Assembly (NCBI GenBank): GCA_017515325.1
Contig: JAFWGA010000013.1
Location: 1 to 64,000, forward strand
Direction: 5' to 3'
Length of the DNA: 64,000 nucleotides
Source: Blautia sp.
GTDB lineage: Bacteria; Bacillota; Clostridia; Lachnospirales; Lachnospiraceae
A program made the translations under genes and the position numbers. The notes below the pieces were generated by a model. The model made no database searches. It was not told where the DNA came from and saw only the letters and a list, made by a program, of their open reading frames with translations. How positions within the stretch are numbered: position 1 is the first letter of the stretch; every line of letters starts with the position of its first letter. Shown here in pieces: positions 1-64,000 of this stretch.

Positions 1-1
1 C

Positions 2-220
2 TTGCCGCTTCCACCAAAAGGAAAACATCTCTTCGGAATGGTAACTGTAGGTGATAAAGGGCAGATTGTGATTCCTGCTAAAGCAAGAAAGATATTTGAG
101 ATTTCACCTGGAGATCAGTTGGTGGTACTTGGCGATGAAAGACAAGGACTTGCTATTATGAAATCAGAAAGCATCTTAGCCTTTGCCGATGCAGTCAGGA
201 ACGGAACAGTCGTACAGTAA
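2..220 (+). CDS. AbrB/MazE-type transcriptional regulator, 5' end at window edge
   Basis: Small SpoVT/AbrB swapped-hairpin DNA-binding protein. The signature VGDKGQIVIPAKAR followed by PGDQLVVLGD is the full fold. The second family member in this window (20120-20341) starts just before the equivalent of PKGKHLFG, so the real start probably lies a few codons left of base 1; the TTG at base 2 is only the first visible codon. An intrinsic terminator follows 28 bases after the stop. The usual partner gene (a transporter or transferase under its control) is absent here, replaced by phage-like debris. Family assignment is firm; target unknown. Confidence 0.85.
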   Translation: MPLPPKGKHLFGMVTVGDKGQIVIPAKARKIFEISPGDQLVVLGDERQGLAIMKSESILAFADAVRNGTVVQ

Positions 221-248
221 TAAGTAACGAGGCAATAACAACCTAAGA

Positions 249-274
249 GGAATCGGGAGACCGGTTCCTTTTTT
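249..274 (+). terminator. Rho-independent terminator after the AbrB-like gene
   Basis: Eight-base-pair stem GGAATCGG/CCGGTTCC (one T-G pair), GAGA loop, then six T. It lies directly behind the AbrB-like gene. Confidence 0.75.
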
Positions 275-296
275 GATACCGGAGGGAGGTGGTCAT

Positions 297-493
297 TTGT
301 ATCCGGTCAGCGAGGCCTTCTTAACTGCAGTGAAGGCGAATACAAGAAAATATTTCTGGAAGAGACAAGGCGGCAGCTCTGCCGGATGGGGCAGGCTGAA
401 GAGCGGAATAGGATGGATCTCGTTGGATTTCGTCCATAAGATTAAAGAATTACGGCTGGTGGAGAGTGAGTTCTCTGCTGGCCGTCTTTTTTT
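297..493 (+). pseudogene. Phage-like gene remnant with terminator hairpin
   Basis: A GGAGGGAGGTGG ribosome site precedes a TTG codon at 297 and a reading frame starting YPVSEAFLTAVKANTRKYFW, which resembles the N-terminus of phage tail or adhesin proteins of gut Clostridia. The frame then runs into unrelated sequence. From about 357 another frame reads LEETRRQL..MDLVGFRP and stops, also phage-like. A hairpin (ACGGC at 452-456 with GCCGT at 481-485) followed by seven or more T closes the segment. I read this as two collapsed phage genes. The family link is from memory of the N-terminal motif, so the identity is tentative. Confidence 0.4.
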
Positions 494-514
494 GTTCCGA
501 TAATATATTTTGAG

Positions 515-550
515 TGGTATAATAAACACGACATACAGTTGGCGTGTTTA
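515..550 (+). promoter_or_regulatory. Extended -10 promoter with palindromic operator candidate
   Basis: TGG-TATAAT (extended -10, TATAAT at 518-523) is followed at once by a perfect inverted repeat, TAAACACG (523-530) and CGTGTTTA (543-550), spaced 12 bases. Position over the start point suggests a repressor operator. The remnant behind it is a WYL-type regulator, so autoregulation by the lost protein is an inference. Confidence 0.5.
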
Positions 551-821
551 ATGAGAAGATCTTTCCGGGCGGTATAAACGTAAAGGCTCTATTTACGCCG
601 GATATGAAGTGGCGGCTGGTCGAAGAATTCGGACCGCATTGTTTAATGAAACCGATGACGGAAAGCTGCTCTTTACGGCAGATTACACAGACATGGAAAA
701 ACTTGTGACATGGCTCATGACCTTTGGGGCAAAAGCAGAGGTAATAGAGCCTGCAGAAGCGCGGGAAATTATCCGCAGGAATGCTGAAGAAACATTAAAA
801 ATCTATGTAGGATTAGCATAA
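550..821 (+). pseudogene. WYL/YafY-type regulator remnant (C-terminal WCX part), frameshifted
   Basis: Only the C-terminal part of a WYL-domain transcriptional regulator remains. Frame 1 reads FTPDMKWRLVEEFG up to about base 640. A second frame then continues with DDGKLLFTADYTDMEKLVTW and LMTFGAKAEVIEPAEAREII to the stop at 821. Both pieces match one WCX domain, so a frameshift lies between about 638 and 655. The HTH and WYL core are missing. The stop codon overlaps the ATG of the next gene (TAATG). Confidence 0.7.
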
Positions 822-1240
822 TGAGATTAGATGGCTTTGGGCTGCTTGTTGAGGACATGGGAAAGATGATCCGTTTTTACAGGGATGTGCTTGGATTTGA
901 GATTAAGGAAGAAGAGAACACGTCTAATGTTTATCTTGTGAAAGACGGAACATTGTTTCTGCTTTATGGCAGGAAAGATTTTGAGAAGATGACAAACCGG
1001 CGATATGAGTATATCAAGGGGCTGAACGGTCATTTTGAAATGGCGCTGTATGTGGATACATTCGAAGAGGTGGATGAGGCATACAAGAAGGCTGTTGAAA
1101 ATGGTGCGATATCTGTGCTTGAGCCTGAGCTTGAGCCCTGGGGACAGAGAACTTGTTACATCGCCGATCCGGAAGGAAATCTGATTGAGATCGGCTCCTG
1201 GAATAAGCCTTATGAAGAGAAAGATCTGACGGAGGGATAA
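821..1240 (+). CDS. VOC family (glyoxalase/bleomycin-resistance fold) protein
   Basis: A 139-residue protein with the paired beta-alpha-beta-beta-beta units of the vicinal oxygen chelate superfamily. The first unit begins LDGFGLLVEDMGKMIRFYRD and the second ends CYIADPEGNLIEIGSW. The terminal Glu in NLIEIG is the usual metal ligand position. Substrate cannot be inferred; members include lyases, dioxygenases and drug-binding proteins. It starts within the stop codon of the WYL remnant and is followed 5 bases later by the GyrI-like gene, so the two are co-transcribed. Confidence 0.85.
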   Translation: MRLDGFGLLVEDMGKMIRFYRDVLGFEIKEEENTSNVYLVKDGTLFLLYGRKDFEKMTNRRYEYIKGLNGHFEMALYVDTFEEVDEAYKKAVENGAISVLEPELEPWGQRTCYIADPEGNLIEIGSWNKPYEEKDLTEG

Positions 1241-1245
1241 AAGGT

Positions 1246-1887
1246 ATGGCGTTTGATTATAAGAAAGAGTACAAAGAATTCTATATGCCGAAGGGCACGC
1301 CCTCTATAGTCACCGTTCCGAAGATGAATTATATTGCAGTTAGGGGCAACGGCAATCCCAATGATGAAAACGGAGAATACAAACAGGCCATAGGTCTTTT
1401 GTATGGGATTGCTTTTACGATCAAGATGAGTAAGAAGGGTGATCATCAGATCGATGGATACTTTGATTATGTGGTGCCACCGTTGGAAGGGTTATGGTGG
1501 CAAGATGGAGTGACCGGTGTGGATTATACACATAAGGATTCTTTTCAGTGGATCTCCGTCATCCGCCTGCCTGACTTTGTATCGAAAGAAGATTTTGATT
1601 GGGCTGTCAGAGAAGCAACGGCAAAAAAGAAGCAGGATTTCTCCAAGGTTGAGTTTTTCACCTATGATGAAGGACTGTGTGTTCAGTGTATGCATATCGG
1701 GGCATATGATGATGAGCCTGCTACGGTAGAGGCGATGCACAGGTTTATGCAAGAGCAGGGATATGTTCTTGATATTACGGATCAGAGAATGCACCACGAG
1801 ATTTATTTGAGCGATGCCAGAAAAGTAGCACCGGAGAAGTTGAGAACAGTGGTAAGACATCCGATAAAAATAAAAGGAGATCAGTAG
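1246..1887 (+). CDS. GyrI-like small-molecule-binding domain protein
   Basis: A 213-residue GyrI-like (SHS2 fold) protein of the form found alone in Clostridia. Visible hallmarks are YKKEYKEFYMPKGTPSIVTV near the N-terminus, MNYIAVRGNGNPND and the C-terminal HEIYLSDARKVAPEKLRTVVRHPI. The family binds hydrophobic or cationic small molecules, and some members hydrolyse cyclopropanoid toxins. Ribosome site GGAGGGATAAAAGGT lies before the ATG. It sits between the VOC protein and the radical SAM gene with gaps of 5 and 4 bases, forming one operon. Confidence 0.85.
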   Translation: MAFDYKKEYKEFYMPKGTPSIVTVPKMNYIAVRGNGNPNDENGEYKQAIGLLYGIAFTIKMSKKGDHQIDGYFDYVVPPLEGLWWQDGVTGVDYTHKDSFQWISVIRLPDFVSKEDFDWAVREATAKKKQDFSKVEFFTYDEGLCVQCMHIGAYDDEPATVEAMHRFMQEQGYVLDITDQRMHHEIYLSDARKVAPEKLRTVVRHPIKIKGDQ

Positions 1888-1891
1888 TAAT

Positions 1892-2770
1892 ATGCATTTT
1901 GTGGATGCGAAAGGACTGCTTACCGGGAGCGGTGGTCACTATGGAATGAATATATACAGAGGATGTTCCCACGGCTGTATTTATTGTGACAGCCGTAGCC
2001 GGTGTTATCAATTTACGCATCCTTTTGAAGATATAGAAGTCAAGCAGAACGCTCCGGAACTTTTAGAGTCGGCTCTTCGCTCAAAAAGAAAAAAGGGTAT
2101 GATCGGAACCGGTGCAATGTCGGATCCGTACATGCATTGTGAAGAAGAGTTACGGCTGACAAGGAAGTGCCTTGAGATCATATTACAATATGGTTTCGGT
2201 GCTGCGATACAGACAAAATCGGATCGTATCCTTCGGGATATCGATTTGCTGGATGAGATAAACCGCTCTGCAAAATGTGTGGTGCAGATGACGCTCACGA
2301 CATGGGATGATGACTTGTGCAGAATTCTGGAACCGAATGTCTGTAATACAAGGCGGCGGATAGAAGTGCTGGAAAAAATGCAGAAAAGGGGAATTCCCAC
2401 TGTGGTTTGGTTGACTCCGATTCTGCCATTTATCAATGATACAGAAGAAAATATTACAGCTATTCTCAATGAATGCGTTCGGGTCGGTGTAAAAGGCATC
2501 ATAGATTTTGGTATGGGACTGACACTCAGGGAAGGCGACCGGGAGTACTATTATGCCGCGCTAGACAGACATTTTCCGGGGATGAAGGAGTGTTACATTA
2601 AGCGGTATGGAAACTCGTATGAATTGCCGAGTCCCAAAGCCGGGGAACTGACGGAGGTATTTCAAAGAATCTGTAAGTCAAACGGGATTCTGTCAAGTCC
2701 GGAGGATTGTTTCTGGTTTATGAATAACCTGCCGGAGAAATACCCGCAGATGAGTATATTTGACCTGTAA
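1892..2770 (+). CDS. SPL-family radical SAM protein
   Basis: A 292-residue radical S-adenosylmethionine protein of the spore-photoproduct-lyase-like family. The [4Fe-4S] motif is C25-x3-C29-x2-C32 (GCSHGCIYC), preceded by NIYRG, the typical lead-in. TGAMSDPYMHCE and the C-terminal LPSPKAGEL fit the family. Length matches these stand-alone proteins rather than sporulation SplB. The reaction is unknown; a DNA-lesion or RNA-modifying role would be a guess. Last gene of the 821-2770 operon. RBS AAGGAG lies 13 bases before the ATG. Confidence 0.85.
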   Translation: MHFVDAKGLLTGSGGHYGMNIYRGCSHGCIYCDSRSRCYQFTHPFEDIEVKQNAPELLESALRSKRKKGMIGTGAMSDPYMHCEEELRLTRKCLEIILQYGFGAAIQTKSDRILRDIDLLDEINRSAKCVVQMTLTTWDDDLCRILEPNVCNTRRRIEVLEKMQKRGIPTVVWLTPILPFINDTEENITAILNECVRVGVKGIIDFGMGLTLREGDREYYYAALDRHFPGMKECYIKRYGNSYELPSPKAGELTEVFQRICKSNGILSSPEDCFWFMNNLPEKYPQMSIFDL

Positions 2771-2787
2771 AGAGGGAGGCTGAACAT

Positions 2788-2907
2788 ATGGAGTATATCA
2801 GAGTTACAAAGGATAATCCGGAAAAGGAGCAAACTCTGCTGTGCTATTTCCAATTACGAATGAGCAGATGAACGATGAAAAGTTCCTGAAACTTGTAAAC
2901 GGATAGG
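2788..2907 (+). pseudogene. YoaP-type GNAT acetyltransferase remnant (internal deletion)
   Basis: A GAGGGAGG ribosome site precedes an ATG and the sequence MEYIRVTKDNPEKE, the start of YoaP-type GNAT acetyltransferases. The frame breaks after a few codons. Another frame reads PITNEQMNDEKFLKLVNG to a stop, which fits the C-terminal end of the same family. Nearly the whole enzyme is missing between these two pieces. The N-terminal match is good; the C-terminal match is from memory and weaker. Confidence 0.5.
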
Positions 2908-2915
2908 AGGGGAGT

Positions 2916-3233
2916 ATGGCATCGACAAAAGAGTATCTGGACTTTGTCCTGGAACAGTTATCGGATTTAGATGAAGTAAGCTCCAAGGCTATGATGGGAG
3001 AATACATCCTTTATTATCGCGGAAAGGTGTTTGGCGGAATATATGATGACAGGCTTCTTGTAAAGCTGGTTCCGGCGGCGGTGAAGCTGATGCCGGATGC
3101 AGGACTTGAGTTGCCTTATGAAGGGGCGAAGGAGATGCTTCTGGTTGATGACGTAGATAATCGGGAGTTCCTGTGCGAGCTGGTTCAGAGTGTGTGGGAA
3201 GAACTGCCGGAGAAGAAAAAGAAGAAAGATTGA
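2916..3233 (+). CDS. TfoX/Sxy N-terminal domain protein
   Basis: A 105-residue stand-alone TfoX N-terminal domain. Hallmarks are SSKAMMGEYILYYRGKVFGG, then DDRLLVKL, and a basic tail (PEKKKKKD). In gamma-proteobacteria TfoX/Sxy activates competence genes; the role of the short Clostridial form is unknown. RBS AGGAGGGG stands 5 bases before the ATG. Two hairpins follow the stop. Confidence 0.85.
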   Translation: MASTKEYLDFVLEQLSDLDEVSSKAMMGEYILYYRGKVFGGIYDDRLLVKLVPAAVKLMPDAGLELPYEGAKEMLLVDDVDNREFLCELVQSVWEELPEKKKKKD

Positions 3234-3271
3234 AGTCCTGCGTCTCCTGACAAGTATATTTTTCGGGCAAA

Positions 3272-3333
3272 GAGGGCTCGTTCGAGCCCTCCTGTGCAGT
3301 CGGGTGTTTTGACCCGGCTATTATTTTTTGGCA
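3272..3333 (+). terminator. Double hairpin terminator after TfoX-domain gene
   Basis: First hairpin GAGGGCTCG/CGAGCCCTC (3272-3280 with 3283-3291), second CGGGT/ACCCG (3301-3305 with 3312-3316) followed by TTATTTTTT. The second is the likelier terminator. Confidence 0.6.
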
Positions 3334-3334
3334 G

Positions 3335-3880
3335 GAAGTATGGTTCAGAGCAACGAAATTTTTCCAGATCGTTATTTCTATCGTTGTAGGTATGGCTGCC
3401 GGATGTATTCCGGTTGTTGGTTTTAATATGGGAGCCGGAAAGCGGGAACGTGTCAGGAATCTTTTTACGAAATTGCTTATCGCAGAAGCAACCGTTGGCC
3501 TTGTGGCACTATTTATTGTGGAACTGTTTCCACAGCAGCTGATTACCATTTTCGGTGCTGCGAATGAAAGCCCATACTATACAGACTTTGCGATTAAGGC
3601 ATTCCGTATCTATCTTTGCATGATGATCTTCGCTTGTGTGAACAAGGCTTGCTTCATTTTCCTTCAGGCTATGGGAAAAGCTGTGGAATCCACTGTACTG
3701 TCTATGGTTCGTGAGATTGTTTTCGGTGTTGGTCTTGCATTACTGCTGCCGCTTTCTTTTGGACTTGACGGTGTTCTATATTCTATGCCGCTGTCGGACA
3801 TTCTGACCTTTGTGATTGCAATCTTTTTGATCACAAAGACATACAGGCAATTGAATCAGGAGGAGGTTAAACCTGCTTGA
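3335..3880 (+). pseudogene. MATE family efflux pump, C-terminal fragment
   Basis: An open frame of about 180 codons matches the C-terminal third of a multidrug and toxic compound extrusion transporter: TKFFQIVISIVVGMAAGCIP, then VVGFNMGAGKRERVRNLF, then four more hydrophobic segments. Full-length MATE proteins have about 450 residues and 12 membrane helices; only about five helices remain. The frame continues upstream of the first ATG (3392) to about 3335, where it meets the terminator of the TfoX gene, so the first two thirds are deleted. Not expected to be functional. Confidence 0.8.
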
Positions 3881-3963
3881 TAGAGTAATGCTTCCATCGT
3901 AGAGATCATTACGAGGCTGGTTTCAAATCCGCGCTTTGCCTCACTCATGCTGACGGAAAATCA

Positions 3964-4044
3964 ATATTTGCCGATGCGCGTTGACAGACATTTCGAAGAG
4001 TGCTATACTGAATATCGGCAAAAACATGTAGAATTTGCCGATAT
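3964..4044 (+). promoter_or_regulatory. Promoter and inverted-repeat operator of the AbiEi-like gene
   Basis: A near-ideal promoter, TTGACA (3981-3986), 17-base spacer, TATACT (4004-4009), is framed by three copies of the half-site TTTGCCGAT: direct at 3967-3975, inverted at 4014-4022, direct at 4034-4042. The last two form a perfect inverted repeat with 11-base arms (4012-4022 and 4034-4044). AbiEi antitoxins are known to bind inverted repeats in their own promoter, so this is most likely the autoregulatory operator. Confidence 0.8.
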
Positions 4045-4072
4045 GCGTGACTGCCACAAGGGAGATGATATC

Positions 4073-4792
4073 ATGCATTGGTATGAAGAAGTGCTTGATC
4101 GCATAGATGAGAAAAAAATATATTGCCATAAAGAGCTCATGGATGAACTGAGAATGCTGAAAACAGACTTGTCTGAAAGCACATATCATTGGGCAATCAC
4201 TGGATTGGTCCGCGATGGTGCATTAACCAGATTAGGTTATGATTCGTATTCGTTATCTTCGGACATACCAAAGGATGAATATGTGCCGTTATACTCTGAC
4301 ACAGCCGAAGGATTGATAAGGCTTATACCTGAGAAGTATCCTTATGTGCAATTTACGGTCTTTGAAACAGTTTTACTGAACGAGTTTTTAAACCACCTGA
4401 TTGCGCAGAACACGGTTTTCATACAGGCTGAAAAGGAAAGCAGCATCGATGTTTTCCGGTTCCTTCAGGAACAGGGGATTCAGAATGTCATGTACAAACC
4501 CAGCAAAAATGATTTAAATCTGTATTGGTCAAGGGACTGTGTCATTGTAACGGATAGCATCTCAGAGGCGCCGATCCGTGCGGATAAGCCTCACGATATC
4601 ATGTTGGAAAAAATGCTTGTTGACATGTCTGCCGATAAGCTGATAGCTGCAACCTTCAGCCAAGCGGAATTGCCTGATATTTTCGAACAGGCACAGAGCC
4701 GGTATCTGCTGGATAAAGTGAGGATGCTGAGGTATGCCCGCAGGCGCAACCGGCAGGATGTACTATTGAAATATCTTGAAGGGAGTAAATGA
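4073..4792 (+). CDS. AbiEi-like (DUF6577-type) antitoxin/regulator
   Basis: A 239-residue protein resembling DUF6577 proteins that precede AbiEii-type nucleotidyltransferase toxins. The first 70 residues form a winged-helix-like unit (MDELRMLKTDLSESTYHWAI, then GLVRDGALTRLG), and the rest resembles the AbiEi C-terminal domain. The start at 4073 is preferred over the in-frame ATG at 3947 because the promoter, operator and GGGAG ribosome site all lie between them. The stop overlaps the start of a decayed toxin gene. Likely a DNA-binding antitoxin of a type IV toxin-antitoxin system now lacking its toxin. Domain assignment is by pattern and context. Confidence 0.7.
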   Translation: MHWYEEVLDRIDEKKIYCHKELMDELRMLKTDLSESTYHWAITGLVRDGALTRLGYDSYSLSSDIPKDEYVPLYSDTAEGLIRLIPEKYPYVQFTVFETVLLNEFLNHLIAQNTVFIQAEKESSIDVFRFLQEQGIQNVMYKPSKNDLNLYWSRDCVIVTDSISEAPIRADKPHDIMLEKMLVDMSADKLIAATFSQAELPDIFEQAQSRYLLDKVRMLRYARRRNRQDVLLKYLEGSK

Positions 4793-4971
4793 AAAGATAC
4801 TACTTCGTGAAAATGATACAGCGGAACACATTTCAAGGCTCAGGGAAGAAACCGGTGCGGATCCCTCCATACGGTATTCGATTTTGGTCTGCTTGAAGCC
4901 ATCCGAAGTGTTGATATGCCCTTTTTTCAAGGGCGATACGTCACTTCTGGTCATGCTTAATGTGCCGTGAA
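4776..4971 (+). pseudogene. AbiEii-type nucleotidyltransferase toxin remnant, frameshifted and truncated
   Basis: Three short blocks in two frames line up as one toxin N-terminus: NEKILLRENDTAEHISRLRE ending in ETGADPS, then in another frame TVFDFGLLEAIRSVDMPFF (about 4873-4930), then back in the first frame FKGDTSLLVMLNVP. The last block matches the FKGGTSL nucleotidyltransferase motif with one G changed to D. At least two indels are needed, one in a run of seven T at about 4921. Everything after the motif, including the catalytic Asp pair, is missing; the next gene begins there. Confidence 0.7.
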
Positions 4972-5002
4972 GATGAAGCACGAACCTGGGAGGCAGGGAA
5001 AG

Positions 5003-5836
5003 ATGACAGAGAGAACATATGAGACCAGTTTGGGCACGATCCATTACTGGGTGAGCCATGAGGGACAAAGCCAGGATCTGACCCTTGTGTTTCTGCCGGG
5101 GCTGACAGCTGACCACCGCCTGTTTGAGAAGCAGGTGAGGTTCTTCGAGGGGAAATATCCGCTCCTCGTCTGGGATGCCCCCGGACATGGAGCCTCCCGG
5201 CCTTTTACCCTCTCTTTTGACCTGATGGATAAAGCCAGGTGGGTGGAGGAGATCCTGCTTCAGGAGGGGGTTACTGATCCGGTGATCATCGGCCAGTCAA
5301 TGGGGGGATATGTGGGGCAGGTCTATGCTCAGTTTTTCCCAGAAAGGCTTCGGGGGTATATCGCCATCGATTCCGCTCCTATCCAGAGAGCCTATATGAC
5401 CGCACCGGAAATCTGGATGCTCAGGCATACGGAGCTGATGTACAGGCTTTACCCCTGGAGGGCTCTTTTGAAGGCGGGAAGTGAGGGGGTGGCTTCCTCC
5501 GCCTATGGAAGAGAGCTGATGCGGAAGATGATGATGGACTATGAGGGGAATCAAAAGGGCTATGCCCAGCTCTCTGGTCATGGGTTCAGGATCTTGGCAG
5601 AGGCCATAGAGGCAGACCTTCCCTACGAGATCCCCTGTCCGGCCCTTCTGATCTGTGGGGAGGAGGATCATGCGGGCTTTTGCCTCCGGTATAACCGGGC
5701 CTGGCATGAGAAGACAGAAATCCCGATCCTCTGGATCCCTGGGGCAGGCCATAACAGCAACACGGATGAGCCAGAGCTGGTAAACCGGACGATCCTGGAG
5801 TTTGTGAAGGGATTGCAGGCTTTTAAGGCTGGGTAA
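5003..5836 (+). CDS. Alpha/beta-fold hydrolase
   Basis: A 277-residue alpha/beta hydrolase. The nucleophile elbow is GQSMGG (Ser about residue 95), the oxyanion region is FLPGLTADHRLF, DAPGHGAS is the usual strand-loop, and the catalytic acid and base are likely the Asp in CGEEDH and the His in GAGHNSN. It has no signal peptide. The start at 5003 (MTERTYETS) has GGAGG 8 bases upstream; an in-frame ATG at 4967 has none. Substrate unknown. It joins directly onto the toxin remnant, so it may have been brought in by the same deletion. Confidence 0.85.
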   Translation: MTERTYETSLGTIHYWVSHEGQSQDLTLVFLPGLTADHRLFEKQVRFFEGKYPLLVWDAPGHGASRPFTLSFDLMDKARWVEEILLQEGVTDPVIIGQSMGGYVGQVYAQFFPERLRGYIAIDSAPIQRAYMTAPEIWMLRHTELMYRLYPWRALLKAGSEGVASSAYGRELMRKMMMDYEGNQKGYAQLSGHGFRILAEAIEADLPYEIPCPALLICGEEDHAGFCLRYNRAWHEKTEIPILWIPGAGHNSNTDEPELVNRTILEFVKGLQAFKAG

Positions 5837-5949
5837 GATGGTGGATGCCTGAGCTGGCAGGTGGGTATACAAAAGACTAGCTTCATAAGCTGATGATCCG
5901 TTTCTGCGACGGGCCGGTCAGGATGAAGATCGTTTGGGAGGATAAGCGA

Positions 5950-6132
5950 ATGACACGGAAAGAACAGATCAAAAACGTTGTGTTTGATATCGGCGGGGTA
6001 TTGGCAGATTTCCGATTCAAAGAATTCCTGGAGGAAAAGGGACTGGATGGGCCTATGATTAAGCGTGTTTTGAAAGCATCCGTCATGAACCCATATTGGG
6101 GCATGTTTGAGCGCGGCAAGAGGGCGACATAA
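5950..6132 (+). pseudogene. HAD-superfamily phosphatase, N-terminal fragment
   Basis: Sixty codons with RBS GGGAGG. KNVVFDIGGVLADFRFKEFL is HAD motif I of the beta-phosphoglucomutase/epoxide-hydrolase N-terminal type (DxGGVLxDF), but with Gly where the second Asp is usual in some subfamilies. The frame ends at NPYWGMFERGKRAT; full HAD proteins of this group have about 200 residues, so motifs II to IV are gone. The break at about 6125 abuts the TetR promoter. Confidence 0.7.
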
Positions 6133-6157
6133 AGTCAGAACAGACAAGATCGTTCTA

Positions 6158-6186
6158 TTGACAAGATGTCACTTGCTTGCTATACT
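6158..6186 (+). promoter_or_regulatory. TetR gene promoter with TGACA-N3-TGTCA operator
   Basis: TTGACA (6158-6163), 17-base spacer, TATACT (6181-6186). The palindrome TGACA-AGA-TGTCA at 6159-6171 overlaps the -35 box. Two further copies of the same palindrome stand before the flavodoxin gene (7154-7166, 7188-7200), which points to autoregulation by the TetR protein encoded here. Confidence 0.8.
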
Positions 6187-6232
6187 GACAATGAAAAACG
6201 GGTCGTCATCTGGCGGCAGAGGGAGTGTATAC

Positions 6233-6862
6233 ATGCCTAAGGGTTCGGTTGGATTAGTCGACGCACGCAGGGAAGAGATCATTTCAGCCTGCGAAAAGCT
6301 CTATCAGACGATGAGCTTTAAAGAGATTACATTGAAGGACATCGCCGGGGCTACGAGCTTCACGCGCACTTCAATTTATAATTATTTTCAGACCAAGGAG
6401 GAGATCTTCCTTGCCCTGATGCAGAAAGAGTACAAGTGCTGGGTGGAGGAACTGGAGACCATGGCGAACACTTACACAACCATGAGCGCTGAGTCGTTTT
6501 CCAGTATGCTTGCCCATTCTCTGGAGAAGAGGAGCATGCTGCTCAAGCTTTTAAGCATGAACCATTTCGACATGGAGGAAAACAGCCGACCGGAGTGCCT
6601 GGTGGATTTCAAGCGAGCCTATGGCGCCTCTATCGAAGCGGTGCGCTCTTGCCTCGCCAAATTCTTTCCTGACATGGACGCTAAGGCACAGCAGGATTTT
6701 CTGTACGCCTTCCTGCCCTTCCTGTACGGTATCTTTCCCTATACCACAGTATCCGTGAAGCAGCGCCAGGCTATGTCGGAGGCTGGATTAAATTTTGTAT
6801 ATATGAGTGTTTATGACCTTGCCTATAATAACATCCGGGCGCTGCTGGAGGCTACGGTGTGA
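6233..6862 (+). CDS. TetR/AcrR family transcriptional regulator
   Basis: A 209-residue TetR-type repressor. The N-terminal HTH spans about residues 10-60 (RREEIISACEKLYQTMSFKE, then ITLKDIAGATSFTRTSIYNYF, QTKEEIFLALM). The C-terminal ligand domain is of the TetR_C_33-like type and its ligand is unknown. Start at 6233 has GGGAG 7 bases upstream and lies behind the promoter; the in-frame ATG at 6107 lies upstream of that promoter and cannot be used. Its operators also precede the exported flavodoxin gene, the likely target. Confidence 0.9.
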   Translation: MPKGSVGLVDARREEIISACEKLYQTMSFKEITLKDIAGATSFTRTSIYNYFQTKEEIFLALMQKEYKCWVEELETMANTYTTMSAESFSSMLAHSLEKRSMLLKLLSMNHFDMEENSRPECLVDFKRAYGASIEAVRSCLAKFFPDMDAKAQQDFLYAFLPFLYGIFPYTTVSVKQRQAMSEAGLNFVYMSVYDLAYNNIRALLEATV

Positions 6863-7152
6863 ATTCAAAAATCATGGCAACCATTGATTTTCATGTGCAC
6901 CTGTCTGCCCTTCTTTTTTTGGTGATCGGGATCAAAGAAGATTTCCCCTTCTTTGTTTTTCTTCCAGCCATATCGCCATGTTTTTTCTTTTCTATGTCAA
7001 TTTCCATAATTCGTTTATTTTTTTGGGGAGCTGTTCTGCCTGATGGCGGATATATGGATCATCATATCGGTCGCCGATTCCGAAAATCTTTCATGTCATG
7101 GCATCGCATTTCTGAAACTCCAGTAAAAAGGCATACAGATCAACAAATGGTA
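6863..7152. other. Gap between TetR gene and flavodoxin promoter; no convincing gene
   Basis: About 290 bases with a T-rich plus strand. Open frames exist on both strands (for example from 6859 plus) but none has a ribosome site with sensible protein character. Probably decayed sequence. Confidence 0.5.
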
Positions 7153-7200
7153 TTGACAACGTGTCAGAATTAGTATACACTTAGCAATGACACGATGTCA
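7153..7200 (+). promoter_or_regulatory. Flavodoxin promoter with two TetR operators
   Basis: TTGACA (7153-7158), 17-base spacer, TACACT (7176-7181). TGACA-ACG-TGTCA (7154-7166) overlaps the -35 and TGACA-CGA-TGTCA (7188-7200) covers the start region. Spacing between the two operators is 34 bases, about three helical turns, so two dimers can bind the same face. Confidence 0.8.
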
Positions 7201-7238
7201 GTTTTGCATGGACGAAGGAACAGGAGACTGATTGAACA

Positions 7239-7805
7239 ATGAAAAAGGCAATCTCATTTATGATGATTTTTTGTATGCTGCTGGGTGTGAGTACGCTGGC
7301 CGTGAACGCGCGGGCAGAACAAGTGAATCAAAACGACACACTGGTGATCTATTTCTCCTGCACCGGCACAACCAAGGGCGTGGCGGAGAAGTTGGCAAAC
7401 GTGACCGGAGCGGATCTGTATGAGATCGTTCCCGCCGTGCCCTATACCGCTGAGGATCTTAACTACAACGACCGCTCGACCCGCGCCACCTCCGAGCAGG
7501 ATCATCCCGATACCCGGCCCGAGATCGGCGGCGAGGACATTGACCTGACCGGCTACACCACCGTCTACATAGGCTATCCCATCTGGTGGGGCGAGGAGCC
7601 GCGCATCCTGTGCACCTTTGTGGAGAGCCACGATTTCACCGACAGGACCGTGATTCCCTTCTGCACCTCGGGCGGCAGCGGCATCGGCCGGAGCGGCGAC
7701 GATCTGGCGAAGCTGGCCGGCACCGGCACCTGGCTTAAGGGGGCGCGCCACAGCGAAAGTATCTCCGAAAGCGAACTGAGTGCCTGGGTAGAGGGAATGA
7801 AATAA
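7239..7805 (+). CDS. Exported flavodoxin
   Basis: A 188-residue flavodoxin with an N-terminal signal peptide (residues 1 to about 26: MKK, hydrophobic core MIFCMLLGVSTLAV, cleavage near ARAEQ). The FMN phosphate loop is YFSCTGTTKGVAEKLA, the second loop is YPIWWGEEPRIL and the third is PFCTSGGSGIGRS, as in flavodoxin_4-type proteins related to NAD(P)H oxidoreductases. Secretion to the cell surface is an inference from the signal peptide. RBS AGGAG lies 13 bases upstream. Regulation: two TetR operators at the promoter. Confidence 0.85.
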   Translation: MKKAISFMMIFCMLLGVSTLAVNARAEQVNQNDTLVIYFSCTGTTKGVAEKLANVTGADLYEIVPAVPYTAEDLNYNDRSTRATSEQDHPDTRPEIGGEDIDLTGYTTVYIGYPIWWGEEPRILCTFVESHDFTDRTVIPFCTSGGSGIGRSGDDLAKLAGTGTWLKGARHSESISESELSAWVEGMK

Positions 7806-7860
7806 TTACCAGGTAAACACATCTGTACTAGAGCAGATCAATAAAGGAGTTGGTCTCTTT

Positions 7861-8583
7861 TTGCTGAATTCACAACTGATCAATGGTGTGATGATTGACT
7901 GGGATAAGATAGACAGAGGCAGTTATCTCCGGGGTATTGATGCGATCAGCGGCGTAGACCAAATTACCTTCACGCATGCGGTCACATTTTTTGTTGGTGA
8001 GAACGGGAGCGGGAAATCCACTTTACTGGAGGCTATCGCCGTAGCTTATGGTTTCAATCCGGAAGGCGGAACCAGGAATTATAACTTCTCTACGTATGAC
8101 TCTCATTCCGAGCTTTGTCATGCCATTCGACTATCGAGAGGTGTTCGCCGCGCCGGATATGGTTATTTCCTTCGGGCGGAAAGTTTTTACAATGTGGCTA
8201 CGAAGGAAGAAGAATACAGCCGCGGGCCGGGCGGCCGGCCCCAGCATTTTCATGAGAAATCCCATGGGGAGAGTTTCCTGGCATTGATGCAGAACTGCTT
8301 CCGGGCAAACGGAATTTATCTCCTGGATGAGCCGGAGGCAGCTCTTTCTCCGCAGCGTCAGCTGACACTGTTTATGGAGATAGACCGGTGCGTGAAGGAG
8401 GGATCTCAGTTTATTATTGTGACACATTCTCCTATCCTGCTTGGTTTGCCCTGTGCTGAGATCATAAGCTTTGATGGTGGACCGCTTCATCCGTGTACAT
8501 ATGAAGAGACAGACAGCTATCAGGTAACCTCCATGTTTATCAACAACAGGAAGCAGATCCTTCGCCGGCTGCTTGATGAATGA
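7861..8583 (+). CDS. AAA/ABC-type ATPase (ATP-binding protein)
   Basis: A 240-residue SMC/ABC-like ATPase. Walker A GENGSGKST (46-54), signature-like SHGES (134-138), Walker B LLDEPEAAL (154-162) and H-loop THS (188-190) are all present, so it should bind and hydrolyse ATP. It has no membrane or coiled-coil domain. Start is TTG at 7861, with GGAG 11 bases upstream; the ATG at 7891 lacks a ribosome site. The KptA-like gene starts 45 bases after its stop with its own RBS, so the two form an operon. Exact role unknown. Confidence 0.85.
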   Translation: MLNSQLINGVMIDWDKIDRGSYLRGIDAISGVDQITFTHAVTFFVGENGSGKSTLLEAIAVAYGFNPEGGTRNYNFSTYDSHSELCHAIRLSRGVRRAGYGYFLRAESFYNVATKEEEYSRGPGGRPQHFHEKSHGESFLALMQNCFRANGIYLLDEPEAALSPQRQLTLFMEIDRCVKEGSQFIIVTHSPILLGLPCAEIISFDGGPLHPCTYEETDSYQVTSMFINNRKQILRRLLDE

Positions 8584-8627
8584 CATCTCCCTCTTTGTGG
8601 AGGAGAATACGGAGGCAGAGATTATAG

Positions 8628-9194
8628 ATGAGGAATGTGAGATCCGATAGAAATAAGAATACAGGCAGGTTTATTTCGCTGATCCTGCGCCAAAAACCGG
8701 AAACGATCGGGATAACACTTGACGAGCATGGCTGGGCGGATGTGCAGGAGCTGATTGAAGGCATCAATCAATCGGGCTGTCATACACTGGACATGGAGAT
8801 TCTGGAAGAGATCGTCCGAACTGATGAGAAGCAGCGCTATTCGTTCAATGACGATCACACTTTGATTCGTGCAAACCATGGTCATTCTGTCCCGGTGGAG
8901 ATGGAACTGAGAGAGAAAATACCGCCTGATATTCTCTGGCATGGAACAGGTGAAAAATACGCTGATTCGATTGATGTGCATGGACTGATTCCGAAGAGCC
9001 GGTTCTATGTGCATCTTTCTTCGGATATAGAAACGGCAAAGAAAGTGGCCTGCCGGCACGGCCGGGCGGTCATTTATGGAATTGACTGCCGACAGATGGC
9101 AGCGGATGGATATCGTTTTTTTGAATCGGCCAATCATGTATGGCTGACAAAGGAAGTGCCTGCAAAATACCTGAGGAAGGAAGGGAAAGCTTGA
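8628..9194 (+). CDS. kptA: KptA/Tpt1-like RNA 2'-phosphotransferase with altered active site
   Basis: A 188-residue member of the KptA/Tpt1 family, which moves an internal RNA 2'-phosphate to NAD+. Family blocks are complete: GRFISLILRQKPETIG, LDEHGWADVQELI, R81-ANHGHS, LWHGT, YVHLS, CRHGRAVIY and ESANHVWLT. Two departures stand out. The conserved LRH of the Arg-His-Arg-Arg catalytic tetrad is LRQ (R21-Q22), and the His of RHYVHLS is Phe (R125-F126). Activity may be reduced or changed, for example toward ADP-ribosylation. RBS GGAGG at about 8611. It lies in an operon with the ATPase. Confidence 0.85.
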   Translation: MRNVRSDRNKNTGRFISLILRQKPETIGITLDEHGWADVQELIEGINQSGCHTLDMEILEEIVRTDEKQRYSFNDDHTLIRANHGHSVPVEMELREKIPPDILWHGTGEKYADSIDVHGLIPKSRFYVHLSSDIETAKKVACRHGRAVIYGIDCRQMAADGYRFFESANHVWLTKEVPAKYLRKEGKA

Positions 9195-9262
9195 AGATCA
9201 TGGTCAGCGTTTGTCTGGCAGGTGAAAACTGTAAACACAACGCTGGAAACAACCGGAATGAG

Positions 9263-9295
9263 AAAAAGCCAGCAGATATGCTCTGCTGGCTTTTT
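9263..9295 (+). terminator. Terminator after kptA-like gene
   Basis: Stem AGCCAGCAGA/TCTGCTGGCT with a five-base loop, flanked by A and T runs, so it can work on both strands. Confidence 0.85.
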
Positions 9296-9553
9296 CCGGC
9301 TGTTTTATGTCTTTCTTTTTATTTTCCTCGCACTTCCTGTCTCATGAAGCCGATATACGAGATCGTAGATGCCGCGAAGGGAAGGGCAAGCAGACAGGCT
9401 TTGCCCAAGCGGCAGGTAGCTGCTCAGTGCGCCGACCAGCTGTGCAAATGACACAGAATTGATCGGCCGGGTTGCCGGGTTCAACGGAACTGGCTTCTGA
9501 ATTCAGAACAGATAGGGTAAAATCGAAAACAGCATTGCCATCGCCGGCTAAAC
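9296..9553. other. Gap with decayed minus-strand coding trace
   Basis: Between the terminator and the end of the DUF4353 gene. The minus strand reads LSSYLPLGQSLSACPSLRGI in one frame ending at a stop near 9307, looking like the tail of a lost protein, but I could not name a family. No promoter or RBS seen. Confidence 0.35.
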
Positions 9554-10729
9554 TCATTTTCTGCCGTGTCTGCCCTTGCGTCCGTCCATACCACCGTCAC
9601 CAGATCTTCCCATGCCCATCTGATTGGGAAGGGAATTCAGCTGCTGACCATTCAGAATGATTGTGCCTCCATTATATTGCCCGTTTCCATCATAATCAAA
9701 TCCGGAGGAAGCGGACAGATCAATATATCCGCCGTTTATCATCAGGTTACCATTGCAGTCTATGGCATCTGTGTCCCCCGAATTCATGGCAATGCTGATC
9801 TGACCGCCGTTAATCTCGACCGTCGGAGTGAATGAATCGGACTTACGGGCGCCGTTTATTCCGTCATCCCAGCTGGCAATATCCACTGTTCCGTCATTGA
9901 TCTGTATGATGGTGCTCTCGATACCTTCTGCAGCTGAAATAGTAAAATTCCCTCCGTCGATCTGAACAATCGAAGTGCCATGGATACCGTCATCTCCCGA
10001 CATAATATCAAAGCTTCCATCCTTAATATATACATACCCAAGCGTATCGTCTTCATCATTCTCGGCATGCAGTGCATCGGTCCCTGCTTTCAGATGAAAT
10101 TCTCCTGAGGCAATACAGATGGAATCATTGGCTTCAAACGCTTTTGATGCTGCCTCAATCTTGTAAGAACCGCCTGTGACCTTCAAATCATCCTTTGATA
10201 CAATTCCATTGTCAGTGGACTGGATTACGAGCACTCCGCTTCCGTTCAGGGTCAGGTCAGAGCGGGAAAAAATGACCCCATCTGTATTTGTGTCGCCATC
10301 CGGGACAAAGTCTCCCGTAACCGTAAAGGAACTGTCTGAAGCCATTGTAAGGAAAACCTTGTCCGCGGATTTAACATATATGCAGGGAAAATCCGCATTG
10401 GCAATAGTCACGTTATCCAGTACCAGCTGCACCTTATCTTCATCACCAGCTTCTATATATACGGTTACATTCTGCGCTGCTCCGTTAATAACATAAACTC
10501 CTTCTTTTGTGATGTGAATATCCTCTCCATCTGTTACCGTAATGGACTGTGCTTCAGACAGATCTGCTGTCTGCGCCAGATCCCGATCGGTAAAAATCTC
10601 TTCTTCATTCAGATAGCTTTCCTGCCCATATACTGAAACTGGAGAAAACCCTCCTGTTAATAGGCTCAGAAGCAAGCCTGATAATGCAGCTGCACCGGTA
10701 AATCCTTTCCAAATCCTGTTTCCGTTCAT
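9554..10729 (-). CDS. Secreted DUF4353 (carbohydrate-binding-domain annotated) beta-helix protein
   Basis: A 391-residue exported protein: signal peptide with core ALSGLLLSLLTGG, then a right-handed beta-helix-like domain built from repeats with VQIDGGNFTI and VEINGGQISI patterns, the DUF4353 signature. The C-terminus is Gly/Arg-rich and basic (GMGRSGDGGMDGRKGRHGRK). Databases call such proteins carbohydrate-binding-domain containing; no enzyme residues are evident. Likely extracellular or wall-associated. RBS AAGGAG lies before the ATG on the minus strand. Confidence 0.85.
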   Translation of the reverse strand: MNGNRIWKGFTGAAALSGLLLSLLTGGFSPVSVYGQESYLNEEEIFTDRDLAQTADLSEAQSITVTDGEDIHITKEGVYVINGAAQNVTVYIEAGDEDKVQLVLDNVTIANADFPCIYVKSADKVFLTMASDSSFTVTGDFVPDGDTNTDGVIFSRSDLTLNGSGVLVIQSTDNGIVSKDDLKVTGGSYKIEAASKAFEANDSICIASGEFHLKAGTDALHAENDEDDTLGYVYIKDGSFDIMSGDDGIHGTSIVQIDGGNFTISAAEGIESTIIQINDGTVDIASWDDGINGARKSDSFTPTVEINGGQISIAMNSGDTDAIDCNGNLMINGGYIDLSASSGFDYDGNGQYNGGTIILNGQQLNSLPNQMGMGRSGDGGMDGRKGRHGRK

Positions 10730-10810
10730 GATGAATCTCCTTTTCTGTAAAAGATGTTTCTATTTCGATTGTCCGGACGCGGTAAGCTCATAATAAAAAA
10801 AGAAGTTTAA

Positions 10811-11047
10811 ATGAACCTAAAAACGATCCTGGAGAAATTTGAAGAAAGTGTGAAAAGAGTTACTCCCTTTACAGGGCGAAACATCATTACCGGTGAAGCC
10901 TTTGACCCGGCTTCCATCACGACTCTGGGTGATTTTGATTCCTTTTCTCTACTTTCCGTAGGTACCATTTTCTTTGTTCCTGATTTACAATCTGTGCATG
11001 GAGGTGAGAACGAATATGAACCAATATGTTACAGGCACGGTTATTAA
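10811..11047 (+). other. Weak open frame, possible N-terminal gene remnant
   Basis: A 78-codon frame starts MNLKTILEKFEESVKRVTPF and has protein-like character for about 45 residues (TGRNIITGEAFDPASITTLG), then becomes low quality and overlaps the next gene. No clear RBS. It may be a truncated gene start; family not recognised. Confidence 0.25.
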
Positions 11048-11702
11048 GGAATTGCGGGAAAAGAATAAGATGACACAGCTTCAACTGGCGCAAAAGCTGG
11101 GAGTGAGTGATAAAAGCGTGTCAAAATGGGAAAATTTCAGGGGGTATCCGGATATTACATTGTTGGAACCGATTGCGGATGCATTCAGGATCTCGGTTGC
11201 GGAGCTTATATCGGGCAATACCATTCATAATGCGAACGTATCCGCAAATATGCTGCGGTCGACGTTTTATGTCTGTCCGGTTTGCGGGAATGTGATACAT
11301 AGTATGGGAGAAGCGGCGATTCATTGTCATGGTATTCAGCTTAGGCCTTTAGAGGCAGAACAGACAGATGAAGGGCATATGGCTTTTATCGAGCGTGTTG
11401 AGGATGAGTATTATGTGCAGATTGATCATAGCATGACGAAGGAGCATTACATTTCGTTTGTGGCGGCGGCCTCGTCCGATGGTATGCAGATGGTGAAGCT
11501 CTATCCGGAAGGAAGCGCCGAAGCACGGGTTAAGATCCGCGGAGTCAGAAGGATTTTCTTTTACTGTAACCGCGACGGTCTGTTTTCGATTGATCCGGTA
11601 AAGGGTATCGATGACAAGGAAAGAGGATACGATGATTCGCAGGAACGCAGGGAGCTGGAAAGGGCAGCAGATCTGCTGTTTGGAGGCAAAAAATCCTGCT
11701 GA
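11016..11702 (+). CDS. XRE-type HTH protein fused to a superoxide-reductase (desulfoferrodoxin)-like domain
   Basis: A 228-residue two-domain protein. Residues about 5-65 are a Cro/CI helix-turn-helix (KMTQLQLAQKLGVSDKSVSK). From about residue 88 a desulfoferrodoxin-like domain follows, with CPVCGN and, near 140, HSMTKEHYISFV, which matches the iron-binding HPMT..H.I block of superoxide reductase. The terminal ligand motif, normally C-N-x-H, reads C-N-R-D, so one iron His is lost. RBS GGAGGTGAG precedes the ATG at 11016. Likely a regulator with a redox- or metal-sensing domain (inference). Confidence 0.8.
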   Translation: MNQYVTGTVIKELREKNKMTQLQLAQKLGVSDKSVSKWENFRGYPDITLLEPIADAFRISVAELISGNTIHNANVSANMLRSTFYVCPVCGNVIHSMGEAAIHCHGIQLRPLEAEQTDEGHMAFIERVEDEYYVQIDHSMTKEHYISFVAAASSDGMQMVKLYPEGSAEARVKIRGVRRIFFYCNRDGLFSIDPVKGIDDKERGYDDSQERRELERAADLLFGGKKSC

Positions 11703-11718
11703 AAGGGACAGGACAAAG

Positions 11719-11755
11719 ACTCCCGCACATTGACAAGGATGTGCGGGAGTTCTCT
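11719..11755 (+). terminator. Terminator between convergent genes
   Basis: Twelve-base-pair perfect stem ACTCCCGCACAT/ATGTGCGGGAGT with eight-base loop, then a pyrimidine-rich tail. It separates the plus-strand HTH gene from the minus-strand RHH gene. Confidence 0.75.
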
Positions 11756-11772
11756 CTGTCCTTTGGGCACCT

Positions 11773-11985
11773 TTATCCGGAATGATCCGAATCTCCATGA
11801 CCTTCTTCAGCAAATGTCTTAGGAAAATGTGCTCCGTTTTTTCTGCGCTGCCGGACACATTCTGTCAGTAGATATTCGATCTGGCCGTTCACTGAGCGGA
11901 AGTCATCTTCCGCCCAGGAAGCAATGTCGTTGTATAGCTTTTCGGACAGTCTTAGGGGAATCTGTTTTTTCTTTCCTTCAGCCAT
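11773..11985 (-). CDS. Arc/ribbon-helix-helix-like small protein
   Basis: A 70-residue protein, MAEGKKKQIPLRLSEKLYND, then IASWAEDDFRSVNGQIEYLL, typical of an Arc/MetJ-type ribbon-helix-helix fold: a beta strand (IPLRLS) followed by two helices. The start at 11985 is one base after the stop of the SPFH gene, so translation is coupled. This RHH-after-SPFH order is common in Firmicutes. Possible role: autoregulator of the pair (inference). Confidence 0.75.
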   Translation of the reverse strand: MAEGKKKQIPLRLSEKLYNDIASWAEDDFRSVNGQIEYLLTECVRQRRKNGAHFPKTFAEEGHGDSDHSG

Positions 11986-11986
11986 T

Positions 11987-13000
11987 TTAATACAGGCTCC
12001 CTGAATTGACAACCGGCTGCGCATCGTGATTTCCACATAATACGACCAGCAGATTAGAAACCATAACAGCTTTACGTTCGTCGTCGAGATCTACGACGTT
12101 GTTTTCTTTCAGCCTCTCAAGAGCCATTTCTACCATTCCTACTGCGCCATCCACGATCATCTTACGTGCATCTATGATGGCGGAAGCCTGCTGACGCTGC
12201 AGCATGACAGCCGCGATCTCCGGTGCATATGCCAGATAGGTGATTCTGGCCTCCAGGATACGCAGACCTGCATTTTCCACCTTGGTCTGAATCTCCTGGC
12301 GGATTCTCTCAGCCACTATTTCACTGGAGCCTCTCAGGGAGCCCTCATCTGCTATGCCGTCCCCTGTCGTGTCCACATTCGGTGCGACATCATAAGGATA
12401 TACCCTGACGATGTTTCTGAGAGCACTGTCACACTGAAGAGAGAGGTATTCCTTGAAATTGTCCACGTTGAAGACCGCCTTGGCCGTATCCTCCACCTGC
12501 CACATGACGGCGATACCGATCTCAACAGGGTTGCCGAGGCAGTCATTGATTTTCTGGCGGTTGTTGTTCAGAGTCATGACCTTCAGGGAGATCTTTTTGC
12601 TGACAGGCTGGGATTCATAAACAGTCCCGTTAGTAGAAAAAGAAAACCTGTTATGTGAGGAGACTCCTCCGTCAACATCTCCACTCTGGTTAAGCTTGGT
12701 CTTTGCGGCAGGATTTACACTGGTACAGAAGGGATTGACGAAGTAGAAACCTGCATCCTTCAGGGTACCGATATACTGGCCGAAAAGGGTGAGCACCAGG
12801 GCTTCCTGCGGTTTGAGTACTTTGAGTCCCATAAAGGGGATCCATCCTATCGACAGGTAAATAATCGACAGAGTCATTAAGGGCCAGATTTCATGGACGG
12901 CAGTGATGATACACAATACAGTTGCCAGAATGTAGAGACTGATAAACAGGATCATCATGATAAAACCATTTTTACGATTGTCCAGGATTTTTTCTTTCAT
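11987..13000 (-). CDS. SPFH/Band 7 (flotillin-prohibitin-like) membrane protein
   Basis: A 337-residue membrane-anchored SPFH protein. Two hydrophobic segments occupy residues about 12-60 ([34 protein letters not shown]), then the SPFH domain with [52 protein letters not shown], and a helical tail ([20 protein letters not shown]). Such proteins form membrane microdomain scaffolds or protease regulators. The start at 13000 has AGAAGG 7 bases upstream; in-frame ATGs at 13027 and 13036 lack a good RBS. Transcribed with the RHH gene. Confidence 0.85.
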
Positions 13001-13131
13001 GGGAAAGCCTTCTTTCTTCCAAAACATACATTTCAAAGTGATATCATTATAATATCATAGTGAAATAAATGTGTCAACGGCATTTTGGTAGGAAATCTTT
13101 TGATTTATCCCCGGATATGATCGAATGCCGC

Positions 13132-13178
13132 AGGAAAACCCCGCACAGACGTGAGGGACGTCTGTGCGGGGTTTTCCT
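13132..13178. terminator. Long perfect hairpin, probable bidirectional terminator
   Basis: Perfect 21-base-pair inverted repeat (13132-13152 with 13158-13178) around a GAGGG loop. The core ACCCCGCACAGACGT is GC-rich and both ends carry A4/T4 runs. It lies downstream of the M13 peptidase tail on the minus strand. Confidence 0.7.
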
Positions 13179-13187
13179 GAAGATGTG

Positions 13188-13376
13188 TCAGCTGATATTC
13201 TGTTCCTTCATTCCCCAGATGGCGATACGATCCTCGGGCGCTACATACATGCCGTCACCTGGGCGGATGTCATAGGTCTCCTGGAATTCCGGGAACTGGG
13301 CGACACCTACGTTGATACGGAGGTGATCCATGGGGTGCGCGTCAAGACGAAGGCCATTGTCAATCACCGTTACGGA
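13188..13376 (-). pseudogene. M13 (PepO/neprilysin-type) metallopeptidase, C-terminal fragment
   Basis: The minus strand encodes 62 residues of the conserved M13 C-terminus: DAHPMDHLRINVGVAQFPEF, then QETYDIRPGDGMYVAPEDRI and AIWGM, then a stop at 13188-13190. Full M13 enzymes have about 650 residues with the HExxH zinc site well upstream, so only the tail remains. The frame ends abruptly at about 13376. No shifts within the piece suggest a recent deletion. Confidence 0.75.
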
Positions 13377-13577
13377 GCGACAGAGGCTATTGATTTCTTA
13401 ATTTTTTCTTGAGTAACCAGCCTTCATGAATTATAATTGATAGCAAACGAATAACATGCCTGCATTTTATTCTTATCCGTGCCGAATTCAGGCCGATATA
13501 GGGGGCATAATTCCGCAGTACATTCCTGTGCAGGCTATTGTTTCTTTTATGAATGCGATCAAGGAGGCTTGGAGGTC

Positions 13578-14611
13578 ATGGAAATACTGAGATATTACCA
13601 GGCAGACATTATGCTGATTCTCAGCGGCATGTGCGGCATCATTTCGGTGTTTGTCTATATGACAGACAGCATGTCCAGAAAGAGGAAAGGCATTCTGATA
13701 CAGCTGGAGCTTTGCGCCATGTTCCTGCTGATTTCCGACCGGCGAGCTTACATCTTTCGGGGTAATACGAGACTCTCGGCTGGTGGATGGTGCGCATCAG
13801 CAACTTCCTGGTTTTCTTCCTGACACTGGCTGTCATCTACAGCTTCAACCAGTACCTGATCGACCTGTATACCCATGAAGGCAAGCTCGAAGCGGCGCCT
13901 GGCCGGTTGAAGATCGTAAAGGCCCTGGCGCTGGTGGGCATGGTGATTGTGATCGTTTCACAGTTCACAGGCTTCTACTATACCTTTGACGAATTAAACC
14001 GCTATCAGCGTGCGCCGGGATTCATCATCTGCTATACGATTCCGCTTTCGATTCTCCTTTTACAGTTATCCGTCATATTGCAGTATCGGAAAAACCTGAG
14101 CCGGAATATGCGGCTTTCGCTCCTGATTTTTACTGTAGGCTCTGTCATCGCGTCTGTCCTTCAGATATTTATGTACGGCGTCTCATTGAACAATATTGCT
14201 ATTGTTGCCATGGCGGAGCTGCTCTATATATTTGCTCTCCGGGACATGAACAGGGAGGTGGAGCACGCGCGTAGGGTGGAGATCGAGACCTACAAGGAGG
14301 CACAGAAGAAGGAGCACGCGCTGTTTGAACAGACGGCGGAGGCTCTTGCCAATGCCATTGATGCCAAGGACAAGTACACCCATGGCCATTCTGCCCGCGT
14401 AGCCATGTACTCTACCCAGATCGCCCGAGAGGCGGGTAAGAGCGAAGAGGAGTGCGAGAAGGTGTATTTTGCCGCGCTGCTGCACGATGTGGGCAAAATC
14501 GGTGTGCCGGATGCCATCATCAACAAGGACGGTAAGCTGACCAATGTGGAAGAACTGTATGTGGCGCTTACAGGTGATCAGTGTGCGTTGACGAATATCC
14601 GGATTGCGTGA
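13578..14611 (+). pseudogene. Membrane HD-GYP phosphodiesterase, frameshifted and truncated
   Basis: Start at 13578 (RBS GGAGG) encodes MEILRYYQADIMLILSGMCG and more hydrophobic segments. The frame must shift between about 13755 and 13770 to continue as TLGWWMVRISNFLVFFLTL in the frame open to 14611. The product has about seven membrane segments, a linker and an HD-GYP start: KDKYTHGHSARVAMYSTQIA, LLHDVGKIGVPDAIINKDGK. After KLTNVEE the sequence leaves the family and stops, so the GYP half is missing. The break lies at a REP-like element (14609-14637). Not functional as read. Confidence 0.8.
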
Positions 14612-14637
14612 GACAAAGGGACGGTTCTTTTGTCTCA
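14609..14637. repeat. REP-like palindromic element, copy 1
   Basis: TGAGACAAA and TTTGTCTCA form a 9-base inverted repeat around GGGACGGTTCT. It shares the 20 bases GGGACGGTTCTTTTGTCTCA (14618-14637) with copy 2 at 22434-22453. It sits at the truncated end of the HD-GYP pseudogene. Confidence 0.75.
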
Positions 14638-14665
14638 TAGAGCAGTACCTTTAATCGGGATTGTG

Positions 14666-14720
14666 ACTGTACTGTGGCTAAAGAAAACATTGTCTGTGTC
14701 CGTCACGGTACATGACTCAC
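14666..14720 (+). pseudogene. Fragment duplicated from an RmlD-like gene
   Basis: About 55 bases resemble 19880-19934 inside the intact RmlD-like gene, including 25 identical bases (14671-14695 versus 19885-19909). The encoded piece LWLKKTLS matches the C-terminal part of that protein. No gene of this kind is present around it, so it is a remnant of a lost paralogue. Confidence 0.65.
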
Positions 14721-14737
14721 GAAAAAGGAGTAGTCCC

Positions 14738-15094
14738 ATGAAACGCGATACCTTCGGCATCAACATGAAGCAGTACTGCTGTGCCCATGAAAAATCCGTC
14801 GTGGCCTCTGTAGCGGAAAAAAGCATAACGCCAGAACTGATTCGCCTTCACAGGGAGAAGATTGCCATCCTTCAGCATGAGCGGCTTGTTCATCTGATCG
14901 TTACAGTTATGGTGGTACTTGTGGAGCTCTTCACGGTGGATCTGGTTCTGCTGCATCCGGAGGTGGCTGGTATAGCCGGAGCTGTGATCATGCTGGGACT
15001 GGCGATACTGCTGGGATTCTATTTCTGGCACTACTTCTTCCTGGAGAATACAGTGCAGCGGTGGTATAAACTGCTGGATGAGATGAACAGATGA
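14738..15094 (+). CDS. Conserved small membrane protein
   Basis: A 118-residue protein with RBS AAGGAG 8 bases upstream. The N-terminal half is soluble and contains FGINMKQYCCAHEKSVVASV and RLHREKIAILQHERLVHLI. Two hydrophobic helices follow (IVTVMVVLVELFTVDLVLL; AGAVIMLGLAILLGFYFWHY), then a short basic tail. No catalytic motif recognised. An upstream in-frame ATG (14630) lies inside the REP-like element and is not credible. Confidence 0.65.
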   Translation: MKRDTFGINMKQYCCAHEKSVVASVAEKSITPELIRLHREKIAILQHERLVHLIVTVMVVLVELFTVDLVLLHPEVAGIAGAVIMLGLAILLGFYFWHYFFLENTVQRWYKLLDEMNR

Positions 15095-15327
15095 GACAGG
15101 TGGAGAGCTCGGATTGTGCATCCTCATGCTGCGCATAGCAATATTCTTATCAGCATCTGCATAGCAGTAACAACAGAAATGCCCAAGAGACACCGTTTTC
15201 CACGCGGATGCCATTTCATGTAACATTCACCGGAGGACGTGGGTCTATTACCGGTGACGGAGAGAAAAGACTGAGCTGCTCCATCATAGGACCAGCTTCT
15301 TTTCTGCAGGAATATCCCAGGAAGGAA
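15095..15327. other. Convergent intergenic region with weak terminator hairpin
   Basis: AGAAAAGACTGAGCTGCTCC (15263-15282) can pair with AGGACCAGCTTCTTTTCT (15288-15305) with two mismatches, likely terminating one or both convergent genes. No other structure or gene seen. Confidence 0.4.
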
Positions 15328-16575
15328 TTATGACAGCATTTCTCGTATGTTTGTATCGCTTGGTTCCTTATCATACGGCCATTCGATCAGACGTACATGA
15401 TTCAGGGCGCAGAGCCGCCTTTTATTCTGATCCAGTTCCTGCCTGAGCGACAGGGCGTCCTCTCCGCCAAAGAAATCAATGGGAAGATAATGCTGTATCC
15501 CCTGATATTCGATAGCCGTACACTGGCTCGGAATATAAAGATCCAGGCTTTGCCTGCCGAGCCAGTCCGGACGGTATTGATACAGGGTATCGGGATATCG
15601 CTTTCTCAGCGCATGGAATAGTGACAGCTCGTGCTTCCATTTGGGCTTGATAATTCCTTCCGCAGTAAGCTTTGTCCGGATCTTTGTCCGTTCCAGGCGC
15701 CAGCTGCTCTTCAGTCCGTCCTTTTCTTCATAGAGTGTGAGATCCTCATACCACCACTGGAAGAAGGGCATGATGGTTTTTGTCAGACAAAGGAAAAGCT
15801 CCAGCTCGGAAGAGAAGTAACCGCATTCGAGCATATGCTCAATATTTCTTCGCACATGAACGGTTTTTACGGGATTGTGATAGAACGGCAGGCCACCCTG
15901 ATATTTGGCAATCCGATCCGGCAGATACGGCGAGCGGAGGACGATTCCCTGCTCCCATAGATGAGTCTGATACCAGGGAAGGGAATAATCGTAAAGGGAA
16001 TAGCCCCCAAAGAGATCCTCTGATGTATTTGTGTAGAGCAGGTGATACATCAGGAGGACGTCCTCCATGTTTTCTTTATCAAAAACAGCCAGGTAATGCA
16101 CCTTCTCTTCATCAGGGAACATGGGGCAGATCGAATGGAAATACTCTGCCCGTTTACACACTTCCATAATCACAAAGAACTGTGAAACAAAGCTTTCCGG
16201 GAACAGGAAGCAGGCTTTATGGTCGGTATCCAGAGGTCTGAACTGATTCATGAAAGCCTCTGCATATTCATTTCTCTCCGGGACTTCTGCCTTCTCAATC
16301 AGCTGCCGGGTTGCGTACCGGTAAGCCAGATCGGACCAGGACAGATTGACAAGGAAGCGATCGTATTTTTTTTCCACATACTCATTGCGGATTTCGTCAT
16401 CGAAATCTTTCTGGTAGGATTCATGCTCTTCCAGAAGCGCCTCCAATGTCGAAAAGGTTGTTTTCTCGTGGTGCTGCGGATAACGATCCCAGAGCATGTC
16501 GAGCCTGTCAAAGCTGAAGGAGGCGGTTGACTTTTCATGAATTGGGAACAAAATGACCTCCCTTCCTGTAACCAT
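15328..16575 (-). CDS. Protein with C-terminal Vsr-like PD-(D/E)xK nuclease domain
   Basis: A 415-residue protein. The first 300 residues are not recognised and are mostly helical. The last 100 match a very-short-patch-repair-like nuclease: WLGRQSLDLYIPSQCTAIEY then QGIQHY, PIDFFGGEDAL and DQNKRRLCALNHVRLIEWPY. The LDLYIP Asp, the AIEYQG Glu and the D..K..LC block are the expected catalytic set. It lies 26 bases downstream of the SRAP gene on the same strand, so a DNA-repair or DNA-processing role is reasonable. Confidence 0.75.
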   Translation of the reverse strand: MVTGREVILFPIHEKSTASFSFDRLDMLWDRYPQHHEKTTFSTLEALLEEHESYQKDFDDEIRNEYVEKKYDRFLVNLSWSDLAYRYATRQLIEKAEVPERNEYAEAFMNQFRPLDTDHKACFLFPESFVSQFFVIMEVCKRAEYFHSICPMFPDEEKVHYLAVFDKENMEDVLLMYHLLYTNTSEDLFGGYSLYDYSLPWYQTHLWEQGIVLRSPYLPDRIAKYQGGLPFYHNPVKTVHVRRNIEHMLECGYFSSELELFLCLTKTIMPFFQWWYEDLTLYEEKDGLKSSWRLERTKIRTKLTAEGIIKPKWKHELSLFHALRKRYPDTLYQYRPDWLGRQSLDLYIPSQCTAIEYQGIQHYLPIDFFGGEDALSLRQELDQNKRRLCALNHVRLIEWPYDKEPSDTNIREMLS

Positions 16576-16601
16576 CTGATAAACATGATCCTGCTCTTGC
16601 T

Positions 16602-17234
16602 TTAAGTCACTTTTTCTATGAAAACATCTGTCAATGCGTACCGCACCAGATCCTCAGCGTTATGATCAGGCCTGATCCAGTCTTTGATTTTATTCTCCGG
16701 CAGCATAACCGGCATCCGGTCATGTAGTCTTTTCAATTCTTCCGAAGGCTGTTGTGTCAGAACAGAAAAAACGGGATACTTCAGATTCTGGAATTCCTCG
16801 ATCCGGTAGAGAGCGGCAAGGAAGATGAGGGGTGATCCTTTTGTCTGTATCAGGTATTTTGCTCCGGCTTTCATTTTTCCATCATCTGTTGGGATATGTT
16901 CCCACTCATAATACCAGGATGCAGGGACGATGCAGCGGTGACGGTTCCATCCGTCTTTCCACACATCCTTTTTTGAAGCGGATTCTGCCCGTGCATTTAC
17001 AACCGGATGATTCAAACCGGGAATCCTGTATCCCCAGACCATTGGGAATACCGCAGGGTTCCCGTTCTGATCGGGTGCAATTACCGGTGCCATATCAGTC
17101 GGTCTGATTTCCCCTTCTGTTTTCAGGGGCTTTTCCAGTTTGTCGATCATTCTGCCCGCAAGGGTGGTTCTCTTCGCTTTTTCTACAAATGGCCGCAGCT
17201 CCGGCGACATTTCCATATAGTATCTTGTACACAT
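16602..17234 (-). CDS. yedK: SRAP domain protein (HMCES/YedK family)
   Basis: A 210-residue SOS-response-associated peptidase family protein. After removal of Met1, Cys2 forms a covalent link to abasic sites in single-stranded DNA. Active-site residues are all present: C2 in MCTRYY, N80 in NARAES, E110 in ASWYYEWE, and H171 in RLHDRMPVML. It protects abasic sites during replication. It lies between the S24 repressor gene and the nuclease gene, all on the minus strand; a 16-base palindrome stands in its promoter region (17328-17343). Confidence 0.92.
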   Translation of the reverse strand: MCTRYYMEMSPELRPFVEKAKRTTLAGRMIDKLEKPLKTEGEIRPTDMAPVIAPDQNGNPAVFPMVWGYRIPGLNHPVVNARAESASKKDVWKDGWNRHRCIVPASWYYEWEHIPTDDGKMKAGAKYLIQTKGSPLIFLAALYRIEEFQNLKYPVFSVLTQQPSEELKRLHDRMPVMLPENKIKDWIRPDHNAEDLVRYALTDVFIEKVT

Positions 17235-17327
17235 TTTTTGCAGCCTCCGGCTGGCTTTTTTCAGGCGGTCTCGTATATTGGTTCGTTCGTCCCGGATCGG
17301 TTATGTTGTTGGCAAAACGATATTGTT

Positions 17328-17343
17328 CTGTACAGATGTACAG
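17328..17343. promoter_or_regulatory. 16-base palindrome upstream of the SRAP gene
   Basis: CTGTACA-GA-TGTACAG, a perfect 7-base inverted repeat about 95 bases before the SRAP start. On the minus strand it lies between TTGTCT and an AATATC/TATCGT region, consistent with an operator in a promoter spacer. The S24 repressor encoded next door is the obvious candidate to bind it, but I see no second copy at the repressor's own promoter. Confidence 0.5.
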
Positions 17344-17424
17344 ACAATGAAAAAAGCAAAAACAGACCAGCAAGAAACCGTATCTTCATGGCGGATAAGC
17401 CTGGATGATATTGGCGGTGGGGGA

Positions 17425-18363
17425 TTACGATTTTGTCAGATGGTATTTTTGGCGGAATGTATCGATCTCCTCATGACACAGTTCCCGCAGCAGGCCGTTT
17501 TCTTCCGGACCTGGAAAATCTGCTGCAGTGTCTACGACACCAAGCACCCGGCCAATGGTTTCCACACGGTCGTCCGGGAATGTCAATGTAAATGGCGCTT
17601 CCGGGTTCAGGGAATAAGGCCCCTTTTCCCCAAGACGTTTGATGTGGAAACCTTCTTTTGAACGGCATATCACGTCTTCTCCTACATCAGGGGACTGTGT
17701 GAACTGGACATATACCATATCACCTGAGTGATACATGGGAAGCATACTGTCCCCCTTGATCAGGAGGACGGCATCTGCTTTTTTGTTCACGTCATTAACG
17801 AAAACAAACCTGCTGGCCTCCATGGGGATATCACTGAAACCCAGTCCGTCACCGGCGGCTGCAGTGACTTCCAGAACTCCGACAAGATGGGAACTCTCTA
17901 TCAGACGGCGGTTCCTGTCTTCCGATTCCTCGTAAAGAATGCTTCCTACCATCCGGTCAACAATGCGCCTGCTTAATGGACTGATCTTTCGGTACTGATC
18001 CAGGAGATCTTTTTCATGGGATGTAATCCCAAGACTGTGTTCCTGTGTGCCGAAGAGTTCATAGAGAGTAATACCGAAGATAGAGCAGAGGGGGAGAAGC
18101 AGGTCAATGTCAGGCCTGTATTTGCCGCCTTCCCAGTTTACCACGGTATTTCTGGTGACGCCGAGCTTATCTCCGAGCTCCTGCTGTGAAATTCCGGCCT
18201 TTTTTCTGTACGTGCGGATCATGTCAGCCAGCGGAATTTTCCGAAAGGGTACACTCTGATCGGCAGAACGGTTCTGTAACGGTGTACTGCCGTGGGGGCG
18301 GCAGTTTTCTTTATGAATATCAAAAGAGATGACACGCGATTTTCTGCCATTTTTATCTGCCAT
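17425..18363 (-). CDS. XRE-S24 (LexA/CI-like) self-cleaving repressor
   Basis: A 312-residue repressor. A 40-residue N-terminal extension leads into a Cro/CI HTH at about 45-103 (KKAGISQQELGDKLGVTRNT) and a C-terminal S24 peptidase domain. The Ala170-Gly171 bond in TAAAGDGLGF is the usual autocleavage site; the Ser206 (GDSMLPM) and Lys242 (FHIKRLG) pair is the catalytic dyad. Such proteins release target genes after DNA damage. SRAP and the nuclease downstream on the same strand are plausible targets. RBS GAGGAGG lies 7 bases before the ATG. Confidence 0.88.
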   Translation of the reverse strand: MADKNGRKSRVISFDIHKENCRPHGSTPLQNRSADQSVPFRKIPLADMIRTYRKKAGISQQELGDKLGVTRNTVVNWEGGKYRPDIDLLLPLCSIFGITLYELFGTQEHSLGITSHEKDLLDQYRKISPLSRRIVDRMVGSILYEESEDRNRRLIESSHLVGVLEVTAAAGDGLGFSDIPMEASRFVFVNDVNKKADAVLLIKGDSMLPMYHSGDMVYVQFTQSPDVGEDVICRSKEGFHIKRLGEKGPYSLNPEAPFTLTFPDDRVETIGRVLGVVDTAADFPGPEENGLLRELCHEEIDTFRQKYHLTKS

Positions 18364-18451
18364 AACGAGCCTCCTCTACTTTGGTAGATGGATTAAGCCT
18401 GGCAGCGCATCCTTGGGATGGTCTGCAGCCGTGTATTGTAAACCGCAGCAG

Positions 18452-18520
18452 CCGCATAAGCGCGTATCGCGGATTTTGCGAATGCCGTTGGTATCTGTCA
18501 CTTCAGTGACCACACAGGTC
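18452..18520. repeat. Dispersed intergenic repeat family 2, copy 1
   Basis: CGAATGCCGTTGGT followed by the dyad GTCACTTCAGTGAC. Aligns with 48068-48146 over about 75 bases and with 45430-45460 in reverse around the GGTCACTNNAGTGA dyad. Confidence 0.55.
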
Positions 18521-18695
18521 GAATATGATAAAGGATAGCATACAATACATCACATGTAAATGAATAAATGAAAATAAAAAATGACTTATTTTATTGAAAT
18601 ATCTCTCTCTTCCCTGTATAATGACAGTCACTTGTTGATGAAACTGCAAGCTATATATCTCATGTGTATTATGGATGCTGGGAGGCGATGAAAAA

Positions 18696-19160
18696 ATGAG
18701 CAGGATCAAAGATCTCCAGAAAAGGGTTCACAAAATATTGAAAGATATGGACGACAATCAGAAATATGCCAATGCTATCGCGCATCTTCATGGTGTCTCT
18801 CTTGCAGCGGTAATGATCGCGAAGAAGCGTGGGGAAGATCCGGAACTGGCGGCGATGGCAGGCCTGCTGCATGACCTGTATGCCTATAAGAGCGGATCCT
18901 ATGATGACCATGCGCATAAGGGCGCGGACTACGCAAGGAAAGTGCTGGAGGATTTGGGGATTACGGACGCAAATGAGACAGACATTATCTGCTCTGCGAT
19001 CTGGCACCATGACAATAAGGATCAGGTTGATTCCTCTATGGATGAAGTCCTGAAGGACGCCGATGTGATCCACCATTCCCTGGGAGATCCGACAAAAGAA
19101 GTGAAGGCGCACGAAAAAGCGAGGTTTGCGAAGCTGTCTGAGGAATTCGGTTTTTGTTGA
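18696..19160 (+). CDS. HD domain phosphohydrolase
   Basis: A 154-residue HD-superfamily protein. The metal motif is H(about 28)LHGVSL, then GLLHDLYAYKSG (HD), H in DDHAHKGADYA, AIWHHDNKDQ (HH) and LKDADVIHH (D). All expected metal ligands are there, so it is probably an active phosphohydrolase of unknown nucleotide substrate. GGGAGG lies 11 bases before the ATG at 18696. The next gene begins 95 bases downstream. Confidence 0.85.
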   Translation: MSRIKDLQKRVHKILKDMDDNQKYANAIAHLHGVSLAAVMIAKKRGEDPELAAMAGLLHDLYAYKSGSYDDHAHKGADYARKVLEDLGITDANETDIICSAIWHHDNKDQVDSSMDEVLKDADVIHHSLGDPTKEVKAHEKARFAKLSEEFGFC

Positions 19161-19255
19161 GAAAAGGGCTATATAAGGCCTTTGGCATTAATGTTAGAAC
19201 TTCACAGTTCAGCATACGATCCGGCGCTATACAGGAAAAAAGAAAGGAAATCGAA

Positions 19256-20059
19256 ATGAAAATCCTTGTAACTGGGGCACGGGGTTTTGTCGGCGCACGC
19301 ATTATGGATGAATGGAATGAAGCGATCCCAGCTCCTTCCTTGCGCGGAGCCAATGAAGATGCGATCAGACAACTGCTCGATACCGTTGACCCGGATGTGA
19401 TCATACATACAGCGGCTATATCGGATATTCCTGCTTGTGAAAAGAATCCTGATGCTTCTTATCAAGCCAATGTAGAGATTCCGGTATGGCTGGCCAAGAC
19501 CGGTGTTAAGCTCGTCGCTTTCAGTACGGATCAGGTATACAGCGGCTGTAATGACGAAGGACCATATAGGGAAGAAGCAGCTGAACCGGCCAATCTCTAC
19601 GCCAGGCATAAGTTAGAGATGGAGCGGCGCACGCTGGAAGCTAATCCAAATACTGTCCTGCTTCGTGCCACATGGATGTATGACATGCCGATCTATCGAA
19701 TAGCCAACCGTGGCAATTTTCTGGTTAATATGTTGCGGAATAAAGAACTCTCCTTTTCGTCCACTCAGCATCGCGCTGTCACCTATGTCCGAGAGGTGGC
19801 TTATCATATCATGGAAGCAGCTTCCCTTCCTGGCGGTGTTTATAACTACGGTAGTGAAAACGAATTCACCATGATGGATACTGCACTGTGGCTAAAGAAA
19901 ACATTGTCTTTGCCCATCATGATACATGATGCGGGACTACTGCACAATCTTTGGATGGATTGCTCCAGGATAAAGAATAACGGGATTCACTTCAATTCTA
20001 CGCTGGATGGGTTGAGGGAGTGCATGGAGGACTATGGATTATGTGAAATATCTCGTTGA
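19256..20059 (+). CDS. RmlD-like NAD(P)-dependent sugar-nucleotide reductase
   Basis: A 267-residue extended short-chain dehydrogenase of the RmlD/dTDP-4-dehydrorhamnose reductase type. Cofactor loop MKILVTGARGFVGARI, catalytic FSTDQVYSG (Thr/Ser) and Y-x3-K in LYARHKLEME are present. No other rhamnose genes are near, so the substrate is uncertain. An upstream frame to 19154 lacks an RBS; AAAGGAAA precedes 19256. Its last bases overlap the -35 box of the AbrB-like gene. A 55-base part of this gene is duplicated at 14666-14720. Confidence 0.8.
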   Translation: MKILVTGARGFVGARIMDEWNEAIPAPSLRGANEDAIRQLLDTVDPDVIIHTAAISDIPACEKNPDASYQANVEIPVWLAKTGVKLVAFSTDQVYSGCNDEGPYREEAAEPANLYARHKLEMERRTLEANPNTVLLRATWMYDMPIYRIANRGNFLVNMLRNKELSFSSTQHRAVTYVREVAYHIMEAASLPGGVYNYGSENEFTMMDTALWLKKTLSLPIMIHDAGLLHNLWMDCSRIKNNGIHFNSTLDGLRECMEDYGLCEISR

Positions 20060-20106
20060 TTGAAGGAAGGATATTTGGTATAATTTGTATTACAAATCAT
20101 ACCAAA
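20056..20106 (+). promoter_or_regulatory. Promoter and 16-base-arm palindromic operator of the AbrB-like gene
   Basis: TTGATT (20056-20061), 17-base spacer, TATAAT (20079-20084). An inverted repeat with 16-base arms and one mismatch (20074-20089 and 20091-20106) covers the -10 box and the start point. Binding by the AbrB-like product, which would shut off its own operon, is the simplest reading. Confidence 0.8.
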
Positions 20107-20119
20107 GGAGAAAGAGAAG

Positions 20120-20341
20120 ATGAAAGCGCCGAAGGGTAAATACGCATGGACGGCAACGGTTGGGGAGAAAGGTCAGATCGTTATACCGAAGCAGGCACGG
20201 GATTTGTTTGATATTAAGCCTGGAGATACTCTTTTACTGCTCGGTGACGAGAAACGCGGAATTGCTATTCCTCCGAAAGGAGCGTTTTTGGAGTTGTTTG
20301 GTATGGCATTTGAAGATAAGGAGGGAAATGAATTATCATGA
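20120..20341 (+). CDS. AbrB/MazE-type transcriptional regulator
   Basis: A 73-residue swapped-hairpin regulator: ATVGEKGQIVIPKQARDLFD and KPGDTLLLLGDEKRGIAI. It is paralogous to the gene at 2-220. RBS AAAGGAGAAAG precedes the ATG. The stop overlaps the start of the glycosyltransferase gene (ATGA), so the two are translationally coupled and the regulator probably controls the transferase. Confidence 0.88.
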   Translation: MKAPKGKYAWTATVGEKGQIVIPKQARDLFDIKPGDTLLLLGDEKRGIAIPPKGAFLELFGMAFEDKEGNELS

Positions 20342-21495
20342 AAATAGCATGGTTTTGCATTCCGGCACATGGTCATACCAATCCGACGCTTGGACTTGTC
20401 AAAGCATTAACGGAGGCTGGACATAAGATATTCTATTTTTCGTTCGAGATGTTCAGAGAAAAGATCGAAAATGCCGGAGCTTTTTTTATTCCGTGTGACA
20501 GTTATAACTTTGAGATGAAAGATAAAGAGAACGCGGATCGTGTGGGTAAGGATCAGGCATTTGCGGTTGAACTGTTGGTCTCTTCTACACTTGCACTTGA
20601 TGAAATGGTGACTGAAAAGATAGCAGAGCTTGAGCCGGATGTCATTGTGGCAGATTCGGTGGCATATTGGGGAAAGCTTGCCGCATTAAAGCATGGAATA
20701 CCATTTATCTCATCGACTACGACTTTTGCGTTTAACAGGTATTCATCAAAGTATATGAAGCATGGATTAGGAGAAACATTAAAAATGCTTTTCTCTATGC
20801 CCAAGGTCAATAAGCAGATCAGACGATTACAGGAGAAAGGCTATCCAGTGAAGGGACTTCTGGATATCGTGCAGAATGACAATGAGACAAATACGATTGT
20901 CTATACCTCAAAGTATTTTCAGCCGTGTTCAGATACATTCTCTGACAAGTACCATTTTATAGGACCTTCTATACGACCTATTATGGAGAAATTTGAAAAA
21001 AAGGCTGATAAGACTGTCTATATATCCATGGGGACTGTAAATCAGAACAGGGTGTTTTACCGCAATTGTATCAAAGCTATGGGAAACAGGGATTATCAGG
21101 TTATCATATCGATGGGGACAAACCAGGATCATTTTGATGAAGTGCCTGATAACATTGAACTATATGAGAGTGTTGATCAGATGGCCGTGCTTTCTATTGC
21201 AGATGCCTTTATTACACACTGTGGAATGAATTCAGCATCTGAAGGGCTTTATTTTGGTGTTCCACTGGTTTTATTCCCACAGACGCCTGAACAGGATGCC
21301 GTCGCAAAGCGGACAGAGGAGCTTGGAGCTGGGATAAGGCTGCCGTCAATAGGAGAAGATGATATCCTGAAATCAGTCGCAAGGATTATCGAGGAAAAAA
21401 AGTATAAGCATGAAGCGGAGAAAGTATCAGAAAGCTTTAAACAAAGTGGGGGAATCAAAGAAGCAGTTTGTTTTATTGAGAGCATAGGGTATTGA
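20338..21495 (+). CDS. MGT-type (GT1) glycosyltransferase
   Basis: A 385-residue GT-B glycosyltransferase of the macrolide/UGT type. The N-terminal Rossmann unit begins MKIAWFCIPAHGHTNPTLGL (acceptor His in AHGHTNP). The C-terminal half has YISMGTVNQ and the donor-binding block THCGMNSASEGLYFGVPLVL followed by PQTPEQDAVA. Family members add sugars from UDP or dTDP donors to small molecules such as macrolides. Acceptor here is unknown; self-resistance to or modification of a xenobiotic is a reasonable idea. Coupled to the AbrB-like gene. Confidence 0.88.
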   Translation: MKIAWFCIPAHGHTNPTLGLVKALTEAGHKIFYFSFEMFREKIENAGAFFIPCDSYNFEMKDKENADRVGKDQAFAVELLVSSTLALDEMVTEKIAELEPDVIVADSVAYWGKLAALKHGIPFISSTTTFAFNRYSSKYMKHGLGETLKMLFSMPKVNKQIRRLQEKGYPVKGLLDIVQNDNETNTIVYTSKYFQPCSDTFSDKYHFIGPSIRPIMEKFEKKADKTVYISMGTVNQNRVFYRNCIKAMGNRDYQVIISMGTNQDHFDEVPDNIELYESVDQMAVLSIADAFITHCGMNSASEGLYFGVPLVLFPQTPEQDAVAKRTEELGAGIRLPSIGEDDILKSVARIIEEKKYKHEAEKVSESFKQSGGIKEAVCFIESIGY

Positions 21496-21568
21496 GCTTC
21501 ATGAAATGGATCATTACCCTACTGGCGTTCCTGCACGATTGTAGCCCGGGGATGCTGTGACAATAATG

Positions 21569-21614
21569 CTCCCGGCTGTTGGTACGATTCAGCCAATAAC
21601 CGGGAGTTTCCAGA
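21569..21614. terminator. Candidate terminator after the glycosyltransferase gene
   Basis: CTCCCGG (21569-21575) pairs with CCGGGAG (21600-21606), with an inner GGCTGTTGG/CCAATAACC partial stem. The T run is short. The rest of 21496-21748 holds nothing recognised. Confidence 0.45.
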
Positions 21615-21748
21615 AGAGGATATCCGCAGAGCCTGAGGAAGACCTGCATAAAACATCAATCACGTGACATGATTCAGACTCCTGGCGGTTGTTTCAGGGG
21701 AAAATACATTTGCTTCTCCATTATCAGGTATATCCCGTTTGGATGAAT

Positions 21749-22428
21749 TCAATTCTCTCCGGTCAAAGCAGCCAACCTGGATTGAAATTCTGATGTACTC
21801 ATTCCAGCTCTTTTGGCAGCATCCGTAACATTCAGGATTCCATCTTTTACAAGGCTATCCAAGGTCTTCAGTACTCCATCTGCCTCTCCTTCCCGCCGAC
21901 CTTCCTGCCGACCTTCCTGCCGTTCCGTTCTTAAGGCCTTCTTCATAGCTGTATCCTGATCCATAAATATATACATGATCGAAGCCACCTCCTCCTGCTT
22001 CAAGTATTCCTGCAAGACATTCTTATCCCGGCATATTCTAAAAGTCTCATCTATAGTCTTTCTGCTTTTCCCGTAATGTTTATACTGCTCTGTGAATACC
22101 TTGGAAAAGACGATGTACTGATGTAATATATCTCCCTCATCTGAGTCATAAAGTACTTTTACTTCCAGATCCACAGGACATTCATCCATTCCGGGTATGT
22201 CTCTCCTGAAGGAAATTCTTTCCGGATGCCCGCCTTTGTCACCGGTATACACCATATAAAACTCAGGCCGGGGTAATTCAAGCCGTCTGGTAGAATATTC
22301 ATCCAATCCATTCTGGTCAATGTATCTTCTGTATGTTTCTGCCAGGTACATCAATAACCGCACGATAATGTTGTATGTGAAGGTACTCTGCTCTTCTACA
22401 AGAACAATAAGCCTGTTACCGATCAGAG
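21749..22428 (-). pseudogene. Rpn/YhgA-type nuclease, 5'-truncated
   Basis: The minus strand encodes about 225 residues of a recombination-promoting nuclease (PD-(D/E)xK transposase family). RLIVLVEEQSTFTYNIIVRL, then MYLAETYRRYID, FYMVYTGDKG, the repeat ERQEGRQEGRREGE and the C-terminal helix pair are typical. The N-terminal catalytic half is missing: the frame stops at about 22428, exactly at the REP-like palindrome (22431-22474). The GTG at 22363 is only the first start codon inside the remaining frame. Confidence 0.75.
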
Positions 22429-22430
22429 TC

Positions 22431-22474
22431 AGGGGGACGGTTCTTTTGTCTCAAGACAAAAGAACCGTCCCCCT
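22431..22474. repeat. REP-like palindromic element, copy 2 (perfect hairpin)
   Basis: A perfect inverted repeat with 21-base arms (22431-22451 and 22454-22474) around CA. Contains GGGACGGTTCTTTTGTCTCA, shared with copy 1. This palindrome is of the REP type mobilised by RAYT transposases; no such transposase is in the window. Confidence 0.8.
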
Positions 22475-22665
22475 TGTTATAGTAATTGTCTGCCCTGTTT
22501 TCCTTGATGTACTGGTAAATTGCCTGTCAAAAACAGCACGCTTTTTTTGCGCAAAGCGCTTCTTAGGATCGGCTCGTTACGGCAGACTTCCGCTGCCGGT
22601 TTCAGCCTGATGCTGCAGAATCTCCGCAACGGGACTATCCGGCTTCTGCATCGTTTCATAGATGG

Positions 22666-24420
22666 TCATGAAGGCTCCGATACGTCCTGATCCGAAGTTC
22701 CTTTTTCCGCTTCCTCAATAACCCTGCCCTCAAATACCACCAGCTCTGGCAGTACATACTGGAATTCATCCTCCGGCACATCAAACAGGTTCACCCCATA
22801 TACATTATAATTGGCGCTCTTCCCCGGCTCAATGGAACCTGCAATATCGTCAACCCTCAGCTGAATGGCTGAGTTGATGGTATAACCCTTCAGCAGCTTT
22901 TCCAGTGACAGCTTTGCATCCTCCTTCTGGCGCATGGGATCCTTGCCTTCCATTGGCCATTCGATATCAATCCGGGTCATGGCTGTCTGCATGCCGAAAT
23001 AGGGGTTGGCGCGGTTTTCCTCGAACATGGAATAACAGTCGGAGCCGAAGGTTACGATCGCCCCGGAATCCATCATCGGGTTGAACTGGTACATGTTATC
23101 GAACCGCTCCTGACCCAGGTATTGCAGGGCGGCATCTCCAAAATAACCGCCGGACCAGTGGGGAGTCCAGTTTACTATGATACCTGACTGGGCAGGCCGG
23201 GTCATATCGGCGGGGTCAACATATTCGCAGTGGCACATTTCCACCTGGATATCCAAGGGTCCCTGCTCTGCAATCACTTCCTCTGTTGCGTCACAGATGG
23301 TACGGAAGGCCAGGTCTCCTACCAGGTGGAAATGAACATCCAGGCCTTCCTGGTTGCAGCGTCGGATAACCTCTTTGGTCTGCTCATAGTCGAACAGCAT
23401 AAAGCCATGGTTATCCGGGTCAAGTATGGTTCCGTCTATCAGCGCACTGTCGCCCAGCTCGTTGGTGCCGTCATAGAAAATCTTTACCGTGTCAATCTTC
23501 ACGTGCTCAGTTCCATACGTTTCGTTCAGCCGGTGCAGGGTCTCAATTACGTCATCCAGGTCGGTATAGTCTGTCAATACATATGACATGTCATAATACA
23601 TGTTCAGCTCCCCGGCTTCGTCCATATCGTGAATGGATTTCACCTGCAGCTCGTCTTCGATAAAGGCATCGAATACGCCGGTAACCCCCCATTTTTTCAT
23701 GTCATCTGTGACGATATGCATGACCTGCTCGGTAGGCTCTTCCGGGGGATACCAATCCAGAGCTTCATACATATTATCCATCAGTGGGGCGAGCCCCAGC
23801 TCCAGCACCCAGCCGGTAAAATCGCCGTTTTCATCCCGGACAAAGTCATCCAGTAAGGGATCCGAAGGATCCAATTCATAGACACCCAGCAGCTCCAGGC
23901 ATTTGGAATTGACCCAGCTGGCGTGGTCGGAAAAGTCACGCACCAGGATGGGCCGATCCGGAGCAATTTCATCCAACGGAGCCTTATTGGGACCTTCGGG
24001 GCCGAAGAGATCGGACGGATAATATTCAAAATACACAAAAGGAGCTTCCTGGGCGTCATGCTCGGCCAGATAGCTGCTGATAAAGGAAATAATCCCGTCA
24101 TAATCCGGCACGCCCATCTTCGTGTGCCAGCCGGTCATGCCGATTGTGGCAGGATGCGTGTGAGCGTCAAAAAGGCTGGAGGTAATCATACCCTCGTCAT
24201 AGGTGATGATTTCACTGCTCTCGTCGATATAGCTCTGAACGCCGGCAGCGTCTCCGACATAGACGAACTTTCCGTCCTCAATCGCCATGGCCTCAGCCCA
24301 GGGCTGATTTTCGTCGGAGGTATAGATGCTGCCATAGACGATGGTATTTGCGTGAACAGGACGAGCTGCAGGCACCACCGTCAGTGTAAGAAGCAGAATC
24401 AGGGGAATGGTTTTTTTCAT
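22666..24420 (-). CDS. Secreted amidohydrolase (YtcJ/amidohydrolase 3 family)
   Basis: A 584-residue metal-dependent hydrolase with a signal peptide (MKKTIPLILLLTLTVVPAAR, cleavage near VHANT). The metal motif DAHTHPAT, the mid-domain HFHLVGD, HCEYVDP and TFGSDCYSMFEENR fit amidohydrolase family 3, as does the C-terminal sandwich (DIAGSIEPGKSANYNVY). Substrate unknown; acts outside the membrane. RBS GGAGG stands 8 bases upstream of 24420. It begins 46 bases after the kinase gene ends and is probably co-transcribed with it. Confidence 0.85.
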   Translation of the reverse strand: MKKTIPLILLLTLTVVPAARPVHANTIVYGSIYTSDENQPWAEAMAIEDGKFVYVGDAAGVQSYIDESSEIITYDEGMITSSLFDAHTHPATIGMTGWHTKMGVPDYDGIISFISSYLAEHDAQEAPFVYFEYYPSDLFGPEGPNKAPLDEIAPDRPILVRDFSDHASWVNSKCLELLGVYELDPSDPLLDDFVRDENGDFTGWVLELGLAPLMDNMYEALDWYPPEEPTEQVMHIVTDDMKKWGVTGVFDAFIEDELQVKSIHDMDEAGELNMYYDMSYVLTDYTDLDDVIETLHRLNETYGTEHVKIDTVKIFYDGTNELGDSALIDGTILDPDNHGFMLFDYEQTKEVIRRCNQEGLDVHFHLVGDLAFRTICDATEEVIAEQGPLDIQVEMCHCEYVDPADMTRPAQSGIIVNWTPHWSGGYFGDAALQYLGQERFDNMYQFNPMMDSGAIVTFGSDCYSMFEENRANPYFGMQTAMTRIDIEWPMEGKDPMRQKEDAKLSLEKLLKGYTINSAIQLRVDDIAGSIEPGKSANYNVYGVNLFDVPEDEFQYVLPELVVFEGRVIEEAEKGTSDQDVSEPS

Positions 24421-24466
24421 TTGTCGATCCTCCTTTTCATAGAGTATTTGATTTGTTGGCAGGAAA

Positions 24467-26242
24467 TCATTCAGGTCCGCAGCTCGCACCTGCTTCGAGC
24501 TGCGGAGAAAGGCATAGCCTGGCAAGCTCTTTCTCCAGGGTATTCCCCCTGACAGGTTTTTCCAGGTATCCGTCAAAGCCTTCCAGCAGATATTGCTTTT
24601 CCAGCTCTGCTCCGACATTTGCTGTCAGGCAGACTATTTTACTATTGTGGCACAGGCCGTCTGTCTGTTCGCGTATTCTATGCAGGCATTCTATTCCATC
24701 CATTTCCGGCATCTGATGATCCATCAGGATCACATCATACCGGTTTTGCGCTGTCATTTTCAGAGCCTCTGCTCCGCTTTCAGCAGTATCGATTCGTGCA
24801 TCGGTACTCTTTAAGAGCTTTTTCACCACCATCAGGTTCATCGGTGTATCATCCACAGCCAAAATCTGAAGGGCAGACATTTTCCGGCTGCTTTCCGGCT
24901 TTTCGAGCGCATTTTTTACATCTCTTTTCAGATCCACCTTGCCGATCATAGTCCTATCCACGATCTTCTGCGGTATTTCGATATGAAATGTTGTGCCTTT
25001 TCCGTATACACTTTCGACGTGAACCGAACCCTCCATCATGTCAAGCAGCTGTCTGACAATAGAGAGCCCCAGGCCTGTTCCTTCGATGGTATGGGTTTGG
25101 GAAGCATCCACCCGGTTGAAGGCGTCAAACAGAAAGGGAATATTTTCCTGACGGATTCCTATCCCTGTGTCTTTGACATCGTAAGTCATGAGCGCTATTC
25201 CCTCCTCGGCTTTTTTGCATCCCAGGGACAATACCACACTGCCTTTCTTTGTGTATTTTATTGCATTTGTAATGACATTCAGGAGGATTTGCCGAATCCG
25301 TACTTCATCCCCATGCAGGACCATAGGAAGCGACGGGTCGGCCTCCACCCGAAAGTCCAGTCCCTTCTCCTGCGCCCTGAGCCAGGTCATGTTGACGATA
25401 TCGGAAAGCATGGCTGTTGTCTGATAGTCCGCGGCTACAATCTCCATCCGGCCTGTCTCCAGCTTAGACATGTCCATGATTTCATTGATGGTCTGCAGCA
25501 GGATTTTACTGGCTACCTCAATATTCAGGGAATTTTCCCGTACCTCTTCCGCAAGAGTCTCCCGCAGGTTCATTTCATTCAGGCCGATAATGGCGTTTAC
25601 CGGTGTGCGGATCTCATGACTCATGCTTGAGAAAAAACGTTTCTGAGACAGATTCAGTTCCAGTATTTCTTTTTTCTGCTTTTGCACAATCCTGTTTTCC
25701 GCGCGATAGACTTCCGTCACGAAAGCAAACAAGGAACAAAGCAGCAGTGTCACAAGGCAGACAGACAAAAAAGATTCGATATGCTCCGCCTTTACCGTAT
25801 GTCTGTCCAGAAGCTCCGGATGCAGATAGGCAGTAGAAAAACATATTCCGCTTACCAGGATACACAGGGAAAGGGATACCACCCGTTCCCACTTTTCCGT
25901 TACAAGAAATACGTATACCAGGGCAAAGGCAAACACCGAAGGAGCACCGCCATACATCCCACCGGAGGCAAAATAGGTGATGGGGTAAAGTGAAAAGTAC
26001 AAAAGGCCGGATACCGTCGCGCCAAACCGCTTTTTTTCAGATCTGGATGTAAATGCGACAGTGGCCGTAAACATGGCCGTGCCGCTTAGCATGATTACGA
26101 TATGTTCCCGATTGCCGCCGCTTAGAACGGTATAGATCGTGACAATGATAAATTCTGCCAGAGCAATTGCCGAAAGAAGCTGGAAAAGCCGTTGTTTCAG
26201 AGGAATGTCCGGGCTCAGAATACGTCCGATGCTGTTTCGCAT
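24467..26242 (-). CDS. Hybrid sensor histidine kinase/response regulator
   Basis: A 591-residue membrane kinase. About six hydrophobic segments fill residues 18-175. DHp with phosphoacceptor His209 (SSMSHEIRTPVNAIIG), HATPase with N-box LLNVITNAIKYTKKG (about 320-334) and G-boxes VKDTGIGI and EGTGLGLSI. A receiver follows at 458-575 with VDD (463-465), phosphoacceptor Asp508 (LMDHQMPEMDG) and Lys562. All catalytic residues are intact. It overlaps the Hpt gene by 28 bases, and with the RR-HDGYP gene forms a complete phosphorelay. Confidence 0.92.
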   Translation of the reverse strand: MRNSIGRILSPDIPLKQRLFQLLSAIALAEFIIVTIYTVLSGGNREHIVIMLSGTAMFTATVAFTSRSEKKRFGATVSGLLYFSLYPITYFASGGMYGGAPSVFAFALVYVFLVTEKWERVVSLSLCILVSGICFSTAYLHPELLDRHTVKAEHIESFLSVCLVTLLLCSLFAFVTEVYRAENRIVQKQKKEILELNLSQKRFFSSMSHEIRTPVNAIIGLNEMNLRETLAEEVRENSLNIEVASKILLQTINEIMDMSKLETGRMEIVAADYQTTAMLSDIVNMTWLRAQEKGLDFRVEADPSLPMVLHGDEVRIRQILLNVITNAIKYTKKGSVVLSLGCKKAEEGIALMTYDVKDTGIGIRQENIPFLFDAFNRVDASQTHTIEGTGLGLSIVRQLLDMMEGSVHVESVYGKGTTFHIEIPQKIVDRTMIGKVDLKRDVKNALEKPESSRKMSALQILAVDDTPMNLMVVKKLLKSTDARIDTAESGAEALKMTAQNRYDVILMDHQMPEMDGIECLHRIREQTDGLCHNSKIVCLTANVGAELEKQYLLEGFDGYLEKPVRGNTLEKELARLCLSPQLEAGASCGPE

Positions 26243-26619
26243 ATGTTTTCCCCCGATACCTGACCGATATTTTTTTTGATTTCTTCCGCCAGTTGAATAT
26301 AGGCAGCTAAAAACGCGTCATGGTGAGACAATATTGTATCAGGATCGCTTTCCTTTGCTGCTGTTTCCAGCTGTCTTGCTTCCTCCGATAAATCCTTTGC
26401 TCCGATCATGCGCGATGTGCTTTTGACGGTATGGACGCGGATACCGTAGCTTTTCCAGTCATGGGAAGAATAATCCTGTTCCAGCTTCGTTGATCCCGTC
26501 TGAGCCTCTGCAGCATATGCGCCCAGCATTTCCTCATAGAATTCCGGATCCCCGGCACAGCAGGCCAATCCTTCATCGGTGTCAATGCCAAGCGCCTGTA
26601 ACCCCTGAATATGCAGCAT
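26215..26619 (-). CDS. Hpt (histidine phosphotransfer) domain protein
   Basis: A 134-residue phosphotransfer protein with His63 in RVHTVKSTSRMIGA as the phosphoacceptor. It is expected to carry phosphate from the receiver of the hybrid kinase to the response regulator encoded just upstream. Its gene starts one base after the stop of the regulator gene and its end overlaps the kinase gene, so all three are tightly coupled. Confidence 0.9.
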   Translation of the reverse strand: MLHIQGLQALGIDTDEGLACCAGDPEFYEEMLGAYAAEAQTGSTKLEQDYSSHDWKSYGIRVHTVKSTSRMIGAKDLSEEARQLETAAKESDPDTILSHHDAFLAAYIQLAEEIKKNIGQVSGENICETASDVF

Positions 26620-26620
26620 G

Positions 26621-27628
26621 TCAGTCCTCCTTCAATGTATAATCCCGGTCCTCGTCTATCATGACCAGCATGATGTCGGCAAACCGGGGATCAAATTGGC
26701 TTCCCTTGCATCGTTCGATTTCGGCTCTTACCTTCTCCTGGGGAAGATAGCCGCGGTAGCTCCGGTTGCTGGTCATGGCGTCATAGGTGTCCGCTACGGC
26801 GATAATTCTTGCCACCTCAGGGATATTGTCTCCCTCCAGCCCGTCCGGATATCCACGGCCGTCGTAGCGTTCATGATGCCAGCGGGCGCCTACCACCAAT
26901 TCCGGGATATCCTGAATCTTCTTCAGAATCTCTGCTCCTACGACAGGATGTGTTTTGATCATCGCATATTCCTCCTCGGTCAACCGGGAGGGCTTATTGA
27001 TGATGGCATCCTGAATTCCGATCTTACCGACATCATGAAGTAAACCCATCATGTAGATTTTATCCTGTTCTTCCTCTGAATAACCGACCCGCTTTGCTAT
27101 TTCTCTGGAGTAGGCGGCTACGCGGGAGGAATGGCCATGTGTATAGCGGTCCTTCGCGTCCACTGATGCCGCCAGTGCTTCGACGATCTGGATATATGCC
27201 CGTGAGAGCTTTTCGGTTTTGATCCGGATCTCGTTGGACATGTCATGATGCAGGCGGTTGAGTTCAATGATATTGCGTACCCTTTTGAGCAGAACCTCGG
27301 CGGCGAAGGGCTTGCGGATAAAGTCTGCCGCACCGGCGTGCAGCCCGGCGGTTTCCGTTTTTACATCCTCATCCCCGGTCAGGAACACAACAGGAATATT
27401 CCTGTACAGAGGAGCCGCTTTCAACTCTTTCAGAACCTCAAATCCATTGAGCTCCGGCATATGAATGTCAAGCAGGATCAGGTCCGGGATAACTCTTCCG
27501 TCAAAAAAAGCAACCGCCTCCTTGCCTGAACTGAAATAAATACCTTGCAGTCCGGCCTTATCAAATACTCTCTTTGACAGACTTAAGCTCATCATGTCAT
27601 CATCAACGACTACGATTGTATCAGGCAT
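26621..27628 (-). CDS. Response regulator with HD-GYP output domain
   Basis: A 335-residue protein: receiver (residues 1-118) with phosphoacceptor Asp54 (LLDIHMPELNG) and Lys106, a helical linker, then an HD-GYP domain with H-D at 198-199 (LLHDVGKIGI) and HHERYDGRGYPDG (251-263). The GYP motif is present as G-Y-P, so cyclic-di-GMP hydrolysis is expected. It is the first gene of the phosphorelay operon; GGAGGTGAG precedes the start on the minus strand. Confidence 0.92.
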   Translation of the reverse strand: MPDTIVVVDDDMMSLSLSKRVFDKAGLQGIYFSSGKEAVAFFDGRVIPDLILLDIHMPELNGFEVLKELKAAPLYRNIPVVFLTGDEDVKTETAGLHAGAADFIRKPFAAEVLLKRVRNIIELNRLHHDMSNEIRIKTEKLSRAYIQIVEALAASVDAKDRYTHGHSSRVAAYSREIAKRVGYSEEEQDKIYMMGLLHDVGKIGIQDAIINKPSRLTEEEYAMIKTHPVVGAEILKKIQDIPELVVGARWHHERYDGRGYPDGLEGDNIPEVARIIAVADTYDAMTSNRSYRGYLPQEKVRAEIERCKGSQFDPRFADIMLVMIDEDRDYTLKED

Positions 27629-28045
27629 AGCTCACCTCCACTCCACGTTACAGTTCCGAGCTTCTTTGGAATTATTGTAAAGCATTCTTAGACCGCCTGC
27701 AAGAAAAGTTTGTCCCTGTTCCGTTATCATCCTCTGGCGGCACATCTTCCGGGTAAATCCGGGCAAATCCGTGCGAATCCTGCCGGAGGTCCCTGCCGTA
27801 ACCGGAAAGTGCAAAGTGCTGAGCGAGGACACAATGGTTTCAATATTTTTTGTCATCAATAATAGCAATGACTCTGTACTCTGCCCTTCGCAGTTCATAT
27901 ATTCTACCAAAAAACCTCTTTCTTTTTTTGCCGGTTGGTGTATAATGATAGATGTATCATGATGAAGCACTGCAAGGAGCAAACCATCATGATATGACTG
28001 TAAGGAAAACCACAGCATAGTTCTGACAAGAAGGAGGGACTGATT
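27629..28045. promoter_or_regulatory. Divergent promoter region between phosphorelay operon and ushA-like gene
   Basis: About 417 bases. On the plus strand TATAAT lies near 27941, followed by the dyad ATGATA-GATG-TATCAT. On the minus strand an A/T-rich stretch near 27670 could serve the phosphorelay operon. CGGGTAAATCCGGGCAAATCC repeats a short motif near 27755. No gene seen. Confidence 0.45.
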
Positions 28046-29836
28046 ATGAAGCTTCATCGTATTTTGGTCGCGCTGTTTTCCGCAGCAGCTCTGCTGGCCG
28101 GCACCTGCATGCCTGCCATAGCGGAGGAAGCCGCGGCTGGGGATGCCGAGGTCAAGAAGATCAGGATTATCGGTACGAGCGACCTGCACGGCAAGTTTGT
28201 TCCCTATGACTACGCTCTGAACGAAGAAAGCACATCCGGAAGTGTAGCCCAGCTTGCGACGGCCATTGCCGAATATCGTGATGAGGATACTCTGCTGTTC
28301 GATGCGGGAGATACCATCCAGGATAATTCCGCCGACATTTTTGTCAGTGCCGACGAGAGCATCCATCCTATGGTGCTGGCTCTCAACGCGCTGGATTATG
28401 ATGTCTGGGTCACGGGAAATCATGAATATAACTATGGGATGGATGTACTGGAGGATACGATCGGGGACATGGAAGCAAAAACCCTGGTTGGAAATGTCTA
28501 TGATGAGGATGGCGAACCTGTTGCGGATGACTATACCATTTTCGACGTGGATGGCGTAAGGGTTGCCGTCATCGGCATGGTAACACCGAATATCACCCGG
28601 TGGGATGCCGTGAACCTGGCAGACTGCACTGTCACAGATCCACTGGAAGAAACGCGTAAAGCGATCGAAGATCTTGCAGGCCAGTATGACGTTCTGGTCG
28701 GGGTATACCATATGGGGCTGGATAACGAATACGGGGTGGAAAACAGTGGCGTGACAGACATCTGCAACGCCTGCCCGGAGTTTGATGTTATGATATCCTC
28801 CCATGAGCACGCCGAGGTTCCCGGGACATTGATCAACGGTGTCCTGGTTGTCCAGAACAAAAATATGGCGCAGACAATGAATGTCATCGACCTGACCCTG
28901 GAACCGGATGAAGACGGATGGAAGGTAGTTGACAAGACGAGTGAGAGTGTTGCCATCGCCGATTACGAAGCTGATCCTGCTATCGTGGAGTTGCTTGCCG
29001 AGTATGACGAAGAAGCCAAAGAAGATGCCGAGACAGTCATCGGTAAATTGGAGGGAGGCGCACTGGCTCCCGAGGATGAGATTGATGGTATTCCTACCGC
29101 CCAGATCGAAGATACAGCTCTGATCGATCTGATCAATGAGGTACAGATGTACTATACAGGCGCTCCGGTATCTGCTGCAGCTCTGTTTGTCATGGATGCC
29201 AATATGCAGCCTGGTGAGATCCAAAAGAGCGATATGGCTCTCATTTACAAGTACACCAATACCCTGTATAAGCTGCATATGACCGGAGAACAGCTGAAAA
29301 AGTATATGGAGTGGTCTTACAACTATTACAATACCTACGAACCCGGAGACCTGACCATTTCCTTCAACCCGGATATCCGTGCCTACAATTTCGATATGTT
29401 TGCAGGTGTAAACTATGATGTAAATATCGCTAATGAGCCTGGCAGCCGTATTGAAAACCTGACCTGGCCGGATGGTACCCCCGTAAAGGATGATGACGAG
29501 TTTGACATCGCAGTGAACAATTACCGTGCAAACTCTCAGCTTCTGGCTCCCGGTGAAATCTATGAAGAGGACGATATGCCGTATCTGGTAGAGATGGATG
29601 TACGTGGCGATATCGGCGGTGTGCGCGAACTGATCCGCGACTACATTATCAATGTTAAGGGAGGCGTGATCACGCCGGAGGTGGATAACAACTGGGATAT
29701 CATCGGCAATGACTGGGATGAGGAGCTGCATGATAAGGTGGCAGACATGGTTGAGGATGGAGAACTTACGATTCAGTCTTCAGAGGACGGCAGAACTCCT
29801 AATGTAGTGCCTATTACAGAAGAGGATGTGAAGTAA
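28046..29836 (+). CDS. Secreted 5'-nucleotidase/cyclic phosphodiesterase (UshA/CpdB family)
   Basis: A 596-residue exported metallophosphoesterase. Signal peptide about 1-26 (FSAAALLAGTCMPAIAEE). The calcineurin-like metal motifs are D46-L-H48 (GTSDLHGK), DAGDTIQD, GNHEYNYGMD, and SSHEHAE. The C-terminal 5'-nucleotidase domain follows with FVMDANMQPGEIQKSDMALI and the substrate-binding FDMFAGVNYDVNIA. It cleaves nucleotides outside the cell for nucleoside and phosphate uptake. RBS GAAGGAGG. A strong terminator follows. Confidence 0.9.
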   Translation: MKLHRILVALFSAAALLAGTCMPAIAEEAAAGDAEVKKIRIIGTSDLHGKFVPYDYALNEESTSGSVAQLATAIAEYRDEDTLLFDAGDTIQDNSADIFVSADESIHPMVLALNALDYDVWVTGNHEYNYGMDVLEDTIGDMEAKTLVGNVYDEDGEPVADDYTIFDVDGVRVAVIGMVTPNITRWDAVNLADCTVTDPLEETRKAIEDLAGQYDVLVGVYHMGLDNEYGVENSGVTDICNACPEFDVMISSHEHAEVPGTLINGVLVVQNKNMAQTMNVIDLTLEPDEDGWKVVDKTSESVAIADYEADPAIVELLAEYDEEAKEDAETVIGKLEGGALAPEDEIDGIPTAQIEDTALIDLINEVQMYYTGAPVSAAALFVMDANMQPGEIQKSDMALIYKYTNTLYKLHMTGEQLKKYMEWSYNYYNTYEPGDLTISFNPDIRAYNFDMFAGVNYDVNIANEPGSRIENLTWPDGTPVKDDDEFDIAVNNYRANSQLLAPGEIYEEDDMPYLVEMDVRGDIGGVRELIRDYIINVKGGVITPEVDNNWDIIGNDWDEELHDKVADMVEDGELTIQSSEDGRTPNVVPITEEDVK

Positions 29837-29886
29837 AAGGGAGCAGACAAAGAACTCCTGACGGAACCGTTACGAAACAATGCGGA

Positions 29887-29927
29887 GCCTGTCACTGTGA
29901 AAAGCCTTTCACGGTGACAGGCTTTTT
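29887..29927 (+). terminator. Terminator after the nucleotidase gene
   Basis: Sixteen-base stem GCCTGTCACTGTGAAA/TTTCACGGTGACAGGC (one mismatch), four-base loop, then TTTTT. Confidence 0.9.
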
Positions 29928-29929
29928 AT

Positions 29930-30035
29930 CCCAGAGCCGCGTAATGTAATTTTTCCGACTAACGTCGGAACGCGGCTCGGGGAGGGGGTAGAGGTACGGC
30001 TGCGCCTCCCTCTACCCTATTGGCAGGGGCGCCTA
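29930..30035. repeat. Dispersed intergenic repeat family 3, copy 1
   Basis: Starts with TATCCCAGAGCCGCG, contains the dyads AGCCGCG/CGCGGCT and CCGAC/GTCGG, then GGGTAGAGG...CCTCCCTCTACCC and GGCAGGGGCGCC. The stretch GGCTGCGCCTCCCTCTACCC is repeated exactly at 61903-61922. It follows a terminator, as do the other copies. Confidence 0.6.
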
Positions 30036-30056
30036 AAGATGGGAGGATGTTCTGCA

Positions 30057-30797
30057 ATGCTTTATTCTCATCACAAAAACCTAAAATGGAAGCTTCGGAT
30101 TCTTGTATCACTGCTTGTGATGATTGGCGCAGCCTTTCTGGCTTTCCTTCTGTGGGCATCAGACTATTATCATGCGGGAGAAATGGCTGTTTCAGCTCTG
30201 CAGTCAGACAATGCAGTGACAGTCGAAAAAACAAAAAGCGGCTGGCTGTTTGACGGCCCCTCTGATGATGATCTGCTGCTTTTCTATCCAGGCGGGAAGG
30301 TTGAGGAAACAGCCTATGCGCCGCTTCTTCATATCCTTGCAGCAGAGGAGATGGATGTGTACCTTTTCAGTATGCCCCTTCGTCTTGCCATTTTGGGTCT
30401 GAATGCTGCAGATGATGTGGTTCGGGAGAACAGATATGAGCGCTATTACATCGGTGGACATTCCCTTGGAGGTGCTATGGCGGCAATCTACGGTGCAAAG
30501 CACCAGGAAGAGATAAAGGGAATTATTCTGCTTGCGGCCTATCCGACTAAGAAGACAGGAACTGACACTCTCCTCATCTTTGGCTCTGAAGATGGTGTTC
30601 TGAATATGGCTCGTGTGGAAGAAGCGGAAAAGCTGGTTAGCGGCCGTTATGATGCGAATTGTATTGACGGAGGCAATCACGCCCGGTTCGGAGATTATGG
30701 AGATCAGTCAGGAGATGGAAAAGCAGGAATATCGGCTCAGAGACAATGGGATCTGACTGTTGATAGAATCTGCGCTTTTTTGTCTTCGGTTCGGTAA
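30057..30797 (+). CDS. Membrane-anchored alpha/beta hydrolase
   Basis: A 246-residue hydrolase with one N-terminal membrane helix (LRILVSLLVMIGAAFLAFLL), then an extracytoplasmic alpha/beta domain. The nucleophile elbow is GGHSLGGAMAA, the acid is probably Asp in FGSEDGVL, the base His in GGNHARFGDYG. This is the DUF2974/hydrolase-5 style small lipase-like group. RBS GGGAGG lies 10 bases before 30057; the in-frame ATG at 30039 precedes that RBS. Flanked by terminators, so monocistronic. Confidence 0.82.
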   Translation: MLYSHHKNLKWKLRILVSLLVMIGAAFLAFLLWASDYYHAGEMAVSALQSDNAVTVEKTKSGWLFDGPSDDDLLLFYPGGKVEETAYAPLLHILAAEEMDVYLFSMPLRLAILGLNAADDVVRENRYERYYIGGHSLGGAMAAIYGAKHQEEIKGIILLAAYPTKKTGTDTLLIFGSEDGVLNMARVEEAEKLVSGRYDANCIDGGNHARFGDYGDQSGDGKAGISAQRQWDLTVDRICAFLSSVR

Positions 30798-30824
30798 AAG
30801 ACGGAAAGTCACTGGCATAAGACA

Positions 30825-30876
30825 AAGAATACTGTAGCTGTTCGACCATGTATTTCTTTACAGTTACAGTATTCTT
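30825..30876. terminator. Bidirectional terminator between convergent genes
   Basis: AAGAATACTGTA (30825-30836) and TACAGTATTCTT (30865-30876) are exactly complementary, with a partial inner stem. It lies between the hydrolase gene and the minus-strand regulator gene. Confidence 0.7.
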
Positions 30877-30930
30877 CCCTTTGCCGTTTGCTGTGCATAT
30901 ATCTTTTTATCGTTGACGATATTGGTTTTC

Positions 30931-31845
30931 TTATGTATTCTTAATCAGATATTCACCCATCGTCGCAAAAAGCTTATCTACAAAAATCGGTTTTTCGGAA
31001 AAGGCGTTCATACCTGCTTCCAACGCTGCGGTACGGTCTTTCTCAGACACCTTGGTTGTCATGGCGATGATGGGGATGGCGGCTTTTTCTTTGTCGGAGA
31101 GCTGTCGGATTTTCCTTGTCGTTTCCAGCCCATCCATCCGCGGCATCAGGATATCCATAAGAATAAGGTCATAATATCCGGCGGGCATGGCTTCGATCTT
31201 CTGAAAACAGATCTGGCCATCCTCTGCCGTTTCGGTTTCGGCTCCGGTATGCTTCAGAACCTCCACCGCTATTTCCCGGTTGATCGCCATATCGTCGACG
31301 ATCAGGATTCTTTTGCCGGAGAAACCATAGTCCTCCTGTTTATCCAGCCTGGCAACTACTTTTTCATGAAGATAAGCCTCCAGCTCTTTCGGCTCTATCG
31401 GATACCCTTCACGGCGATGGGGGCTGTCTGAGCTGCTGTTCTCCTCCATGACGGAATTCAGGAGGGTCATCAGATACTCTCCGGACACCTTGATTCCTTC
31501 CAGATAGCGCATCAGAAGCTCCGGATCATCGTAATTTCTCTTTGCGATTTCCACATAGCCAAGCATGATATGCAGCGGTGTTCGGATGTCGCGGGAGACA
31601 TCAAATATCTGCAGTACTTTGGAGGGACGGCATTCCTCTCTGCATTTGCTCAGGAGATCATTTATCGTAACTCCCAGGACTTCAGCCAGTCTTGGGAACA
31701 AAGTGATATCAGGGAAGGATAGATCCCTTTCCCATTTTGAAACGGCTTTATCCGTGACACCAAGCTGTTCGGCCAATTGGATCTGTGTGAGTTGATTCTG
31801 GATCCGCAGGGTGCGGATACAGGAACCGAGCGTTATTTGTTTCAC
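30931..31845 (-). CDS. XRE HTH - degenerate HisKA - receiver fusion protein
   Basis: A 304-residue protein of unusual architecture. Residues 5-66 are a Cro/CI HTH (QLTQIQLAEQLGVTDKAVSK). Residues about 80-138 look like a histidine-kinase DHp helix pair, but the phosphoacceptor position reads VSRDIRTPLHIMLGYVEIA, with Arg where SHDIRTP has His. A receiver at about 178-300 has VDD, Asp in LMDILMPRMDG and Lys in FSEKPI. There is no ATPase domain. Most likely a DNA-binding dimer controlled by phosphorylation of its receiver by another kinase or Hpt. Not adjacent to its phosphodonor. Confidence 0.85.
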   Translation of the reverse strand: MKQITLGSCIRTLRIQNQLTQIQLAEQLGVTDKAVSKWERDLSFPDITLFPRLAEVLGVTINDLLSKCREECRPSKVLQIFDVSRDIRTPLHIMLGYVEIAKRNYDDPELLMRYLEGIKVSGEYLMTLLNSVMEENSSSDSPHRREGYPIEPKELEAYLHEKVVARLDKQEDYGFSGKRILIVDDMAINREIAVEVLKHTGAETETAEDGQICFQKIEAMPAGYYDLILMDILMPRMDGLETTRKIRQLSDKEKAAIPIIAMTTKVSEKDRTAALEAGMNAFSEKPIFVDKLFATMGEYLIKNT

Positions 31846-31990
31846 TTGTATGCACCTCCCGTGAGAAAGATATCATACAAAAAGATTAAGTACAATCGAC
31901 TATTGGTTTACCGTGACAGAGCGGTTGCCTTTCATCTTATGTTTGCATTTGGGTGAAATATATGCTATTTTCACATAAAGAAAATTTATA

Positions 31991-32086
31991 GTAAATGAAC
32001 AAAACGGTTCATTTTGATTCGTTTACTGCGACGATTTTACGCCGCTGCAAGCGGCACGATTCAGCAGTAAATTTGTGCATACTATA
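31991..32086 (-). repeat. Intergenic structured repeat family 1, copy A
   Basis: Nearly full-length copy in inverted orientation relative to copy E (56921-57015). It holds the GCCGCT/AGCGGC hairpin and the AGTAAATGAACAAAA / TTTTGATTCGTTTACT hairpin. It lies just upstream of the capE-like gene. Confidence 0.8.
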
Positions 32087-32106
32087 AGCAAAGGAGCAAA
32101 AGCAAG

Positions 32107-33171
32107 ATGCAGATTACAGAAGCCTTCAATGGCAAAACCCTTGTGATCACAGGAGGTACCGGCAGCTTCGGGTCAACCGTTCTGAAACATTTTCTCACCT
32201 CCGATATCGGAGAAATCCGCATCATAAGCCGTGATGAAAAAAAGCAGGACTGGATGCGGCATACATTACAGGCGCAATATCCTGACTATGCCGGAAAGGT
32301 CAGTTTTTATGTTGGTGATGTGAGGAACATTGACAGTGTCAGAGATGTGATGCACGGAGCAGACTATGTCTTTCATGCCGCTGCTCTGAAGGAAGTGCCT
32401 TCCTGTGAGTTTTTTCCGATGGAGGCGGTAAGGACAAATATCATCGGAACCGATAATGTGATCACAGCTGCTGTCGAGAACAGGGTGGAAAGGGTTGTGT
32501 TCCTCTCCACCGACAAGGCAGCCTATCCCATCAACACAATGGGAATGACAAAGGCTGTCGGGGAGAAGGTCGTCCAGGCCAGGGCACAGAAGGCTTTTGA
32601 ACGGGGAGGCACGGTTTTGGCCTGTACACGCTACGGAAATGTGATGTGCAGCAGAGGCTCTGTCATTCCTCTTTTCATTGATCAGATCAAACGGAAGGCT
32701 CCGATTACCATTACCGATCCAAAGATGACACGTTTCCTGATGAACCTGGACGAAGCCGTAGATCTGGTAGCCTTTGCCTTTGAACATGCTGAGCCGGGCG
32801 ATCTTTTCATCCAAAAGGCTGACGCCAGTACGATCGGGGATCTGGCTGACGGGGTGATGAAAGTATTCGGGGAAACGGAGAAAAAAATCATCGGTTCCAG
32901 GCATGGAGAAAAACTGTATGAGACTTTGATGACGAGAGAGGAGAGGCTTCGCAGCGTTGACATGGGTCATTACTTCCGGATTGCTCCCGATGCCCGCGGC
33001 CTTAACTATGATAAGTTTTATGTCGAAGGTACCGTGGCTACGGAAGGGGAAGAGGCCTACACTTCTCACAACACGCATCGGCTTGATGTTGACGGCGTGG
33101 TCAGAAAGATTATGGGAACGGACTATGTGAAGGAAGAACTGGAAGGACGGCCGCATACGGTGGAGGTTTGA
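32107..33171 (+). CDS. capE: UDP-N-acetylglucosamine 4,6-dehydratase-type polysaccharide biosynthesis protein
   Basis: A 354-residue CapE/WbjB/FlaA1-type SDR enzyme. NAD(P) loop VITGGTGSFGSTVL, DVRN acid, catalytic LSTDKAAYPINTMGMTKAVG with Met-x3-Lys instead of the Tyr-x3-Lys of other SDRs, a mark of the CapE/FlaA1 group. RYGNVMCSRGSVIP follows. It would make UDP-2-acetamido-2,6-dideoxy-hexos-4-ulose for surface glycans. No other glycan genes flank it. RBS AAAGGAG 9 bases upstream; a family 1 repeat stands just before it. Confidence 0.82.
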   Translation: MQITEAFNGKTLVITGGTGSFGSTVLKHFLTSDIGEIRIISRDEKKQDWMRHTLQAQYPDYAGKVSFYVGDVRNIDSVRDVMHGADYVFHAAALKEVPSCEFFPMEAVRTNIIGTDNVITAAVENRVERVVFLSTDKAAYPINTMGMTKAVGEKVVQARAQKAFERGGTVLACTRYGNVMCSRGSVIPLFIDQIKRKAPITITDPKMTRFLMNLDEAVDLVAFAFEHAEPGDLFIQKADASTIGDLADGVMKVFGETEKKIIGSRHGEKLYETLMTREERLRSVDMGHYFRIAPDARGLNYDKFYVEGTVATEGEEAYTSHNTHRLDVDGVVRKIMGTDYVKEELEGRPHTVEV

Positions 33172-33223
33172 CAGCGGCAGGATTCTTACCAGGAGACTGA
33201 AAGGAAGAAGATTTGGGAAAGAA

Positions 33224-33256
33224 AGCCGCCGGGCTGGCAACCTGGCGGCTTGTTTT
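33224..33256. terminator. Terminator between convergent capE-like and garR-like genes
   Basis: AGCCGCC/GGCGGCT stem with inner GGG..CCT pairing, followed by TTGTTTT. Confidence 0.7.
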
Positions 33257-33283
33257 GGCAGTGGCGCAATGTGGTTTCACCTG

Positions 33284-34180
33284 TTATCCGAGCTTTCTCA
33301 TTTCAACTCCGGTGAGTTTTTCATAGTATTTGAGAATCGCGCTGTGGTCGTCGCTCCCGCAGTCGTTATTGTGCAGCCACTGGAGCATTTCCTGTACGGC
33401 GCTTGTCAGGATCATGGGAGTGCCGACGCCATGACCGGTATCGAGTGCATTGTTCAGATCCTTGATATGGAGATCAATGCGGAATCCCGGTTTGAAATTG
33501 CCGTCCAGCATCATGGGAACCTTGGCGTCCATGACAGTGGAGCCGGCCAGGCCGCCGCGAATAGCGGCAAACACCTTTTCCGGATCGACGCCTGCCATGG
33601 TGGCGAGTTCAAAGGCTTCCGCACAGGCGGCGATATTGACTGCCACGATGATCTGGTTGGCCAGCTTGGTGGTATTGCCGGCCCCGTTTATCTCTCCGCA
33701 ATGGACAACAGAGGCACCGAGTACGCCCAGCAGATCCTTGTACTCGTCAAACAGATCCTTGGGTCCTCCGCACATAATGGATAAGGTTCCGTCTATCGCC
33801 TTGGGTTCTCCGCCGGAAACCGGAGCGTCCATCATACGGATTCCTTTTTCCGCGCATTTTTCCGCAATATCCTTCGACGCCAGAGGGGCAATAGAGCTCA
33901 TATCGATCACGACCAGGCCGGGCTTTGCTCCTTCGGCCACGCCGGCGGGGCCAAAGATAGCCTCCTTTACATGGGGAGAATTGGGTACCATGGTGATGAC
34001 AACATCGCTTTTCGAGGCGACGTCTGCATTGCTCTCTCCTCTGGCGGCACCGCAGGAAACCACATCATCCAGGGCATCTTTGGCAAAGGGGTCAAATGCG
34101 GTCACTTCATAGCCTGCTTTCAGAAGATTTTTGCACATGGGGCGCCCCATGATGCCGAGACCGACAAAACCGATTTTCAT
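33284..34180 (-). CDS. garR: GarR-like 2-hydroxy-3-oxopropionate reductase / beta-hydroxyacid dehydrogenase
   Basis: A 298-residue 3-hydroxyacid dehydrogenase family protein. NAD(P) loop MKIGFVGLGIMGRPMCKNLL, substrate block DAPVSGGEPKAIDGTLSIMC and catalytic Lys in GAGNTTKLANQIIVA are intact, as is the family length. Likely reduces tartronate semialdehyde or a related hydroxyacid; the symbol reflects the closest well-known family member, not proven substrate. RBS AAAGGAGGAA. Transcribed divergently from the RpiB-like gene. Confidence 0.85.
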   Translation of the reverse strand: MKIGFVGLGIMGRPMCKNLLKAGYEVTAFDPFAKDALDDVVSCGAARGESNADVASKSDVVITMVPNSPHVKEAIFGPAGVAEGAKPGLVVIDMSSIAPLASKDIAEKCAEKGIRMMDAPVSGGEPKAIDGTLSIMCGGPKDLFDEYKDLLGVLGASVVHCGEINGAGNTTKLANQIIVAVNIAACAEAFELATMAGVDPEKVFAAIRGGLAGSTVMDAKVPMMLDGNFKPGFRIDLHIKDLNNALDTGHGVGTPMILTSAVQEMLQWLHNNDCGSDDHSAILKYYEKLTGVEMRKLG

Positions 34181-34516
34181 GATATATTCCTCCTTTATAT
34201 CTATAATTCATCCCCTTGAGATATAGATAAGGATACAACAAATAGCGCTGTCTTTCAATGCCGTTTTACAGGAATCTTTTTAAAGATTCACCTGCAAAAA
34301 AATTCCAGGATGTCTATGACGGAGTAACAGGGAGGGGATCCATCACACGGTATAGGCAAAATAGCTAAAAAAATAGTGTTTTCAGCATTTATCTGTGATA
34401 TAATATAACTACTCAGGTCAGCAGTCTTTCCTTGCTGCCGGCTGCGGGTTATGAGAGCAGCATCCAATCGGATTCAGTCAGATATAAACATATGTTGATA
34501 GAGGAGGATAAATGAG
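34181..34516. promoter_or_regulatory. Divergent promoter region, garR-like and rpiB-like genes
   Basis: 336 bases without a gene. Plus-strand TATAAT near 34397. A short palindrome GAATCTTTTTAAAGATTC lies at 34271-34288. No riboswitch recognised. Confidence 0.4.
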
Positions 34517-35158
34517 ATGAGAATCGCTTTGATCAATGAAAACAGTCAGGCCGCCAAGAACAGCCTGATCTATTCCGAGCTGAAAAAAGTAGCGGATCAG
34601 CATGGCTATGAAGTGGACAACTATGGCATGTACAGTGCGGATGACCCGAATTCGATCACGTATGTGCAGTGCGGAATTCTGGCAGCCATTCTGCTGAACA
34701 GTGGGGCGGCTGATTTTGTCGTTACCGGCTGCGGCACCGGTGAGGGAGCCATGCTTGGCTGCAATGCTTTCCCGGGAGTACAGTGCGGCCATATCGTAGA
34801 TCCTGCAGACGCTTTTATGTTCAGCCAGATCAATGCGGGAAATGCGGTCGCCTTCCCCTTTGCCAAGGGCTTCGGATGGGGTGCTGAGATCAATCTTCGC
34901 TATATGTTCGAACGGCTCTTCGAAGTGGCTCCGGGCGGCGGCTATCCCCCGGAAAGAGTGGAACCGGAACAGCGCAATAAAAAGATTCTTGACGCAGTCA
35001 ATGAAGTAACCCATCGCGACATGGTGACTATCCTAAAGGAACTGGACCCGGCTCTGGCTAAGGGCGCTGTCTCCGGCAGCCGTTTTCAGGAGCTTTTCTT
35101 TGCCAACTGCAAAGATGAAAAGATAGCGGAGGCTGTCAGGGAGCTTCTGGCAAAATAA
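34517..35158 (+). CDS. RpiB/LacA/LacB family sugar-phosphate isomerase
   Basis: A 213-residue protein of the ribose-5-phosphate isomerase B family. Recognisable blocks are MRIALINENSQAAKN, GCGTGEGAMLGCNAFPG (the phosphate and active-site loop, with Cys in VTGCGTGEG as general base) and FPFAKGFGWGAEINLRY. It is longer than RpiB (about 150) and belongs to the 210-residue group of uncertain sugar specificity. GAGGAGG precedes the start. Followed by the cytidylate-kinase-like gene on the same strand. Confidence 0.82.
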   Translation: MRIALINENSQAAKNSLIYSELKKVADQHGYEVDNYGMYSADDPNSITYVQCGILAAILLNSGAADFVVTGCGTGEGAMLGCNAFPGVQCGHIVDPADAFMFSQINAGNAVAFPFAKGFGWGAEINLRYMFERLFEVAPGGGYPPERVEPEQRNKKILDAVNEVTHRDMVTILKELDPALAKGAVSGSRFQELFFANCKDEKIAEAVRELLAK

Positions 35159-35212
35159 AGGCTTTGGGGGTTTGTCGCAGCAGGCACGGTATTGCGGAAA
35201 GGATGGTTTGAA

Positions 35213-35851
35213 ATGAAAGAATATCCTATGGTCACGATCAGTCGTCAATACGGTACCGACGGGAATGCCATCGGAGACAAGCTGGCCAAAAAGCTTGGCC
35301 TGCCTTTCTATGACAAGGACATCATTGCGATCGCTTCCCACGAAACCAGCTATTCGGAGAAGGTTTTTGACGCGGCGGAGGAGACGGCTACCACGAAGCT
35401 GGGGTACGCTTTGGCCAATCGTTCCAATCGCATGGTTTATGGTATGCCCTTCAATGATCAGCTTTTCATGGTTCAGTCCGGTATCATCCGTACCGTGGCG
35501 GATCGTGGACCGGCGGTATTTGTCGGGCGTTGTGCGGATTATGTCCTGGATGGATATAAGCCTACAATCAAAATATTTCTGCAGGCCAGTCTGGAGGCCC
35601 GGATCAAAACAGTCTGCGAGCGGGAAGGGCTTCAGCCCAAGGAAGCCGAAACCCGGATCCGCCGACTTGACAAGGCACGCGCAACTTACTACAACTACTA
35701 TACCGACAGGAAATGGAGTGATATTGCCAACTATGATCTTGCCTTGAACGTCAGCTATCTGACCTCCGAGGCTGCGGCAGAGATCCTTGCCATGTTCATC
35801 CGGGAGGTTGTGGAAAAAAGCGAGATGATGAACAGTCCTACTGCAGACTGA
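35213..35851 (+). CDS. Cytidylate kinase-like family protein
   Basis: A 212-residue P-loop kinase of the cytidylate kinase 2 group. MVTISRQYGTDGNAIGDKLA replaces the classical Walker A (typical for this group), LGLPFYDKDII follows, FVGRCADYVL and DKARATYYNYYTDRKW form the lid. Very common in gut Clostridia; its substrate is unproven. The start at 35213 has AAAGGATGG upstream, better than the in-frame ATG at 35192. Confidence 0.82.
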   Translation: MKEYPMVTISRQYGTDGNAIGDKLAKKLGLPFYDKDIIAIASHETSYSEKVFDAAEETATTKLGYALANRSNRMVYGMPFNDQLFMVQSGIIRTVADRGPAVFVGRCADYVLDGYKPTIKIFLQASLEARIKTVCEREGLQPKEAETRIRRLDKARATYYNYYTDRKWSDIANYDLALNVSYLTSEAAAEILAMFIREVVEKSEMMNSPTAD

Positions 35852-35868
35852 CCATGAGATCTGGGTAA

Positions 35869-35909
35869 AACAAAGGGTATTGTCACTTCCTGTGGCAATG
35901 CCTTTTTTG
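35869..35909 (+). terminator. Terminator after the cytidylate-kinase-like gene
   Basis: Imperfect stem AAAGGGTATTGTCAC / GTGGCAATGCCTTTTTT. It is followed by TATCCCAGAGC, the first bases of repeat family 3. Confidence 0.7.
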
Positions 35910-35984
35910 TATCCCAGAGCTGCCGTAGGGAAGCTGCCACCGGATGGTGGCCGGCTTTGATCCCTGAACGGAGGGGGGAAGAGT

Positions 35985-38447
35985 ATGAGGAAACATCTTT
36001 CAACCATGTATCTGGACAAGGAGAAGGATATCGTTGTGGATCTGTATCGGGAAGGGGAGAAAATGTTTTACTGTCTTCGGACGCCCAATCACCGTACCGG
36101 GAATCTGATCACGAACTTTGCCCGTCTATGCTGTCTTCCTCTGTCTTTTGACGAGGAAGGACGAAAGGTGGTCTGGGGAGAGATTCCCTGCTACTATCAT
36201 GGCGAGGAAGGCTTGGTTTATGTGTTCCGTCTGGGCAATACGAAGATCGCCAATATTTCCCCGGAGGGGAAGGCACAGAGGAAAGCGTCTATTCCGGCTA
36301 TCTCCAAAACCCTGATGAGCCAGACAAAGGATTATATGCTTGACGAAATGCGGACCATCGTGAAAACCTACGTGCGCAAGGATGTCAAATTTACGACGGA
36401 TCTTCATACTCACATGAACGGTATCCTTGATCCGGATGTGCTGATTGCTTTGGGAATCCATCACCAGATCCGTTATCCCCTCTACTATGTGAAAAAGCTG
36501 GGTCTTCGTCTGACGGAGGATATGGAGAGAGATCTGAGGGAAAGACAGGAAAAGGTGGAGAGGCAGACGGATCTGAGCGGTCTGACAGGAAAATACAGAC
36601 AGCGAAGGATCGATGACAATACCTTTATCAATTTCGCTCGACTGATACTGGGGAATCTTTCTGCAGCCGCTTATAATATCGATCGCATCCGGGTTTCTCT
36701 TACGGTTCCCAAGGATGGTCAGGCTGTTTTTGCCAATCTGGAAAAGGTTTATCTGTATCGGTACGTGTTTACGAAAGGTCTGCCCGCCGATATTCCCTGG
36801 CCGGGAAGGGAAAAGGAAGGCGTGCCAGAGGATGTGGCCGGATATTTAAAACGGATGGAGGAGGATCGCCGTAATCCAGACTATGCGGATAATACCCTTT
36901 TCCAGGATAAGCTGTTGTGGATCGCCAGAACGTATCAGAGCCGTGGAATCCACTATGTGGAGATCTCTGATACTTCTTTTTGCAAGGAAGGCGAGGCCAT
37001 ACAGAAACTTTCTGCCATTCATCAGGTCATGCCGGCGGTTACCCGGGAGACAGGAGTCCTTCTTCGCTTTCTGGCGGGGATAAGAAGAATCCCGCTGACC
37101 ATTGTAAAGGATAAGGTTGAGACGGGGGGATATCTGGCGGAAAGCCTGAGGGTCATCAGTGCGGTCTTTGAGGATCCTTATCTCGCCGGGGCGGATATCC
37201 TGGGCGAGGAGATCAATGACATCACGGAGCTTTCTCCGGTCATCGGGGAACTGGTGGGACTTTGCAGAAAGGATCCGACCTTCGTGATCCGCATTCATGC
37301 GGGGGAAAATGACGCCCTGAGGGACAATGTGGCGAATTCGGTTCAGTGTGTGATCGATGCCTTGTCTGACGGGCAGGACATGCCCAGGCTGCGGATCGGC
37401 CATGGGCTTTATACGGCGAATCTTTCCTCCGGGAAGGGAAAGAAGCTGCTGGAGGACTTGCGCCGATATGGGGTTGTCCTGGAGTTCCAGATTACCTCCA
37501 ATGTACGGCTGAACAATCTGACAGGGCTGGAAAATCATCCTCTTCGACGGTATCTGAGGGCGGGAGTTTTATGTGTGCAGGGCACAGATGGCGGAGCTCT
37601 TTATGGCACAGACAGTGTCGACGAGGAGCTTTCCCTGGAAAGATTTCTGGGATTGACGCATGAGGAGCTTCTGGCTATGCGAAGGACCGATGCGCGTCTG
37701 GAAAGAGAGGGAATCTCCGCTTTTGAAGAAAAGACGCGGCTGTTGGCAAAAAGGCTGGGAGAAGAAAAGGAAAAATCTTATCTGACCAGGAGACTGGAAA
37801 AAAAAGACTCCCAGGACCAGGAAAAGCTGTGGCTGGGAGGGGAAAAGACAGGGGCGTCCCTGGCATTGGCAGAGGCCATTTCTCAGATTCCCGAGGAGGG
37901 AGTTCCCGTCATTGTGGCAGGAGGGAGCTTTTCCAGTGACCGGCACAGGACAGTTCTGCGGGAGGAGGGAAAGCTTTTGCTGGAGAAGCTGGTGGCAGGA
38001 GCCGGTGGGACAGGCGCCTTTTTTGTGATTGGCCACAGGCTTACCGGCTATGAGGCTTATGTTCTCAGACTGGCAAAAAAGGCGGGTATACCGGTTTTTG
38101 CTTTCGTTCCCTCTATGGTGACCGGAAGGGAAAGAGAAAGGCTTTTAAAGAGTGGAGTAAAAGTGAGGGTTTCCATAGAGCCCTACGGAGTAGGGCTCTA
38201 TAAAAGTGTTGCCTATGAGGTATTTAAAAGAAGATACAGTATCCTGCTGGCACTGGATGGAAGCGGGGGCGCCGCTAATCTGGTACAGGAGGCAAAAAAC
38301 GCCAAGTATCCCTGCTCCATCTATGTAGATCCCCACTGCCGGGCATTGCGGGCCAAGGCCAGGTCACTGACCGGCTATGTTTCCCTGCTGGGGGAGCCGG
38401 GTGAGGATGCGGCCGGGATTTTGGAGAAGATGAAAACAGGTTATTGA
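35985..38447 (+). CDS. Adenosine-deaminase-like protein fused to a C-terminal SLOG-like domain
   Basis: An 820-residue fusion. The adenosine/AMP deaminase core keeps the metal HxH in TTDLHTHMNG (about 139-145), HAGE (about 438) in IRIHAGENDA, RIGHG, TSNVRL and the Asp of GTDGG (about 531). Compared with a 340-residue deaminase it has about 120 extra residues between the HxH and the first barrel strand. From about residue 620 a Rossmann-like nucleotide-binding region follows (VPVIVAGGSFSSDRHRTVLR, FVIGHRLTGYEAYVL, LALDGSGGAANLV), resembling SLOG/LOG domains. Deamination of a purine nucleoside or nucleotide signal is inferred. Its end overlaps the convergent kamA-like gene by 7 bases. Confidence 0.78.
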   Translation: MRKHLSTMYLDKEKDIVVDLYREGEKMFYCLRTPNHRTGNLITNFARLCCLPLSFDEEGRKVVWGEIPCYYHGEEGLVYVFRLGNTKIANISPEGKAQRKASIPAISKTLMSQTKDYMLDEMRTIVKTYVRKDVKFTTDLHTHMNGILDPDVLIALGIHHQIRYPLYYVKKLGLRLTEDMERDLRERQEKVERQTDLSGLTGKYRQRRIDDNTFINFARLILGNLSAAAYNIDRIRVSLTVPKDGQAVFANLEKVYLYRYVFTKGLPADIPWPGREKEGVPEDVAGYLKRMEEDRRNPDYADNTLFQDKLLWIARTYQSRGIHYVEISDTSFCKEGEAIQKLSAIHQVMPAVTRETGVLLRFLAGIRRIPLTIVKDKVETGGYLAESLRVISAVFEDPYLAGADILGEEINDITELSPVIGELVGLCRKDPTFVIRIHAGENDALRDNVANSVQCVIDALSDGQDMPRLRIGHGLYTANLSSGKGKKLLEDLRRYGVVLEFQITSNVRLNNLTGLENHPLRRYLRAGVLCVQGTDGGALYGTDSVDEELSLERFLGLTHEELLAMRRTDARLEREGISAFEEKTRLLAKRLGEEKEKSYLTRRLEKKDSQDQEKLWLGGEKTGASLALAEAISQIPEEGVPVIVAGGSFSSDRHRTVLREEGKLLLEKLVAGAGGTGAFFVIGHRLTGYEAYVLRLAKKAGIPVFAFVPSMVTGRERERLLKSGVKVRVSIEPYGVGLYKSVAYEVFKRRYSILLALDGSGGAANLVQEAKNAKYPCSIYVDPHCRALRAKARSLTGYVSLLGEPGEDAAGILEKMKTGY

Positions 38448-39541
38448 AGATCATCCAGCCAGCATTGGTCTTCCTTTACCTTCATGGTGAAAATTCTACC
38501 CGCGTTTTTGGGATCCTTGGCCTGGTGGAATTTAAAGAGCATCTCATTTCCCAACAGACCCAGGATCTCAACCTTTCCCAGAGGATGAGAGAGGGCGTAC
38601 CGGAAAGCCTTGGCCTGACCGCTCAATGCCTCCTTGGCCTTGTCCACGATCTGGGCTCCCCGAAGCAGCGGAACCTGAAACTGGGTCATAACTCCCCTGG
38701 CGGGTCTGCACTGAAATACGTAATAGGGAAGAACGCCAATGCCGACAAGCCCGTTTAAGAGGCTGGCCAGAACCGTAGGATCATCGTTGACTCCTTTTAA
38801 GAGCACGGTCTGATTTCGAACCGGACAGCCGGCCTCAAGGAGGGCCTGTACCGCCATTCTGGCCTGAGGGGTCAGCTCCCTGGGGTGGTCAAAGTGGGTG
38901 ACAATGATAATCTGTTTTTTGGCCGAATAGGTTTTTAAAAGGGACAGGAGTTCCTCGTCCTCATAGATTCGCATCGGCAGAACGACAGGAGTCCGGGTAC
39001 CGAAGCGGATGTAGTCGAGGTTGTCCAGATCCGTGAGATGATCCAGGTATTCCCGGATGATCTCGTTTTCATTCAAAAAGGCATCGCCTCCTGACAGGAG
39101 AACGTTGTTTACCTCCGGGTGATGCATTACATAATTTCTCACCCCCATGATCTGATCCAGAATCTCCTCATTCCTGTAACCTACCATGCGCTTTCTGAAA
39201 CAATGACGGCAGTACATGGCACAGCGGTTGGTGGTCAGAACCAGGACGGTCTGCGCATATTTGTGCTGGACACCGGTCAGGACAGTGTTATGGCTTTCCC
39301 CGCTGGTGTCCTCGGTACCTTCGCTGGCCTGTTCCGATGCGGAGGGCAGGCATAGCTTACGGATAGGATCGTCCTTATCCTTTGGATCGATCAGGCTCAG
39401 ATAGTAGGGTGGGATACTGATAGGGTATCTCTTTGCGATAGCAGACAGCATTTCTTTTTCTTTTTCCGTAATCCCAGCATCATCAGGTAAGTGACAGGGG
39501 TCTGTGATACAGCTGCCTAATAATTGCTCCAGTTTCGTCAT
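38441..39541 (-). CDS. KamA-family radical SAM protein (lysine 2,3-aminomutase-like)
   Basis: A 366-residue KamA/EpmB family protein. [4Fe-4S] motif C-x3-C-x2-C in TTNRCAMYCRHCFRKR, SAM block LLSGGDAFL, DYIRFGTRTPVVLP, and HFDHPRELTP. The PLP Lys region is less clear than in true KamA, so lysine aminomutation is not assured. Start at 39541 has AAGGAGGAG; upstream in-frame codons to 39628 lie in a family 1 repeat. It ends within the 3' end of the convergent deaminase-like gene. Confidence 0.85.
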   Translation of the reverse strand: MTKLEQLLGSCITDPCHLPDDAGITEKEKEMLSAIAKRYPISIPPYYLSLIDPKDKDDPIRKLCLPSASEQASEGTEDTSGESHNTVLTGVQHKYAQTVLVLTTNRCAMYCRHCFRKRMVGYRNEEILDQIMGVRNYVMHHPEVNNVLLSGGDAFLNENEIIREYLDHLTDLDNLDYIRFGTRTPVVLPMRIYEDEELLSLLKTYSAKKQIIIVTHFDHPRELTPQARMAVQALLEAGCPVRNQTVLLKGVNDDPTVLASLLNGLVGIGVLPYYVFQCRPARGVMTQFQVPLLRGAQIVDKAKEALSGQAKAFRYALSHPLGKVEILGLLGNEMLFKFHQAKDPKNAGRIFTMKVKEDQCWLDDLQ

Positions 39542-39600
39542 AGGCTCCTCCTTCCACAACGCGCTGCAGAGAAATAAAACTTCCTGCATGAATATAGTAG

Positions 39601-39650
39601 TATGCGCACGAATATACTGCAGAATCATGCCGCCTGCAGCGGCATAAATT
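39601..39650 (+). repeat. Intergenic structured repeat family 1, copy C (hairpin 1 only)
   Basis: TATGCGCACGAATATACTGC, then ATCATGCCGCCTGCAGCGGC, matching the left half of copies D and E; the second hairpin is missing. Confidence 0.7.
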
Positions 39651-39834
39651 CGTTTCCTATATTATGCAATACTAATTATATATAAAACAAACAAGAACTG
39701 TCAAGTCTGCCCTGTTTCTGGCTTTCCGTTTTTGTTCTGACGGAAAAAAGAGTAAAAGAGGGCACAGCCTCCGGCAGATAATTTCATACGTTCTGACAAG
39801 GGATAAGATTCTTGAGCCATTTTTTTTCTTCAAA

Positions 39835-39867
39835 AAAAGCGGTACCCAGGAATGGGTACCGCTTTTA
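39835..39867. terminator. Bidirectional terminator upstream of kamA-like, downstream of ferredoxin
   Basis: AAAGCGGTACCCA / TGGGTACCGCTTTT with four-base loop, A and T runs on both sides. It terminates the minus-strand ferredoxin transcript. Confidence 0.8.
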
Positions 39868-40010
39868 CAGATCCAGAGTCGTGCAAAGAAAGCAATCGCG
39901 GACGCATACGGCTCGGGGAGAGGGTAGAGAGCCGAATGTGTCTTTCTTTGCCCTTTTTAAGGACTGAGTTATCGTTTCGAACGGGTCAGAAAGACCGGAA
40001 ATGACGGATA

Positions 40011-40406
40011 TCAGCTCACAGAAATCTCCAGAATATCCATAGGACATACGGCTGCGCATTTGCCGCAGGCAATACACTTGAAGGCGACCTCGAAGCCCTC
40101 GGGCTTGCGGATCACGTGGAAAGGACAGGCATCAATGCAATCTCCGCAGCCATTGCAGAGCTTTTTATTCACCATATATACACCCTGCTTATTCTGGATG
40201 ATGGCGTTATTCGGACATGCCTCAGCGCATTTTCCGCACTGAACGCAGGTTGAGGGGCGGGTTTTTGTGGGATCCTGTTTGGTGGGTATGATACTTAAGG
40301 CCGCAAAATCCGGGTTGCTTACTTTGAAATAAGTCTCTGCGCATTCCATGACGCAGGCCAGACAGTTCATACATTCAATGCTTTTATTCACTTTCAGCCT
40401 TTTCAT
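40011..40406 (-). CDS. Polyferredoxin-like 4Fe-4S protein
   Basis: A 131-residue ferredoxin with several Cys clusters: CMNCLACVMEC at the N-terminus, CVQCGKCAEACP, CNGCGDCIDACP and CIACGKCAAVCP. The last three are full CxxCxxCxxxCP motifs that can hold at least three [4Fe-4S] clusters; a fourth would use the first cluster. An electron-transfer subunit without a partner in the next genes. RBS AAAGGAGAA on the minus strand. Confidence 0.88.
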   Translation of the reverse strand: MKRLKVNKSIECMNCLACVMECAETYFKVSNPDFAALSIIPTKQDPTKTRPSTCVQCGKCAEACPNNAIIQNKQGVYMVNKKLCNGCGDCIDACPFHVIRKPEGFEVAFKCIACGKCAAVCPMDILEISVS

Positions 40407-40503
40407 ATGCTATTCTCCTTTCATAACGCACACTGTTCGTTCGCTCAATGCTGTTAAGCAAACGCAACAGACGTTATTCTGTTCAGTCATATTTTCACTG
40501 CCA

Positions 40504-42213
40504 TTATTTCTCATCACAGAATTCCTTCAGGATGATCAGATAGGCGCTGGCGGTCCAGGTAAAGATGTTCGGTCCGATGCAGTCTCCGGTGAGGGCATCA
40601 TAATTCTCGGCAAGGCCCTTTTCCTGGACTAAAGCGATATATTTGGCTGCCTCAGCCTTTGCCAGTTCTTCTTCATGGCAGGCACGCAGACCTTCCAGGA
40701 TCATCAGGGTAGCAGGAGCCCAGATCGGCCCCCTCCATTTCAGCTTATCCTGATACAAGGGGCTCTTGGGACTCTCGGTAGCCAGGCCAAAGGGTGTGTT
40801 GAAGGCCTCTCCCTTGAGGACGTCAATGCAGGCCTTCCGGATTTCTTCCGGCAGCCTGTCACCCAGGATCAGTACCTCATATGGAAGAAGGCTCTGGCAT
40901 TCTACGATCTCTCCGGTATTGCTGTGGATCGGAACCGGCAGATTGTCGCGGAAGCATTTTTCCAGGAAGAGAGCCAGCAGCTTTTCCGATTCCTTCTTCC
41001 AGTATTGGGCGTCTTCCTCGATTCCCAGCATTTCGGAGATTTTGGAGATCATCTCCATCTGGATAATGAGGAAGGCCTGAAGCTCCGGTGTGGCAACGGG
41101 CGGGAAGAGGGAGAATACGGTGCTGTTGTTCCAGCCGGAATCCTTGGCATGGTCATAGATATAAAGGCCTTGATGGCGGAAATCACGGAATTTCATCCAC
41201 CAGGTGGTGGAGCGCTTTAGCACCAGATAGGCTTCGATCAGCTGGTCATTGGAAAGCTCCATGTTTTTCATCATCAAAGAGAGGATAAAGCCGTGGACGG
41301 GAGGCTTGGTGTGGTTCCATTTTACGTAAGAATCATTGAAGCTGTCCGGGAGACGGCCTGATCTGTCCATCATATCGAACATCAGGATAAACTGCTCCCA
41401 GGCACGGCGCGGCTCCTTATAGGAAAGCGCCAGGGCGTTCAGGCCAAGGTTCCAGCCGGCTTTGTCTGTCAGCCAGTTTTTGGATACCAGCATAGCGTCA
41501 CGGGAAAGGAAGCCGTTCTGACGCACGATGCTGCTCCACTCCAGATAAGCAGCCAGATAGGCGCGATCCTGATGCTTTAAGGGGTAAGAAGGAATGGAAC
41601 GGAGAAACTCAAGGAAATCCTCCTGGATTTTGTTGCGGCTGACACCGAAATCATATTTGCCGATCTTGTTGCTCCATTCCCTTTCAACCTCCCGGACGGC
41701 AAACATAAAACCATCTGAGCTGGTGACGGCCAGACGGGAGTAAAGAGCGATATTGTCTTCCCACTGCTGGTCCAGAGAGATCTTATCCTTAAGGGCCCAG
41801 ATCAGGTATCGGCAGTTGTTCTTAAAGCAGTTTGCCATATAGAGGGTATAGGCACGATGCTTGATATCGTAGATATAGTCATTTTTATATTTTTCGGTAA
41901 GGAAATCGATCTTCATTCCCGTGCCGGCGGAGCCGCGGAAGAGAAGCGTATCGTCATCGTCAAAGCAGATTTCGATCTTCTGGTCGCCGACGCTCAGGAC
42001 CAGCGCACCGAATTCCAGCTCTGTGATATAGCTTTCCTCTTTTCCTCCAAAGAGGGGAGTCAGCTTTGCCACGGTGGAACGCTCTGCAGAACCGTGGACT
42101 GTCCTCAGATACAGACCGGTCTCCAATTCTGTGGCATACTCCGGCTTTAAATAAGAGATTGCCATATAGGAATTTCTTTTACTGAAGGGGATACGATTGA
42201 GATCAATCAGCAT
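40504..42213 (-). CDS. GH63/trehalase-like (alpha/alpha)6-barrel glycosidase
   Basis: A 569-residue intracellular protein with the toroid fold of GH63/GH37 enzymes. KWRGPIWAPATLMILEGL is the hallmark, with GWNNSTVFSL and WLTDKAGWNLGLNALA carrying likely acidic residues. The first 200 residues form a beta-rich N-domain. No signal peptide, so it acts on imported oligosaccharides. Start at 42213 has AGGAGGAAAAG; the open frame runs 91 codons further up without an RBS. Divergent from the LysR gene, its likely regulator. Confidence 0.82.
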   Translation of the reverse strand: MLIDLNRIPFSKRNSYMAISYLKPEYATELETGLYLRTVHGSAERSTVAKLTPLFGGKEESYITELEFGALVLSVGDQKIEICFDDDDTLLFRGSAGTGMKIDFLTEKYKNDYIYDIKHRAYTLYMANCFKNNCRYLIWALKDKISLDQQWEDNIALYSRLAVTSSDGFMFAVREVEREWSNKIGKYDFGVSRNKIQEDFLEFLRSIPSYPLKHQDRAYLAAYLEWSSIVRQNGFLSRDAMLVSKNWLTDKAGWNLGLNALALSYKEPRRAWEQFILMFDMMDRSGRLPDSFNDSYVKWNHTKPPVHGFILSLMMKNMELSNDQLIEAYLVLKRSTTWWMKFRDFRHQGLYIYDHAKDSGWNNSTVFSLFPPVATPELQAFLIIQMEMISKISEMLGIEEDAQYWKKESEKLLALFLEKCFRDNLPVPIHSNTGEIVECQSLLPYEVLILGDRLPEEIRKACIDVLKGEAFNTPFGLATESPKSPLYQDKLKWRGPIWAPATLMILEGLRACHEEELAKAEAAKYIALVQEKGLAENYDALTGDCIGPNIFTWTASAYLIILKEFCDEK

Positions 42214-42530
42214 AGTCTTTTCCTCCTTTTCTTGTAAGACCCGCACAGTTACCTTGTCTTTTACTATATGCTTTCGTATGTCAAAGTGCAATTCTGATGC
42301 GGAAAGAATATATTCCATTTTGGAATAGCAGATAAATGGGATCGGGATATGACAGCATCGCTGCAGGTATCGACTCAACGCTTTATGCTTCGTAGTTGCC
42401 ATTGTAGTTTTCTTCCCGAAATGATAGAATAGAAATATAGCAAACGACATTATTTTTGTCGTTGACGATAAGCCTTCAGGTAACATGTTATAGGGGGATG
42501 CTTTTCTCCGGAACCGATTTGAGGTTTAGT
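42214..42530. promoter_or_regulatory. Divergent promoter region, glycosidase and LysR genes
   Basis: 317 bases. AGCAAACGACATTATTTTTG with TCGTT after it (42439-42465) resembles the second hairpin of repeat family 1. TTCCATTTTGGAATAG near 42313 is a small dyad (TTCCATTTTGGAA) that could be a LysR site. No gene seen. Confidence 0.4.
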
Positions 42531-43415
42531 ATGCAGATAGAATGGCTCAGGGCTTTAGTCCTTTTGAAAGAATTCGGCAGCTTCACAGAAGCCGCGCAGG
42601 AGATGTTTATCTCCCAGTCTTCCTTTTCCAAATACATCAAAGCAGTGGAATCCCATGTGGGAAGACCGCTCATCGATCGCTCCCACCGTCTGGTACAGTT
42701 TACGGAAAAAGGAGAAGCTGTCCTTATTTCTGCCCGCAGGATACTTTCTGAATACGACCATATGATGGAGTTAATGAGAAATGAGGGTACGGCCGGTTCG
42801 ACAGTTTTCCGCATTTCCGTAGATACTGCGGTAGACCCTCTGCCCTTTTTGCGCTATATTCTGGATTTTTTTGAGGAAAACCCAGACCTTGAGCTGAAGC
42901 TGCAGGAATATGATCTGACCACGGCCATCAAGGCTTTTGATGCCGGAGAGCTTGATATGGTCCTGGGGCATACCAATGTGATTAAACCCAAATCTCCATA
43001 CAAGGAACTGATTTTCCAGGAGGACGAACTGTTCTATGTGGGACGCAGGGAGGAGTTAAGCGATATGCAAGGAGAGGCTGCCTTTGCCGCTATTTCAACT
43101 GACAGGCTGATCCTTCACCAGAACATGTACCTGGAGATTACCGAGCTGTTGAAGCAAAAAAAGGTTTCCGTAAATCAGAGCCGGACCATTCTGACCACAA
43201 CAAGCCGGGATGTGATGAAGGCATATCTCTTTGGCGGCCGGGCCAGGTCTCTTCTCACTAAGACTACGGTAACGGCCATGGATCCGGAGGGACATCTTCT
43301 TTGTCTCCCCATGGAAGATCATCTGACGCTTCACCTCGGATTGCTATACGGGAAAAATGTAGGGATAAAAGAACTGCTGCTGGTAAAATATCTGAAAGAC
43401 AGGGTATGGAAGTAA
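42531..43415 (+). CDS. LysR family transcriptional regulator
   Basis: A 294-residue LysR regulator. The winged HTH spans residues 1-60 (MQIEWLRALVLLKEFGSFTE, AAQEMFISQSSFSKYIKAVE); the C-terminal substrate-binding domain runs from about 85 on. The start at 42531 is set by the family N-terminus; GAGG lies 7 bases upstream. Divergent orientation suggests control of the glycosidase gene; the effector is unknown. Confidence 0.88.
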   Translation: MQIEWLRALVLLKEFGSFTEAAQEMFISQSSFSKYIKAVESHVGRPLIDRSHRLVQFTEKGEAVLISARRILSEYDHMMELMRNEGTAGSTVFRISVDTAVDPLPFLRYILDFFEENPDLELKLQEYDLTTAIKAFDAGELDMVLGHTNVIKPKSPYKELIFQEDELFYVGRREELSDMQGEAAFAAISTDRLILHQNMYLEITELLKQKKVSVNQSRTILTTTSRDVMKAYLFGGRARSLLTKTTVTAMDPEGHLLCLPMEDHLTLHLGLLYGKNVGIKELLLVKYLKDRVWK

Positions 43416-43818
43416 CTGGCGCATTTTACATGAGACGATAAGAGCCTGCGCCTGTTTATCCTATTTTGAGCTTGCATGGACTGGTTTTTGTTGTATAATA
43501 GAATCTATAAATGCTATAGTCAACGGACAAGGCGGTTTCGCTCTGGTTCGTTTGCTGCGCCGGATTTTTATGATGCATCCATATATAACAAATGACAAGG
43601 TATTTTCTTTGTCGTTTACTGCGATGGGTTTATACCTCCTGCGGCGACATATCTGCCTATGCAAATCCGTGAACGCAATATGCTGTCGCCTTAGAGTGGA
43701 AATTCCGTAGGGTTCACTCCTGATCCGCTGCTTGTGGCAGAACATATGGTATCGGTAATCTTTACGGCGCGTGATGTAAACCGGTTAACGAAGAGATAAC
43801 AAAGAAAGGAAGACTAAG
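43416..43818. repeat. Intergenic region with two degenerate family 1 repeats (copies F1, F2)
   Basis: About 400 bases upstream of pgi. F1 (43517-43571): CAACGGACAAGG with CTGGTTCGTTTGCTGCGCCG. F2 (43588-43670): AATGACAAGG with TTTGTCGTTTACTGCG, then CTCCTGCGGCGACATATC. Both keep the second hairpin with different arm sequences. No gene seen; the pgi promoter must lie within or after these copies. Confidence 0.55.
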
Positions 43819-45402
43819 ATGATAGCCTGGAAAAACCTTGATACTGCAGCATCTTATCAAAAGCTGGTTTCTCTTAAGGATCATGTAGACCTCACTCAGG
43901 TTATGCAGGGGGAAAGCGGAGCTGAGCGCGTGGCAAAATACAGTGTGCCTATGGCGGAAGGCCTTTGCTTCAACTATGCGGCGAAGCAGGTGGATTCCGA
44001 GGTGCTCGCAGCCCTGGCTGAGCTGGCCAGGGAGATGCAGCTGAGCGAGAAATATGAAGCTCTCTTAAACGGGGAGATGATAAACACAGGCGAGAAGCGC
44101 CTGGTTCTGCATCAGCTTACCCGTGGACAATTGGGACAGGATGTCATGGCTGACGGTGTCAACAAGCGGGAGTTTTATGTTTCCCAGCAGAAGAAGGCAG
44201 CGGAATTTGCCCAGAAGGTTCATGCCGGACAGGTGGTCAACGCCGCGGGAGAAAAGTTTACCACAGTGGTGCAGATCGGTATCGGCGGAAGCGACTTAGG
44301 CCCGAGAGCTATGTATATTGCTCTGGAAAACTGGGCCAGGACCAATGGCTGCCTGAAGATGGAGGCCCGCTTCATCAGCAACGTAGATCCGGATGACGCC
44401 GCTGCCGTACTGGGAAATATTGATCTTGCCCATTCCCTTTTTGTCCTGGTAAGCAAGTCCGGAACTACGCTGGAGACATTGACGAATGAATCCTTTGTCA
44501 AGAATGCCCTGAAGAACGCCGGATTGGATCCCGCCCGTCATATGGTCGCGGTTACCAGCGAGACTTCACCGCTGGCCAAGAGTGATGACTATCTGGCGGC
44601 CTTCTTTATGGATGACTATATCGGCGGCCGTTATTCCTCGACGTCATGCGTGGGCGGCGTTATCCTTTCCCTGGCTTTCGGACCGGATGTATTCGCCCAG
44701 TTCCTGGATGGCGCGGCGGCAGAGGACAAGCTTTCCCTGAATTCTGATCCTCTTTCCAATCCCGAGATGCTCGATGCCCTGATCGGTCTGTATGAGCGCA
44801 ACGTGATGGGGTATCCCGCTACGGCAGTGCTTCCCTATTCACAGGCTCTTTCCCGTTTCCCGGCTCATCTGCAGCAGCTGGATATGGAAAGTAACGGCAA
44901 ATCTGTCAACCGTTTCGGCGAACCGGTTTCTTATGTCACTGGTCCGGTGATCTTTGGCGAACCCGGCACCAACGGACAGCATTCCTTCTATCAGCTGCTT
45001 CATCAGGGGACGGACATTGTTCCTTTACAGTTTGTAGGCTTCAGCAAGAGTCAGATCGGGACGGATGTGGATATCCAGGGCAGCACAAGCCAGCAGAAGC
45101 TTTGCGCTAATGTCGCGGCTCAGATCATGGCCTTTGCCTGCGGAAAGAAGGACGAGAATTCCAACAAGAATTTCATCGGTGGTCGTCCCTCCTCCATCAT
45201 TATCGGTGAGCAGCTTACCCCAGGCGCATTGGGCGCTCTGTTGGCTCATTTTGAGAATAAAGTAATGTTCCAGGGCTTTTTGTGGAATCTGAACAGCTTT
45301 GACCAGGAGGGCGTTCAGCTGGGTAAGGTTCTGGCTAAGCGTGTGCTTGCCCATGATACGGATGGCGCATTGCAGGCCTACAGCAAGCTGCTGCATATCT
45401 GA
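43819..45402 (+). CDS. pgi: Glucose-6-phosphate isomerase
   Basis: A 527-residue phosphoglucose isomerase of the long (proteobacterial/eukaryotic) type. VVQIGIGGSDLGPRAMY, LVSKSGTTLETLTN, GGRYSSTSCVGGV, QLDMESNGKSVN (catalytic Glu), GEPGTNGQHSFYQLLHQGTD (His) and the terminal Lys in SQIGTDVDIQGSTSQQK are in place. Interconverts glucose-6-phosphate and fructose-6-phosphate in the cytoplasm. RBS AAAGGAAG. Flanked by repeats, apparently monocistronic. Confidence 0.95.
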   Translation: MIAWKNLDTAASYQKLVSLKDHVDLTQVMQGESGAERVAKYSVPMAEGLCFNYAAKQVDSEVLAALAELAREMQLSEKYEALLNGEMINTGEKRLVLHQLTRGQLGQDVMADGVNKREFYVSQQKKAAEFAQKVHAGQVVNAAGEKFTTVVQIGIGGSDLGPRAMYIALENWARTNGCLKMEARFISNVDPDDAAAVLGNIDLAHSLFVLVSKSGTTLETLTNESFVKNALKNAGLDPARHMVAVTSETSPLAKSDDYLAAFFMDDYIGGRYSSTSCVGGVILSLAFGPDVFAQFLDGAAAEDKLSLNSDPLSNPEMLDALIGLYERNVMGYPATAVLPYSQALSRFPAHLQQLDMESNGKSVNRFGEPVSYVTGPVIFGEPGTNGQHSFYQLLHQGTDIVPLQFVGFSKSQIGTDVDIQGSTSQQKLCANVAAQIMAFACGKKDENSNKNFIGGRPSSIIIGEQLTPGALGALLAHFENKVMFQGFLWNLNSFDQEGVQLGKVLAKRVLAHDTDGALQAYSKLLHI

Positions 45403-45429
45403 AGTATCCTGAAATAAGAAGCTGTTTCG

Positions 45430-45460
45430 ACCTGTATCGGTCACTTTAGTGATCGAACAG
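45430..45460. repeat. Dispersed intergenic repeat family 2, copy 2 (partial, reverse)
   Basis: CGACCTGTATCGGTCACTTT then AGTGATCG matches the reverse of 18490-18520 around the GGTCACTNNAGTGA dyad. Confidence 0.5.
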
Positions 45461-45520
45461 ATCGAACTGTCTGCTGACGCTGAGGCGTGTTACATAATGA
45501 GCGGTTGCATGTTTTGAGGA

Positions 45521-45557
45521 AAAAAACGGCCGGATCCTAAGGATTCGGCCGTTTTTT
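45521..45557. terminator. Bidirectional terminator between pgi and ligase-nitroreductase gene
   Basis: AAAACGGCCGGATCC / GGATTCGGCCGTTTTTT with a three-base loop, one mismatch. Convergent genes on both sides. Confidence 0.85.
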
Positions 45558-45593
45558 CTATGCCTTATGGCAGGCGCGCTGCAGGGAAACATG

Positions 45594-47630
45594 TCATTCG
45601 ATCCAGGTGACAACGTTGTTCTTCCGGGGCACAGGCTTTGGCTGCTCGGCTGGATAGCCCAGGGCGATCATGGCCCATACCCTGTGGGTGGCGGGGACGG
45701 ACAACCGGGAAAGAAGCTGACGGATCTCCGGCTGATCACAGATGCGGGTAAGGCCGTTCAGCCAGCAGGCGCCGAGACCCAGCGCATGGGCGGATACAAG
45801 GATATTTTCGGCGGCACAGGCTGCATCCAGTGGACCGTTGTCATTTCTGCTGTCGTTGGTGATGAGGATCAGGGCAGCCGGATTTCGAAAACCGAAAAAG
45901 CCGGTTTTCTCTCTCTCGGCAACAGACGAGCCGGTTTCTCTGATTGTCTGAATTATATTCTGATCTGTGATCACGGTAAACCGCCAGGTTTGCCGGTTTT
46001 TGCCGCTGGGAGCCTGGATCCCGGCCTGAACCAGGAGCTCAAGGGTCTGTCTGTCTATCGGCTGATCGGTAAAGAGGCGGATGCTTTGCCGGGACAGGAT
46101 CATCCGGATGAAGTCGGGTACGTTATCCGCAGCCGATTTGCTGGTCCTGGCTTCCCACAGCCCTCTGACAGCCTTCCGATCCAGCTTTTTCATGCGGTTA
46201 CGGGGAATCTCCCTGACCTTGAGGATATGGGCAGGAAGCTTGAAGGGCTCCATCCGTTCCGCGAGGAAAAGACGAAGCTCTTTCTCACTGCAGGGCTCCT
46301 CAGCTTCCACAAACAGGGCAGGAACCTGCCCCATTACAGGATCCGCAACCCCGATACATGCGGCATCGAGGATTTTTTCATATTCGACAGCAATATTTTC
46401 CACCTCAAGGGGAGAAACCTTTTCGCCGCCTACGTTGATGATATCGTCCGCTCTTCCGAGCATGTAGACAAAGCCTTCCTCATCCGTATAGACGAGATCA
46501 TTCGTAACCAGCCAGCCATCACAGAGGGCTTCCTGGTTGACCTCAGGCATCTTATAGTATCCGGCCATGGTCATCTGGCCCTGAATGGCCAGTCTTCCCG
46601 CATGGTCGATATCTGAGGCATGAAGCTCTTCACCGGAAGGTCCGATGACCCTGATCCGGGCAGAGGAGACGGGTCTTCCCAGGGACTTCATCTTGTCGGG
46701 TCTGTGGCTGACATCCAGAAAGATTACGCCGCCTGTTTCTGAGGAACCCCAGGTGTTGCAGATCTGGGTATCCGGCAGCAGCTTCGGCAGCCTTTTTTTC
46801 ATATCATAGGACAGAGAACCGGCACCGATCTCAATGAGCCTGAGCTGGCCAAATACTGTGGAAAAATCCGTCAGGTCTCTCGTCAGCTTTTCCATTGTCG
46901 CCGGGACACAGACAAAAGCAGTACAGTGGTATTTTTCCAGGTTCAGCTTTAATTCTTTGGGGAAAGCAAAGCCATTCTGGATTACCGCTGTCGCTCCGGT
47001 ATACAGCGACATTCGGACCAGGCGCAGGCCCAGTGAATGGCACAGGGGCAGGGCGTCAAGCAGTACATCTGTTTCCTGAAAACCGGTGCCTTCTCTGTTA
47101 TTTTGGGTAATGGAAAGAATGTTGCGATAGGTCAGCATGGCACCCTTGGGAGTGCCGGTGGTACCGGTCGTGAAGAGCATCTCCGCAACAGCGTCAGGCT
47201 CCGGGAGGAGGTAGCCGGTAAGAGGGGGATCAGGTATTTCCCTGGCTCTTTGATACAGGCTTTTCAGACTGACGGCAGGGATGTCCTCCCGGCTCAGACC
47301 CATATCGGTCAGGATCAGATTCGGCTCAATAAAGTCGTACAGCTTCAGGACGGTAGCTTCCAGCCATACCTTGTCCAGTGGGATTGTTACCGCGTGGAGG
47401 TACTGGACAGCCAGGAAGGCAGTCAGGTATTCCGGGCCGGACAGCCCGGTGAGCATGACCCTGTCACCGGAGCGGATCCTGTATTCTTCTTTCAGAATAG
47501 AGGCAAATCCTTTCAGCTGACGGACAAGCTCCTCATAGGTAATAACGGTACCTCTTATGACCAGGGCAGGTTTTAGAGGACGGTTTGTGCCATGGCTTAA
47601 GACCGCTTCAACCAATGTTTGATAAACCAT
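45594..47630 (-). CDS. AMP-dependent ligase (adenylation domain) fused to nitroreductase
   Basis: A 678-residue two-domain protein. Residues 1 to about 490 form an ANL-superfamily adenylation domain: MLFTTGTTGTPKGAMLTY, NTWGSSETGG, TNDLVYTDEEGFVYMLGRAD, and the C-terminal Lys in NRMKKLDRKAV. Residues about 500-678 are an FMN nitroreductase: ILSRQSIRLFTDQPIDRQTL, APSGKNRQTWRFTVI, GLGACWLNGL, IALGYPAEQP. It would activate an acid and load it on the ACP encoded upstream, with the flavin domain oxidising or reducing the bound acyl group (inference). The gene starts 18 bases after the ACP gene. Confidence 0.88.
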   Translation of the reverse strand: MVYQTLVEAVLSHGTNRPLKPALVIRGTVITYEELVRQLKGFASILKEEYRIRSGDRVMLTGLSGPEYLTAFLAVQYLHAVTIPLDKVWLEATVLKLYDFIEPNLILTDMGLSREDIPAVSLKSLYQRAREIPDPPLTGYLLPEPDAVAEMLFTTGTTGTPKGAMLTYRNILSITQNNREGTGFQETDVLLDALPLCHSLGLRLVRMSLYTGATAVIQNGFAFPKELKLNLEKYHCTAFVCVPATMEKLTRDLTDFSTVFGQLRLIEIGAGSLSYDMKKRLPKLLPDTQICNTWGSSETGGVIFLDVSHRPDKMKSLGRPVSSARIRVIGPSGEELHASDIDHAGRLAIQGQMTMAGYYKMPEVNQEALCDGWLVTNDLVYTDEEGFVYMLGRADDIINVGGEKVSPLEVENIAVEYEKILDAACIGVADPVMGQVPALFVEAEEPCSEKELRLFLAERMEPFKLPAHILKVREIPRNRMKKLDRKAVRGLWEARTSKSAADNVPDFIRMILSRQSIRLFTDQPIDRQTLELLVQAGIQAPSGKNRQTWRFTVITDQNIIQTIRETGSSVAEREKTGFFGFRNPAALILITNDSRNDNGPLDAACAAENILVSAHALGLGACWLNGLTRICDQPEIRQLLSRLSVPATHRVWAMIALGYPAEQPKPVPRKNNVVTWIE

Positions 47631-47648
47631 GAATCTTATCCTTTCCGG

Positions 47649-47876
47649 CTATTCCTGAAGGCGCTTTACGGTTTCTACAATGGCATCGATGGAATTAAAG
47701 TTTTCCGGCAGATAATCCTCCATGACAAATTCTACACCAAATTCCATAGAAAGCTCTGAGATCAGGGTGATCAGGGAAATGGAATCCAGGTAACCGTCGT
47801 CAACGAGCGCGTCAGAAGCAGTAATGTCGATTTGGGGCAAGGCTTCAGCAAAGATCTTTTCTATTTTTTCCCTCAT
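47649..47876 (-). CDS. Acyl carrier protein
   Basis: A 75-residue acyl/peptidyl carrier protein. Ser32 in DDGYLDSISLITLIS is the phosphopantetheine site, with the usual acidic helix II (LISELSMEFGVEFVMEDY). It differs from fatty-acid AcpP (DSLDxVE). Together with the ligase-nitroreductase gene downstream it makes a two-gene module. No phosphopantetheinyl transferase or thioesterase is nearby. RBS AAAGGAGAAT on the minus strand. Confidence 0.88.
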   Translation of the reverse strand: MREKIEKIFAEALPQIDITASDALVDDGYLDSISLITLISELSMEFGVEFVMEDYLPENFNSIDAIVETVKRLQE

Positions 47877-48206
47877 AATGATTCTCCTTTTGGGATATAT
47901 GTTTTTCTGGAAAGCTATACTATACTTTATATATTATTATCAAAAAACGTTCGGATATACAACCGGCATTTATGGAAAACTTGAATTTCACAGTAAGGTG
48001 TTATATACTTTTGCTCAAAGAACTGCCCAGGGGAGCCCATTTATCAGCCATGAAAAAGACTTTGAGGATGCGCAGCAGCTGCTTAAAGTGCAACGTATAT
48101 TTACGAATGCCGTTGGTGTCGGTCAATTGAGTGACCGCACCGTTCAGAATAATGGTATGGTCTGTAGTGGCGACAGGCGGTTTGAATTCTATGCAGGAGG
48201 TGGATT
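47877..48206. other. Divergent intergenic region with repeat family 2, copy 3
   Basis: About 330 bases. A/T-rich stretch 47915-47950 is promoter-like for the minus-strand ACP operon. 48068-48146 carries GCGCAGCAGC..ACGAATGCCGTTGGTGTC and GGTCAATTGAGTGACC, aligning with 18452-18520. No gene seen. Confidence 0.55.
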
Positions 48207-50150
48207 ATGGATTTTGGCAACGGTGTTATGAAAAAATGTTTTTTGGCAGCTCTATCCACTGTCATGGCAGTGAGCACTGCCATTCCCGTTTCCGCTCAGG
48301 AAACAGAAGAACCATATGACCGAATAGAGGAGACCATTTCCGGAATGTCGTTATGGGAAAAGGCAGGACAGATGATTATGGCAGATTTCCGCACCTGGAA
48401 TGAGGATCCTGAAGGAGAAAACTCCCAGGCGGTTCCTGTTACGGAGCTGAATGAGGAGATCCGGAATGCGATTGAGGACGATTGCCTTGGCGGAGTAATT
48501 CTTTTTGCCGAAAACTGCGGCGGAAATGAGCAGACCTTAAAACTGGTCAATCAGATGCAGCAAGCAAATCTGGAGGGCAAGTCCGGTCAGAAGATTCCAC
48601 TGCTGATTGCCGCAGACCAGGAAGGCGGGGGAGTGTCAAGACTGGGCGAGGGTACCAGATGGATCGGCAATATGGCTCTGGCAGCGACTGCAGATACCCG
48701 GAACGCAAGAAAGGCCGCCCAGGTTATCGGCCAGGAGCTTTCTGCTCTTGGGATTAACGTGGATTTTGCCCCGGTTCTGGATGTGAACAGTAATCCGGAG
48801 AATCCTGTCATCGGAGTCCGTTCTTTCTCAGATGATCCTGAAATCACCGCCAGGTATGGCATCAGCTATTTAGAGGGACTGAAAGAAAACGGAACCATTT
48901 CTGCCCTGAAGCATTTCCCCGGACACGGAGATGTGGCAACGGACAGCCATACCGGTTTTCCTGTCCTTGAAAAGACATATGAGGAGCTGAAGACATGTGA
49001 GCTGATTCCTTTCCAGGCAGCCATCGATGCTGGGGCGGACATGGTTATGACAGCCCATATCCAGTACCCGAAGATTGAGACAGATACCTATACTTCTGTT
49101 TCTACCGGGGAGGAGGTATACCTGCCTGCCACCCTGTCAGACACCATTCTGCAGGGAATGCTCCGGCAGGATATGGGCTTTGAGGGGGTCATTGTGTCCG
49201 ATGCCATGAATATGGCTGCCATCAGTGATAATTTCGACCGCAAGGATGTGTGCCGGATGGCTTTGGAGGCGGGCATTGATCTGTTCCTGATGCCTGTGCC
49301 GGTTACTGATACAGCATCCGCTCAAGAGCTTGGGGATTTTATTTCCCATATCTGTCAGCTGGTGGAAAACGGAAGCATCCCGGAGAGCCGGATCGATGAG
49401 TCTGTGAGACGGATTCTGAAGCTGAAGGAGGAGCATGGTATTCTGGACCTGACCTTTGGCGATCTTACCCAGGAGCAGCTTGACGCCGCCCGTGATACGG
49501 TGGGCAGTCAGGAGAATCACGCGCTGGAATGGGAGATCATGCAGCAGTCCGCCACTCTTTTGAAGGATGAGCAGGGACTTCTTCCCCTTCATCCGGAGGC
49601 AGGAGAGAAGGTTCTGGTTCTTTACACTGCCGCCAGCCGTATCGCCACAGGGGAGGCTGCCAGGAAGCGCCTGGTGGAGGAAGGACTGATAGGAGAGGAT
49701 GTTCTCTTCGAGAACCTGGCTCTCGGTGACAAGAGCCTGGAGGAGATCCTGGAAAAAGCTGAAAATGCAGATTATGTCATTGTGGTTTCCACCGTATTCT
49801 CTCCGGCAGCCTTGAATCCCGGGGTGGAGGACGGAGCAAATTCGGCAGTGCTGGATCAGGTGATCCAGGCTGTACATGAAGCGGGAAAGCCGGTGATCCT
49901 GGTCAGCTCTTATCTGCCCTATGATGTGGCCAGATACCAGGAGGCTGATGTGCTTGTACTGACTTACGGTTCCACGCCCATGGCGGCATTGCCGGAAGGA
50001 AAACAGGCCTGGTCTGCCAATATTCCGGCGACAATCTGTGGCATTTTCGGTGAATTTGAGTTCACCGGAAAACTGCCTGTCAATATTCCCAGGCTCGGTG
50101 AAAACTACAGCTTTACGGAAGAAATCCTTTATTCCAGGGAGATAGAATAG
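48207..50150 (+). CDS. Secreted GH3 beta-N-acetylhexosaminidase (NagZ-type)
   Basis: A 647-residue exported glycoside hydrolase family 3 enzyme. Signal peptide to about residue 30 (LAALSTVMAVSTAIPVSAQE). The NagZ signature KHFPGHGDVATDSHTGFPVL (about 235) carries the catalytic His-Asp dyad and GVIVSDAMNMAAI (about 330) the nucleophile Asp. A C-terminal GH3 domain from about 420 is present, as in the two-domain Gram-positive NagZ forms. Likely releases GlcNAc from muropeptides or host glycans. RBS GGAGGTGG 6 bases before 48207. The MFS gene follows. Confidence 0.9.
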   Translation: MDFGNGVMKKCFLAALSTVMAVSTAIPVSAQETEEPYDRIEETISGMSLWEKAGQMIMADFRTWNEDPEGENSQAVPVTELNEEIRNAIEDDCLGGVILFAENCGGNEQTLKLVNQMQQANLEGKSGQKIPLLIAADQEGGGVSRLGEGTRWIGNMALAATADTRNARKAAQVIGQELSALGINVDFAPVLDVNSNPENPVIGVRSFSDDPEITARYGISYLEGLKENGTISALKHFPGHGDVATDSHTGFPVLEKTYEELKTCELIPFQAAIDAGADMVMTAHIQYPKIETDTYTSVSTGEEVYLPATLSDTILQGMLRQDMGFEGVIVSDAMNMAAISDNFDRKDVCRMALEAGIDLFLMPVPVTDTASAQELGDFISHICQLVENGSIPESRIDESVRRILKLKEEHGILDLTFGDLTQEQLDAARDTVGSQENHALEWEIMQQSATLLKDEQGLLPLHPEAGEKVLVLYTAASRIATGEAARKRLVEEGLIGEDVLFENLALGDKSLEEILEKAENADYVIVVSTVFSPAALNPGVEDGANSAVLDQVIQAVHEAGKPVILVSSYLPYDVARYQEADVLVLTYGSTPMAALPEGKQAWSANIPATICGIFGEFEFTGKLPVNIPRLGENYSFTEEILYSREIE

Positions 50151-50377
50151 GATCTGAGGGATATTAGCAGGAGGATACAAAAAGAACTTCAGAAAAAAAC
50201 AGGGATTTGGATGGTATGCACAATGCATAACCTGGTCGCAATGACTAAAATAGTGCCATATTACAGATAATCTTCTGTAAACTGTAGTTGCAGGTTGTGA
50301 AAAATAAGACCCGTCCGGGATATCCTGACGGCAAGGCTTATGCTCGCACCGGTAGTTCTGAAAAAGGAGGAGTAAAA

Positions 50378-51775
50378 ATGGCAAAGGAAAAGAAACCATT
50401 GTCGACCGCGTTAAAAACCTTTTTTGGTGTTGGCGACCTGGGGTTTAACTGGATGACCAACATTGAGACCTATTATTATGCTTATTTCCTGACCAATGTC
50501 GCACAATTCCCCTTGGCTTTGGTCTCCCTGATTCAGACAGTGGGCAGCGTTGTGGATGCAGCTCTTTCCTGGACCTATGGCATCCTGCTGAACAAGATGA
50601 AGCCTATGAAATGGGGACGCTACCGCTCTATGCTCCTGGTCGTTCCCTGGCTGGTGCCCTTCCTCTTCCTCTTCCAGTTCAAGGCCTTTGGAACGGGAAT
50701 CGTCGGCGCTCTCATCATCATTCTCGGCTGCATTACCAGCCATATTGCCTGGAATATTCCTTATGTGGCAAATATGGCTATCATCAATGTGGCCTCCGGC
50801 AGCTCGGATGACAGAAATACCCTGTCTGCGATCAGAACACTGTGGACCTACATTGCCAGAATGACCTATTCCTATGTCGGCCCCGGCCTGGTGGCTTTCT
50901 TTACGGCGAAGCTGACGGCGAGCAATGCTTATGCGGCTACGGCCTTCGCCTGCGCTGCGGTTATGGTGGCGGGATACCTGGCACATTTCGTTATGTTTAA
51001 GGGCTATGAGGAGACAGGCGAGGAGGAGATGGCTCGTCTGGCAAAGCAGGCTCAGCATACAGAAGCCAAAGGCGGCAAGAAGGTAGGCATCTGGCAGGCA
51101 ATCGCTGCCAATCCTCAGATCCTCGGCGTTCTTCTTTCCTACCTTTTCTACATGATGTATTCCTTCTGCTATTCCGCTTTCGCCGTATACTATGGACAGT
51201 ATGTGGCTCTGGATCCGGGCTTTATGACCCGTTTCCTCCTGATCGCCAACCTGCTGGCTGTTCTGGGTTCCATCCTGGTGAAAAGGGTTGCCCATCAGTT
51301 CTCCTCCAAGGGAGCGTATCAGATTGCCCTGATCGGTATCGCGGTTTTGTATGTCCTGGCATATTTCTTCCGCAATAATCCGCTTCTGGTTATCATATTT
51401 ATGTCCATCGGCGGCTTTTTCACAGCATTCGCTACCGCTATGGTTATCCCCATGCTGGGCAACTGCGCTATCTTCAGTGAGTGGAAGACCGGTGTCAATG
51501 TCAACGGTGCCGTTATGGGCTTCTTCAATGTGCCGATCAAGGTTGCAGTCATCACCCGTGGTCTTTTGATCTCTGTTGTTCTTGGTATTACCGGATTTGA
51601 TGCCAGCATTGCTGTAGAGGAAGCAACGGATGCGGTTAAGAATGGCATTTCAGCCGGCTTTACCCTGATCCCTGCTATCCTGTGTGTGATTGCCCTTGTG
51701 ACCATCACCATCGGCTACAGGCTGAAGGAAGCGGATATCGAGAAGTATTCTGCTGAGATCAAGGCGAGAGGTTAA
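50378..51775 (+). CDS. MFS transporter (GPH sugar-cation symporter type)
   Basis: A 465-residue transporter with about 12 hydrophobic helices. FFGVGDLGFNWMTNIETYYY at the N-terminus and the loop KPMKWGRYRSMLLVVPWL are GPH/MFS_2 features; NIPYVANMAIINVASGSSDD RNTLSAIRT is the cytoplasmic signature. Substrate unknown; GPH carriers move glycosides with Na+ or H+. RBS AAAGGAGGAG before 50378. About 195 bases separate it from the UroD-family gene, likely one operon despite the repeat between them. Confidence 0.85.
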   Translation: MAKEKKPLSTALKTFFGVGDLGFNWMTNIETYYYAYFLTNVAQFPLALVSLIQTVGSVVDAALSWTYGILLNKMKPMKWGRYRSMLLVVPWLVPFLFLFQFKAFGTGIVGALIIILGCITSHIAWNIPYVANMAIINVASGSSDDRNTLSAIRTLWTYIARMTYSYVGPGLVAFFTAKLTASNAYAATAFACAAVMVAGYLAHFVMFKGYEETGEEEMARLAKQAQHTEAKGGKKVGIWQAIAANPQILGVLLSYLFYMMYSFCYSAFAVYYGQYVALDPGFMTRFLLIANLLAVLGSILVKRVAHQFSSKGAYQIALIGIAVLYVLAYFFRNNPLLVIIFMSIGGFFTAFATAMVIPMLGNCAIFSEWKTGVNVNGAVMGFFNVPIKVAVITRGLLISVVLGITGFDASIAVEEATDAVKNGISAGFTLIPAILCVIALVTITIGYRLKEADIEKYSAEIKARG

Positions 51776-51783
51776 GCTTTATC

Positions 51784-51889
51784 TATGCGCACGAATTTAC
51801 TGTGGAATCATGCCGCTTACAGCGGCGTAAATTCGGGGCAGTAAACGCTTTTGCGGGAGCGCTGAGGGAATGGCCTTCCGCAAAAGCGG
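51784..51889 (+). repeat. Intergenic structured repeat family 1, copy D (variant second hairpin)
   Basis: TATGCGCACGAATTTACTGT, then GCCGCTTACAGCGGCGTAAA and GGGGCAGTAAA as in copy E. The second hairpin has quite different arms, CGCTTTTGCGG (51846-51856) and CCGCAAAAGCG (about 51878-51888), which are still complementary. Confidence 0.8.
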
Positions 51890-51969
51890 ACTTGGAAATG
51901 TCTGATACCCCGGTTATATGGAGCGGTTCCCGGATTGAGAAGGGGAGCCTGGAATGGAGGAAAAAGAAT

Positions 51970-53010
51970 ATGTTAACAGCAAGAGAAAATTTCTTCGAGT
52001 GTATCAAAGGTGGAAATCCTGACCGTTTTGTCAACCAATATGAATTTATCCGTCTTCTGATGAATGCCAGCGTGCTTCACAGCAAACGTCCCAAGAGGGG
52101 AGAGCCGGACTGCGCCAATGCCTGGGGCGTAACCTATAGCTTCCCGGAGAATGTGCCGGCAGGTTTCCCGGTTCATACGCCGGAGAAGGTCGTCATCAAG
52201 GATATCGAGGAATGGAAAAAATACGTAAAGGCTCCATCGCTGGATTTCCCGGATTCAGAATGGGATATGTTCAAGGAGCAGTATGACGCAGTAGATACCA
52301 GCAAGGCGTTGAAGGCAGCTTTTGTGGCACCCGGCCTCTTTGAACAGTGCCATCACCTGGGCGAGATTGTCAATACATTGATGAATCTGGCTGAGTACCC
52401 GGATGAAATGCACGACCTGATCAAGTATCTGACCGAGTATGAGCTGCGTCTGGCAGAACTGATCTGCGACAAGCTGCATCCCGATGCCCTTTTCCATCAT
52501 GATGACTGGGGCGGGCAGAAGTCGACCTTTATGTCCCCGGCTATGTTTGAAGAATTCTATGTAGAACCCTACAAGGAAATTTACGGCTACTATAAGAGCC
52601 ACGGCGTACAGGTCGTGATCCATCATTCTGACAGCTATGCGGCTACTCTGGTTCCGGATATGATCGAGATGGGCATCGATGTATGGCAGGGCTGCTTCTC
52701 TACCAACAATATGCCTGAACTGATCCAGAAGTATGGCGGAAAGATTTCCTTTATGGGCGGCATCGAGAATATGCTGGTGGACTATGACGGATGGAGCCGT
52801 GAGAAGATCCATGAGGTGGTCTACAAAACTATGGATGAGTGCGGCAACAAATATTTCATCCCCTGTATCGCACAGGGTGGTCCTGGCTCCGTTTATCCCG
52901 GTGTATATGTGACCATGGGCGAGGAGATTGACAGGTATAACTGTGAGAAGTTCGGACTGAGCCTGGATGAGATCAAGGCTAACCGTCTGGAAGAGATTAT
53001 CATGTTCTGA
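51970..53010 (+). CDS. Uroporphyrinogen decarboxylase-family protein (UroD/MtaA-like)
   Basis: A 346-residue UroD-fold protein of the kind annotated in gut Clostridia near corrinoid or glycoside genes. FHHDDWGGQKSTFMSPAMFE, EPYKEIYGYYKSHGVQVVIH and HSDSY, GMGIDVWQGC-type and GKISFMGGIEN blocks are typical. Heme biosynthesis is unlikely because no hem genes are near and the UroD Arg-rich N-terminus is absent; methyl transfer is the usual suggestion. Start at 51970 has GGAGG; the frame runs upstream through the repeat but without an RBS. Confidence 0.8.
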   Translation: MLTARENFFECIKGGNPDRFVNQYEFIRLLMNASVLHSKRPKRGEPDCANAWGVTYSFPENVPAGFPVHTPEKVVIKDIEEWKKYVKAPSLDFPDSEWDMFKEQYDAVDTSKALKAAFVAPGLFEQCHHLGEIVNTLMNLAEYPDEMHDLIKYLTEYELRLAELICDKLHPDALFHHDDWGGQKSTFMSPAMFEEFYVEPYKEIYGYYKSHGVQVVIHHSDSYAATLVPDMIEMGIDVWQGCFSTNNMPELIQKYGGKISFMGGIENMLVDYDGWSREKIHEVVYKTMDECGNKYFIPCIAQGGPGSVYPGVYVTMGEEIDRYNCEKFGLSLDEIKANRLEEIIMF

Positions 53011-53052
53011 TGCTTGGTGAGATCGGAAGTGTGGCTGATATCTGATGTTTGG

Positions 53053-53090
53053 GCCATGGCCGGGAGTTTTCCTGGCCATGGCTTTTCTCT
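53053..53090 (+). terminator. Terminator between UroD-family gene and trmD
   Basis: GCCATGGCC/GGCCATGGC stem with inner GGGAG..CCT, followed by TTTTCTCT. Confidence 0.75.
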
Positions 53091-53113
53091 GTTTGGGGAG
53101 GAGGAATACCTTA

Positions 53114-53779
53114 ATGCGGATCAGTGTTCTGACCATGTGTCCGGAGATGTTTGGGGATTTTCAGAAAACTCCTCTTATCTCTCGGGCGATGATATCCGGA
53201 AGGCTGCGGTTTGATGTGACGGATTTCAGGGATTTTACAAAGGGCAGCTTCAGAAGGATCGATGATTCCCCTTATGGGGGCGGGCCAGGAATGGTCATCC
53301 GCTGCCAGCCGGTTCTGGATGCCCTTCAGAGCCTGAGAGACCCTCAGAGCCATGTTGTTATCCTCTCTCCGGCAGGGACGCCCTTTACCCAGGCAAAGGC
53401 TCATGAATTGGCCGCAAGAGAGCATCTGATCCTGGTTTGCGGGCATTATGAAGGCTTTGACGCGAGGATCTATGAGCATGGGGATGAGATTATTTCCATT
53501 GGAGACTATATCCTCACAGGAGGAGAACTGCCGGCCATGGTAGTGACGGATGCCGTCGTCCGTTTACTGAAGGGAAGCCTCAGGGAGGGAAGCGCTTCAG
53601 AGGAATCCTTTGAGAAGGGTCTTTTGGAGTATCCTCAATATACCAGACCTGCCGATTATAAAGGGCAGAAGGTTCCGGAGGTTCTGCTGTCAGGAAACCA
53701 TGAAGCGATCCGGAGCTGGCGGGAAGAGGAGGCAAGGAGGCTGACAAGAAAGTACAGACCGGATCTGCTCAGGAAATAA
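53114..53779 (+). CDS. trmD: tRNA (guanine-N1)-methyltransferase
   Basis: A 221-residue SPOUT methyltransferase. DDSPYGGGPGMVIRCQPVLD, LSPAGTPFTQ, CGHYEGFDARI, EIISIGDYILTGGELPAMVV and LEYPQYTRPADYKGQKVPEV are the TrmD trefoil-knot and active-site blocks. It methylates G37 in tRNAs read with CNN codons. Normally in rpsP-rimM-trmD-rplS; here those neighbours are absent and it stands alone behind a terminator. Shorter than E. coli TrmD (255) at the C-terminus. RBS AGGAGG. Confidence 0.92.
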   Translation: MRISVLTMCPEMFGDFQKTPLISRAMISGRLRFDVTDFRDFTKGSFRRIDDSPYGGGPGMVIRCQPVLDALQSLRDPQSHVVILSPAGTPFTQAKAHELAAREHLILVCGHYEGFDARIYEHGDEIISIGDYILTGGELPAMVVTDAVVRLLKGSLREGSASEESFEKGLLEYPQYTRPADYKGQKVPEVLLSGNHEAIRSWREEEARRLTRKYRPDLLRK

Positions 53780-53843
53780 GCCGCCGGAGGCGGCGCAAAT
53801 CCGACACAGCAAACGACAAAGTGAGGGTTACTTTGTCATTTGG
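53780..53843 (+). repeat. Intergenic structured repeat family 1, copy G (partial)
   Basis: GCCGCCGGAGGCGGCGCAAA, ACAGCAAACGACAAAG and CTTTGTCATTT. The first hairpin and the second (ACGACAAAG/CTTTGTCATTT) remain with variant sequence; the left flank is lost at the trmD stop codon. Confidence 0.65.
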
Positions 53844-53845
53844 TC

Positions 53846-53874
53846 TTGACATTATCATGGACAGGCAGTAATAT
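53846..53874 (+). promoter_or_regulatory. feo operon promoter
   Basis: TTGACA (53846-53851), 17-base spacer, TAATAT (53869-53874). Confidence 0.75.
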
Positions 53875-53876
53875 CA

Positions 53877-53926
53877 ATCAGGAATAAGACATACCTAACA
53901 TATGTCTTGTTCCTGATATTTTTATT
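53877..53926 (+). promoter_or_regulatory. Leader hairpin at the feo start site
   Basis: A 17-base-pair inverted repeat (53877-53893 with 53901-53917, one G-T pair) around CCTAACA, then ATTTTTATTT. It begins at about +1 of the promoter. It can be a terminator/attenuator or the operator of an iron regulator: the centre ATACCTAACATA resembles half of a DtxR/IdeR-type site. Confidence 0.65.
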
Positions 53927-53956
53927 TCATAGAACAAACTTCAGGAGGGGATAATT

Positions 53957-54166
53957 ATGCCAGTCACCATGGCTTGTTTAGATGAAGTCGTAACCATTAC
54001 CAGAATATCAGGCAAAGATGAGGTCAGGCATCACCTCCATGAACTTGGGCTGATAGAAGGGGAGAAGATCACCGTTGTATCGAATAACGGCGGCAATGTC
54101 ATCCTCCAGGCCAAGGGTGTCCGTATTGCCCTGGATGAAAAAATGGCAAACCGCATCTATATCTGA
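53957..54166 (+). CDS. feoA: FeoA family protein (first copy)
   Basis: A 69-residue FeoA SH3-like protein (TRISGKDEVRHHLHELGLIE, then KGVRIALDEKMANRIYI). Helps FeoB in ferrous iron uptake. RBS AGGAGGGG. First gene of the feo operon, with a second FeoA 100 bases downstream. Confidence 0.9.
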   Translation: MPVTMACLDEVVTITRISGKDEVRHHLHELGLIEGEKITVVSNNGGNVILQAKGVRIALDEKMANRIYI

Positions 54167-54266
54167 CCGTCACTGTGAAGCGTAAAGTACTGAATGATTA
54201 CGGTTGGTCTGCAATACCCTTAGGGGGATGCTTCGGAATCATATGTGGAAAGGGGAATGAGAAAGC

Positions 54267-54488
54267 ATGAAAACACTCAAAGACATTGAGGTCGGAAAGA
54301 CCTGTATGGTCATCAGGCTGCACGGGGAAGGACCGGTTAAGCGTCGGATCATGGACATGGGAATAACAAAGGGTACCCAGATCCTGGTGCGCAAGCTGGC
54401 TCCGCTGGGAGATCCTATGGAGCTGAATATCAGAGGATATGAACTCTCTCTTCGCAAAGCAGATGCCGAACTGATCGAAGTAGAATAA
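54267..54488 (+). CDS. feoA: FeoA family protein (second copy)
   Basis: A 73-residue FeoA protein with VIRLHGEGPVKRRIMDMGIT and LNIRGYELSLRKADAELIEV. Sequence diverges strongly from the first copy, so it is not a recent duplication. It ends 23 bases before feoB. Tandem FeoA pairs before FeoB are common in Clostridia. Confidence 0.9.
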   Translation: MKTLKDIEVGKTCMVIRLHGEGPVKRRIMDMGITKGTQILVRKLAPLGDPMELNIRGYELSLRKADAELIEVE

Positions 54489-54511
54489 GAGGAAAGGACT
54501 AAAGGGGCAAA

Positions 54512-56803
54512 ATGAGTGTTAAAATAGCATTAGCAGGGAATCCGAACTGCGGAAAAACGACACTGTTTAATAGTCTGACCGGATCCAACCAGTATGTCGG
54601 AAACTGGCCCGGCGTTACCGTAGAAAAAAAGGAAGGTCAGCTCAAGGGACATGAGGATGTAATTATTCAGGATCTTCCCGGAATCTATTCTCTTTCGCCT
54701 TACACCCTGGAGGAGGTGGTCTCCCGACAGTACCTGGTAAACGAGAAACCTGATGCCATTCTGAATATTGTCGATGGCAGCAATATCGAGCGCAACCTCT
54801 ATCTGACGACTCAGCTGCTGGATCTGGGAATTCCTACGGTCATTGCCATCAACATGATGGATATCGTCAATAAAAACGGTGACAGGATTGATATGGCTGC
54901 TCTTTCCAAACAGCTGGGATGCCCTGTGCTGGCCATGAGCGCTTTAAAATCTGACGGTGTTCTGGCTGTTGCGGACGCTGTTGTGGAGGCGGCTGAGAAG
55001 GGCATGGCAGGAGAACGGCCTCATGTTTTCCAGGGAAGTGTGGAACATGCCATTGCCCATGTTGAGGAATCAATCGAGAATGTCATTTCAGACAGGAAAT
55101 ATCTGCGCTGGTATGCCATCAAGATTTTTGAAAGAGACGAGAAGGTCATGCAGGAGCTTACCCTTAGGCCGGACGTAGCTGAGGAGATTGAGCAGCATAT
55201 TCTCGACTGCGAGAAAGAAATGGATGATGATGCGGAGTCCATCATCACCAATGAACGTTACAATTATATCACAAAGGTTTGCATGGCTTCTGTTGTCAAA
55301 AAAGCACCGGCACACAGTCTGACCATCTCTGACAAGGTCGACAGAATCGTAACCAACCGTATCCTTGGTCTGCCTGTTTTTGCCGGTATCATGTTCCTGA
55401 TATATGCCATCGCGATGGGGGGGTGGAGCGTATCATTAGGAACCAGGGCAACGGATTTCACCAACGATGTGATTTTTGGCGAATGGGTTCCTGGCGCGAT
55501 TGACAGTCTTTTGGGATTTTTACATGTGGCAGAAGGAAGCCTTCTTTACGGCCTGGTACAGGACGGTATCGTTGCCGGTGTCGGTGCGGTTCTTGGCTTT
55601 GTCCCCCAGATGCTGGTTTTGTTCCTGCTTCTTTCCATTTTGGAGGACATCGGATATATGGCCAGGGTTGCCTTTGTCATGGACCGTGTTTTCCGTCAGT
55701 TCGGTCTCTCCGGAAAGTCCTTTATTCCCTGCCTGGTGGCTACCGGCTGTGGCGTTCCCGGTATTATGGCTTCCCGTACCATCGAAAACGACCGTGACAG
55801 AAAGCTTACGATCATGACGACGACCTTTATGCCCTGCGGAGCCAAGCTTCCGATTATCGGCCTGATTGCAGGCGCGATCTTCGGCGGGTCGCCTTTGATT
55901 GCAGCCTCTGCCTATTTTATCGGAATCGGTTCTATTATCCTTTCCGGCATTATTCTGAAGAAATTCAAGGTTTTTGCCGGTGAGCCTGCCCCCTTTGTCA
56001 TGGAGCTTCCGGCTTATCATATCCCGGCATGGGGGAATGTCCTGAGGGCGACATGGGAACGAGGCTGGTCATTCATCAAGCGTGCCGGTTCCGTCATCGT
56101 GATTTCATCCATCATCATCTGGTTCCTCAACAGCTTTGGCAGTATAGACGGACATTTCGGAATGGTGGAGAATATGTGGGAGGATGAAGCCATCGTCAGC
56201 GAGCAGACTGTGGCAGAGCTGGCCGAGCGCATGAGTGTTCCCGAGGAGGATGTCAATGCCCATGATGCCTCCTTGCTGGCGGCAGTAGGCAGCGCTGTCA
56301 GTCCTGTCTTCCGTCCTCTGGGATTCGGCGGCTGGAAACCGACAGTTGCCACCATTACCGGTCTGGTGGCCAAAGAAGAGGTTGTCGGAACCATGGGCGT
56401 GTTGTATAATTACGATGATTCGGAGGAAGAGCTGGGCGAGAATGGAGAGCAGATCTGGGACCGGGTAGCCAGGGATTATACGCCGGCAGCCGGCTTTGCC
56501 TTCATGGTCTTTAATCTATTGTGCGCTCCCTGTTTCGCCGCTATCGGTGCCATCAGGCGTGAGATGAATAACCGGAAGTGGACCTGGGCTTCCATCCTCT
56601 ACATGACTCTGTGGGCTTATACGCTGGCCTTCATTACCTATCAGTTTGCTTCCTTTTTCAGGGGAGAGATGGGCTTCGGTGTAACTACCGGTGTTGCGGC
56701 AGGTCTTCTTGCCCTGATTGTTTTCCTTCTTTTCAGAAAGGGCTATGTAGCGGATAACAGAAAACAGAGTCTGACCTCGGTGCAGGCAGCCAAGAAAAGA
56801 TAA
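54512..56803 (+). CDS. feoB: Ferrous iron transport protein B
   Basis: A 763-residue Fe(II) transporter. N-terminal G domain with G1 GNPNCGKTTLFN, G2 GVTVE, G3 DLPGIY, G4 NMMD; helical GDI-like domain; then two gates of membrane helices with the signature FIPCLVATGCGVPGIMASRT, conserved Cys in MPCGAKLPI, and NLLCAPCFAAIGAIRREMN. Full length. Imports Fe2+ across the cytoplasmic membrane using GTP. Coupled to both feoA genes. Confidence 0.96.
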   Translation: MSVKIALAGNPNCGKTTLFNSLTGSNQYVGNWPGVTVEKKEGQLKGHEDVIIQDLPGIYSLSPYTLEEVVSRQYLVNEKPDAILNIVDGSNIERNLYLTTQLLDLGIPTVIAINMMDIVNKNGDRIDMAALSKQLGCPVLAMSALKSDGVLAVADAVVEAAEKGMAGERPHVFQGSVEHAIAHVEESIENVISDRKYLRWYAIKIFERDEKVMQELTLRPDVAEEIEQHILDCEKEMDDDAESIITNERYNYITKVCMASVVKKAPAHSLTISDKVDRIVTNRILGLPVFAGIMFLIYAIAMGGWSVSLGTRATDFTNDVIFGEWVPGAIDSLLGFLHVAEGSLLYGLVQDGIVAGVGAVLGFVPQMLVLFLLLSILEDIGYMARVAFVMDRVFRQFGLSGKSFIPCLVATGCGVPGIMASRTIENDRDRKLTIMTTTFMPCGAKLPIIGLIAGAIFGGSPLIAASAYFIGIGSIILSGIILKKFKVFAGEPAPFVMELPAYHIPAWGNVLRATWERGWSFIKRAGSVIVISSIIIWFLNSFGSIDGHFGMVENMWEDEAIVSEQTVAELAERMSVPEEDVNAHDASLLAAVGSAVSPVFRPLGFGGWKPTVATITGLVAKEEVVGTMGVLYNYDDSEEELGENGEQIWDRVARDYTPAAGFAFMVFNLLCAPCFAAIGAIRREMNNRKWTWASILYMTLWAYTLAFITYQFASFFRGEMGFGVTTGVAAGLLALIVFLLFRKGYVADNRKQSLTSVQAAKKR

Positions 56804-56812
56804 TCGGAAAAG

Positions 56813-56852
56813 ACCCTGCCGGCGGATAAAAATGAATCTGCCGGCAGGGTTC
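56813..56852 (+). terminator. Terminator after feoB
   Basis: ACCCTGCCGGCGGAT/ATCTGCCGGCAGGGT, 15 base pairs with one mismatch, then a short pyrimidine tail. Confidence 0.75.
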
Positions 56853-56920
56853 CCTTTGCCTGGTTCGAATTTGGGAAACGAAGGCAGCAGGCCAGGCGCT
56901 TTCCCATGCGAAGACATGAA

Positions 56921-57015
56921 ATATGCGTACGAATTTACTGCGGATCATGCCGCTTACAGCGGCGTAAATTCGGCGCAGTAAACGAATCAAAATGCAAGTA
57001 TTTTGTTCGTTTACG
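56921..57015 (+). repeat. Intergenic structured repeat family 1, copy E (reference copy)
   Basis: Best-formed copy. Outer stem CGAATTTAC/GTAAATTCG encloses GCCGCT-TAC-AGCGGC (56949-56963); second hairpin GTAAACGAATCAAAAT/ATTTTGTTCGTTTAC (56978-57014). An alternative pairing, TTTACTGCG (56936-56944) with CGCAGTAAA (56974-56982), would exclude the outer stem. Confidence 0.85.
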
Positions 57016-57047
57016 ATAAAGCTGTATTGATAGGAGGAGATGATGTG

Positions 57048-57272
57048 ATGAAAGCTATCATCGGAAACGGAATTACGATCCTTTTGATCGCCGGACTTCT
57101 GGCATTGGCCATCAGAGAGCTCTGGAAGAGTCATAAGAGCGGTGGCTGCAGCTGTGGATGCGGCGGCTGTCCGGGAAGCTGCTCTGCCTGTGGCCGTTAT
57201 TCCTCCACGGGGTCTGAATCAGGGGCGGACTCCGTCGATTCCGGCTTAGCGGGTGATGCCAAGAGCCATTAA
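57048..57272 (+). CDS. FeoB-associated Cys-rich membrane protein
   Basis: A 74-residue protein: one membrane helix (ITILLIAGLLALAIRELW), then GGCSCGCGGCPGSCSACGRY, the Cys-rich tail of the FeoB-associated family, and an acidic C-terminus. Proposed metal handling at FeoB. GGAGGAGATGATGTG precedes the start at 57048; the upstream frame to 57003 is inside the repeat. The terminator and the repeat separate it from feoB, so it may have its own promoter. Confidence 0.85.
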   Translation: MKAIIGNGITILLIAGLLALAIRELWKSHKSGGCSCGCGGCPGSCSACGRYSSTGSESGADSVDSGLAGDAKSH

Positions 57273-57746
57273 GGCTTTTTCCTGCCTGGCCTCCATATCC
57301 TCTGCCTGTTCTGGTTCTATGTGGTCATATCCTAAAAGGTGAAGCATGCTGTGGGCGAGGAGAAAGCAAAATTCCCTTTTGACGGTATGACCATACTCTG
57401 CTGCCTGTGAGATCACCTTCTGTGCAGAGATCATAATATCTCCCAGGAGAAGCTCGCCCGTGTCCAGGTCAAAGCAGGTATCGTCTTCCTCGATCTGGTC
57501 AAAACAGGCAGGGGGATAAAAATCATTTTCCGGAAAGCTCAGGACATCGGTTTCTTTGTCTATATTCCTGAATTCGGCGTTTACCTTACGAATCGAAGGA
57601 TTATCGGTAAGAACCAGGTTTATCTGAGCGTCAAAGGGGCAGCCTTCCTGCTTCAGAACCTGCTCGGCCACCTGCGCGGCCAGTTCTTCACAGGGAAGTC
57701 CCAGGTCAATGCTCGTCTCGTTTTCATATAAGATGGTTACAGCCAT
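57246..57746 (-). CDS. ybeY: Endoribonuclease YbeY
   Basis: A 166-residue zinc-dependent single-strand RNase for 16S rRNA maturation. The metal site is AHSMLHLLGYDHIEPEQAEDME (H-x3-H-x5-H). VNAEFRNIDKETDVLSFPEN and the LLGDIMISAQKV block are typical. Its 3' end overlaps the convergent Cys-rich gene by 27 bases. RBS AAAGGAGG. Stand-alone here, not next to phoH or era. Confidence 0.95.
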   Translation of the reverse strand: MAVTILYENETSIDLGLPCEELAAQVAEQVLKQEGCPFDAQINLVLTDNPSIRKVNAEFRNIDKETDVLSFPENDFYPPACFDQIEEDDTCFDLDTGELLLGDIMISAQKVISQAAEYGHTVKREFCFLLAHSMLHLLGYDHIEPEQAEDMEARQEKALMALGITR

Positions 57747-57769
57747 CGGTCAATCCTCCTTTCAAAATT

Positions 57770-57833
57770 CCTCATTTCTTTTTTTCAGAATATCAAAATC
57801 CCTCATTTCTTTTTTTTTCAGAATATCAAAATC
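57770..57833. repeat. Tandem duplication upstream of ybeY
   Basis: Unit 1 (57770-57800, 31 bases) and unit 2 (57801-57833, 33 bases) are identical except for two extra T in a T run: CCTCATTTC, T run, CAGAATATCAAAATC. A recent slippage-type duplication in the ybeY 5' region. Confidence 0.85.
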
Positions 57834-58038
57834 CCAGGTATTTTTCAAGAACCGAAGCTGTTTAGGGGATGGCTCTGTGATCCTGCTTGCCGGCAGACTT
57901 ACGGGATTGATAACACAAAAAAGCCTACGTCAAAAAACGGAAGGACATTTTGCATGAAGATGCTTGCGAAAAAAATAGAATTTTGGTATAAATAGATTAA
58001 TCAATGGTAACGGAAAAAGTCGCTGTGAGGATGAGAAA
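57834..58038 (+). promoter_or_regulatory. Promoter region of the sugar ABC operon
   Basis: TATAAAT near 57978 after an A-rich stretch is the best -10. No operator or riboswitch recognised. Confidence 0.35.
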
Positions 58039-59553
58039 ATGTCAGAGATCAAGCTGAGGGTAGAGGGGATTGAAAAATCCTTTCCTGGGGTAAAGGCTTT
58101 GAGCAATATCAGCTTTACTGTGCGTAAGGGAACCGTCCACGCTCTCTGCGGAGAGAATGGCGCGGGAAAATCCACTTTGATGAAGGTGCTTACCGGTCTG
58201 TATAAGGCTGACGCCGGCAGGATCTACATCGATGAGCAGCCGGTAGAGATCAGAAATCCCATTCAGGCCAGAGAGTACGGTATTTCCATGATCGCTCAGG
58301 AGCTGAACTATGTCTCGGAGCTTTCCGTGGAGGAAAATCTGTTTATGGGAAGGCTTCCGGTCAACCGCTTCGGAAAAGTGGATTGGAAAAAAGTCCGCCG
58401 GGAGGCAATACAGTTTCTGGAGGAAGAGCATTTAAACTATAGACCGGAGCAGAAGCTGAAGACACTGACGGTGTCGGATATTCAGATGCTGGAGATTATC
58501 AAGGCTGTTACGAACAATGCCCAGATTGTTCTGATGGATGAGCCCACCTCCTCTATATCCGAAAGAGAAGTCGGTCTTTTGTTTGAAAAGATCCGGGAGT
58601 TGAAGGAGAAGGGTGTCAGCATCGTCTATATTTCTCATAAGATGGATGAGGTCTTCCGGATCGCGGACGATATCACTGTCATCCGGGATGGAGCCGTGGT
58701 TTCCTCGGATCGGGCGGAAAACCTGGACATCGATACGGTCATTGCCCATATGGTCGGCCGTAAGATGGAGAATGTTTATCCCAAGGAGCCTGTGCCCATA
58801 CAGGATACGGTTTTCGAGGTAAAAGACTTCGCCGCTAAGGGCATTTTCGATAATATCAGCTTTTATGCCAGAAAGGGCGAGATCGTTGGTTTTGCCGGCT
58901 TGGTCGGCGCAGGGCGTACAGAGGTCATGCGGGCTATTTATGGTCTGGACGGCAAGGATACAGGGAAGATCTTTATCAATGGAGAGGAGGTTTCCATCAA
59001 GAATCCTTCTGACGCGATTGACAAGGGGTTGATCATGCTGTCGGAGGACCGAAAGGAGTACGGTTTGATTCCGGTTCGGTCCGTCACGGAAAATGCCAGC
59101 CTGGCTTCTCTGAAAAATTATTTTTACGGAGGCAGAAGCCACAAGCGGAAAGAAAAGAAGGACGTTGCGGAGATCTTTCAGAAGATGAACGTCAAGACTC
59201 CGACGCTGGATACGCTCATTTCTTCCCTTTCCGGCGGAAATGCCCAGAAGGTTCTGCTGGCCAGATGGATGCTGTGCAATCCGCAGGTCATGATCCTGGA
59301 TGAGCCGACCAGGGGAATTGACGTGGGAGCCAAATTTGAGATCTATAAGCTGATGACAGATATGGTCAAGGAAGGGAAGACCATTGTAATGGTATCTTCC
59401 GAGCTTCCGGAGCTCATCGGTATGTGCGACAGGATCTATGTCATGTGCCAGGGCCTGATCACAGGCTGTCTGGATAAAGAAGAAGTAACCCAGGAAAGAA
59501 TCATGATGCTCGCCACTGGTCTTTTAGGTAAGTCACAGCAGAAAGGGGCATAG
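58039..59553 (+). CDS. Sugar ABC transporter ATP-binding protein (RbsA/MglA type)
   Basis: A 504-residue double ATPase. First NBD: GENGAGKSTLMKVLTGLY (Walker A), LTVSDIQMLEIIKA in place of a classic LSGGQ, VLMDEPTSSIS (Walker B). Second NBD: FAGLVGAGRTEVMRAIYG (degenerate Walker A as usual), LSGGNAQKVLLARWM and MILDEPTRGIDVG. It energises import of a pentose, hexose or similar sugar. The next two genes encode permease and binding protein. Confidence 0.93.
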   Translation: MSEIKLRVEGIEKSFPGVKALSNISFTVRKGTVHALCGENGAGKSTLMKVLTGLYKADAGRIYIDEQPVEIRNPIQAREYGISMIAQELNYVSELSVEENLFMGRLPVNRFGKVDWKKVRREAIQFLEEEHLNYRPEQKLKTLTVSDIQMLEIIKAVTNNAQIVLMDEPTSSISEREVGLLFEKIRELKEKGVSIVYISHKMDEVFRIADDITVIRDGAVVSSDRAENLDIDTVIAHMVGRKMENVYPKEPVPIQDTVFEVKDFAAKGIFDNISFYARKGEIVGFAGLVGAGRTEVMRAIYGLDGKDTGKIFINGEEVSIKNPSDAIDKGLIMLSEDRKEYGLIPVRSVTENASLASLKNYFYGGRSHKRKEKKDVAEIFQKMNVKTPTLDTLISSLSGGNAQKVLLARWMLCNPQVMILDEPTRGIDVGAKFEIYKLMTDMVKEGKTIVMVSSELPELIGMCDRIYVMCQGLITGCLDKEEVTQERIMMLATGLLGKSQQKGA

Positions 59554-59559
59554 AGGATA

Positions 59560-60537
59560 ATGAAAAGTTCAAAAGCTTCTACCTATTTGCAGCGTTTTTC
59601 CATCTACATCGTTCTGATTGCCATGTTTGTGGCATGCAGTCTTCTGAGTCCCTACTTCCTCTCCGCCAACAACCTGATGAATGTGGCAAGGCAGTTATGT
59701 GTGGGCATTCTTCTGGCCTACGCTGAGATGATCCTGATCGTGTCCGGCTTTTTGGATCTGTCCATCGGTTCTGTCCTGGCCTTGGCCGGTGTGTTGTCGG
59801 TTTCCACCTTCAAGAGCACCCATTCCATGCTGCTGGCTCTTGTGGTGGCATTTGCCGTCGGCGTGGCCTGCAACATGATCAATGCTGTTTTTGTCGCCCA
59901 GTTCGATGTGCCGGCCTTTATCGCTACCCTTGGTATGCAGCAGGTTGCCAGAGGCATCGCTCTTTACTATACCGGTGGGGCAAATATCCTTCAGCTGGGT
60001 AAATACGTAAAGCTGGGGCAGGGAATGGTCGGAAAGGTTCCGGTTCCGGTCATCATAGTCCTGTGTATTACTGTTGTCGTGTGGTATCTCTTCAACCATA
60101 CCCGTTATGGAAGAAATCTGTATGCGATCGGCGGCAACCGGAAGGCGGCAGAGGCAAGCGGAATTGATACCAGGAAGAATATTTTTATTTCCTATGCCAT
60201 CGTGGGTGTGCTGGCAGGTTTGGCCGGTGCCATTTTTATGGCAAGGAACAATTCCGGTATTCCCAATGGCGCGGTGGGGTATGAGATGACAGGTCTGACC
60301 GCAGCTATCGTAGGCGGTACTTCCTTCTCCGGAGGTGTGGGAACCGTTATGGGAACGGTAGCCGGTGCCTTTATCATCGGCTTCCTGGAAAACATCATGA
60401 ACCTGATCGGTGTCAATTCCTACATCCAGAGTATCATTGAAGGCGCTATCATTGTCCTGGCCGTCGCTTTCGATATCCGCAGCAAGAACCGCAAGACTAC
60501 AAAACAGATCATGGCGGTAAAGGATGAGAAAAAATAA
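59560..60537 (+). CDS. Sugar ABC transporter permease (RbsC type)
   Basis: A 325-residue membrane permease, BPD_transp_2 family, about 8-10 helices. NLMNVARQLCVGILLAYAEM, SGFLDLSIGSVLALAGVL and the cytoplasmic coupling loop AIGGNRKAAEASGI are hallmarks. The gene starts 6 bases after the ATPase gene stop. It homodimerises in the complex. Confidence 0.93.
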   Translation: MKSSKASTYLQRFSIYIVLIAMFVACSLLSPYFLSANNLMNVARQLCVGILLAYAEMILIVSGFLDLSIGSVLALAGVLSVSTFKSTHSMLLALVVAFAVGVACNMINAVFVAQFDVPAFIATLGMQQVARGIALYYTGGANILQLGKYVKLGQGMVGKVPVPVIIVLCITVVVWYLFNHTRYGRNLYAIGGNRKAAEASGIDTRKNIFISYAIVGVLAGLAGAIFMARNNSGIPNGAVGYEMTGLTAAIVGGTSFSGGVGTVMGTVAGAFIIGFLENIMNLIGVNSYIQSIIEGAIIVLAVAFDIRSKNRKTTKQIMAVKDEKK

Positions 60538-60670
60538 TGGAATGCCGTAACAAAGAAGCACAACATTCTGAGTCGTTATGAGAGAGTGTTTTCATCTTCC
60601 GGATTACCGGAGGGGTTAACATATTGTTACCATCGTACAGCTTTATGAGATTAAAGAGAGGATGTAAAAG

Positions 60671-61714
60671 ATGAAGAATTGGAAAGCATTATCGGCTGTT
60701 GTTCTTTCTGCTGCTATGGTACTCGCTCCTGTCACAGCACTGGCAGAAGAAGGCCCCTATCGTGTATGCTTCGTTGCCCGTGCCAGCGCAGACACATTTG
60801 CCGCATGGCTGACCAGCGAGATGCAGAAGGCAGCTGAGGAGTATGATGACATCGAGCTCACCTGCGTCAGCGGTGAGGCTGACGATGCCGAGATGGCAAA
60901 GCAGCTGGAAAACTGCATCACCAAGCAGTATGACTATGTCATCGTGCAGTCCAACAACAATGCGGCTCAGGCTCCCTATGTAAAAGCCATTGCAGACGCC
61001 GGCATTCCTGTTGTCACGACAAATCCCACGACCCATCAGGCAGATCTTGACGGCGAGACCGGAGATCCTGAGGTTGACAATGCCGTCATGGAAGGAACCG
61101 GCACCGTCGATGCCGATCCCGTAGCCCAGGCTGCTGTCGGTGCTCAGCGTGCAGTGGAAGAGGTTCCGGAGAATGCCAATGTTGTTGTATTCCGCGGCCC
61201 CTCAGGCAATTATCATGCGGAAAAACGTCGTGAAGCATGGGATACCTATTTCTTCGATGTCCGTGATGATGTCACGATCCTTTATGAGGATTATGCAAAC
61301 TGGAACAACGATGAGGCAATGGCTCTTATGGAGACCTGGGTACAGGGCGGAACTCATATCGATGCCATCATCTCTATGAATGATAACATGGCAGCAGGTG
61401 CCATTGAAGCAGTCCGCAATAACACAGACTATATTGCTGAGGACGGAACCCCCAGCTTCCTGGCCTATGGCGTTGACGGAACCGCTCAGGGCTGTCTGCT
61501 GATCAAGGAAGGCCTCCTCACCGCTACCGCGCTTCAGGATGCCGGCGAAATCGCTGCCCTGAACATGAGCTATGCTGAGAAGGTCCTTCATGGAGAAATG
61601 GATTATACAGAAGTAAACGATTATGTTGACGCTCCTGAAATCAACGCTGACAACGTCGATGAATTTATCCAGATCTATGTTGCCAACGGAGAGATCTCTG
61701 AGAGTGATCTGTAA
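60671..61714 (+). CDS. Sugar ABC transporter substrate-binding protein
   Basis: A 347-residue periplasmic-binding-protein type 1 (Peripla_BP_4) sugar binder. Signal peptide about 1-25 (LSAVVLSAAMVLAPVTALAE) with no lipobox Cys, unusual for a Gram-positive binding protein, which is normally lipid-anchored. QSNNNAAQAPYVKAIADAGI and VVTTNP, VFRGPSGNYHAEKRREAW and ALMETWVQGGTHIDAIISMN are family blocks. 133 bases separate it from the permease; AGAGAGGATG is the RBS. Sugar not predictable. Confidence 0.9.
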   Translation: MKNWKALSAVVLSAAMVLAPVTALAEEGPYRVCFVARASADTFAAWLTSEMQKAAEEYDDIELTCVSGEADDAEMAKQLENCITKQYDYVIVQSNNNAAQAPYVKAIADAGIPVVTTNPTTHQADLDGETGDPEVDNAVMEGTGTVDADPVAQAAVGAQRAVEEVPENANVVVFRGPSGNYHAEKRREAWDTYFFDVRDDVTILYEDYANWNNDEAMALMETWVQGGTHIDAIISMNDNMAAGAIEAVRNNTDYIAEDGTPSFLAYGVDGTAQGCLLIKEGLLTATALQDAGEIAALNMSYAEKVLHGEMDYTEVNDYVDAPEINADNVDEFIQIYVANGEISESDL

Positions 61715-61795
61715 ATCTGCGCCTGACTGGTAATGGCATAAGCTGCGCTGTCCGCTGCGTATGCTGTAATGAAGGATAAAGATCCTGTACGATGG

Positions 61796-61832
61796 AAAAG
61801 GCCGGCGGACATTTTGTCTGCCGGCCTTTTTT
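61796..61832 (+). terminator. Terminator after the sugar-binding protein gene
   Basis: AAAGGCCGGCGGACA/TGTCTGCCGGCCTTTTTT type stem with TTT loop, long T run. Confidence 0.9.
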
Positions 61833-61838
61833 AGATTT

Positions 61839-61935
61839 GGCAGGGGCGCCGAAAGGAAATATGTCACCTGACGGTGACCGGCGCCCCGCCGGGGGTAGAG
61901 AGTCGGCTGCGCCTCCCTCTACCCAATTAATAAGG
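61839..61935. repeat. Dispersed intergenic repeat family 3, copy 2
   Basis: TTTGGCAGGGGCGCC, then a dyad GTCACCTGACGGTGAC, then GGGGGTAGAG and GGCTGCGCCTCCCTCTACCC, in common with 29930-30035. It lies directly after a terminator. The rest of the region up to 62041 holds only the dehydrogenase RBS. Confidence 0.6.
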
Positions 61936-62041
61936 GGACGGATTCTGCTGCTTTGGCTGTTCGGCTGCCGAGGCATCAGACCTTCATCCAGAGAAATGGA
62001 GTCAGTGTACAAAATTTTATAACGAGAGGAGAATTCACAAG

Positions 62042-63091
62042 ATGAAAGGTACAATGAAAACAGCAGTCATGACAGAACTCAAGCATTGCGAAATCCAGCA
62101 GCGTCCTATTCCGGAGCCCAAGGATGACGAAGTCCTGGTAAAGGTGGAAAACGTAGGGGTATGCGGTTCTGACCTGCACTATTATGAATCCGGAAGGATC
62201 GGAAACTTTATCGTGGAATACCCCTTTGTCCTCGGCCATGAAGCCGGCGGAACGGTGGTAGAGGTAGGCAGGAACGTCAAAAAGATAAAAGTAGGAGACC
62301 GTGTTGCCCTTGAGCCAGGCAAAACCTGCGGAAAATGTGAGTTCTGTAAGACCGGCAGATACAATCTCTGCCCGGACGTAGTGTTTTTTGCCACACCTCC
62401 CGTCGATGGCGTTTTCCAGGAATATGTCGCTCATGAAGCGGATCTCTGCTTCAAAATCCCGGACAATATGTCCACGGAAGAAGCGGCTCTGATCGAACCC
62501 CTGGCCGTAGGCATGCATGCCGCGAATCAGGCTGAGGCTCACCTGGGTCAGACCGCTGTTGTTACAGGCAGCGGATGCATTGGCCTGATGTCCCTGCTCT
62601 CCCTGAAGGCAAGAGGCGTTTCCAAGGTCATCGTGGTAGATGTCATCGAAAAACGTCTGGCACAGGCGAAAAAGCTCGGCGCAGATTATGTCATCAATGG
62701 GAAAGAGGAGAACACCATTCAGAGGATCATGGAGCTCACAGACGGCAAGGGCTTTGACGTAGGCATCGAAACAGCCGGCAACCAGCTTACTGCCTCCCAG
62801 CTGATACAATCCGCCAAAAAAGGCGCTACCATCGTCTTTGTCGGCTACAGCGCCTCCGGTGAAATGACCCTTCCCATCGGCACCGCATTGGATAAAGAAC
62901 TGATCATGAAAACGGTATTCCGCTATCGCAACATCTATCCCATGGCCATCGATGCCGTTGCCAGCGGAAAAATCGACGTCAAAGGCGTTGTCACGGATTA
63001 CTTCAAACTGGACGACATCCAGGAGGCCCTCACAGCCTGCGTAGAAGACAAAGCAAATATCGTTAAAGGTGTCATCAAAATAGGAGATTAA
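62042..63091 (+). CDS. Zinc-dependent polyol (sorbitol/xylitol-type) dehydrogenase
   Basis: A 349-residue medium-chain dehydrogenase. Catalytic zinc: Cys in GVCGSDLHYY, GHEAGG His-Glu; structural zinc: CGKCEFCKTGRYNLC; Rossmann loop VTGSGCIGLMSLL with Asp in VIVVDVIEKR for NAD+. Closest pattern is sorbitol/xylitol dehydrogenase. Located behind the sugar ABC transporter, so it may oxidise the imported polyol (inference), though a terminator lies between. GAGGAGA precedes 62042; an ATG at 62054 is an alternative start. Confidence 0.85.
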   Translation: MKGTMKTAVMTELKHCEIQQRPIPEPKDDEVLVKVENVGVCGSDLHYYESGRIGNFIVEYPFVLGHEAGGTVVEVGRNVKKIKVGDRVALEPGKTCGKCEFCKTGRYNLCPDVVFFATPPVDGVFQEYVAHEADLCFKIPDNMSTEEAALIEPLAVGMHAANQAEAHLGQTAVVTGSGCIGLMSLLSLKARGVSKVIVVDVIEKRLAQAKKLGADYVINGKEENTIQRIMELTDGKGFDVGIETAGNQLTASQLIQSAKKGATIVFVGYSASGEMTLPIGTALDKELIMKTVFRYRNIYPMAIDAVASGKIDVKGVVTDYFKLDDIQEALTACVEDKANIVKGVIKIGD

Positions 63092-63124
63092 CAGCAAAGG
63101 AACGCGGCTCTGAGATAAAAAAAG

Positions 63125-63175
63125 AAAAGCCTCGCCCCCACTGGCAAGCAAGCTTGCCGTGGGGGAGGCTTTTTG
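63125..63175. terminator. Bidirectional terminator between convergent genes
   Basis: AAAAGCCTCGCCCCCAC and GTGGGGGAGGCTTTTT with a loop that itself contains GGCAAGCAAGCTTGCC. Separates the dehydrogenase and the HD-GYP gene. Confidence 0.88.
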
Positions 63176-63183
63176 TACAGGAA

Positions 63184-64000
63184 TTATACATAGCTGTTCA
63201 TCACTTCCCGCACCTCATCTGAGGCATGGATGAAGGCGTCTGCAACATGCGGATCAAAATGAATGCCTCTCCCTTCGCTGATGATAGCCATAGCCTTTTC
63301 GAAAGGAAAGCCGTCCTTATAGCTCCGCTTGGAAACGAGGGCATCAAAGACATCCGCCACAGCCATAATACGGGCAGAAAGAGGAATATCTTCACCCTTG
63401 AGGCCGCAAGGATACCCCGTGCCATTCCATTTCTCGTGATGGTATTGGGCAAGATTACGAGCTTCATAAAGATAACCGGAATCCTCCTTCGAGACTTTGC
63501 TGATGACCCGCGAGATAATCTCGCTGCCGGCAGTGGTGTGAGCCTTCATCTGCTCAAATTCCTCGTCCGTCAGCTTGCCAGGCTTATTCAGAATCGCATC
63601 AGGAACCTGAATCTTGCCAATGTCGTGAAGAGGAGCGGAATTAATCACGTCGTCTATGAAATCCTCCGTGAGCACATCCTGGTATATTCCTTCTTTTTTC
63701 AGCTGCCGCATGATGATATTGGTATAGGCGGCAGTCTTCCGCACGTGGTCACCTGTATTCTGATCCCGGCTTTCCACGATGTCAGCAAGGACAAGGATCA
63801 GGCCGTTCTGCATCTTCGTGATGACCTCACTCTGCTTCTGCATGTGGTCAACGGATTCAGCCATGCCCTTAGTGGTCTTTACAATGGCATCGTAAAGATT
63901 TTCAATCTCATTTCCGGTATGAATTTCGAGCTGCTCAATGGTCTCGATCGTGCGAATTCGCGATTCGGCACTGTTGAAATCAAAATGGTTCGTAGTGACT
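63184..64000 (-). CDS. HD-GYP domain protein, 5' part outside the window
   Basis: The minus strand is open from the right edge to a stop at 63184, at least 271 residues. Beginning at the edge: a helical segment (NHFDFNSAESRIRTIEQLEI, then NLYDAIVKTTKGMAES) typical of a HAMP or linker helix, then HD-GYP with DQNTGDHVRKTAAYT, APLHDIGKIQVPDAILNKPG, YHHEKWNGTGYPCG and DVFDALVSKRSYK. The GYP motif reads G-Y-P, so cyclic-di-GMP phosphodiesterase activity is expected. The ATG at 63864 is internal. The N-terminal sensor part is not visible. Confidence 0.88.
   Translation of the reverse strand, partial: VTTNHFDFNSAESRIRTIETIEQLEIHTGNEIENLYDAIVKTTKGMAESVDHMQKQSEVITKMQNGLILVLADIVESRDQNTGDHVRKTAAYTNIIMRQLKKEGIYQDVLTEDFIDDVINSAPLHDIGKIQVPDAILNKPGKLTDEEFEQMKAHTTAGSEIISRVISKVSKEDSGYLYEARNLAQYHHEKWNGTGYPCGLKGEDIPLSARIMAVADVFDALVSKRSYKDGFPFEKAMAIISEGRGIHFDPHVADAFIHASDEVREVMNSYV

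Follow-up and report, generated by a model that had tools for sequence, protein, structure and literature searches.

Identity of the element in the window

The window, by which we mean the whole 64-kb stretch of Blautia DNA analyzed here, carries a short repeat in which hairpin arms differ from place to place and still pair, and this raises the question of what the repeat is and where the constraint on its fold acts. The original prediction, a dispersed intergenic element with co-varying arms under selection for structure, is supported. The element was present as described at the predicted places, with limits adjusted here by two models, R1 and R2.

Four places hold full or nearly full copies. 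Two belong to the main family: copy E at 56917-57018 on the minus strand (R1 102.5 bits, E 9.7e-23; fold z -4.63), with hairpin 1 at approximately 57014-56978 and hairpin 2 at approximately 56977-56924, and copy A at 31987-32086 on the plus strand (R1 89.8 bits, E 1.2e-19; fold z -4.10), upstream of a Polysacc_synt_2 gene. At 51779-51885 (minus strand; R1 61.0 bits, E 1.3e-12; fold z -5.13 for 51779-51890) hairpin 2 is normal and a longer, unrelated hairpin replaces hairpin 1. The copy at 53746-53847 (minus strand; R1 E 6.2e-9, R2 E 3.9e-11; fold z -5.97) belongs to subfamily 2, has GACAAAG/CTTTGTC as hairpin 1, and overlaps the final bases of a tRNA m1G methyltransferase open reading frame (ORF). 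Two further copies had been missed: a decayed full-length copy at 13439-13539 (plus strand; R1 E 8.1e-7, R2 E 2.4e-5; fold z -0.91) and a divergent member at 61830-61926 (minus strand; R2 E 1.3e-6; fold z -6.96 for 61826-61926), whose stem sequences differ and which retains the hairpin 2 bulge TATTTCC. Copies thus occur on both strands, as predicted.

The remaining places are partial. Only the right half, hairpin 2 and the right end, is left at 39596-39653 (minus strand; nhmmer E 1.3e-10 for 39598-39653; fold z -2.19 for 39596-39650), and a lone hairpin at 42437-42474 (minus strand; fold z -2.82), recognized from its sequence, resembles hairpin 3 or 1 of subfamily 2 and lacks hairpin 2. Two elements had been proposed at 43517-43670. 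One of these is a truncated copy at 43515-43585 with hairpin 1 and a remnant (plus strand; R1 E 0.0011; fold z -0.72), and the second is weak, a doubtful remnant at 43590-43677 with a subfamily 2 hairpin 1 (plus strand; nhmmer E 0.23 for 43607-43677; fold z -1.39 for 43571-43677). The four good copies gave fold z values of -4.1 to -6.0 and the stretch 61826-61926 one of -7.0, with 0 of 200 shuffles as stable; the five remaining tested stretches gave -0.7 to -2.8. The alternative pairing TTTACTGC/GCAGTAAA, proposed as a competing fold in copy E, comes out as the predicted optimum in copy A; in copy E it is the two-hairpin fold that is predicted to be best. No Rfam 15 family reached its gathering score in the window, nothing came near it for loci L256 and L264, and no tRNA was found in the window or in 60 loci.

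Architecture and distribution

The consensus is 103 nt long, with two adjoining hairpins between TATAG on the left and CTATA on the right. This form of about 103 nt is that of the window's genome, and an extended form of about 150 nt with a third hairpin occurs in many lineages; the long form comprises, from 5′ to 3′, TATAG, hairpin 1, hairpin 2, a short TCC..GGAG stretch, and a hairpin 3 ending in CTATA. Hairpin 1 is free to vary in sequence. Hairpin 2 has a TGCGCCG stem, an inner hairpin, a one-sided bulge with TTTCC or TTCC, and a stem closing with CGTGCGCA, and the letters of the bulge and of TGCGC/GCGCA are kept across genera. The GCCGCT/AGCGGC hairpin, predicted to be fixed, is so only within the local family, and other lineages bear other arms. 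The element starts with TATAGTAAACG in the window's genome and with TATAGNAAACG in other lineages. Its boundaries are TATA, or TTAG in some lineages; the end types among lineages are TATAG, TTAGGG, and TATACTC, and lineages from a different family show the architecture but lack TATAG.

A covariance-model search of the window's genome returned at least 85 places (E ≤ 1e-3), so the element is not confined to the window, and 40 scored copies were 84-100% alike to the query. Two other genomes, G052 and G074, hold at least 62 places each. Counting the window's genome, 10 of the 64 members of the genus were positive (54 had no match), as were 24 of 397 genomes in the family, each of a different genus; outside the family, 3 of 391 genomes of the class were positive. 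Named database records that carry the element are from Lachnospiraceae. The taxonomic spread is patchy.

Most short bacterial repeats are known from their sequence. In this family the sequence is almost entirely replaced from one genus to another, but the arrangement of hairpins persists together with a handful of unpaired letters, and because these stay, the family can be traced past the reach of plain sequence; our models followed it further than plain sequence search did.

Pairing between lineages and decay within genomes

The prediction that arms stay paired as their letters change held strongly between lineages. Across 42 lineages, arms paired with their own partners far better than with foreign ones (anchor-based, 0 of 5000 shuffles), and in the model-fitted alignment 38 of 40 pairs covaried, with 261 double-changed cells versus 68.7 ± 6.7. 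The outer arms of hairpin 2 covaried strongly despite the inner hairpin and bulge between them. Base 6, beside the end, and its opposite in the hairpin formed a standard pair in 41 of the 42 rows with letters (GC, UA, AU, CG, GU, or UG), though base 6 differed between left and right ends in 11 of 13 TATAG-type lineages; at this position it is therefore pairing, and not shared terminal sequence, that is constrained.

Within genomes the picture differs. Covariation was weak among 41 main-family copies (12 double-changed cells versus 7.1 ± 2.3; 18 of 500 shuffles), which places selection on the spreading lineage, without visible action on each resident copy. The differing arms in the window, put forward as covariation, mostly mark separate subfamilies. 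In resident copies from three species, 131 single changes broke a hairpin pair and 87 gave G·T, compared with 21 double changes that kept a pair. G·T and A·C were about equal (87 versus 74, p 0.34), as expected without constraint. Resident copies decay near-neutrally, and the fold is preserved in the lineage that spreads. RNA need not be the molecule under constraint, since strand asymmetry in resident copies was not significant. Copies in G052 gave 27 G·T versus 13 A·C; between lineages, the anchor-based counts (31 to 23) indicate a weak strand preference, and the fitted alignment gave a G·U excess (62 to 26) to which the fitting model may itself contribute.

Insertion sites and ends

Copies occupy A+T-rich, intergenic sites. 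In agreement with the prediction that they always lie between genes, none of 69 distinct places (70 rows, one listed twice) was in the middle of an ORF and nine overlapped an ORF end, using mechanical calls of at least 90 aa, which would fail to recognize a gene that a copy had already interrupted. Neighboring genes were codirectional at 46 of 59 unflagged rows, and relative to these 31 copies were antisense and 15 sense (p 0.026). For one copy (L020), all six relatives examined have an empty orthologous site.

TA was present in 89-95% at both ends, with T preferred before (54%) and A after (47%). In 76 copies no consistent target duplication was seen beyond the invariant TA/TATA, and empty sites were highly diverged. 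Adjacent copies at locus L282 are joined via TA repeats. Between end types the two ends change together (own match 11.41 of 15 versus 9.51 shuffled, 0 of 5000; 17 lineages), but within the TATAG type, beyond the common core, own ends matched no better than ends from different lineages (1177 of 5000). In the TTAG type, 9 of 13 left ends and 12 of 13 right ends carry that word, each time in direct orientation. For a possible left-end promoter with TATAGT as -10, 6 of 30 copies had a -35-like match versus 31 of 270 control positions.

With its short length, lack of coding capacity, many dispersed intergenic copies, and terminal inverted repeats (a TATAG/CTATA core with end types that change in concert), the element resembles a MITE in the broad sense. 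We read it as a short, non-coding, non-autonomous mobile element.

Search for a mobilizing enzyme

Y1_Tnp (PF01797) had no match in the window's genome (G000, 87.7% complete), appeared in G052 only as a fragment at a contig edge, and was absent from 12 of 26 element-carrying genomes; within the genus it was found in 6 of 10 positive and 31 of 54 negative members (p 1.0). None of 20 RAYT loci scanned with R2 (E ≤ 1) contained the element, and the RAYT of G083 is accompanied by its own, different palindromes. A RAYT or IS200/IS605 mobilizer was accordingly rejected as a general answer. DDE_3 (PF13358), the one DDE family searched, was likewise absent from the window's genome and was not associated with the element in the 64 genomes (3 of 10 positives, 13 of 54 negatives, p 0.70), which speaks against an IS630-type mobilizer. 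In the neighborhoods of Y1 and DDE_3 genes (31 loci), R1 found no element at E ≤ 0.05; all 10 matches of that scan fell in 13 named-record loci.

When 1905 frames from 161 loci were compared all against all, no obvious shared neighbor gene emerged. Pfam searches of 10 recurrent-cluster representatives gave no transposase above cut-off; the genes are ordinary ones, among them those for an ABC transporter, a Mur ligase, and a phosphotransacetylase, and three have no family; the remaining clusters were judged from the start of one member. One IS110-type match, below cut-off, lay within a BcrAD ATPase.

What maintains the fold

These data suggest that the mover of the element reads a folded shape. 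We are inclined to favor a trans-acting protein that works on a folded single strand of this non-autonomous element. Broadly in the manner of IS200/IS605 enzymes and RAYTs, such a protein would recognize the ends of the element as folded in one DNA strand, cut at the terminal tetranucleotide, and insert the element elsewhere, so that only copies able to fold would move. Lineages would then keep pairing while their sequence drifts, and inserted copies would decay nearly neutrally. We infer both the enzyme and single-strand folding as the cause of the constraint. Counting against a single-strand mechanism, the G·T versus A·C test favors neither strand in resident copies, the searches described above revealed no enzyme that goes with the element, and TATAG-type ends beyond their core match no better than ends from different lineages.

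A broader but rather unlikely possibility is a mobile superfamily defined by its fold and spanning at least three Clostridia families, with a mobilizer that is neither Y1/RAYT nor IS630-type and reads a folded three-hairpin nucleic acid. The strand could possibly be RNA copied back into DNA, and if so the element would be a bacterial counterpart of SINEs.

The TA-rich, concertedly changing ends, the T and A preferred beside them, and the copies joined through TA repeats are also what an ordinary MITE would show if moved by a DDE transposase with a TA target (Tc1/mariner-IS630 or similar), with the terminal TATAGNAAACG repeats as binding sites, TA duplicated, and the hairpins as palindromic binding sites. 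We find this rather unlikely given the DDE_3 results, the existence of the architecture without TATAG in another family, and the free variation of paired arms even in hairpin 2, which has no terminal repeat.

It is less probable still that the element is a host-beneficial RNA, such as a processing site, an attenuator, or an RNA bound by a protein, that became repeated and owes its conservation to the action of each copy in mRNA. Intergenic placement beside mostly codirectional genes, deep structural conservation with an unpaired TTTCC, and the G·U excess between lineages and in G052 would fit; the antisense bias among copies in both orientations, the near-neutral decay of resident copies without significant overall strand asymmetry, the patchy distribution, and the lack of an obvious common neighbor gene or of an Rfam match in the window would not. 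Quasi-palindrome template switching, a known mutational process in which replication copies one arm onto the other, could produce covariation without selection and the slight double-change excess even among decaying copies, but it is very improbable here, as it should perfect old resident arms, where pair-breaking singles predominate, and it leaves the covarying outer arms of hairpin 2 and the letters conserved across genera unaccounted for.

Relation to known elements

The closest known kinds are MITEs, Correia elements, and REPINs. RUP and ERIC are TA-target MITEs of approximately 100-130 bp with TA-rich ends and intergenic positions; our element is similar in size, ends, and placement but has no autonomous partner in the DNA examined, and its fold outlasts its sequence between lineages. 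Palindromic elements derived from IS200/IS605 have hairpin ends and a fixed tetranucleotide outside each hairpin. Our element shares both features, and its TTAG type has the tetranucleotide directly oriented, while the lack of Y1 in the window's genome and of any relation between Y1 and the element in the genus sets ours apart.

According to the text available from PMC2649163, Correia elements (CREE/NEMIS) are restricted to Neisseria, fall into length classes of 104-108 and 153-157 bp, comparable to the ~103 and ~150 nt forms here, and have a reported target duplication and an undetermined mobilizing mechanism. They too are non-coding and dispersed, with TATAG ends and RNA hairpins, but the interior differs except for TATAGT and a short AACAAAA run, the Correia repeat TATAG[CT]GGATTAA is not matched by starts of TATAGTAAACG or TATAGNAAACG, and that text describes no lineage-wide replacement of arms with kept pairing. 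REPINs, as portrayed in the accessible part of PMC3116915, share two inverted end hairpins, a short terminal tag, intergenic location, and non-autonomy, and compensatory changes were noted there in the spacer hairpin. The REPIN/RAYT tags GTAG or CGTC, named in the title of PMC3733652, are absent here, where the ends are TATAG, TTAGGG, or TATACTC and the central hairpin 2 is conserved; nor was there a RAYT match in the window's genome or an element at the RAYT loci. Our literature search returned no report of such an element in Lachnospiraceae, and the available text of PMC10969869 nowhere contains Lachnospir, Clostrid, or Firmicutes.

The element points to a putative mobilizing enzyme in gut Lachnospiraceae, and its family is a natural data set on what a structure-reading mobilizer needs. 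One copy lies in the 8-kb stretch examined of Lachnospiraceae bacterium MA2020, which we take to be a cultured strain, so that experiments on its RNA and DNA may be feasible.

Copies and architecture of the element

The copies on which the original prediction of a dispersed intergenic element was built were confirmed in the window sequence. With a window-derived consensus as query, 40 copies were scored in the genome of the window (an assembly of 3.31 Mb in 68 contigs, 87.7% complete), at 84-100% likeness to that query. A covariance model of the main family, R1, built from 41 copies, gave nine matches in the window up to E 10, seven of them at E≤0.0011, although covariance-model E-values are rough here owing to a short calibration. 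One R1 match, at 13439-13539, is a copy absent from that prediction; a second model, R2, with diverse lineages as input, added a further copy at 61830-61926. Over the whole genome, R2 gave at least 93 matches at E≤0.01, at least 85 of them at E≤1e-3; these counts are lower bounds because scoring covered only 150 of 1311 candidates and the list lacks the 61830 copy.

The stretch at 61826-61926 (minus strand) is a GC-rich relative or neighbor repeat; its GGTGACATATTTCCTTTCGGCGCCCCTGCC also adjoins the copy in locus L085 (left flank), and a GGGTAGAGG..CTCTACCC hairpin occurs both at 61830 and in L022, where it is in the left flank of the 916 copy. This GC-rich repeat may represent another branch of the same superfamily. 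Beside the 61830 copy, at window positions 61700-61830, a T run follows a strong GGCCGGC...GCCGGCC hairpin; this terminator-like arrangement sits downstream of a gene for a periplasmic-binding protein.

At 103 nt, the main-family consensus starts with TATAGTAAACG, ends with GCGCATACTATA, and folds into two adjacent hairpins: hairpin 1 at positions 5-41 and hairpin 2 at 42-96. Hairpin 2 contains an inner hairpin and, on its 3′ side, a bulge of 11 nt. A longer form, found in many other lineages and in a second subfamily within the window's genome (L085, L091, L107, L117), continues after hairpin 2 with TCC..GGAG and a third hairpin mostly ending CTATA. By a strict scan, 16 of 39 lineages had the third hairpin (three further rows with too little downstream sequence were left out); six further lineages scored above each of 60 shuffles, and no third hairpin was found in the remainder of the 39. 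One of the 16, from genome G252, lacks a TATAG-like end, and its third hairpin may be a terminator. Hairpin 3 is absent from the main family of the window's genome and of genus members G052 and G074. With exceptions in each case, the genera share a TGCGCC at the base of hairpin 2 with CG..CG above, a bulge containing TTTCC or TTCC, and GTGCGCATCC following the bulge; stems and loops vary in all hairpins. In lineages of a different family (L284, L285, L287-L290), the architecture persists with ends that lack TATAG.

Conservation of the fold between lineages and decay of resident copies

We assessed pairing in 42 lineages without a structural alignment, taking arms at fixed distances from linear anchors and pairing each 5′ arm with the 3′ arm from the same or a different lineage; the anchor patterns were picked after the sequences had been seen. 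Own arms paired at 10.05 of 12 positions in hairpin 1 (shuffled 7.46, sd 0.19; best of seven start offsets, alike for own and foreign partners) and at 8.12 of 9 in hairpin 2 (shuffled 5.81, sd 0.18), values reached by 0 of 5000 shuffles in either case. The outcome was the same with 24 representatives, meant as one per genus. In a model-fitted alignment of 43 rows, 38 of 40 pairs covaried: double-changed cells numbered 261 (vs 68.7 ± 6.7), and the covariation score was 0.430 (vs 0.143; no slid version exceeded 0.093). Because the model used to find lineages rewards pairing, both tests under-sample poorly paired relatives; kinship among sequences also inflates shuffle tests. Between lineages, G.T exceeded A.C by 31 vs 23 in the anchor test and by 62 vs 26 in the fitted alignment.

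Within one genome, the main family gave a weak signal in double-changed cells (12 vs 7.1 ± 2.3; 18 of 500 shuffles), and neither further pair types (180 of 500) nor pairs altered on both sides (66 of 500) were remarkable. Among 76 resident copies of three species, single changes in hairpins broke the pair in 131 cases and gave G.T in 87; double changes kept the pair in 21 and broke it in 9. G.T and A.C were about equal in these copies (87 vs 74, p 0.34; 51/52, 27/13 and 9/9 per species). Inserted copies therefore decay close to neutrally, and the fold is kept by the ability to spread. Mainly for this reason, we interpret the element as mobile and not as a collection of useful host RNAs. We consider it very probable that the element is mobile.

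Insertion sites and ends

Copy L020 lies between two genes, and the orthologous gap is without the element in the six other genus members compared, although sequence divergence in these gaps hides the exact join. Of the 16 joined sites searched, this was the only one to give single matches spanning the junction. None of 69 distinct places (70 rows, 56917-57018 having been entered twice) was in the middle of an open frame, and nine overlapped an ORF end. Neighbors were codirectional in 46 of the 59 rows with two unflagged neighbors, the twice-entered place not being among the 46; 31 of these copies were antisense and 15 sense.

The TA letters were 89-95% conserved at both ends in the 76 copies of three species, in which no duplicated flank was found. 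Another end type, TTAGGG...CCTTAG, occurs in G335, G411 and G470; 9 of 13 left ends and 12 of 13 right ends carry TTAG in direct orientation, and a single copy in G470 has TTAA on both sides. In G319, the left ends seen were mostly TATACTC, and the right ends, where seen, mostly GAGTATA, or close variants. End types change in concert at left and right ends (0 of 5000 shuffles, 17 lineages); within 13 TATAG-type lineages, no concerted change was found inside the common core (1177 of 5000).

Head-to-tail copies with a common TA-rich junction occur in L177 150-560 (G074:C8) and L282 (G319:C263), and might reflect either a copy inserted at another's end or tandem duplication. A second dispersed repeat, which includes GTGACCGCACAGGTC-like sequence, lies near copies in the flanks of L024 and L027, with matches in G052 and G074 (query 1148-1205). 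Copies in L015, L098 and L117 are adjoined by a recurring stretch that has CAGCAGCCCACA or GGTCGGCAGCCCACA-like letters and is perhaps a further repeat.

Candidate mobilizers and comparison with known elements

As a candidate mechanism, a folded single strand of the element would be transposed by an enzyme. The element's hairpins lie directly inside a fixed terminal tetranucleotide, an anatomy reminiscent of IS200/IS605 ends. It also resembles that of REPIN ends (PMC3116915). We favor this mechanism because of these likenesses; that folding of a single strand truly underlies the pairing constraint we give about even odds. Correia elements of Neisseria share with the element a TATAG start and two length classes (there 104-108 and 153-157 bp) and differ from it in their repeat (PMC2649163).

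Neither Y1_Tnp nor DDE_3 had a match in the window's genome, whose assembly is incomplete. Within the genus, Y1_Tnp was found in 37 of 64 genomes (6 of 10 element-positive vs 31 of 54 negative) and DDE_3 in 3 of 10 vs 13 of 54; Y1_Tnp was also present in 14 of 26 genomes of the element-carrying set. The element was in none of 20 RAYT loci, and representatives of recurrent neighboring genes had no transposase over the Pfam cut-off. At L336 1087-2343 (G083:C20), a RAYT-like gene has palindromes of its own (GGGGACGGGGTTAGGGGGT) on its flanks; this apparent REP-RAYT system is unrelated to the element.

No Rfam family matched in the window, and two relatives gave nothing near a gathering score. Searches of an open-access library, in which most subscription journals are absent, returned no paper on this element, so an earlier description is possible.

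Distribution

Matches at E≤1e-3 were found in 10 of 64 genomes of the genus. Three of these, the window's own among them, have at least 62 each; the remaining seven have 1-10. At E≤1e-5, 24 of the 397 family genomes had matches, own included, and no two of the 24 share a genus (334 genera in all). Of 391 genomes in the class, four carried the element, namely the window's own and three from two further families. All are minimum figures, as searches over 40 genomes had stricter filters. In uncultured Lachnospiraceae RUG11252, contig ends fall inside hairpin 2 (L225, L228, L231, L232, L234, L235); the repeat therefore probably breaks assembly in such genomes, whose copy numbers would be underestimated. 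When named genomes were scanned with a pattern, 13 stretches were found in four of them: Blautia sp. RGIG513, RUG11252, uncultured Lachnospiraceae RUG12824 and Lachnospiraceae bacterium MA2020.
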